Source of the DNA: a virus
Direction: 5' to 3' (one strand)
Length of the DNA stretch: 26,899 bases
IMG/VR virus record: IMGVR_UViG_3300044703_000087
Span: 1-26,899 of that record
Of the stretch, positions 1-26,899 are shown piece by piece. The position numbers and the translations under genes are program-made. Positions within the stretch are counted from its first letter, which is position 1. Every line of letters starts with the position of its first letter. The notes under the pieces are model-generated. The model had not been told where the DNA came from. It did no database searches and saw only the letters and a list, made by a program, of their open reading frames with translations.

Positions 1-1
1 T

Positions 2-61
2 TATGCACACAGTAACAAAGATATATTCCTTGCGACTGATAGTCAGAGGTCTAAACAATGA
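2..61 (+). CDS. C-terminal end of a gene-cassette ORF (partial)
   Basis: An open frame enters from the left edge and stops at a TGA about 27 bases before the first attC site, giving a residual peptide ending TDSQRSKQ. A stop codon shortly before an attC is the normal arrangement in integron cassettes, so this is probably the end of the preceding cassette gene. Too little is visible to suggest a function, and a chance open frame is possible. Confidence 0.3.
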   Translation, partial: YAHSNKDIFLATDSQRSKQ

Positions 62-87
62 ATCGTCTCATAAATGCCAACACCGCC

Positions 88-173
88 GCCGAACAACTCA
101 TTCCAGCCGACTCGCAATAGCGCGGCTCTTAAATTCCATGTTGATAGCTCGCCGGTTAATTCGAGCGTTAGGT
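88..173 (+). other. attC recombination site 1 (complete)
   Basis: The left core GCCGAAC (88-94) and right core GTTAGGT (167-173) bracket an imperfect inverted repeat of 86 bp. The left flank AACAACTCATTCCAGCC and right flank GCCGGTTAATTCGAGC match the other attC sites in the window with few changes. This is the most divergent of the six complete sites. Confidence 0.85.
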
Positions 174-203
174 GTTAGCGTCTAGCTAAAGGTTTAAGCA
201 AAA

Positions 204-791
204 ATGAATGAAATAGAGAAATGCTCAATAAGTGGATGTGGCTCACCAGCTCTTATTCTATCCCAGCCGCCCCGATGTCTATCACATGTCGAAGATGTAG
301 ATGGATGGTATGAGTCTTTAGACGAAATCATATCATCCAGTACTGATAATTCTTGGAAGCTAACAATGTCAGCGATTTCACATAATCTATATAGAGAATA
401 TCTTTTTACAGATTCAATTGGTGAAGAGTTATATCGTGACTTTAAGAAGCGTGTAAATCCATCGGATGATATTGAATTTCTTTTTGTGGATGTTGTCTAT
501 TTCGTTTTGTTGGCAGCAACATCTGGCATTGTAGGAAATTTTGCTTACGATGCTATAAAAACTATCATCAGAAAAATTAAAGATCGAGATAATGATTTGG
601 AAAAGGAGTTTAGTAATGTTATCAGAGTTGCTAAGTATGAGGAACTGCGAAGCCTCAAACATCCTGATAACTCAGCACAGCTTATCGTGGATGTAGAAAT
701 TGAACTCAGAATTAAAAAGAAATATCACTTGTTAATCCAGGAATGGGAAACTAAAGATTCCAATGTTCAGAATTATAATGATGAGCGGTGA
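204..791 (+). CDS. Cassette-encoded hypothetical protein with a probable membrane segment
   Basis: This 195-residue protein matches no family I recognise. An N-terminal stretch has cysteines at residues 7, 12 and 25, resembling a small metal-binding knuckle. A hydrophobic segment near residues 95-118 could be a membrane helix, and the rest is charged and helical. The gene is clearly richer in A+T than the phage genes, as expected for a foreign cassette. It starts about 30 bases after the right core of attC 1 and stops 12 bases before attC 2, so it fills one cassette. The ATG at 204 follows a weak purine-rich stretch. Confidence 0.7.
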   Translation: MNEIEKCSISGCGSPALILSQPPRCLSHVEDVDGWYESLDEIISSSTDNSWKLTMSAISHNLYREYLFTDSIGEELYRDFKKRVNPSDDIEFLFVDVVYFVLLAATSGIVGNFAYDAIKTIIRKIKDRDNDLEKEFSNVIRVAKYEELRSLKHPDNSAQLIVDVEIELRIKKKYHLLIQEWETKDSNVQNYNDER

Positions 792-802
792 AACAAAGGC
801 AC

Positions 803-840
803 ACCTAACAACTCATTCAACCCGCCTCGATAGCATCTCA
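803..840 (+). other. attC site 2, truncated (left part only)
   Basis: The left core ACCTAAC (803-809) and the conserved flank ACTCATTCAACCC are present, but no GTTAATTCGGGC-type right half follows within 150 bases. A weak GTTGAGA at about 890 is a poor candidate. The site is degraded or cut, the first of three such cases in the window. Confidence 0.6.
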
Positions 841-969
841 GTAATCTACTCTCGCCCAAAAGTTTTGGGTCAACTTTGGTGGAGCAATGGGGTTGAGAGA
901 GAGATAAGCTGTCAGTCCACGACGTTCAATACACATTGGGACTCAAGCTTGGTCTAATCATTCGTATGC

Positions 970-1815
970 CTACTTCCTTCTCTTTTTAGGTCTAGATTTC
1001 ACTCGCTTTTGGCGCAGCACCATTCTGCTAGTTTCCTTAAAAGCATTTTTTACTCCCCTATAAATGCTTAGGAAGTATCCGATAGAAAAGATTAAAGCAG
1101 CATAATACAGAAGTTCCTTTCTCCGATTTTCCTCACGTTGTGAAATTGTTCTTTCAAGCTCAAGTTCAAATGATCTATTCTCTGACTCCGATCGCATCTT
1201 CTCGCTCTCTAGCCGGGCATTGGTAGTTTCCAATTCTATAATATTAGACTGAATTTGGTTTTCAGTCTTACGAGTCTGCTCATAAACTGCCCGGGCATCC
1301 CTCGTAAGGTAAACAGATGAATAATCCTCTATTATTTTCAATGTACTAATATTAGTTTTTAGCGTGGCTTCTAATACCCTGGTTCTCTCGGTAAGTTCAG
1401 GGATACGGAAGGCTGTGCCTTTAAGTCTTGCAATAAGAAGTTCTATTCGCTTTCTAGTTTCAACAACCGAATTATAATTATCTTCAATTTGTTCTTCGTG
1501 GCCAATCGTCTGCCCTGAATCAACCATATCTTGTACAATTGATTGGAATTGTTTTGTTAGTGTTTCTGCAGCTTTACTCTCAGGACGAATCTGGTGAAGC
1601 AGATCCAGCATTCTACTATAGTCTTCTGACTGCACTTCAGCTTCATTATGTGAATTCGCCAAACGCACCTGTTCATTTGGGAGCCAAGATTGGTACCTAA
1701 CTATAACCGAGCCGCAATAGACAAAAGCCAGTGACGTGATGATCCAAATCGGCTCTTTGTAGGCTTGCGCCGTAAACAACTTAATAGCCTTTAATACTCT
1801 TTTGCGCCAAGTCAA
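970..1815 (-). CDS. Hypothetical coiled-coil protein with two membrane segments
   Basis: This 281-residue protein has a hydrophobic helix near residues 20-40, a long charged coiled-coil middle (about 50-230) rich in Glu/Arg/Gln heptads, a second hydrophobic helix near 233-253 and a very basic tail ending in RPKKRRK. The likely topology is two membrane anchors with a long extracytoplasmic coiled coil. I do not recognise a family. A TTG start at 1815 is chosen because AGGAGG lies 9 bases upstream. Its composition is AT-richer than the phage genes and closer to the cassette gene next to it. It sits where the tape measure gene would be expected, but nothing in it resembles one. It could be a phage accessory gene or an inverted cassette. 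Confidence 0.65.
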   Translation of the reverse strand: MTWRKRVLKAIKLFTAQAYKEPIWIITSLAFVYCGSVIVRYQSWLPNEQVRLANSHNEAEVQSEDYSRMLDLLHQIRPESKAAETLTKQFQSIVQDMVDSGQTIGHEEQIEDNYNSVVETRKRIELLIARLKGTAFRIPELTERTRVLEATLKTNISTLKIIEDYSSVYLTRDARAVYEQTRKTENQIQSNIIELETTNARLESEKMRSESENRSFELELERTISQREENRRKELLYYAALIFSIGYFLSIYRGVKNAFKETSRMVLRQKRVKSRPKKRRK

Positions 1816-1828
1816 ATGTTAAAACCTC

Positions 1829-1861
1829 CTGCTTCATTTTTGCCATTAAAGCCTGAAGCAG
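1829..1861 (-). promoter_or_regulatory. Inverted repeat abutting the Shine-Dalgarno of the 970-1815 gene
   Basis: CTGCTTCA (1829-1836) and TGAAGCAG (1854-1861) form a perfect 8-bp inverted repeat. On the minus-strand transcript the second arm ends directly at the GAGG of the ribosome binding site. Such a hairpin could modulate translation. It may also be fortuitous. Confidence 0.4.
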
Positions 1862-2144
1862 CATAACTACAATTTGACATCTACTAGGGGTAAATCTTCT
1901 CTAGGGCGAATCAACCTTTGATTTGAGACTAACGAGTAATGTCAGCAACGCGAGGGCTGAGAGAAGATATTAGCGGGTGGGTTTGGGGTGTCAATAGTGA
2001 GAAGAAAGCCATTCTACTTGGGCAGACTACCTATGAAGAATTGCAGCCAAGCGTAAAGATGATTTCCTGCCGCTCCTGATATGAACGTAGTGAGATCGGT
2101 TCCGTTAGGCAAAGCCTCGCGCCGGCTGTTTTTCGATTGCCTGC
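1862..2144. other. Region without a recognisable gene
   Basis: No convincing reading frame, tRNA or attC is visible. A GTTAGGC heptamer at 2104-2110 matches attC right cores but has no partner. This stretch is where the phage tail module breaks off: the chaperone extension ends at 2145 and no tape measure gene follows. Confidence 0.4.
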
Positions 2145-2390
2145 CTAATCTCTTTTCATCCTTGCGCGCTGCTCCGCAAACTTGACGGCCATTTCTTCAC
2201 CGTCAGCCTCACCGCCCTCTGCCGTAATGGCATAAGACATCCACACGCCCGCGTCAGGTCGCGCTAGTAGCTCCCACGGCGCGACGCCAAGAAAGCGCGC
2301 GGCTCTTACTACTCTGTACCAGCCGGGGACAGAGCCGGACTCTCCACCTGTTCCGAGGTGTTTTGCGAGTTCGGCTCTTTCGTAGGGCGA
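2145..2390 (-). CDS. Tail assembly chaperone, -1 frame extension (gpT-like)
   Basis: A frame at -1 relative to the upstream chaperone gene stays open through its stop codon and runs to a TAG at 2145-2147. It reads ...WYRVVRAARFLGVAPWELL and ends ...FAEQRARMKRD. The FLGVAPWELL stretch resembles the second chaperone ORF of many siphoviruses, a typical T-type segment. It has no suitable start codon near the overlap, so it is most likely made as a fusion with the upstream protein by -1 ribosomal frameshifting, as in the lambda G/GT pair. Slippage could occur around 2384-2393, where GGGT and CCCT allow single-tRNA slips, or at GCAAAAC (2360-2366). The exact site is inferred. The left boundary of the fusion segment is approximate. 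Confidence 0.6.
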   Translation of the reverse strand, partial: SPYERAELAKHLGTGGESGSVPGWYRVVRAARFLGVAPWELLARPDAGVWMSYAITAEGGEADGEEMAVKFAEQRARMKRD

Positions 2391-2737
2391 CCCTGCCAGA
2401 GCGCGATGAGGGCCTCTGCCGACGCTGCGAGGAACGTCATGGGCAGCTTCTTAAGAGTTTCTAAGTCGGTCCCAAGTGGCTCTCCGCCCAGCACGATGTC
2501 CCACGATTTGACCGTCTGGCTGATGATGCGCTGTAAGGCTTCAGCTTCGGATTTCTCTGAGGCCTCGCTGATCTCATCAATCAGATTTGCCGTGATGCGC
2601 TCGACGTAGACGAGCTGGTTGACCACGTAGGTCTGGTCCGTGCCCTTGGGCTGGTACTTGAAGGGGACCGGCACGGTCAAGTCTAAAATCTCCGCGATGT
2701 CGAGTGCGCCCATAGCGGGCGTAGGTTTCTTTTTCAT
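2309..2737 (-). CDS. Tail assembly chaperone (gpG-like), putative
   Basis: This 142-residue acidic protein lies directly after the tail tube genes, the position of the tail assembly chaperone that protects the tape measure protein during tail assembly in siphoviruses. It is mostly helical, with no membrane segment. The C-terminal 30 residues are low-complexity (S, P, E, T), as expected where a frameshift extension overlaps. The identification rests on gene order, size and the overlapping second frame more than on a motif. It starts with ATG at 2737 and is followed by the -1 frame segment ending at 2145. Confidence 0.6.
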   Translation of the reverse strand: MKKKPTPAMGALDIAEILDLTVPVPFKYQPKGTDQTYVVNQLVYVERITANLIDEISEASEKSEAEALQRIISQTVKSWDIVLGGEPLGTDLETLKKLPMTFLAASAEALIALWQGRPTKEPNSQNTSEQVESPALSPAGTE

Positions 2738-2832
2738 GACGTTTGTTTTGAATACTCCTCTAGGTAGGCCGAGCCTGTGTGGGAGGACAGGCCCGGCGCT
2801 CGCTATTTGGGGTGGGGTGAGGACTGACTGTG

Positions 2833-2857
2833 CTATCTGGTTATGGAATCCAGATAG
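2833..2857 (-). terminator. Perfect stem-loop right after the second tail tube gene
   Basis: CTATCTGG (2833-2840) and CCAGATAG (2850-2857) form an 8-bp stem with a 9-base loop, starting 2 bases past the stop codon of the 2860-3285 gene on the minus strand. No T-run follows, so it is more likely a transcript-stabilising or processing hairpin than an intrinsic terminator. Confidence 0.45.
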
Positions 2858-2859
2858 AA

Positions 2860-3285
2860 TTAGTAAACGGTGCGGGTAGGCGCGCCCGTGACCTGGAGTT
2901 CTGCGGTGAACTTATTAACGGCGCCGATGCTTGAGGGCGGCTCGTATTTCGTCAGGATGCAGTTGCCGGTGGTTTTCGGGTTGCCGGTCGTAGACCCGAT
3001 GGGTCCATGCTCGAAGGCGATCCCGGCGCCGGAATTGTCCTGGCCGAGAAGGCCCGTGAAGTGCGTCTCGATAGCCGCATCCCAGAATCCTTCAATCGAG
3101 ATGGTGCCGTCGGTAAGGCCCGCGACGTGCGCTTTCGCGCCCGATGCACCGAAGGCCGAGGCGTCCAGGTTATCAGCGGCCCAGGAAGGCTTGACGCTGG
3201 AGAGTTTGCTGCTGATGTCGGTGGCCGTGCTGGGCACGCCGACAGTTCCGAGTTTGAAAACGACGTTTTTTGCTGCTGAGGCCAA
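2860..3285 (-). CDS. Tail tube protein, short paralogue
   Basis: This 141-residue protein shares a block with its neighbour: LDASAFGASGAKAHVAGLTD here against LDASVFGTGNAKAYVAGLVD there, followed by a similar S(I/C)EGF(W/F)D segment. The pattern of a small beta-rich protein just before the tail chaperone fits the major tail tube protein of siphoviruses, which polymerises around the tape measure. A stem-loop follows its stop codon. The two tandem copies may be alternative tube subunits, or one may be a tube-initiator or decoration variant. Confidence 0.6.
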   Translation of the reverse strand: MASAAKNVVFKLGTVGVPSTATDISSKLSSVKPSWAADNLDASAFGASGAKAHVAGLTDGTISIEGFWDAAIETHFTGLLGQDNSGAGIAFEHGPIGSTTGNPKTTGNCILTKYEPPSSIGAVNKFTAELQVTGAPTRTVY

Positions 3286-3407
3286 TGAAGTGCTCCTTGG
3301 TAAGGTGAAGTGGTGAAGCGCTCGACTGAAGAAGCGCCGGAGGATAGTGAGAGTTCAGATGTCAGCTATCAGGTGACAGAAGCTGGTTACTGCCTACTGC
3401 CTACTGT

Positions 3408-4145
3408 CTAGCGTCGCGCGAAGGCGACAACCGGTGTGATCGAAGTGGTGCCCGAAACGAGCGTCGCTTGTGCTCGCACGTAGCGGTTGGTTGTGCCCGT
3501 GACTTCCGAGCGCTGTGCGCCCGCTGCGAGTGTGCGGTCCGAGACGTTCGTAAAGGTGATGAGGTCCACCCAGACCGAGTTATCGGTCGAATGCTGAATC
3601 TTGATCGTCCAGACTGCGGTCGCGTCGGTTTTCGCCGTGACGTGCAGGTGGCCGACGGCGCCGTTAGTCGTTCCCGCGGCGTTGTCCACCGAGGCGCTGT
3701 TAGCGGTCGCGGTCTCGGCCGTCTGCGGATGAAGGATGATGCCTGCTTCGAGGCCCTTCTGCTCGTTAGAGAGGTCGGCCATGACGCTGATGATCTGGCC
3801 GATGGTGGTGTTGACCTCGTACTTCGGACGCAAGGCGGAAAGAAGCTTGGCGCGAAGACCGATAGATGTGAGTCCCGCCGGGGCATAGGTGACGATTGCG
3901 GGCGGGGTGAGCGCAAGGCCGAGCACGTCGTCAATCTTGTTGGCGTTGACTGAGTCGGTGTCGAAGAAACCCTCGCATGAGAGAGAGCCGTCCACGAGCC
4001 CGGCGACGTATGCCTTGGCATTACCGGTCCCGAAAACTGAAGCATCGAGCTTATCAACTTCATTCGAAGGCTTGATGGCTTTGAAGAAGGCGGAGAGGTC
4101 GAACTGGTTGGCGATTAGCCTAACGTCTTTTGCGGCGTTTGCCAT
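3408..4145 (-). CDS. Tail tube protein, long paralogue with a C-terminal beta-sandwich domain
   Basis: The protein has 245 residues. The N-terminal half (about 1-140) is homologous to the 2860-3285 product, with the shared block near residues 33-60. The C-terminal part (about 165-245) reads ...HSTDNSVWVDLITF...NRYVRAQATL, which looks like a beta-sandwich (Ig- or discoidin-like) module of the kind displayed on phage tail tubes. The decoration-like protein at 7534-7974 contains a similar pattern. It is preceded by several head-tail joining genes and so is likely the major tail tube protein with a surface-exposed domain. The ATG at 4145 sits behind a purine-rich AGGAG. Confidence 0.65.
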   Translation of the reverse strand: MANAAKDVRLIANQFDLSAFFKAIKPSNEVDKLDASVFGTGNAKAYVAGLVDGSLSCEGFFDTDSVNANKIDDVLGLALTPPAIVTYAPAGLTSIGLRAKLLSALRPKYEVNTTIGQIISVMADLSNEQKGLEAGIILHPQTAETATANSASVDNAAGTTNGAVGHLHVTAKTDATAVWTIKIQHSTDNSVWVDLITFTNVSDRTLAAGAQRSEVTGTTNRYVRAQATLVSGTTSITPVVAFARR

Positions 4146-4147
4146 TA

Positions 4148-4399
4148 TTAATTAACTCCTTCAGGTGAAGACTTCGGGGAAGCCGAAAGCGAGACGGCGG
4201 GCGGGATGTGCGACAGTAAGTTCTGCGCGACTGTTTCGGGCAGCGCGACGTTCTTCTCGCCTGCCTCATGCCGTTTATTGTCTTTCCCGTAGTTGAAGCC
4301 GATCAGGACATCGTAACGGGGCTGGGGGTGTGTGGTTTTCTTCAACAATTTGCTCCAGGCCTGCAGACTTAGATTTAAGGCGCGACTTTCACATTCCAC
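4148..4399 (-). CDS. Small hypothetical phage protein
   Basis: This frame of 83 residues lies between the tail terminator and the tail tube genes. The start at 4399 overlaps the upstream gene by about 25 bases. The true start is uncertain, since no other ATG is available nearby. The sequence has a basic N-terminus and a serine/proline-rich tail, and no known domain. It fills an otherwise empty slot in a tightly packed operon, which is the main reason to call it. Confidence 0.5.
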   Translation of the reverse strand: MECESRALNLSLQAWSKLLKKTTHPQPRYDVLIGFNYGKDNKRHEAGEKNVALPETVAQNLLSHIPPAVSLSASPKSSPEGVN

Positions 4400-4791
4400 A
4401 TACTTCCTTTGAAGCGGTAAATCTCACTCACCTCAAAGGTCGAAAAATCAATATCACTTCGCCACCGGCACCAGATAAGCGTTTTCCCCGGGATTGAGAG
4501 TGCGGCGTCCTGCATCAAGGTCTTGAGTTTTGCCGCGGCGTCTTCCGCTGCTGCAGAAGAGATGTTCTTGTCAACGATACGCGCTGCGATGACGGTTGAT
4601 TCTTCGGCAGCTTTCGTTTGACCGAAGCTGTAACTGGGAATCGCGGGCGATTGAACCTGGACGACGCAATAAGGGAAAAGGCTTCCCTCCGGAGCAATGT
4701 CTTCAAAGACATCCGTGACGAGCGTCATGAAACCGCCTGTGCCTGTGTCGGCCTGCAGTTTCTTTCTAAAGCTTTCAGAAACGTCGCTCAT
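4375..4791 (-). CDS. Tail terminator / minor tail protein, putative
   Basis: This 138-residue protein has the layout of DUF3168/gpU-like tail terminators: a helical start, then FPYCVVQVQ, a middle helix (SSAAAEDAAAKLKTLMQDA) and a beta-rich end (YRFKGSMWNVKV). Tail terminators form a ring that caps the finished tail tube and joins it to the head. It lies directly after the gp10-like gene and before the tube genes, the canonical place. The assignment rests on position and general pattern. Confidence 0.55.
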   Translation of the reverse strand: MSDVSESFRKKLQADTGTGGFMTLVTDVFEDIAPEGSLFPYCVVQVQSPAIPSYSFGQTKAAEESTVIAARIVDKNISSAAAEDAAAKLKTLMQDAALSIPGKTLIWCRWRSDIDFSTFEVSEIYRFKGSMWNVKVAP

Positions 4792-4794
4792 CTT

Positions 4795-5193
4795 TTAATC
4801 CACCAGGTGACGCGCGCCCTCAATAAATTCCTGCCTGTGGTTTTCCGCTGCCGGAACAAATGAGGGCCGGGGAGCTATTTTGTCCGTCCCGAGTTCAAGG
4901 AGCACGGATACGGGATCGTCAGAACCAACGACCCGCTTGAGATCGCCCGCTTCTTCAGTGCGGACGCTTTTGACTAACTCTTTCGAGTCAATCGCAGGAG
5001 ACTCTCCCGGCGCAGAGGCCTGGTGAGTCTTTCCCTGGGCGCGCGTGTAAACGCGGCCGGACTTTTCCTCGGTCATGCCGGTCTTGATTTCAAGCTCGAT
5101 GTCGAGCGCTACTTTCTCAACCAGCACGGCCGCCCTGCGGTGGGTCTCTTCGCGGATGCGACCGAGATTATCTTTCAGAGTGACGTTGATCAT
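4795..5193 (-). CDS. HK97 gp10-like tail completion protein
   Basis: The 132-residue protein carries the hallmark pattern of the HK97-gp10 family: an N-terminal helix, a central loop with HQASAPGESPAIDSKELVKS, and a C-terminal LELGTDKIAPRPSFVPA motif. These proteins sit at the head-tail interface of siphoviruses and myoviruses. Its start overlaps the stop of the head-closure gene by 4 bases (ATGA), showing translational coupling. Confidence 0.8.
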   Translation of the reverse strand: MINVTLKDNLGRIREETHRRAAVLVEKVALDIELEIKTGMTEEKSGRVYTRAQGKTHQASAPGESPAIDSKELVKSVRTEEAGDLKRVVGSDDPVSVLLELGTDKIAPRPSFVPAAENHRQEFIEGARHLVD

Positions 5194-5564
5194 CCCTTTA
5201 GGACCGCTACCACTTCGATTACCACGCCCATCTGCTGCAGCACGTGGCTCACTTCAAAGGTGCGCGCGGGCTCTCCACCTCTCGCCGCCACCAGAATTTG
5301 ATCTTTGCCTTTCACGTCCGTCCCCGCAGGCAGCGTGATCCGGTAATTGGTGAAGCCGACAGGTGCCGCGGCGACGAGCTGGTCATTGCCCTTGAGCGGC
5401 TCGTACAGGCAGCGCACCGGCGTACCGCTGACCGCCGCGGGTGTCGAAGACTTTCCGCCCCTTCCGTCATCACTAAGGGCCGGGCGCATGATGTTGCATG
5501 TGTCCGGGGCCTGCGTGTTGAGGATGTCGGTAACGACTGTGCGGAGATCGTCAAAGAGCGCCAT
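5190..5564 (-). CDS. Head-tail joining (head closure) protein
   Basis: This 124-residue beta-rich protein resembles the phage head-tail joining family (lambda FII / SPP1 gp16 type). It has an N-terminal segment naming a construct-like 'CNIMRP', a central VRCLYEPLKG, and FTNYRITLPAGTDVKGKDQI, a pattern common in this family. It seals the portal channel after DNA packaging and offers the docking surface for the tail. It is coupled to the gp10-like gene downstream. Confidence 0.7.
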   Translation of the reverse strand: MALFDDLRTVVTDILNTQAPDTCNIMRPALSDDGRGGKSSTPAAVSGTPVRCLYEPLKGNDQLVAAAPVGFTNYRITLPAGTDVKGKDQILVAARGGEPARTFEVSHVLQQMGVVIEVVAVLKG

Positions 5565-5569
5565 TTTGT

Positions 5570-6316
5570 TTAGCCGAAATTAAGCGGCGCGAATTGCTGC
5601 GCCATGTTCAGGCAGTGTTCGTGAATCTGCTCGCGGGAAAACCCTAGGGACCCCAGCTTCATCGTGAAGTTGTTCGAGCACTTCTCAGCCTTGAGCAGCC
5701 AAGCTTCGTGCGCCGCGGCGCGCACGTCGTAGATATTGTCAAAGTCAGGCCCGAACTCTTCCCAGGTCAGCAAAGGATCGGCCGTGCCGTCGGTAACGCG
5801 CGCGCCGTTTCTCGTCGGCCAGAACGGCTCATTGCCGATTAGGGCTGTGGCTGCGACGGCACCGCTTCCGCCTCCTCCCGTAAAAGAGATTGTCGGAGCG
5901 GAGGTGTAGCCGCTTCCCTTATTCGTAATCACCACTGCCGTGACGACGCCCGCGGTCAAAAGAGCGATTGCCGCCCCGCCGCTTCCACCGCCTCCGGAGA
6001 GCGAGACAGTCGGAGCCGAGGTGTAACCGGTTCCACCGTTTGTGACGCTCGCGGCAACGACCGTCGCAGGGCTTGCAGCATCGCTTAAGCCTGCCTGAAC
6101 GCACCGATATTTGCGGCCGTTGCGAACCGTGGGGAGAACGATCTGGCCGAATGCGTAATAGGTGCCGGGCGCGTAGGTCGTCGCGCGCCTGTGCTTATCA
6201 AGGATCGTCTCCAGCTCCGTCGTGCCGGAGCCGGTCGTCAGCACCGGTTCAACCGCAGGCTGGACGAGTTGAGTCAGGCGCGCGAGAGCCGCTGTTCTGT
6301 CCGAAGCGTCGCTCAA
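5570..6316 (-). CDS. Head-tail connector-region protein with inserted glycine-rich repeats
   Basis: The 248-residue product has a helical N-terminus (1-45), a YRCVQAG beta segment (about 70-76), two tandem repeats at residues 91-117 and 130-155 built on GYTSAPT followed by SGGGGSGG-like runs, and a C-terminal helical part ([18 protein letters not shown]). The C-terminus looks like a gp6-type head-tail adaptor. The repeats are of the kind seen in phage fibre and adhesin proteins and seem inserted into the scaffold. Its start overlaps the preceding stop by 4 bases (6313-6316). Confidence 0.55.
5852..6046 (-). repeat. Two tandem GYTSAPT/glycine-run repeats inside the connector gene
   Basis: The two units encode [19 protein letters not shown] and [18 protein letters not shown], separated by 12-13 residues. 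They are the source of the long glycine- and serine-coding runs visible on the plus strand as repeated CCGCC-rich tracts. Confidence 0.8.
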
Positions 6317-6804
6317 TGAGAGACTCCGTTAAATTCAATGTGCTTGATGGCGGGAGGCTGCACGTCGGGGATTACCGCGCCCTCCGGCACGGGCGCGAAT
6401 GTTTCGCTCGTCAGCACGACGGTGAAGCAATTGCGCGGCTCATCATAAAAGGCACTAACTATCTGCGCGTCGGCGGGCAGAGGATTGGCGATTACTTCAA
6501 ACCAGCCGGAAGTAAATACCAGGAAGACTTCCGGCGTGATGCTAAAACGCGCCAGCCTGCGGGCGTCTTCTTCTTTGGCTGGATGAAGGCTCCTGGCGTT
6601 AAAGTCGCCGTAGACCTTGATGTAGCGCGGATCGGTCCACATGCAGGGGTCGCAAAGAATTGTCTCGCCGGGATTGGCATACTTGTCCCAGCCTGCGGGT
6701 GAATCCGTCGGTCTCACGTCGTAATAGCCGCCCGTAGCGAGGTCACTTCGCGTGCCTTCAATATTCTTCTTACAGCGTGAGCATGTGACGTGGACTTCAA
6801 TCAT
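6313..6804 (-). CDS. Hypothetical phage protein with a zinc-ribbon-like Cys motif
   Basis: This 163-residue protein has CSRC at residues 8-11 and CDPC near residues 51-54, a spacing that suggests one zinc site. The remainder ([18 protein letters not shown]...) is beta-rich and ends in a proline-rich linker. It is not recognised as a known structural protein, but it lies within the capsid/connector block between two other genes. Its job in the virion is unknown. Confidence 0.65.
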
Positions 6805-6809
6805 GGGTT

Positions 6810-7217
6810 TTAAGCCTCAACGAGTTCGCCGTTGCGAAGAAAACCGTGGTAGGTGCCGGAGAGGATTGAGCCTCCGCCTGCGCCGCACGTCTTCCCATTC
6901 TTATCAACCGTGATGTTGGGAGCCGTCCCGTGACGGACCCAGCACTTGTGATCGCCCTTAAGCGCGCCCTCACGGTCCGTACAGTTGGAGCAGATGGCGT
7001 CAATCATCCAGTCATGCCCATTGGGCAGCTTGACGACTAGGCATCGCCCGTCGGGACCTGCAAAGGCCGTTCGAGTTTGCTCATAGCCGAGCATCCAGTC
7101 GGCATACCACATCGCGCCTGCCGGAACCCCAGCCAGTGAAAAGAACTCTTCACCGGTGTCGAGTCGCTTCCAGACGCGATCAGCGTCAACCTCGACTATG
7201 AAACACCTGACGCTCAT
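6810..7217 (-). CDS. Hypothetical phage protein, Cys-rich in the second half
   Basis: The 135-residue protein reads ...DWMIDAICSNCTDREG followed by a second cysteine pair (CW and TCGAGGG). The ICSNCT segment followed by a later HKCW resembles a conserved phage head-region protein of unknown function found between capsid and connector genes. The start touches the stop of the preceding small gene (overlap at 7217), so the two are co-translated. A zinc-stabilised fold is inferred. Confidence 0.65.
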   Translation of the reverse strand: MSVRCFIVEVDADRVWKRLDTGEEFFSLAGVPAGAMWYADWMLGYEQTRTAFAGPDGRCLVVKLPNGHDWMIDAICSNCTDREGALKGDHKCWVRHGTAPNITVDKNGKTCGAGGGSILSGTYHGFLRNGELVEA

Positions 7218-7456
7218 TACTTGCCGGGACCTTTTACCGATTTGTTCTCGGCGGGCTTGACAGCCTTGGTCTGCGGCGCGGCTTTCACCGATTTGTTTTC
7301 TGTTTCCTGACGCATGACGTTACCTGCAGGCGTGCGCACCATCTGGCCGTCAGCGAGCTGCATCTCGACGTTGCCGTCACGAATGCGGAGAACGCTCGCG
7401 GTGACCAGCACTGCTTCGCCCGGATTAAAAAGCTCTTTGGGTTTTTCGCGTGGCAT
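7217..7456 (-). CDS. Small basic hypothetical phage protein
   Basis: I choose the ATG at 7456 (MPREKPKELFNPGEAVLV), because the longer frame reaching 7612 reads through the preceding intergenic DNA and overlaps the decoration-like gene. The resulting 79-residue protein has a small beta-barrel-like part (about 12-47) and a lysine-rich tail with the repeated word ENKSVK. No clear Shine-Dalgarno is present. Role unknown; it may be a capsid accessory or connector component. Confidence 0.55.
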   Translation of the reverse strand: MPREKPKELFNPGEAVLVTASVLRIRDGNVEMQLADGQMVRTPAGNVMRQETENKSVKAAPQTKAVKPAENKSVKGPGK

Positions 7457-7533
7457 ATGCAATGAAGGGAAAGGCTGGGGGCGGATATGCTCCGCCCCCG
7501 AATACGCTCTCCTACTCGCGGTAGGTGCGGCTA

Positions 7534-7974
7534 TTAGACTGAAACCGGCGTTGCAGCCTGCGAGACGAGCGCGGAACCGCGCCCGTTGAAGAGCAGGATT
7601 TGCGCCGAGCAAAGATCAATCGGAGTCGTGCCCGAAACGTCGGCAACCACGCGCAGGTAGCGAGAGCGCTTCTGCAGGTTGACGTTGATCAGGTAGACGT
7701 TGCCGGAAGTGGCGTTCGGCGTAACATCGCCGAGCACTCCGGTCGTCGCGCCCGAAACGGCAACCCAGGTGGAGTTATCGACGGACTCTTCGACCTTGAA
7801 TTCGATGGTCTCGTCACCCGTGGTGCGGTCATGCGCGCCCAGGTGGCAGATCACTAATGCTTTTTCAAAACCACGGCAATCCACGCCAAGTCCGTTGGCG
7901 TCAGCCGTGCGGCTCTCCGGGTCCAAGCTCGGCTTGACCAGGACGTGTGAGCTGGGAGTATGGATGTTAGACAC
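7534..7974 (-). CDS. Capsid decoration-like protein, putative
   Basis: This 146-residue beta-rich protein is encoded immediately after the major capsid gene, a usual place for a capsid decoration or head-fibre protein. The part reading VEESVDNSTWVAVSGATTG...SRYLRVVADVSGT resembles the C-terminal domain of the long tail tube paralogue (STDNSVWV...RYVRAQ), so both probably carry the same beta-sandwich module. No catalytic motif is seen. A strong stem-loop separates it from the capsid gene. Confidence 0.55.
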   Translation of the reverse strand: MSNIHTPSSHVLVKPSLDPESRTADANGLGVDCRGFEKALVICHLGAHDRTTGDETIEFKVEESVDNSTWVAVSGATTGVLGDVTPNATSGNVYLINVNLQKRSRYLRVVADVSGTTPIDLCSAQILLFNGRGSALVSQAATPVSV

Positions 7975-8003
7975 TTTCTTATTCTCCTGTTGGTGTGCTC
8001 ACA

Positions 8004-8039
8004 CCGGGCGGCCATTGGCCTTTAGCTTTCACCGCCCGG
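8004..8039 (-). terminator. Stem-loop between major capsid and decoration genes
   Basis: CCGGGCGG (8004-8011) and CCGCCCGG (8032-8039) form a perfect 8-bp GC-rich stem. There is no T-run on the minus strand, so partial termination or mRNA protection downstream of the abundant capsid message is more likely than full termination. Confidence 0.45.
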
Positions 8040-8100
8040 CTGAACACTTATCACTGACTATGGTTGATTACTGACTGGTGAGGTCACTGACTCCCAGCAA

Positions 8101-9468
8101 CTAGGTCGAGCACTTCTGAATCTTGAGCTTGAACTCTTCCGCCACCTGGCCGCCCAAACGGATGCGACCCAGTAAGCGAATTTCGTTCTGCTCCGCGCCG
8201 ACTTCGCGCAAGACCTGGATCGAGAAGCCGATGCGGTTGACGAGGTAGTAACCCGACAAATCACCGAAGATCACAGGGTAAGCGTTGGCCGCGATGTCCG
8301 GCATGAATGCGCTGAACGCATAGTCATAGCCGAGCAATTCCTTCGGCCTGGCCGAAGCGATGCCGCTGTCCTGCAGGCCCGTGCCGAACAGGTAGCGGTT
8401 GTTGCTGTCTTTCAGCTTGGCAATCGCTTTGCCCGCATTGGTCTTGTTGAGGTAGAAGGCCGCGTTCTCGTCATACTGCTCGGGGAGCGAGTAGGAGAGG
8501 TCAATCAGGCCGTCCGCCGTCAGAGCCGCGGCGCTGCCGGTAACAACTATGTCGGGCTGATCGGCTCCGCCCGGATTGGCCAGGATACCCATCGGCTGAC
8601 CGAGACCGCTGCCGTTGACGATCATGTTGTCTTTGAGAAGCTCAATCGTTTCCTGGAACTTGTCAGCCGACCAGCTCACAATCGGGAACGCTGAATCCTC
8701 AACCATGTCGTTGGTCAGCGGCATGCTCAGCATCGCCGTGTGAACGGGAATGCCGATTTGTCCGAAGACCGGATCGGTCACGCGGTGAGCGGTGCTCGAC
8801 GCCGGAACTTCACCGGTGAAGGTGACGCGGATGCCGGTCGTATAGATGTTGTCGGACGTGTAATTAACTTTGGGGATGAGCAGGCGGTCGCGACTTGTCT
8901 GCAGGCTCATCACGCGCGAGGCCAGACGGGTCGGTGTGGGCTTGCGCTGGATAATCTTGGCCATCACATCGTCGGGGACGAGGAAGCCGCCCTGAGCGTC
9001 AACACCCTCTTGCAGCGTCTTCAATTCGTTGCTGGAGACGCCGTTGATGCCTTTGCGCAGGTAGTTGCGGAAAGAGCGCTTGTAATCCATCGTCGAGATC
9101 GCGGAAAGCGTTTTCTGGTCGAGACCAAGTTCGCCCTCTTCGTACACGACTGCTAGATTTTTCCTGTCAACGACGGTCGTGCCTGCAGGCTGAAAGCCTT
9201 CCAGGCTGGCTTCTCCGACTTTTCCCTGGCTGTCATGGCGCAGGTTGACAGGGTTGGACTTCAGCCCGTTCGCGAATTGCGCGGTCTCTTCTGCTTCGCG
9301 CTCAAGTTCCACGGCTTCCGTGTACTTGCCTTTGAGTTCTTTTACTTCGCCCATGAGCGCGCGTGCGTCGGCAGCCTCGGCGTCGCTGATGTTCTCTTTC
9401 GCCATGAGCGTGCTGAATTCTGCACTCTTCGCAGTATATTGCTCGGCGAGTAGCTCTGATCTTTTCAT
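8101..9468 (-). CDS. Major capsid protein, HK97 family
   Basis: I choose the ATG at 9468 (MKRSELLAEQ), which has AAGGA about 9 bases upstream; the frame extends further upstream but would overlap the protease gene. The product has 455 residues. About 120 N-terminal residues form a helical, charged delta (scaffold) domain. The HK97 fold follows, starting near ...QGGFLVPDDVMAKII and including SADKFQETIELLKDNMIVNG and a C-terminal SGYYLVNRIGFSIQVLRE...IRLLGRIRLGGQV segment typical of the family. The prohead protease encoded just upstream is expected to remove the delta domain during maturation. Confidence 0.92.
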   Translation of the reverse strand: MKRSELLAEQYTAKSAEFSTLMAKENISDAEAADARALMGEVKELKGKYTEAVELEREAEETAQFANGLKSNPVNLRHDSQGKVGEASLEGFQPAGTTVVDRKNLAVVYEEGELGLDQKTLSAISTMDYKRSFRNYLRKGINGVSSNELKTLQEGVDAQGGFLVPDDVMAKIIQRKPTPTRLASRVMSLQTSRDRLLIPKVNYTSDNIYTTGIRVTFTGEVPASSTAHRVTDPVFGQIGIPVHTAMLSMPLTNDMVEDSAFPIVSWSADKFQETIELLKDNMIVNGSGLGQPMGILANPGGADQPDIVVTGSAAALTADGLIDLSYSLPEQYDENAAFYLNKTNAGKAIAKLKDSNNRYLFGTGLQDSGIASARPKELLGYDYAFSAFMPDIAANAYPVIFGDLSGYYLVNRIGFSIQVLREVGAEQNEIRLLGRIRLGGQVAEEFKLKIQKCST

Positions 9469-9577
9469 TTTGAAAATCCTTTGCGGTTGATGTGGGCCGC
9501 GCAACAAAGGGCGCAGGCCGCGGAGGTTGGAGGATGAGCGGCCTAAAGAGGTAAGGGAGCCGCCAGAGGTCAAGGTA

Positions 9578-11062
9578 TCAATCGAGCACGTCGCCGGTGA
9601 TGGCTTCGAACTCAAGCTGGAGCTTTAACTTCTCGGAAACGGAAGCGGTTTTCGGCTTCTCGGCTAAGGCGCAGAGTTCACCAAGGTCATCGTGAACCTG
9701 ATCCATCGCCTCACGCGTTTCCTTAATGCGTTCCTGTGCGGAAAGCATCCGGTCACGCGTGGCCGCGCTGATGGTGCGGCCTTCCTTGGCTCTCAACCCA
9801 TTGATTGATTTTGCCTGTGCTACTAACCCCTCGGCGGCGGCAAGCACCGTTTCGGAGTGATCCGCGAAAGAAAGCCCGGCAAGCGAGCCATGTTCGGCGG
9901 TCAATAATTCCTGTGATTTGGTCTCGGCTTCTTCGGGCGTGCCGAGATAGGAATAACAATTCGAATAGCCGGAGAGGGGGACTACTGTTCGCTCTTCGCC
10001 GATTACTATCACGAGCGAGTCGAAGCGAAGCGCCATTGTCTCAACCTTTTCGACAGGCGAGGGCGAGCCCTGCTCCACATAGGCCAAAGTAATGTGGGGA
10101 TTGAATCCGTGATCATCGCGCGGAGGCACACCGGCCGAGCGGAGCACGTAAGCGATCCAGTTCTGGAGTTCGGAGAGGCCGGGCATGTCCACGCTCGCGT
10201 AGACGACATCCTTGCCGTCTGTCGTGTTGCTTGAGTTGAAGCGGCCAAGCCCGGAGATTTTGCCGTTGAGCGGGAGGTTCCAACCAGCCACACCCTTAAC
10301 GGCCACCATTGCCTGCGCGACTGTCATATCGTCGAGCGCAGAGACATCGCCGCAATAAGCGAGCGTGAGGTGCAAGTCCTCCGGAGCCTCTCCACCTTCT
10401 AAAGCCAAAGCCTTAGCGGCCTCATCCGAGAGAAAGCAGCCGACCATCAGGCCTTTATGCTTTGCGCCCTCTACGGAGTCGGAGAATGCTCCCTTGACGG
10501 CAGTGACGCGGGCGTTCGGCTCCGCAGGCACGCTAACAGGAGATACTTCATATAACTTAACTTTTAAGAGCAGGCGCACGCGCGATGCGGCCACGCAGGC
10601 GGCACGCTCATCCATCGTGTGATTGGCTCGCAGGTACTGGACGGCGTCGCGACCGCTGATGATGCGTTCGTCTTCGGTCGAATAGCCGATGGAGAGTCGG
10701 ACAGACTTGCCCTTCTCGATCCGGTTCTTGATCTTCTTGCGGACATTTTGCGCGTCGTCGGTCGGGTGAAACTCGACGCGCACATACAGGCCTTCGTCAG
10801 TCTCTCGCGCTTCGACGATGATCCCGATCTCGGACTTGACTCCCCACTCGTGATCCGGAGCAGACCAGCCCTGCTGGATGAAATCTGCTAAGGATTCCTG
10901 AAAACATCCGGGGACGGTGATGTCGTTATAGGAATCGAGCGAGCCGAAGGAGTTTGCGATGCCTTCAAAGCCGCCGCTGCCCTCGTCGAGGCTCTTAAGC
11001 TCGCGAAGGTCAACGTATTTGTGCTCTAAACTATCGGCGGGGGACTTCTTAGGGGTGTTCAT
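9578..11062 (-). CDS. HK97 prohead protease fused to a 2H phosphoesterase (2'-5' RNA ligase-like) domain
   Basis: The protein has 494 residues. Residues about 16-190 are a U35-type prohead protease: GGFEGIANSFGSLDSYNDI near 30-48, the probable catalytic His71 (PDHEWG) and Ser124 in RLSIGYS, and the closing LYEVSPVSVPAEPNA. Residues about 200-360 carry two H-x-T-L motifs, HLTLAY at 231 and HITLAY at 323, the signature of the 2H phosphoesterase/LigT superfamily. The last 110 residues are helical and charged, like a scaffold. Prohead proteases are packaged inside the procapsid, so the 2H domain may enter the virion too; this is inference. No clear Shine-Dalgarno precedes the ATG at 11062. A conserved promoter-like element lies about 110 bases upstream. 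Confidence 0.9.
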   Translation of the reverse strand: MNTPKKSPADSLEHKYVDLRELKSLDEGSGGFEGIANSFGSLDSYNDITVPGCFQESLADFIQQGWSAPDHEWGVKSEIGIIVEARETDEGLYVRVEFHPTDDAQNVRKKIKNRIEKGKSVRLSIGYSTEDERIISGRDAVQYLRANHTMDERAACVAASRVRLLLKVKLYEVSPVSVPAEPNARVTAVKGAFSDSVEGAKHKGLMVGCFLSDEAAKALALEGGEAPEDLHLTLAYCGDVSALDDMTVAQAMVAVKGVAGWNLPLNGKISGLGRFNSSNTTDGKDVVYASVDMPGLSELQNWIAYVLRSAGVPPRDDHGFNPHITLAYVEQGSPSPVEKVETMALRFDSLVIVIGEERTVVPLSGYSNCYSYLGTPEEAETKSQELLTAEHGSLAGLSFADHSETVLAAAEGLVAQAKSINGLRAKEGRTISAATRDRMLSAQERIKETREAMDQVHDDLGELCALAEKPKTASVSEKLKLQLEFEAITGDVLD

Positions 11063-11099
11063 TCGGTGGATACGAGCGGGCAGGGTTTTAAGTGAGGCC

Positions 11100-11159
11100 G
11101 GGGCGGCTTAGGTGGATGGCCGCCCCTTTCCTATGACAAAGGAGACCCGGAAACCCGGG
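11100..11159 (-). promoter_or_regulatory. Structured leader of the capsid operon (two hairpins)
   Basis: GGGGCGGC (11100-11107) pairs with GCCGCCCC (11119-11126), and CCCGG (11146-11150) pairs with CCGGG (11155-11159). Both lie between the promoter-like element and the protease start codon, so the leader transcript should fold into two adjacent stem-loops. Neither has a T-run on the minus strand. Confidence 0.45.
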
Positions 11160-11167
11160 CGGAGCAT

Positions 11168-11200
11168 GTTATAGCACTGAGCCGAAATGTATATTTTCTG
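11168..11200 (-). promoter_or_regulatory. Conserved phage promoter element, copy upstream of the capsid/tail unit
   Basis: The 26-bp block 11170-11195 aligns without gaps with three others in the window. On the minus strand it reads AATATACATTTCG, then about 8 variable bases, then GCTATA, which continues into TATAAC as a probable -10 with an extended TG. No consensus -35 is visible, so AATATACATTTCG may be bound by an activator or a dedicated sigma factor. Confidence 0.6.
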
Positions 11201-11342
11201 AGTGTGATAGGGATCTGGTAATTGATGCGGTGGGAGTATATTCTTTATATGCGTTAGCCGCCTAATTCTGTAACCTAGCAGAAAGTGCTAATGATTTTGA
11301 TACTCGCGCGGGATTAGACGGTGATTTGGGCGTAATACATGA

Positions 11343-11374
11343 CGCCTATTAGTACGCCTAATAGTAGTTAGGCG
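11343..11374. repeat. Tandem 12-bp direct repeat and palindrome between capsid promoter and array 2
   Basis: CGCCTATTAGTA (11343-11354) is followed directly by CGCCTAATAGTA (11355-11366) and the inverted GTTAGGCG (11367-11374). A further CGCCTAAT occurs at 11259. This is probably a protein-binding site in the divergent region. The GTTAGGC at 11367 also matches attC right cores and may be the left border of array 2. Confidence 0.5.
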
Positions 11375-11459
11375 CTTGCGCTCATGATGCAGGCCAAGGA
11401 GCTATGGGCTAGAGGATGAGATGCGATAGTATGAGCCATCAATTTGTGGAGGAAGCATC

Positions 11460-11858
11460 GTGGATTCAACGGTAGGTGGGGTATCAATCATGCTTATTCT
11501 AATCGCCATCGGGCTAGTTTGTGTTGTTGGTATTCTCTTCATGTTAGCCAAAGCGCGGAGGGGAAGAAGCGCTGTTATGTTACCTGTTTTAGCTGCGGGT
11601 GTTGCAGCGCATAATTCCGGCTTACAAGAGAGCAGCTTGAAAGCTAATATAAAGAGCTGCCCTACCTGTCACAGTACATATACAGATGCCACATTAAGAT
11701 ATTGCCTCGTGGATGGTGCCTCTCTCGAAGACGCCACTGCTTCGACGCTATCTTATGACCCAGCGGCTACCATAAAGATCAATAACAGAGGCGATAGTAA
11801 ATTAGCTCCGACAGTACAATATCACCCCGAAATGAAGGACGATAAAGGTAAAGTTTAG
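11460..11858 (+). CDS. Cassette-encoded membrane-anchored zinc-ribbon protein
   Basis: The 132-residue product has an N-terminal membrane helix (about residues 9-30), a basic RRGR stop-transfer stretch, a second weak hydrophobic patch (39-50), and a zinc-ribbon-like unit with Cys67, Cys70 and Cys82 (CPTC...TYTDATLRYCLVDG). This CPxC..YTD..L.(F/Y)CL.DG unit is, to my knowledge, widespread in Acidobacteriota proteins and is the main taxonomic hint here. The GTG start at 11460 is supported by GGAGG 8 bases upstream. The C-terminal third is disordered. Function unknown. Confidence 0.75.
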   Translation: MDSTVGGVSIMLILIAIGLVCVVGILFMLAKARRGRSAVMLPVLAAGVAAHNSGLQESSLKANIKSCPTCHSTYTDATLRYCLVDGASLEDATASTLSYDPAATIKINNRGDSKLAPTVQYHPEMKDDKGKV

Positions 11859-11881
11859 GCGTATATTCTCACCAACACCGC

Positions 11882-11983
11882 GCCTAACAACTCATTCAAC
11901 GCGAGCGGAATTAGCTCGACTTTTATCGACAACTTGGATGCTATTCGATGTTGTCTCCCGCCGCGTTAATTCGGGCGTTATGC
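11882..11983 (+). other. attC recombination site 3 (complete)
   Basis: The left core GCCTAAC (11882-11888) and right core GTTATGC (11977-11983) enclose the conserved flanks AACTCATTCAAC and GCGTTAATTCGGGC. Length is 102 bp, with a variable middle that folds on itself. It separates cassette ORFs 11460-11858 and 12015-12629. Confidence 0.92.
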
Positions 11984-12014
11984 GTCTTCTATTTGCGAAA
12001 GGTAGAATTAGAGT

Positions 12015-12629
12015 ATGCCAAAATTAATTTCACAGCTTGAGATGGCTCAATGTCCGCATTGTGGTGTAAACACACCTAATCTGTATCTGACTCACAGTTT
12101 TGATACCACAGCAAGTGTTGGCAGTCGTAAAAGGTTTTGGAAAATTTACGTATGTAAAAGATGTGGTGGTGTGGTTTCGGCGTCATCTAACACATCTAAT
12201 GGCGATGTTTCGGAAATCTATCCTTCAGAAACGGAAATAGATCAATCCATCCCTGATCCTGCTAAAACATATTTGGCGCAGGCGGCTGGAAGTATTCATG
12301 CTCCGGCTGGCGCAATAATGTTGGCAGCGAGTTCCGTTGATGCCATGCTCAAGGCTTATAATTACAAAGATGGCAGCTTATATTCACGTATTGATCTAGC
12401 TGCTAAGAACCATCTAATCACAGATGGTATGGCAAAATGGGCGCATGAGGTAAGGCTGGATGCTAATGACCAACGTCATGCAGATGAGAGTGCCTCATTA
12501 CCTGACGAGACAGATGCACGACGTTCAGTAGAATTCGCAATGGCGCTTGCTCAATTCCTGTTTTCCCTACCGGCTCGTGTAAAGCGTGGTTTAGCGAAAG
12601 CAAGCGGTAAAGATACAAGCGCCGCATAA
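12015..12629 (+). CDS. Cassette-encoded DUF4145-domain protein
   Basis: The 204-residue protein begins with a four-Cys zinc motif (CPHC at 13-16, CKRC at 47-50), followed by IYPSE, a helical domain with APAGAIMLAASSVDAMLK and a C-terminal AKWAHEVRLDANDQRH block with LFSLPARV near the end. This order matches the DUF4145 family, found alone or attached to restriction and other defence proteins. The biochemical role is unknown, and a part in nucleic-acid or phage sensing is only inferred. Its stop codon overlaps the left core of the truncated attC 4. Confidence 0.75.
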   Translation: MPKLISQLEMAQCPHCGVNTPNLYLTHSFDTTASVGSRKRFWKIYVCKRCGGVVSASSNTSNGDVSEIYPSETEIDQSIPDPAKTYLAQAAGSIHAPAGAIMLAASSVDAMLKAYNYKDGSLYSRIDLAAKNHLITDGMAKWAHEVRLDANDQRHADESASLPDETDARRSVEFAMALAQFLFSLPARVKRGLAKASGKDTSAA

Positions 12630-12650
12630 CAACTCATTCAACCGGAGCGC
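12624..12650 (+). other. attC site 4, truncated (left part only)
   Basis: GCATAAC (12624-12630) and the conserved flank AACTCATTCAACCGGAGCG are present, after which sequence changes abruptly to the 3' end of a phage gene whose stop codon is at 12665. No right half exists nearby. Confidence 0.8.
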
Positions 12651-12664
12651 GCTACCTCCCCTTA

Positions 12665-13027
12665 CTAAGCCAAAGAATTAATGACCGCCACGAAAAGCCT
12701 CTGCCTGTGCCGCTCAATCACGGGTAGCTTCTCCCACTCGCACACATTCGGGTCCCACTTCTTTTCTTCGTTGAAAACGGTCCCGCGCGTCCAACCGGCC
12801 TTCAATTGTCGCTTGACCCATTTTATATGCCGGAGCTGCGCGCCCTCGATCCGATTGTTGATGGTGTATCGCACGGCATCGCAAACTGCTTTCCGCTCGT
12901 CTTCATCCATCTCGTCCCAGAAGCGCACGTCTTCGTCTTTGAAAACGCCGTGCAGGATTTGAAGCTCAAGCATCGCGTTATAAGCGACCTGCGCGACGTG
13001 CATGAGGTCTGTTTCAGATACAGGCAT
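12665..13027 (-). CDS. RyR-domain phage protein
   Basis: The 120-residue protein carries the pattern of the RyR (ryanodine receptor repeat) domain: His67 and Trp70 (LRHIKWVKRQL), Gly-Trp at 78-79, Lys90 followed by an acidic stretch, Leu-Pro at 101-102, Glu105 and a closing RLFVAVINSL. Bacterial and phage RyR domains are mostly of unknown role; ligand or nucleotide binding has been proposed. Its ATG directly follows the portal stop codon (TAAATG), so it is co-translated with the portal protein. It is the last gene of this phage unit before cassette array 2. Confidence 0.75.
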   Translation of the reverse strand: MPVSETDLMHVAQVAYNAMLELQILHGVFKDEDVRFWDEMDEDERKAVCDAVRYTINNRIEGAQLRHIKWVKRQLKAGWTRGTVFNEEKKWDPNVCEWEKLPVIERHRQRLFVAVINSLA

Positions 13028-14473
13028 TTAATTCTCCGCAGGCTTATCAGTCGGCTTGTCAGTCGGCTTGTCGGTTGGTTTGGTTCCATCACCGGTACCA
13101 TCCGGGTTCGGCGCGGTGATCTGCGCTTTGTAGATGTCTTCATGCGTGCCGGTTTTCAACCCGGCTGCGGATCGCACCTCGCTTAACTTGATCCAGTTGC
13201 CGTTAAAGCCGATGGTAAGGCGCTGATAAAGCTTGTTCATATCATCCTGCAGCACTCGCACCTGCGTCAGATCGTGACGCAGCTTCTCAGTCTTTGACTT
13301 CTGTAGCCGCGCACGCTTATCCGACATGAGCTGCTGGTTCAACACACCGGCGATGATTCGCTGCAGCGGGATCACGCAGGATTCATAGGCCTGTTCGCGG
13401 AGTTCCCGCATCGTCGCCCCTACTTTGGTTTGCTCCAGGCCGACGCCGAAACCGATCACGCCCGCGGGAATGCCCAGGACCGCGGCCACGCGCTCTTCCG
13501 GGAGACGGCGCAGCTCCTTCATGTCCATCTCTTTTGGACTAAAGGCCATCTTCTGCACGTCAACGCCGATGCCGTTGACGATGGGCTTGCCGCGCTCGTC
13601 GCCGGTCGTCTTACGAACGAACTCTTCTCTGACTTTCGTTAAGTCAGAGTCTATGTCGCCGACATTAGCTTTCGGACTGACGACGAACGGGAAGATGCCG
13701 CAGTTTTTCATCAGCAGCGCGCTGCAACTGGAAGCCTCATTGTCGCCGTAGATTTCGCGAAGCAGGGATGCCAGGTCAGAGAGGCCCTTGCGGGTGTTGG
13801 TCGGATCAATACCGTTTCGGAAATGGATGATGTCTTCGGGCGGGATGTTCCACTCCACGCCGTTGACCAGATATGCATAGTGCGTGATGAAAATTGAATC
13901 ATCACCGATTTTCCAGCGCGGCTCTACCAGAAAGTGCGGCAGCCACCAGAGCTGTATTACCTGGCCGAGCGCATTCCTGATCTTCCAGAAGTAGACGTTG
14001 CCGTCAATGATCCAGGACATCGCGAAGCACATCCAGAGAAGTTCACCCGTGTAGTAATCATTCGGCTGCTGGAGAAGGAGCGCGGCCTCGTGGTCCTGGA
14101 TGATATTGGTCTTGCCGTCGGCCAGTTGCTCAAAGACTTCGAGCGGGGCTTCAGGCAATGTGCGGCCGAGATATTTGACAGCCGCCATCACAAGAGAGCT
14201 TTGGGTGAGGTCGCCTACCTCGCGATTATAATCAATGCGGCTGTTGGCAAAGCGACCGAACATGGATTGGAAATATCGCTCAAAGCTCTGTCCCTGCCCG
14301 CCGTCGTAGCCGTGGTGATGGACGATTGAAGCTGTGCCGGAGCCCGCAGCTTTCTCTTCAGGAGATTCCAGGCCGAGGACGTTATGCCGTTGCGGATCGT
14401 CTTCGCCACGGAAGTATGCCAGTGCAGAGGTAAAGCGTTCTGTGAAGCTGTGAGGCTTTTTGTCTTCGTTCAT
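13028..14473 (-). CDS. Portal protein, HK97/SPP1-like phage family
   Basis: Portal proteins form the dodecameric ring through which DNA enters and leaves the capsid. Of about 480 residues, the core (about 85-420) shows family features: SSLVMAAVKYLGRTLPEAPLEV, GELLWMCFAMSWIIDGNVYFWK, IIHFRNGIDPTN..KGLSDL and LPEERVAAVLGIPAGVIGFG. The C-terminus is a low-complexity tail with TDKP repeated three times. I prefer the ATG at 14473 (MNEDKKPHS), which overlaps the TerL stop as TAATG behind AGGA; an ATG at 14488 would add five residues. Confidence 0.92.
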   Translation of the reverse strand: MNEDKKPHSFTERFTSALAYFRGEDDPQRHNVLGLESPEEKAAGSGTASIVHHHGYDGGQGQSFERYFQSMFGRFANSRIDYNREVGDLTQSSLVMAAVKYLGRTLPEAPLEVFEQLADGKTNIIQDHEAALLLQQPNDYYTGELLWMCFAMSWIIDGNVYFWKIRNALGQVIQLWWLPHFLVEPRWKIGDDSIFITHYAYLVNGVEWNIPPEDIIHFRNGIDPTNTRKGLSDLASLLREIYGDNEASSCSALLMKNCGIFPFVVSPKANVGDIDSDLTKVREEFVRKTTGDERGKPIVNGIGVDVQKMAFSPKEMDMKELRRLPEERVAAVLGIPAGVIGFGVGLEQTKVGATMRELREQAYESCVIPLQRIIAGVLNQQLMSDKRARLQKSKTEKLRHDLTQVRVLQDDMNKLYQRLTIGFNGNWIKLSEVRSAAGLKTGTHEDIYKAQITAPNPDGTGDGTKPTDKPTDKPTDKPAEN

Positions 14474-15927
14474 TATCCTACTGTCCATTCTCTCTTTATC
14501 TTCATCAGTCGATAGCGGGTGAGGTCGCCCATGTGGTCTTCGGCTTCGGTGTCAACGTCGTCGGGTTTGTTTGCATCGCGGGGAAGGACCGGCACCGTCC
14601 GAATCCATTGCGTGCAGGTATCAAATATGAAGATGCCGGGCTCTTCCAGCGGGAACTTGAGAGCTGCTTTCAAATATTTTCTTAAGCGCTCCCATCCGGT
14701 CTTACGGCTCCCAGGTGTCTTGTCGGCTTTGATCCACTTGACGCCCGCCTTACGCATGTCGTCGGCGATGCAGACGCCGTTCTCCGCGTCGTAGATAGAG
14801 CTGTCGGCGGGCCCCGGCTTGATTTCCGCGTCCTTCCCGATCAGCCCGCCTTCGCGCATCGCTTCTTCACGCTCCAGGATGCCGGGCAAGCGCGTCCCAT
14901 CTTCCTGCTCCTTGCCGGAAGCGATCTCTACGGCCAGCAGTTTAAGCCCGACGTTGGCGCGGCCTGTCCAGCCGTACCATTCGTTGATGAGAAAGATCGT
15001 CCCGCGTGGGAATGTGCGCTTCGTGCCGTCGGCCAGCGTTGCCTCCGTACCGTCGGATTCGGCCCACCAGGCGACGCCGAACGGATGAGAGCTGCCCCAG
15101 TCGAAGGAACGATCCAGAGACCAGCTCGAAGGGATTGTGAAAGGCTGAATAACGTGCCTTGCCCTCTTCCAAAGATCATCGAGCATGCCGCCCGCGACGA
15201 TGTCCCAGTCGCCCCTTCGCATGGCGCGAACTAATTCGGAGCTGCCGAGGCCTTCGAGACGACTTTCGTAATCCGGATCGTTCTCTGTGAGCGTCGGGTT
15301 GTCTTCCAGGAGCGCGGGAATGAATTGCCGTTGCATTCCGCCTTCACCCTTCGGCATCTCCCTAATCTGCATCTGGGCAGCGTTATCCACGAAGGATAGC
15401 TTGACCCAGTTGTGGCCGATTGAGCCCGGGTTGCTGCCGCAAAGTATCCGTGGAAAGACGCCGCGGTACTCTTCCGGAATCTGCAGGCCGCCAAGGCGCA
15501 CGCGACCACGCAGGAACCTGTACATCTCCTCCAGGAAGTGAGTCAGCTCGTCCATCAGGAGCACATGTATTTCTGCGCCCTGATACTTCGCCAGGTCTTT
15601 TACGTACTGGCAGTGGCAGAGGAAAATCTTCGAGTTGTTCCAGAATTCAATTGTCAAATCGGAGTAGTTGATCTTGATTCGCTTCTGATTGATCAACTCT
15701 CCGAGCAAGATAGGAAAGCTCGTAGGGCCTTCCATATGGTTTTTCAAAAGTTCCGGTCGCGTCCGCCGGAAGAGATAGACCTGCAGCCCCGGGATCAACA
15801 TGCACCAGGCGATTGCCGCGATTCTCATGAGGTGACTTTTCCCGCCACCCGCGGCCCCGCCGTAGAGAATCTCAGTCGCTCGGCTTAAGAGGGCCAGACC
15901 CTGTTTGTGATGAAGTCGGAGGTTCAA
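14473..15927 (-). CDS. Terminase large subunit
   Basis: The 484-residue packaging motor has a Walker A GGAAGGGKS at residues 23-31, a Walker B VLLMDE with Asp126 and Glu127, and a C-terminal RNase H-like nuclease domain starting with RSFDWGSSHPF (Asp276). A later acidic site, PADSSIYDAENG, is the likely second metal ligand. It cuts concatemeric phage DNA and pumps it through the portal. Its start lies inside the end of the small-subunit gene (overlap of 56 bases), which indicates coupled translation. Confidence 0.95.
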   Translation of the reverse strand: MNLRLHHKQGLALLSRATEILYGGAAGGGKSHLMRIAAIAWCMLIPGLQVYLFRRTRPELLKNHMEGPTSFPILLGELINQKRIKINYSDLTIEFWNNSKIFLCHCQYVKDLAKYQGAEIHVLLMDELTHFLEEMYRFLRGRVRLGGLQIPEEYRGVFPRILCGSNPGSIGHNWVKLSFVDNAAQMQIREMPKGEGGMQRQFIPALLEDNPTLTENDPDYESRLEGLGSSELVRAMRRGDWDIVAGGMLDDLWKRARHVIQPFTIPSSWSLDRSFDWGSSHPFGVAWWAESDGTEATLADGTKRTFPRGTIFLINEWYGWTGRANVGLKLLAVEIASGKEQEDGTRLPGILEREEAMREGGLIGKDAEIKPGPADSSIYDAENGVCIADDMRKAGVKWIKADKTPGSRKTGWERLRKYLKAALKFPLEEPGIFIFDTCTQWIRTVPVLPRDANKPDDVDTEAEDHMGDLTRYRLMKIKREWTVG

Positions 15928-16219
15928 TGATTATGTTCACCGTCGGCATGAGATCTTTGCCGTTCTCGCCCGTATGCTCGATCTTCTCCTTGGCCTTGCC
16001 GTAGAGCCTGTCGAAGAGCATGGCGCGCGCTGCGTGCCTGGTCTTAAACCCGGCGGCGAGGCAGTCCTGCACGAGCTGCTCGAAGATTTTGTCGAGGCGG
16101 TTTGTCCGGCCATCCTTCAAAGCCTTATCAAGCCGCCTGCGCAGGTCGTCTTCAAGCGACTTGGACTTTCGCCCTGCGCCAAGGCGTGCGCCTCCGTTTT
16201 TTGCTCTTCCGTCTTCCAT
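15872..16219 (-). CDS. Terminase small subunit, putative
   Basis: The 115-residue protein lies just upstream of and overlapping TerL. It begins with a basic, glycine-rich stretch (GARLGAGRKSKSLED), continues with helices (DKIFEQLVQDCLAAG...ARAMLFDRLYG) and has KAKEKIEHTGENGKD, a segment very common in small terminase subunits. Such proteins bind the packaging site on phage DNA and regulate the motor. The identification rests on this pattern together with gene order. Confidence 0.8.
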   Translation of the reverse strand: MEDGRAKNGGARLGAGRKSKSLEDDLRRRLDKALKDGRTNRLDKIFEQLVQDCLAAGFKTRHAARAMLFDRLYGKAKEKIEHTGENGKDLMPTVNIIIEPPTSSQTGSGPLKPSD

Positions 16220-16234
16220 GATTGAAACAGCCGG

Positions 16235-16435
16235 TTAAAAAAGCGGCTTGACCAATCCAAGTCGCACTGACGAGATAAAATGAAAAATGAATTGCACAAG
16301 GCAGTGGACGCCCACTGTGTAAGTGAGGATTCCGGGGATGCGTAAAAGCGCGTTGGCCATGACAAAGTGTTGCTCGGCCATCCACGAATGCTTTTGCTCA
16401 GGCGTGAGGATGAAGGTAACGGTTACATCCGGCAT
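16235..16435 (-). CDS. Small hypothetical protein with a hydrophobic C-terminal half
   Basis: The 66-residue frame ends 15 bases before the TerS start and fills the gap in the operon. Residues about 33-58 are hydrophobic (LTYTVGVHCLVQFIFHFIS) and could be a membrane segment. No Shine-Dalgarno is obvious, and no family is recognised. It may instead be non-coding leader sequence. Confidence 0.4.
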   Translation of the reverse strand: MPDVTVTFILTPEQKHSWMAEQHFVMANALLRIPGILTYTVGVHCLVQFIFHFISSVRLGLVKPLF

Positions 16436-16447
16436 GAAAAAGTCTCT

Positions 16448-16582
16448 TTATTTAGGCAAGCGCCGCCAGCTTTTTCTAGAGCATCGTCGGCAACGGTAAA
16501 GTTCCGCCTTGTGGGTCTTGTCCTCGTATGAGTACCACTGCTCCCAGATATGAGCTGCAATCCAGCAGACGATAACCTTCAT
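16448..16582 (-). CDS. Small basic protein with a CxxC motif
   Basis: This short frame of 44 residues starts with MKVIVCWIAAHIWEQW and has CRRC followed by SRKSWRR near the end. AAGGA lies about 8 bases before the ATG. It fits neatly between the metallopeptidase gene (stop at 16596) and the 16235-16435 frame. The basic CxxC tail could bind nucleic acid or metal. Function unknown. Confidence 0.5.
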   Translation of the reverse strand: MKVIVCWIAAHIWEQWYSYEDKTHKAELYRCRRCSRKSWRRLPK

Positions 16583-16595
16583 TTGCTTTCTATCC

Positions 16596-17219
16596 TTACC
16601 TGCAGCTTCCGCACGCCGCTTTGATCTGCGCCTTCGTGATGAGCGGCTCCTTCTGCGAGGCCTCGACCATCAACTGCACGTTCGGGTGAACTGCTCCCAG
16701 CCCATAGCGCCTGACGACCTCTATGAACTCCGTCACGTCGTGCTCGCGTTTTGTGAGCACGGGCCGGTCGAGATCGTCGAACAGCAGCTCGCCCTCTTTA
16801 TTCTTCTTCTGGGCATAGTGATAAAGCTCATGCTCGAAGAGAGCGCAGGCCGTCTCGTGATCACACATGGCCCAGAATGGCGCGTAGAGCCAGACACGGG
16901 CCTGCGGTATGTTCCCGTGCATCAGGCAGAGGTGATCAGTCCTCTCAGCTTTCGCCCAGGGCTTCCCATTAACATTGACGATTTCCGCCATCCCTGCGAC
17001 CGGCATCAGGCCGTCCTCATACTCGACGTTTGTGAACATGACTGCCATGTCCACCGCGCGCAGGTGCTCGTGATCCGGATTGTAGAAGATTGCGTTCTCG
17101 TCCACGAACATCTGCTTTGCCCACGCCCATACGTCCAGCGACGGCTCAATATTGAATCCGGGCTCGTGGAGATGCGGGGGAGGTAGTGGACGTGGCAAAC
17201 CTGAATTTGTTTCGTGCAT
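16596..17219 (-). CDS. Putative phage metallopeptidase (HExxH)
   Basis: The 207-residue protein contains HELYH at residues 130-134 within ACALFEHELYHYAQ, a zinc-peptidase-type HExxH motif, followed by a possible third ligand at His160 or Asp161 (KREHDVTEFI). This resembles the putative phage metallopeptidase family found near terminase genes, whose substrate is not known. Residues 96-100 (HLCLM) and ARVWLYAPFW form a beta-rich part before the active site. It is second in the unit driven by the conserved promoter element at 17425. Confidence 0.75.
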   Translation of the reverse strand: MHETNSGLPRPLPPPHLHEPGFNIEPSLDVWAWAKQMFVDENAIFYNPDHEHLRAVDMAVMFTNVEYEDGLMPVAGMAEIVNVNGKPWAKAERTDHLCLMHGNIPQARVWLYAPFWAMCDHETACALFEHELYHYAQKKNKEGELLFDDLDRPVLTKREHDVTEFIEVVRRYGLGAVHPNVQLMVEASQKEPLITKAQIKAACGSCR

Positions 17220-17361
17220 AGGTTGGACGCGGTTTGACCGCGCTGAAGATCAAGACCGCCAGCAGGCAGAGGATGAGATAGCAAACGCTGATAGCGATGG
17301 CGCTGCCGATAAGACACAGGCCGTCATTATTCGGCTCCGGCTGGTTTTTCTGAGGAGTCAT
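17146..17361 (-). CDS. Small single-span membrane protein
   Basis: The 71-residue frame has a clear membrane helix (about residues 14-42, IGSAIAISVCYLILCLLAVL) after a polar N-terminus. It is the first gene after the conserved promoter element, which lies about 60 bases upstream. It overlaps the metallopeptidase gene by 74 bases, so its C-terminal tail may be shorter than shown or the downstream start may be internal. A small phage membrane protein is plausible; function unknown. Confidence 0.45.
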   Translation of the reverse strand: MTPQKNQPEPNNDGLCLIGSAIAISVCYLILCLLAVLIFSAVKPRPTYARNKFRFATSTTSPASPRARIQY

Positions 17362-17422
17362 AGCAGACTTGTGAAGGAGAAAAATAGTTCAAAGGCGCGC
17401 CCTTAGCCGAGCGCGCCTTGAA

Positions 17423-17450
17423 TTTATAGCAGCAAGTCGAAATGTATATT
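17423..17450 (-). promoter_or_regulatory. Conserved phage promoter element, copy upstream of the packaging unit
   Basis: The 26-bp block 17425-17450 matches the copy at 11170-11195 in most positions. On the minus strand AATATACATTTCG is followed by an extended -10 TGC-TATAAA. It lies right after the regulator gene, whose stop is at 17458, and reads into the 17361 gene. Confidence 0.6.
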
Positions 17451-17457
17451 GCCGGGC

Positions 17458-17952
17458 TTAAGGCTTGACCATTTCTCTGACGGAATCGGCAAAATCCGTG
17501 AAGGAACTTCGGCCACGATTACCGACAGAGATATTTGAACCTGCGGGAGTGCCTTTGAGGACATAAATCCAGAGCGTGCGATCAGAGCCTGCGAGGCCTT
17601 TACGTGGCCTGCGCTCCACCACGCCTGTTTCGACCAGCTTGATCAGGATGGGCCGCAACTCGGTCATTGATAGGTGACTTTCCTCGGACAGCTCCTGCGG
17701 CGTGGAAGCGCCTTCATTGAAAGCTTTGAGGACCGCATTCAGATCATTCTCAGGCGTTCGGGTGGCTTCCCAGCGAAGGGCTTTGATGGTCGACTGAAAG
17801 TGCCTGGAAAATTGCCCGAATCGTTTATCTAATTCGCTGAGGATTTGAAGAGCAGCTTTTGCCTCTTCGGTCGTGTCGGTGGAACAAGCAGGCTGGTTTT
17901 GCCCTGCGAGGGTTGTTTCAGTCTTAGCGTCAGATTTTGCTAATGCGCGCAA
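17458..17952 (-). CDS. Winged-helix transcriptional regulator
   Basis: The 164-residue protein has a polar N-terminal third and a winged-helix domain at about residues 70-133: LNAVLKAFNEGASTPQELSE, then LSMTELRPILIKLVETGVVE (recognition helix region), then ERRPRKGL...RTLWIYVLKG (wing). It resembles MarR/Rrf2-type wHTH modules. It is the only recognisable DNA-binding regulator of the phage. It lies between two copies of the conserved promoter element and is preceded by a leader with an intrinsic terminator. It is a candidate for controlling the phage units. Confidence 0.7.
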   Translation of the reverse strand: MRALAKSDAKTETTLAGQNQPACSTDTTEEAKAALQILSELDKRFGQFSRHFQSTIKALRWEATRTPENDLNAVLKAFNEGASTPQELSEESHLSMTELRPILIKLVETGVVERRPRKGLAGSDRTLWIYVLKGTPAGSNISVGNRGRSSFTDFADSVREMVKP

Positions 17953-18021
17953 TAGTATCTCCGCAGAGGACTTTGAGAAGGAGACTCTAGCCTCTTATTT
18001 AGATGCAAAAAGGGTTTTTGG

Positions 18022-18060
18022 CAAATAAAAAATGTGCGCTCGCTGTCGGAGAGCGCACAT
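18022..18060 (-). terminator. Intrinsic terminator upstream of the regulator gene
   Basis: ATGTGCGCTC and its perfect complement GAGCGCACAT (18032-18041 and 18051-18060) enclose a 9-base loop. On the minus strand the stem is followed by six T residues and ATTT, the textbook form. It lies between the promoter element at 18212 and the regulator start at 17952. Confidence 0.8.
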
Positions 18061-18205
18061 CGGGGTAAAACTTTGGGGTTTGCTGGGCGGGCGGCTGGCG
18101 AGAGCGGCAGGCTCTTGCTCAGAGGTGGGAAGCTGGCGGTTTGACAGGGGGAACAGCATGTATAGTCACGAGCCGTTTGCCCGGTGAGGGGCATAGGGCG
18201 CGTGC
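18022..18205 (-). ncRNA. Short terminated transcript (sRNA or attenuator leader), putative
   Basis: Transcription from the -10 of the promoter element at 18212 would begin near 18205 and end at the strong terminator, giving an RNA of about 180 bases. It contains no convincing short gene: the 84-codon open frame over it has odd composition. It may be a phage small RNA, or the regulator downstream may be controlled by antitermination. Confidence 0.45.
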
Positions 18206-18209
18206 CGAT

Positions 18210-18237
18210 ACTATACCGGTGTCGGAATTTGTATGTT
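18210..18237 (-). promoter_or_regulatory. Conserved phage promoter element, copy upstream of the regulator
   Basis: This copy (18212-18237) is the most divergent of the four but aligns without gaps. The minus strand reads AACATACAAATTCCG, 7 bases, GGTATA, with TATAGT as -10. It drives the leader RNA described at 18022-18205. Confidence 0.5.
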
Positions 18238-18303
18238 TTTGAAGAAATAGAGAAATAGCCTGATTAGGTTCAGTCTAGCGTTAAAAGTCGCCTATAGGTA
18301 GTA

Positions 18304-18391
18304 TTAGACCGAAGGGTTCGGTAATTTACCTCTATTCTACTACTTAGACCGCAGTCGGACTAAATGAATTAGACCGAATGGTTCGGTCTAA
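18304..18391. promoter_or_regulatory. Three operator-like palindromes
   Basis: TTAGACCGAA is repeated with an inverted partner TTCGGTCTAA. Site 3 (18369-18391) is perfect, with 10-bp arms and a 3-base spacer. Site 1 (18304-18324) and site 2 (18344-18363) are imperfect. The half-site TAGACC is like that reported for some TetR-family operators. They lie between the divergent phage regulator promoter and the first cassette of array 3, so they could control either direction. Confidence 0.6.
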
Positions 18392-18418
18392 CTAGCGTTA
18401 TGCCGACAGAAGGTGTCT

Positions 18419-18721
18419 ATGAGCGTTGAAGTTGGAGATGTAGTTACTTTGACCATCATTGAAGTTTCGGGCTATGCCTGCTGGGGAGTGGTTGATGGTC
18501 AAATCGGTTTTGTTCACTGTGTTGAATGGAGTCATGAGCGCCCTATTCCTGATGACGCTGGTCCGAAGGTTGGCGGTTCCCTGAAGGTCAAGGTCTTCAA
18601 AGTCGTTGACCACACCTATGAAACACCTCCCGCTGACGTTACGTTTGATGGGAAATTCCGCGTGGATTTCGCAGCTTCTGTTAGGCTATTGCAACCCGCG
18701 CCCGCGGGCGAATCGGCATAA
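18419..18721 (+). CDS. Cassette-encoded S1/OB-fold-like protein
   Basis: The product of about 100 residues starts SVEVGDVVTLTIIEVSGYAC and continues WGVVDGQIGFVHCVEWSHER, then VGGSLKVKVFKVVD. This is the layout of an S1-type RNA-binding OB fold: VGDVV strand, GxVxGxxGFVH, then GxxLKVKV. The ATG at 18419 is preferred because AAGG stands 5 bases upstream; a GTG at 18413 is possible. Likely function is RNA or protein binding. It is the first cassette of array 3, and its gene starts 16 bases after the GTTATGC core. Confidence 0.65.
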   Translation: MSVEVGDVVTLTIIEVSGYACWGVVDGQIGFVHCVEWSHERPIPDDAGPKVGGSLKVKVFKVVDHTYETPPADVTFDGKFRVDFAASVRLLQPAPAGESA

Positions 18722-18817
18722 CAACTCATTGAACCGGAGCGCGAATAGCGCGGCTCTCATCGAGAACTTGAAGGGCTGCTCAGTTGTCTCCGCGCCCGGT
18801 TAATTCGGGCGTTAGGT
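18716..18817 (+). other. attC recombination site 5 (complete)
   Basis: The left core GCATAAC (18716-18722) and right core GTTAGGT (18811-18817) flank AACTCATTGAACCGGAGC and CGCCCGGTTAATTCGGGC. Length 102 bp, overlapping the stop of the S1-like cassette gene. Confidence 0.93.
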
Positions 18818-18851
18818 GCTTACAAGTATTTGATTAGGAGAGAATATTTGC

Positions 18852-19067
18852 ATGAAAAGCGGGCGATGTCCGAAATGTGCCGCGGAGGCTGTTCACATGG
18901 CTGATGGTAATCGTTTTGAGCCGCGCATAGCTTTGGGTGTGCTTTCAGCCGGGGCTTTTCTTAACGCCTACGTCTGTGTCAATTGTGGGTATGTTGAGAT
19001 GTACGTAGAAGACAAAGAGGACTTGCCGAAGATTGCTGCGCGCTGGCCGAGAGTTAGTGTTCAATAG
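18852..19067 (+). CDS. Cassette-encoded small zinc-ribbon protein
   Basis: The 71-residue protein has CPKC at residues 6-9 and CVNCG at about 42-46, forming one complete four-cysteine zinc ribbon, followed by YVEMYVEDKEDL. Small proteins of this form are common hypothetical products in bacteria and in integron cassettes. A nucleic-acid-binding role is only suggested by the fold. The ATG at 18852 follows GGAGAG about 12 bases upstream. Confidence 0.7.
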   Translation: MKSGRCPKCAAEAVHMADGNRFEPRIALGVLSAGAFLNAYVCVNCGYVEMYVEDKEDLPKIAARWPRVSVQ

Positions 19068-19109
19068 GATGGAGAATCTTAATGCACGGGCTCATTAACC
19101 GGAGGCCGC

Positions 19110-19211
19110 ATCTAACAACTCATTCAACCGGAGCGGAAATAGCTTATCTTTCATCCGCAAGATTGGATGCTTGGTTCGGCTTCTCCCGCCCGGTTAATTC
19201 GAGCGTTAGGC
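19110..19211 (+). other. attC recombination site 6 (complete)
   Basis: The left core ATCTAAC (19110-19116) and right core GTTAGGC (19205-19211) enclose AACTCATTCAACCGGAGCGG and CGCCCGGTTAATTCGAGC. Length 102 bp. A degenerate copy of the left flank (CTCATTAACCGGAGG) occurs just before it at about 19091-19105. Confidence 0.93.
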
Positions 19212-19243
19212 TGCTAATTTAATCTTGATTTGGGATGTGACTT

Positions 19244-19897
19244 ATGTTGCCATTACCTTTTGTCTTTATGGTTGGTGAAGCAAACTCGCCACCTGCTACT
19301 TCAATGATAAACGGCATTGCCCAGCTTATTACAGCTATTGCATCTATACTGTGGCCGATTGTTCTCTTAATTGGGCTACCTATCTTCAAGCAAGAAATTC
19401 GCTCATTATTTGGTCGGTTGCGGCGTGGCAAGATGTTTGGTCAGGAGATTGAATTGGATACACCAGTTCAATCCCCTTCACCGAAGGCAGAATCTGTTCC
19501 AACAAGTTCTGCACAAAATCTTCCTGTTGGGCCAAGCGGTTTCTTAACAGAAGATTCTATAAAGAGAATAATCGGAGATTATGGAATAGCAGGGGCTGAC
19601 AAAGTAGATAAATTATTGCAAATCTTCGCTACCTCTACTCAACGTACATGGTTAGTGTCAACACAAAACCACTTATTTTGTTTACTTGATGATGCTAATA
19701 CACGAAAGATGGGGCGGATTATCCAGTGGGTAATATCTAAATCAGAGGTAGAACCTATTGAAGCTCGACGTAAAACGAAAACCTTGGGGACGGTAACTAT
19801 TGACGATCAAGGGAATTGGTATTATTCGGCTAATCTCTTTCCTGATACGAAGGATTTTGAAAACAGGGTGCGCGAGTTAATCAAACCCGCAGCCTAA
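19244..19897 (+). CDS. Cassette-encoded membrane protein
   Basis: The 217-residue protein has one strong hydrophobic span (about residues 22-48, IAQLITAIASILWPIVLLIG) followed by FKQEIRSLFGRLRRGKMFGQ, a juxtamembrane basic stretch seen in a common family of bacterial membrane proteins of unknown role. A linker rich in Pro and Ser then leads to a soluble C-terminal domain (about 95-217), alpha/beta in appearance, with no known motif. The gene stops 5 bases into the left core of attC 7. Function unknown. Confidence 0.65.
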   Translation: MLPLPFVFMVGEANSPPATSMINGIAQLITAIASILWPIVLLIGLPIFKQEIRSLFGRLRRGKMFGQEIELDTPVQSPSPKAESVPTSSAQNLPVGPSGFLTEDSIKRIIGDYGIAGADKVDKLLQIFATSTQRTWLVSTQNHLFCLLDDANTRKMGRIIQWVISKSEVEPIEARRKTKTLGTVTIDDQGNWYYSANLFPDTKDFENRVRELIKPAA

Positions 19898-19978
19898 CAA
19901 CTCATTCAACCGGAGCGGCAACAGCGTTGATTTCATCATCCAATCTTGATTGCCGCCCGGTTAATTCGGGCGTTAGAT
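19892..19978 (+). other. attC recombination site 7 (complete, short)
   Basis: The left core GCCTAAC (19892-19898) and right core GTTAGAT (19972-19978) flank the conserved arms AACTCATTCAACCGGAGC and CGCCCGGTTAATTCGGGC. At 87 bp, its variable middle is shorter than in its neighbours. Confidence 0.93.
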
Positions 19979-20009
19979 GTCTTTCCTTTGAGCGAGAGGA
20001 GCCAGTGGG

Positions 20010-20351
20010 ATGATCATTTGGAGCGGTATGGGCGGCATCGTCATCGTCATTGCCGCTATCACGCTTGTTCTAACAGAGCTCTCCGTAAGGTTCGTCTTCC
20101 GGGACGAGAACTATTACCAGGCCCACGGCTGGCCCAAACTCCTAGCGCTCTGGGCTGCGGGGTTGCTAACCTGGCTACTAAGCCGGTACTTGAACCAGAA
20201 GCAGGCAAGGGTGCTGATCGACAAGGAGACCGGCGAGGAGGTCGTTCTTAAACCTAAGCACTCCCTGTTCTTCATCAGGTTGGAATACTGGGTTTATATC
20301 TTCTTCGCACTAGGGATAGTGTTCTTCTTCGACCGGGAAGGCCCGAGGTGA
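20010..20351 (+). CDS. Cassette-encoded three-span membrane protein
   Basis: The 113-residue protein has three hydrophobic stretches (about residues 4-24, 44-58 and 90-108), with a conserved-looking soluble loop reading VLIDKETGEEVVLKPKHSLF between the second and third. Similar small membrane proteins are frequent among hypothetical products of environmental integrons, although the function is unknown. The ATG at 20010 is preceded by GAGGAG about 10 bases upstream. It is richer in G+C than its neighbour cassettes. Confidence 0.65.
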   Translation: MIIWSGMGGIVIVIAAITLVLTELSVRFVFRDENYYQAHGWPKLLALWAAGLLTWLLSRYLNQKQARVLIDKETGEEVVLKPKHSLFFIRLEYWVYIFFALGIVFFFDREGPR

Positions 20352-20368
20352 GGCTCTGCTAAGGCGAC

Positions 20369-20471
20369 ATCTAACAACTCATCCAACCGGAGCGGAATGA
20401 GCCTGCCTTTCATCCGCTAGATTGGGTGCTTCTTGCAGTTGTCTCCCGCCCGGTTAATTCGGGCGTTATGT
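20369..20471 (+). other. attC recombination site 8 (complete)
   Basis: The left core ATCTAAC (20369-20375) and right core GTTATGT (20465-20471) enclose AACTCATCCAACCGGAGCGG and CGCCCGGTTAATTCGGGC. Length 103 bp. Confidence 0.93.
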
Positions 20472-20493
20472 TGCTTAGCTATGAGAAACGAAT

Positions 20494-20910
20494 ATGCGTA
20501 AGATTTTAGCCATCCTACTAATCGCAAATTTGGCGGCTTTAGTTTCTTCGCAAGAACCTGCTAAAAACGAAGACGAAGAAAGAACTCTATCTAAGTTGCT
20601 TAAGGTTCCTTCAGCAACTTATAAATTCACCGCAGATAATAGCGGCGTTGCCTTTTGCAATCTGACACGAGTAGCAATTAAAGGTTTTCGTCCTGGTTGC
20701 GTCGAAAAGAAAGATGACAAATTCTTAATCCTCGAAAAGCGTAATTTTGAAGATGCTAAAATCCCTGGGGAAAGAAAAAATCGTCGTCTTTGCAGAGTTA
20801 GCTTCGTCAATCATGGTGGTTTTCCATACGGGGGCGAGTGCGAGCGAGGCAAGTTAGCGGTAATTGAAGTTGCATTGGCGAATGGGACAGTGTGGAAGTT
20901 GGTACCATAG
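20494..20910 (+). CDS. Cassette-encoded secreted protein
   Basis: The 138-residue precursor has an N-terminal signal peptide (MRKILAILLIANLAALVSSQ, cleavage probably near residue 20) and a mature part with three cysteines (CNLTRV, GCVEKK, LCRVSF) and a further CERG, so disulfides are possible. The ATG at 20494 is used; an ATG at 20481 in another frame overlaps it. No known family is recognised. It is the last cassette of array 3 and is followed by a truncated attC. Confidence 0.65.
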   Translation: MRKILAILLIANLAALVSSQEPAKNEDEERTLSKLLKVPSATYKFTADNSGVAFCNLTRVAIKGFRPGCVEKKDDKFLILEKRNFEDAKIPGERKNRRLCRVSFVNHGGFPYGGECERGKLAVIEVALANGTVWKLVP

Positions 20911-20932
20911 ACCCCATGTTCTATCATGGGCA

Positions 20933-20976
20933 ACATAACAACTCATTCAACCGGAGCGCAGGTAACGCGATTTATG
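20933..20976 (+). other. attC site 9, truncated (left part only)
   Basis: The left core ACATAAC (20933-20939) and the flank AACTCATTCAACCGGAGCGC are followed by about 20 bases still resembling attC stem, then by the stop codon of a phage gene at 20977. The right half is missing. Confidence 0.8.
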
Positions 20977-21492
20977 TCATCCCCTTCCCGCAAGCAACTC
21001 ACGCCGCTCCATAATCGTCACCATCGAGCGCATCGCCGAGCATGAGCGCATGCGCTTTCCACCCTGCACACGCCGGGCGAGCTTCGACGGCTTCTGTCTA
21101 CGCAGTTCTACACCTACCTTCAGGGCGTCACGAAGCGCAAAGGCCTGCTCCGCGCGCAGGTGATCTTCACGCTTCCAGAGCTTAGCGATTGAATCGAACC
21201 TGAGAACCTTGGGGATTCTTCGGGCCGTGGAGCCTCTCATCCGATTGAACCAGGCGAAACCAACAGGCAGCCCGCGCGTGTTGCGGCGGATGGCATACAG
21301 CACCTCGTGCCGGTGATTGCGCCTGAACGATGCGGCTGAAGCCTCGGCTGCAAACCGCACGTTCGCCTTCGTCGAACTGAGCCTCAAGTATGAGAGATGG
21401 ACTTTCTTCGACGGCAGGAGTTTCTCTTTGCCGATTTTGAGGAAATTGGTCAGGCCGAGTTTGAGTGACTTTAGAAAGCCGGTGAGCTTCAT
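20977..21492 (-). CDS. Basic hypothetical phage protein
   Basis: The 171-residue protein is very rich in Arg and Lys and has no membrane span or motif I recognise. It lies at the 3' end of the lysis unit, adjoining the truncated attC. Its C-terminus (RSMVTIMERRELLAGRG) ends exactly where array 3 meets phage DNA, so the original C-terminal end may have been altered by the insertion. Function unknown. Confidence 0.55.
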   Translation of the reverse strand: MKLTGFLKSLKLGLTNFLKIGKEKLLPSKKVHLSYLRLSSTKANVRFAAEASAASFRRNHRHEVLYAIRRNTRGLPVGFAWFNRMRGSTARRIPKVLRFDSIAKLWKREDHLRAEQAFALRDALKVGVELRRQKPSKLARRVQGGKRMRSCSAMRSMVTIMERRELLAGRG

Positions 21493-21534
21493 TATCTGTA
21501 GGTCCTTTCAGGTGGACATAAAGGCTGGGGCGGA

Positions 21535-21858
21535 TTAACGGGCGGAAGGCTTGGAGGTGCGAAGTGTGCGCTCAAGCGCGCGTTTGGCGTCTACCTGAGT
21601 GTCAGCAGAATTCAAGTGAGTGACATTCAATGGGGTAGAGGCGATGACCTTCGCGAGCAACTCGTTTTGCGTCTTAATGAGGTCGGCCATCTCGCCGTCG
21701 CTGCGCTGTTTCGTGCGCCGTTCGATGAACTTTCCGATGAGGACAAAGACGCCGGAGATGATCGCGGCCAGCACAATTGGGTTGCCGAACGCGGATGTGC
21801 CGAGTGTGGCCCAGAACCAGATCAGGCCGTCGTTGGTGTTGAAGGAGGTTAAGAACAT
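21535..21858 (-). CDS. Small membrane protein, possible holin
   Basis: I prefer the ATG at 21858 (MFLTSFNTNDGLIW), with GGA about 9 bases upstream; the longer frame to 21987 adds 43 residues with no good ribosome site. The 107-residue protein has one clear hydrophobic segment (about residues 12-42, with FGNPIVLAAIISGVFVLIG) followed by a basic RRTKQR and a charged coiled-coil tail. One-span proteins with charged tails close to an endolysin are often holins or accessory lysis proteins. The assignment is by context only. Confidence 0.5.
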   Translation of the reverse strand: MFLTSFNTNDGLIWFWATLGTSAFGNPIVLAAIISGVFVLIGKFIERRTKQRSDGEMADLIKTQNELLAKVIASTPLNVTHLNSADTQVDAKRALERTLRTSKPSAR

Positions 21859-21989
21859 TTGCGTTTTCCAGGTGAGATAGAAGAAGCAGTATTCACCGCG
21901 CCGCCAAATGTTGCGGAGCGGTGGCGAGAGACGCGACATGAAACTGCCGCGGGCGATGGTGGGGAATTTGCCGGGGTGACTGGACATGA

Positions 21990-22448
21990 CTAAAAGAGGA
22001 TTTTCAGGAGGGTGATGGCAGCGATGCCTGCGGTCATAAGCAGCTCGCGCCGGCGTGCCGCCTTTAACTTCTTCTTTAGGTCATCGCGCTCAGTGCGCAG
22101 TTGCTCGACCTGGGCTTCCCGCGCTGCAAACGCTTCACGCTCGGATTTCAGCGAGGCCCTAAGCTCGGCAAGCTCGCTGACAGCCTTGAAGTAATTCTCG
22201 GTGAGGAGTTCCGTGTTCTTCCCGAGGATTTCTACCTGGTGAACGAGAGCTTTTTCACGACCTTCGTAATCCTTGATGAGGACGCGCGATGCTTTGACTT
22301 CAGCCTGCGCACGCTCCAGAGCCGAGACTACCTGTTCGCGTTTATCGGTCTGCGTCTGGGTAGAGTTCCCGGTCTGCTGTGAGAACGTCACGCTCGCGAG
22401 TGTCAAGGTCAACATCAACACGGCGACCCACCACTTTACTTTTTTCAT
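21990..22448 (-). CDS. Secreted or membrane coiled-coil protein, spanin-like
   Basis: I choose the ATG at 22448 (MKKVKWWVAVLML), giving 152 residues. It has a signal-type N-terminus (1-22), a long coiled coil (about 35-130) and a hydrophobic C-terminus (ELLMTAGIAAITLLKILF). It overlaps the preceding gene by 107 bases in another frame. Overlapping coiled-coil genes next to an endolysin recall Rz/Rz1 spanins, but no lipobox cysteine is present, so it is not a classical o-spanin. Confidence 0.55.
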   Translation of the reverse strand: MKKVKWWVAVLMLTLTLASVTFSQQTGNSTQTQTDKREQVVSALERAQAEVKASRVLIKDYEGREKALVHQVEILGKNTELLTENYFKAVSELAELRASLKSEREAFAAREAQVEQLRTERDDLKKKLKAARRRELLMTAGIAAITLLKILF

Positions 22449-22788
22449 AACGTCGTTTGCTTTCTGCCAGCGTGAGGCGTGCCCGCTCGGATTCCTCTGT
22501 GGCCACTGCGGCCTGTTCCGCGATGGCTTTAAGTTCGCCCTCAATGCGAAGGCGTTCCATCCGGATCGTGTCGGCGTTCTCTTCATGCGCGCGGCTCTCG
22601 GTCTCTTTCTTCTCGATGGCTCTGTCCTGCATGGATTCCCGTACATGAGTAAGAAAATCACCAGCCGCGTTGCGTGCCGAAGAGAAAAGGAAAAGAAGTA
22701 GTACCGCGGTGGCAGCGAGAAGAAGCCAGCGCAATGGCCCAAGAGCTGTGAACCTGTTTTTTAGTGCTTCCAGTCTCGTCCCTATCAT
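22342..22788 (-). CDS. Coiled-coil membrane protein, possible i-spanin
   Basis: The 148-residue protein has one N-terminal membrane helix (about residues 18-37, PLRWLLLAATAVLLLFLF) and then a charged coiled coil rich in Glu/Arg, the architecture of Rz-type inner-membrane spanins. Its start overlaps the endolysin stop by 4 bases (ATGA), which indicates translational coupling. It overlaps the next gene by 107 bases. The role in outer-membrane disruption is inferred from neighbours and shape. Confidence 0.6.
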   Translation of the reverse strand: MIGTRLEALKNRFTALGPLRWLLLAATAVLLLFLFSSARNAAGDFLTHVRESMQDRAIEKKETESRAHEENADTIRMERLRIEGELKAIAEQAAVATEESERARLTLAESKRRYEKSKVVGRRVDVDLDTRERDVLTADRELYPDADR

Positions 22789-23786
22789 TTGCTGCTCACC
22801 TTGCCGAGGATCTTGCGGATTTTGAGCTTGAGGGCTACGCGGTGCTTATATGCGTACCAACAAATGACCGCGGCCGTAACAATCAAGCTTCCCCATGCCC
22901 ACGCCTGTCCGGCTTTAAGCGCGGCATAGAAGAAAAGGAAGGGACGAAAGATCATCCAGCTTGTGCGCACGCCCGCGGCTTTGCCTGCGAGCTTGGTCGC
23001 GGTGGAGGTGATCGTCTCTGACGGGATCGTGTCGATGAGTGAGTCGGTAAGAGAGGGCTCATCGGCGGCGGGAGGATTTTGCGCCGGCGCTTTCTCAGAC
23101 GACGCGACAGATGCGCCCGCAATCACAACCGGCGTCGTAGTAGACGGGTGTGTAATTACGACCGGCGTCTGTGTCGAATGAGGTGAGGGCAAGTCGGCCG
23201 GCGCGGGCCGCAGCAGGTCTCTCAACTCAGCGGGCCCAATCAATTTTGCGAGTTCAAAGTGCATCCCGTCCGGGCGCTTGCCGAAGTGGCCGCCCCAGTA
23301 GAAACCGAACCGGTTGGCGATCTCGACCAGCTCAACGACGGAGCCTTCGGCGCCGCGCGGCGCAGGCCGTTTACCAAGGGGATTCCACGGCACGTTTATG
23401 TCGAAGGCTGTGCCGAAGGCGTGATTGCTCAAAACGGTACGGCTGCCGCGAATGAAGCGCGGGACGAAGGAGCCCGCCCAGGTCTTAACCAGGCGCATGA
23501 GCCCGGCCTGCTCCCAGGCCTCGAAGAGAGCGAGCAACTGGTTGACGCCGTACCTGTGAAAATAGATTCCGCCGTCAAGCGGCGCGTACGCCACCTGGCG
23601 GAGCTGCGGGACCGTAACCTTGACGATGTTCTTCGCCTGCCAGTCACCCAGAATGAGGATTCCTTCAGGATTGCCCTTTGTAGGCTGGGAGCGGTACTCG
23701 AACTTGCCGAAGATGCGCTGGCGATCCGCCGTGCTGGTGAGAGCAGGGAACGAAGGCTTCGGAGGATACGGGCTTTTGTTGTCCAT
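22785..23786 (-). CDS. Endolysin: M15-type peptidase with a C-terminal membrane anchor
   Basis: I choose the ATG at 23786 (MDNKSPYPPKPS), which overlaps the upstream stop as ATGA. The 333-residue enzyme has the M15 zinc-peptidase motifs SNHAFGTAFDIN (His122, Asp129) and DGMHFEL (His176, Glu178). Such enzymes cut peptide crosslinks of peptidoglycan, typically L-Ala-D-Glu or related bonds. Unusually, a Pro/Thr-rich linker (about 195-245) is followed by two hydrophobic segments (about 277-318) and a basic tail. Together with the spanin-like genes it forms the lysis cassette. Confidence 0.85.
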   Translation of the reverse strand: MDNKSPYPPKPSFPALTSTADRQRIFGKFEYRSQPTKGNPEGILILGDWQAKNIVKVTVPQLRQVAYAPLDGGIYFHRYGVNQLLALFEAWEQAGLMRLVKTWAGSFVPRFIRGSRTVLSNHAFGTAFDINVPWNPLGKRPAPRGAEGSVVELVEIANRFGFYWGGHFGKRPDGMHFELAKLIGPAELRDLLRPAPADLPSPHSTQTPVVITHPSTTTPVVIAGASVASSEKAPAQNPPAADEPSLTDSLIDTIPSETITSTATKLAGKAAGVRTSWMIFRPFLFFYAALKAGQAWAWGSLIVTAAVICWYAYKHRVALKLKIRKILGKVSSK

Positions 23787-24265
23787 CAGATTATGGGGGT
23801 GAAGTCTTTCAGCTTGAGGTAACTGACCAATTCGAGGGCCGCTTGCTGCCATGAGTAAGCAACGACTGCTTTGTATCCGGCCTCAGTCACGAACGAGATA
23901 AAATCGGCCTGCTCCGGCGTCGGCTTCCTACCTTTGGTCTTCATCTCGATGTAGAGACCGCAGTAGAGGACTCCGCATCTCTCAAGGGGGAGCCTTACGG
24001 GAAAGGGCAGATAAAGATCACTGATACCCTTCGTCAGGCCCTGGGCTACGGCGCGCGCTGCGGTTAATTTCCTGCCACCGGTGAAGAGCCCGTTCGGGAT
24101 CGCGTGCAGCCAACGTAGTGCCGGATGGCGATCCTCGTTCTTATTACGCCAGTTGATCAGGAGCGTCTGCTCGACGGCTTCAGGTAAAGGCTTCGGCGTT
24201 GAAACGAAAAGAGGCCGCTGCCGCTTGCCTTCGAAATTGAGTCCGCCGCGTAAATTCCTGGTCAA
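23786..24265 (-). CDS. VRR-NUC domain nuclease
   Basis: The 159-residue protein shows the VRR-NUC signature: WLHAIPNG (about 52-59), ARAVAQGLTKGISDLYL with Asp83, and GLYIEMKTKG with Glu107 and Lys109, followed by PEQ. These are restriction-endonuclease-fold (PD-(D/E)XK-like) nucleases; phage members are thought to resolve branched DNA before packaging. It is the first gene of the lysis unit behind the conserved promoter element at 24408. Its stop overlaps the endolysin start. Confidence 0.85.
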   Translation of the reverse strand: MTRNLRGGLNFEGKRQRPLFVSTPKPLPEAVEQTLLINWRNKNEDRHPALRWLHAIPNGLFTGGRKLTAARAVAQGLTKGISDLYLPFPVRLPLERCGVLYCGLYIEMKTKGRKPTPEQADFISFVTEAGYKAVVAYSWQQAALELVSYLKLKDFTPII

Positions 24266-24404
24266 GGTTGTGAGGGTCTTTCATTGGGCGAGGGAGATGC
24301 CGCTCTATAAGTTCAAATCGCTCGTGGGTGTCCGGCTCATTAGAGGACTATTACACCTGGCGATCTGAGGGAGGCGCGGCATCTCACCTTTGCGCCTGGT
24401 GCGA

Positions 24405-24433
24405 GACTATAGCGACGAGCAGAGATGTATATT
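24405..24433 (-). promoter_or_regulatory. Conserved phage promoter element, copy upstream of the nuclease/lysis unit
   Basis: The block 24408-24433 aligns without gaps with the copies at 11170, 17425 and 18212. On the minus strand AATATACATCTC is followed after about 8 bases by CGCTATA and TATAGT as -10. It lies about 145 bases before the VRR-NUC gene start. Confidence 0.6.
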
Positions 24434-24550
24434 TTTAAGGTGTGTAGAGCGGGGAAGTAATGCTGTTTGGCTTGTCGGGATTTTGACGGGAATTGTTTCG
24501 TCTTATTCGCAATATCGCATTTTGCGAGGTATGCAGTATAGAGGAATGCT

Positions 24551-24604
24551 AAGAAAAACCCATATTGTTAGGCAATCAGGGCCTTTGCGGACTAACTGTG
24601 GGTT
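24551..24604 (-). terminator. Terminator downstream of the 24655-25731 gene
   Basis: AACCCA (24557-24562) pairs with TGGGTT (24599-24604) and GTTAG (24567-24571) with CTAAC (24592-24596). On the minus strand the stem is followed by TTTTTCTT. It separates the 24655-25731 gene from the phage lysis unit and marks a likely prophage boundary zone. Confidence 0.55.
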
Positions 24605-24654
24605 TATGGGGCGAAACTCACAGCCCTCACTATTTTGTTTCGGCTAAGCTTTTC

Positions 24655-25731
24655 TTACCTACCATCATCGTCTTTCCCTCTGTCTCCTAACTGTCGCCGC
24701 CGAGCTTTGTAAATAGCCGCGCACTTCTTCCTCTGGGGGGCAGTGGATTCCTTCAAACCTGCTTCTTCGAGGCATTGTTCGTAGAAGTCTCTAAGTCCCG
24801 CGATCACTTCGAGCTTTCTTTCCACATCGGCGAACGCTTTCCTGTCAGTCGAGTAATGAGGAATCGTTCTTCTGAGTTTTTCGTCAGGATGGTGATGATG
24901 GCCATACTCGTCCCTAGGTATGCCGGTCGGTTCTCTACGGCTTCTCGGCTCCCACCTGATAAGTTTATAGAGCGTGAACACGTCTGCGATGTCTACGTCC
25001 AACTCCCTCAACACAGCCCACAATCGCGTCCGTGCCGCCAGGACTTTCTTGTGGGCTTCAATGATGGCCTCTTCCCAACTCGCCCATTGATTACTGCGGC
25101 ACGCGTCCTCAATAAGCTCCAGAGGATTGGGGAGATCAAGTGATTCCGACTCGTGCAATCCCTCCAGCCATGTCCGCATCCGGTCAGAGTTTCCGGGATT
25201 CAACGATTGGGCGGCTTCCTCCCAACGCGCGTTACTACTATGTAATTCCTCGATGCAGTCTAATAAATCTTTTGCCAGATAGCCCAGAACTCTTGCTCGA
25301 AGTCTGGCCTTCTCGTGAAATGTTACTTCGACCACAGCCTGCTGAAAGAGCACTACTTCATAAAGATTAAGACGCTTGAAAAATCCCAGGAAACCTTTTC
25401 TACCTTTTTTGTGCAGGGTGATGGATTCTATGACCTCGGCCTTCTTCGGCTTGATCTCTTGCCCCACGCTTTCTTCATTATCTCCATGCGCCTTGATGGC
25501 GACTCGCCCGGCGTCCGTCTTAACCTCGTGCGGGTGTATCTCAGCTTTCGCCGGAATTCCCCTTATAGCCGCAAGAGCCTTGGCAACGGTGTCCGCAATG
25601 CTTTCAATGGTTTCAGTTCTTTCACGATTAACAATAGTTATTTCAAGGACAAGGATGCCCTTATCGGCGTTAAGCATCCTTTCGGCTTCCTCCAACGAGT
25701 AAGCCTCTATTTCGATAATCCGCTCGCGCAT
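24655..25731 (-). CDS. Hypothetical protein, possibly with a Jag-N-like domain
   Basis: The 358-residue product starts RIIEIEAYSLEEAERMLNAD. A segment near residues 105-140 reads LHKKGRKGFLGFFKRLNLYEV, which resembles the small Jag-N type domain, although this is weak. The central part (about 150-260) is helical, and the C-terminus is rich in His, Arg and Lys (DEYGHHHHPDEKLRRT). No catalytic motif is seen. It is followed by a terminator and probably lies outside the phage. Not recognised otherwise. Confidence 0.6.
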   Translation of the reverse strand: MRERIIEIEAYSLEEAERMLNADKGILVLEITIVNRERTETIESIADTVAKALAAIRGIPAKAEIHPHEVKTDAGRVAIKAHGDNEESVGQEIKPKKAEVIESITLHKKGRKGFLGFFKRLNLYEVVLFQQAVVEVTFHEKARLRARVLGYLAKDLLDCIEELHSSNARWEEAAQSLNPGNSDRMRTWLEGLHESESLDLPNPLELIEDACRSNQWASWEEAIIEAHKKVLAARTRLWAVLRELDVDIADVFTLYKLIRWEPRSRREPTGIPRDEYGHHHHPDEKLRRTIPHYSTDRKAFADVERKLEVIAGLRDFYEQCLEEAGLKESTAPQRKKCAAIYKARRRQLGDRGKDDDGR

Positions 25732-25870
25732 GGTGTGGCCTCGAATGTGACGGGTGGTCGTCAGGCAAAAAAATTGAGCGCCTGACCTTTGATTAGCCTG
25801 ACTGGTGCGGTCTGAGACTCCGCTCTAGTGAGGCGAGGAACAATCACTATGAGCCGGACAATAGCAGGTT
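25732..25870. other. Intergenic region with an inverted repeat
   Basis: GTCAGGC and GCCTGAC (about 25760-25786) flank an A-rich loop. It does not end in a T-run on the minus strand, so it is not a standard terminator. Nothing else is visible in these 139 bases. Confidence 0.35.
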
Positions 25871-26797
25871 TTACTTCAATTTTCCACGTTCTTCGTTCAG
25901 CGAGACGGTGACCCACAGCGGCCAGTGATCGGAGAGGCCGACCTTTTTATCTATCCCGTATTTGGTAGGCGTGAGATTACGCAGCCAGAGCCAGTCGAGT
26001 TTTAGTTCGATGATGAAAGTCTTCCAGGTCGAGACGCCGTTTGAGAAGGGCGTGGAGAATTTAGCGTTTGTGAAAAGCTCGCTCGTTCCGTCAACATCCT
26101 TGCCGGTCAGGGTGTTGAAATCTCCGAGTACGACCGCCCGCTCGACCTGCGTGTGATGAGCATTAAGGTCTTCGAGCACAGCACCAAGCTGTTGCAGTCG
26201 CCGCTCGTTCGAGGTGCGGATTTCCGCGTGCAGCGAATAGACGCGCACGCTCGTTGCGCCGATGCGAACAGTCGCGCCGATGCCTGCGCGTCTGCGGCCG
26301 CCGGGCCCTTCGTTGGGCAGCACGAAACCTTTGACATCCGCGAGAGGATACGGGCTCAAAATCATGACGCCCGTTTCCTCTTCCTGTTGCTTGTTATCCT
26401 TGGAGGGCGGCGGCGGAGGCGCGGCCCATGCATAGTACATGCCCAGCTCTTTCGCAAGGAGCCGCGCCGTGTTGACGTTGCCCGTGCGCTTCTTGTTGCG
26501 GTCAACTTCCTGTAAGCCTATGACGGCGGCGTGCCCTATCTCCGCGTCGGATTTCAGCAGTTCGATGAGGCTGCTCAAATCTTTGCCGCAGCGATAACGT
26601 ATGTTGTAAGAGACTATCTTGATGGATTCGGGCGTCGCCGCAAGCGAGAGAGCTTGCGGCGCGTCTCCCGTCTCCAATTGCAAGCCTGGTTCCCGGTCAT
26701 CAATCGCGCGCGCGGAATTGGGAAGCTGCGTGAAGGCAAGGATGAAAATGAACAAAGCGACTGAGACGCGAGCGTGTAAATTGTTTGGATAGCGCAT
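25871..26797 (-). CDS. Secreted endonuclease/exonuclease/phosphatase-family protein
   Basis: The 308-residue precursor has a signal peptide (about 1-30) and an EEP-fold domain with the standard motifs: SYNIRY (Asn65), GLQEVDR (Glu97), the catalytic His190 in YSLHAEI, GDFN (Asp226, Asn228) and LSDHWP (Asp290, His291). Such enzymes hydrolyse phosphodiester or phosphomonoester bonds of nucleic acids, lipids or inositol phosphates; the substrate here is unknown. A proline-rich insert near 126-133 is visible. The ATG at 26797 has a strong AAGGGGAG upstream. It is probably a host gene flanking the prophage. Confidence 0.85.
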   Translation of the reverse strand: MRYPNNLHARVSVALFIFILAFTQLPNSARAIDDREPGLQLETGDAPQALSLAATPESIKIVSYNIRYRCGKDLSSLIELLKSDAEIGHAAVIGLQEVDRNKKRTGNVNTARLLAKELGMYYAWAAPPPPPSKDNKQQEEETGVMILSPYPLADVKGFVLPNEGPGGRRRAGIGATVRIGATSVRVYSLHAEIRTSNERRLQQLGAVLEDLNAHHTQVERAVVLGDFNTLTGKDVDGTSELFTNAKFSTPFSNGVSTWKTFIIELKLDWLWLRNLTPTKYGIDKKVGLSDHWPLWVTVSLNEERGKLK

Positions 26798-26828
26798 GAA
26801 GACTACTCCCCTTGAAGCGAAGTATGGC

Positions 26829-26861
26829 GCGAGAGCGGAGATACTCTCGTCTTGCTCTCGC
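26829..26861. promoter_or_regulatory. Competing hairpins upstream of the EEP gene
   Basis: GCGAGAGC (26829-26836) pairs with GCTCTCGC (26854-26861), while CGAGAG (26830-26835) can also pair with CTCTCG (26844-26849). The two pairings exclude each other. They lie in the leader or promoter region of the EEP gene; significance is unknown. Confidence 0.3.
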
Positions 26862-26899
26862 TTGGGATGGCGATTCGTAACCAGGGGGACGACACGCTT

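Follow-up and report, generated by a model that had tools for sequence, protein, structure and literature searches.

The window, i.e., the whole stretch of 26,899 bases analyzed here, is recorded as a linear viral fragment and represents an incomplete genome. Annotation with PHROGs revealed the minus-strand order TerS-TerL-portal-connector-(block 2)-protease-capsid-tail (Table 1), in which the small terminase (TerS) was called by position only. This is the usual order in tailed phages, and the ordered presence of TerL, portal, protease, capsid and tail genes places the window in the Caudoviricetes. Annotated phages provided only distant relatives of the portal and capsid, at less than 60%. No Rfam family matched and no tRNA was found in the window. 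As stated in a first-pass annotation of this DNA, no integrase-like ORF is present among the annotated window proteins of this 26.9-kb partial genome. The same annotation had described a prophage, for which the window gives no support: within the fragment available, neither host flanks nor a phage integrase was seen, and the linear contig has no replication or integration module. A 26-base repeat, ATATACATTTCGACTNNNTGCTATAA, occurs in the phage direction at 11169-11194, 17424-17449 and 24407-24432, with further copies in the related record L009. These promoter-like repeats may act as promoters; on that reading, blocks 2 and 3 seem to lie where one phage operon has ended and the promoter of a following operon lies ahead.

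Table 1. Positions and strands of integron-like and phage features in the window.
Feature	Position	Strand	Basis or remark
Block 1, array 3' end cut by contig start	1..838	+	full attC, one ORF, half attC
attC, full	88-173	+	covariance model; block 1
Cassette ORF, 195 aa, no family	204-791	+	block 1
Half attC	about 804-838	+	block 1 end
ORF, 281 aa, coiled coil, no PHROG	970-1815	-	starts 52 nt after attI-like core at 1867
attI-like core TAGATGTCAAATTGTA/GTTATGCTG, cleavage G at about 1867	1859..1883	-	17.9 bits, host attI matrix
Phage tail and head genes	2309..11062	-	PHROGs
Two major tail proteins	2860-3285, 3408-4145	-	PHROGs
Capsid	8101-9615	-	PHROGs
Protease	9578-11062	-	PHROGs
attI-like head of block 2, host type	11311..11375	+	24.8 bits; 76-88% to host heads
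Cassette ORF, 132 aa, membrane/zinc-ribbon-like	11460-11858	+	block 2
attC, full	11882-11983	+	94.2 bits, E 5e-22; block 2
Cassette ORF, 204 aa, DUF4145	12015-12629	+	PF13643 above cut-off; MAG homologue 63%; block 2
Half attC (R''+L'')	12627-12650	+	block 2 end; 38 nt from stop codon of convergent phage gene
Phage region with connector-like gene	12665..17219	-	PHROGs and Pfam
Portal	13028-14488	-	PHROGs and Pfam
TerL	14473-15927	-	PHROGs and Pfam
Putative TerS	15872-16219	-	position
Metallopeptidase	16596-17219	-	PHROGs and Pfam
attI-like head of block 3	18301..18403	+	inverted TTAGACC box pairs, then CGGTCTAACTAGC/GTTATGCC; 15.0 bits
Cassette ORF, 102 aa	18413-18721	+	block 3
attC, full	18716-18817	+	91.7 bits; block 3
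Cassette ORF, 71 aa, zinc-ribbon-like (weak)	18852-19067	+	block 3
attC, full	19110-19211	+	105.1 bits, E 8e-25; block 3
Cassette ORF, 217 aa, N terminus membrane-like	19244-19897	+	block 3
attC, full, short loop	19892-19978	+	85.2 bits; block 3
Cassette ORF, 113 aa, membrane-like	20010-20351	+	block 3
attC, full	20369-20471	+	91.4 bits; block 3
Cassette ORF, 138 aa, signal peptide-like start	20494-20910	+	block 3
Partial attC	20933-20977	+	17.6 bits, E 0.03; ends at stop codon of phage gene 20977-21492
Phage lysis region, including unknown genes	20977..24265	-	PHROGs
Phage gene bordering block 3	20977-21492	-	
Endolysin	22785-23852	-	PHROGs
Resolvase-like	23786-24265	-	PHROGs

Three blocks among the intact tailed-phage genes hold eight cassette ORFs, all on the plus strand. 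The eight ORFs, six full and three partial attC sites that had been listed before are all present, and so are the three blocks, except that block 1 reaches to about 1867 and blocks 2 and 3 start slightly further upstream, at about 11311 and 18301, respectively. The attC sites are direct repeats with the half-sites R''-L'' TAACAACTCATTCAACCGGAGCG and L'-R' CGCCCGGTTAATTCGGGCGTTAG, and share an identical stretch of about 23 bases. Under the rule that a CALIN has at least two tandem attC sites with ORFs between them and no intI nearby, block 3 is a CALIN (four full attC sites, five ORFs); blocks 1 and 2, with one full site and a half site each, fall singly below the usual two-site rule. None of the five window cassettes submitted to PADLOC matched a defence system.

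To score the attC sites without circularity, a covariance model (R2) was built solely on attC sites from Acidobacteriota metagenome-assembled genomes (MAGs), using an alignment of 43 sites, all from the MAGs in which the half-site pattern had matched. Since the RNAalifold structure for this alignment missed the outer stem, a named structure was used instead. In the host sites, the model helices covary (16 pairs, 10 of them changed on both sides; 88.7% of cells paired). In the window, R2 picked out six full attC sites and no more, at 48-105 bits and E-values of 4e-10 to 8e-25, which upholds the six full sites proposed earlier, whereas the 69 other related viral loci (921 kb) gave zero matches at E<=1. 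Thus, the attC sites in the window are not chance matches. They combine R''/R' and L''/L' pairing with a conserved GTTRRRY core and match the model over its full length; bottom-strand folding by itself is weak for several of the six. In the site at 11882-11983, the L''/L' stem is altered on both sides, CGCG/CGCG replacing CCGG/CCGG.

The earlier reading overlooked attI-like heads. A matrix made from 16 host array heads scored 24.8 bits at 11367 (+), 17.9 at 1867 (-) and 15.0 at 18397 (+); among 1.63 million positions of other viral DNA, a score of 15.0 was reached once and 17.9 never. The head of block 2 resembles, at 76-88%, the array heads of MAG G001 (Acidobacteria bacterium 13_1_20CM_3_53_8) and the sequence that separates intI from the first cassette (attI) in QHXM01000076, where the adjacent intI scores 485 bits on TIGR02249. 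The core of block 3 is nearly identical to the intI-linked attI CGGTCTAATGAGC/GTTATGCC of locus L138, and its head is 92% identical over 100 nt to an array head in L009; as a 100-nt element, this head was not found in 21 MAGs. The ORF at 970-1815 has no attC at its 3' end; because an attI-like site lies 52 bases before it, we interpret it as the leading cassette of a unit that faces the other way. All blocks had been described as facing one way, which does not hold for this unit or for one of the arrays in L009. Set against a complete integron, the window has attI sites, assigned by sequence likeness, and lacks intI. With these attI-like heads, the blocks resemble docking platforms more than simple cassette clusters.

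The arrays were also compared with those of bacteria. In genome contigs, the half-attC pattern occurred in 63 stretches, all within Acidobacteriota MAGs, and 12 of 21 of these MAGs encode an IntI above the TIGR02249 cut-off. In MAG G001, at least seven arrays with an attI head lie on contigs of their own (L183-L189), and no IntI exceeds the family cut-off. The integrons and arrays of Blastocatellia/Pyrinomonadaceae MAGs share with the window the attC family, the attI architecture and the attI-headed organization; they differ in that they lie on the bacterial chromosome, in many genomes with intI, whereas the window arrays lie in a phage. The phage is from soil and, by its attC and attI type, is linked to the Acidobacteriota as probable hosts, most likely of Blastocatellia type. 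No window cassette was found in host arrays (two were searched against 162 genomes, the others against the fetched host loci only), and the DUF4145 cassette homologues in two MAGs (G021 and G124) have no attC of the window's family nearby. When the portal was sought in 162 genomes belonging to the class of the MAG, only two distant prophage-like loci came up, and the one retrieved did not contain the window's attC family. Several host attC sites (L127, L130 and L132) end in CGGTTAGATAC(C/T)GT where L'-R' would normally stand, which may mark an array end that they have in common.

When 2.9 million viral contigs were searched for exact matches to the attC and attI patterns, L009 was the sole find. 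L009 is an independent metagenome record of 9,213 bases, with identities to the window of 85% in TerL, 77-79% in the portal and 82% in the protease. It carries an array of four cassettes at the same head-gene junction as block 2 (J2, connector/protease), and in both phages the convergent phage gene has its stop codon 38 nt from the start of the half attC; the cassettes of the two are unrelated, with none in common. R2 found three strong full attC sites and one weak site in L009. A second L009 array, upstream of TerL, runs in the phage direction. The earlier claims that cassettes were added to the phage and form several separate stores are borne out, with further support from the L009 array, which has other cassettes at the same junction. 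The first L009 cassette (6698-7432) encodes a protein with a TIR domain (TIR_2, E 9e-26) and could be a defence gene that the phage carries; another encodes a COQ7/rubrerythrin-like product. In L168, a more distant relative at about 60%, portal and protease are joined by two small sense ORFs in a closed junction, and no attC was found. L167 comes from the metagenome that also yielded L009; where the window has block 1, it carries an antisense gene.

The repeats of about 23 identical bases could in principle have joined phage and bacterial contigs into a chimeric assembly. We find this scarcely credible, since the phage-array junction is the same to the base in the independent L009 and the gene order runs on across the arrays. 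For eight phage genes compared between the window and L009 or L167, dN/dS, derived from the computed dN and dS, was about 0.07-0.24 at dS of 0.75-1.6. Such purifying selection on the phage genes that surround the arrays argues against both a chimera and decay. Invasion of a decaying prophage by cassettes would have a precedent in the cryptic prophage M16-3, which has an integron and an attC cluster (PMC9892861); it is very improbable here, as the tested head and tail genes are open and under purifying selection and no host flanks are seen.

These results suggest that the window is, fairly probably, a partial tailed-phage genome with three or four integrase-less integron platforms that would be loaded by host IntI. 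The attC sites, attI-like heads, likeness to host integrons, conserved border with different cargo and intact phage genes are direct observations. Each platform would pair an attI-like site for docking with one to five cassettes and their attC sites, the last attC being decayed and near a phage stop codon. Host IntI, acting in trans, may recombine cassettes into and out of the phage attI sites, and the phage could by such exchange take accessory genes from the host pool and carry them between cells. Against this reading, no exchange or recombination event was observed, the phage sequence has no IntI, and no window cassette turned up in the host arrays searched; the weak bottom-strand folding of several attC sites and the low score of the block 3 attI core also weigh against it. 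Going further, the phage lineage may maintain, at several operon junctions, attI sites dedicated to docking and swap cassettes with the integrase of any host it infects, a proposal that we make tentatively. As only one close relative is known, cassette turnover rests on a single comparison. The dead terminal half attC (12627 in the window; 4320-4341 in L009) stays in place though the last cassette differs. Such a site should lock the last cassette, and the difference between the phages therefore counts against the platform model.

Host-driven loading of platforms has to be weighed against passive pick-up, in which chromosomal blocks of attI and cassettes entered by homologous or illegitimate recombination and are inert or merely expressed, without IntI exchange. 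The seven or more attI-headed arrays on separate contigs of MAG G001 would make such blocks common donors, the ragged half-attC ends of the phage arrays also occur in host arrays, and one attI type heads block 3 of the window and the J2 array of L009, i.e., different phage junctions in the two phages. However, the J2 border is common to L009 and the window and the cassettes are not, which would require repeated block exchange at one point, and the full attC and attI cores are still intact; on balance, we regard passive pick-up as unlikely, while giving it some weight. It is improbable that the part of the phage genome absent from the contig holds an integron integrase gene: the contig is a linear fragment without a replication or integration module and complete integrons are known in phages (PMC9892861), yet no IntI was found at E<=1e-8 in 22 related viral records of up to 88 kb (distant or partial).

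Phage morons are accessory genes placed among late phage genes, often in their own orientation. The window likewise has accessory genes between late genes, and differs in that they are delivered as attC cassettes in arrays. A survey of phage integrons reported 17 attC clusters, three complete integrons and an integrase lacking cassettes, and demonstrated that IntI1 recombines attC sites of phages (Qi et al., 2023, PMC9892861). The virulent phages TJE1, P12002L and PH101 resemble the window in carrying attC cassettes without an integrase within the phage genome (PMC9892861). As reported, they show one cluster per phage with no attI assigned and have other hosts, whereas the window has several clusters with attI-like heads; nor does that paper compare related phages, as was done here with L009. 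An inverted GTTRRRY repeat that PMC9892861 reports upstream of the TJE1 cluster would resemble the head of block 3; an exact search of 49,000 bases of TJE1 did not find it. In the cryptic Shewanella prophage M16-3, as in the window, an attI heads an integrase-less attC cluster that adjoins structural genes of the phage (Qi et al., 2023, PMC9892861). M16-3 differs in also having a complete integron, while the window has several head types in a lineage under selection and no intI was seen.

Thus, attC clusters in phages and an attI-headed cluster in a cryptic prophage are already published (PMC9892861). What is new is that a single phage lineage carries several arrays headed by attI sites of different types, placed at conserved junctions and with cargo turnover, in phages that attC and attI type appear to link to the Acidobacteriota; we found no description of such a lineage in the open-licence literature. 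How bacteria come to exchange the cassettes of their sedentary chromosomal integrons is an open question, for which such a phage offers a direct vehicle. If the attI sites are indeed dedicated docking sites, the virion would be a vehicle for the cassette pool of its host group, here a phylum with little-studied integrons. Several attI-headed arrays at fixed places, with cargo turning over while the phage genes stay, provide a testable system. In MAG G124, a homologue of the DUF4145 cassette (48%; L179:4400-5152) lies antisense and without attC in the apparent head gene cluster of an unrelated prophage.
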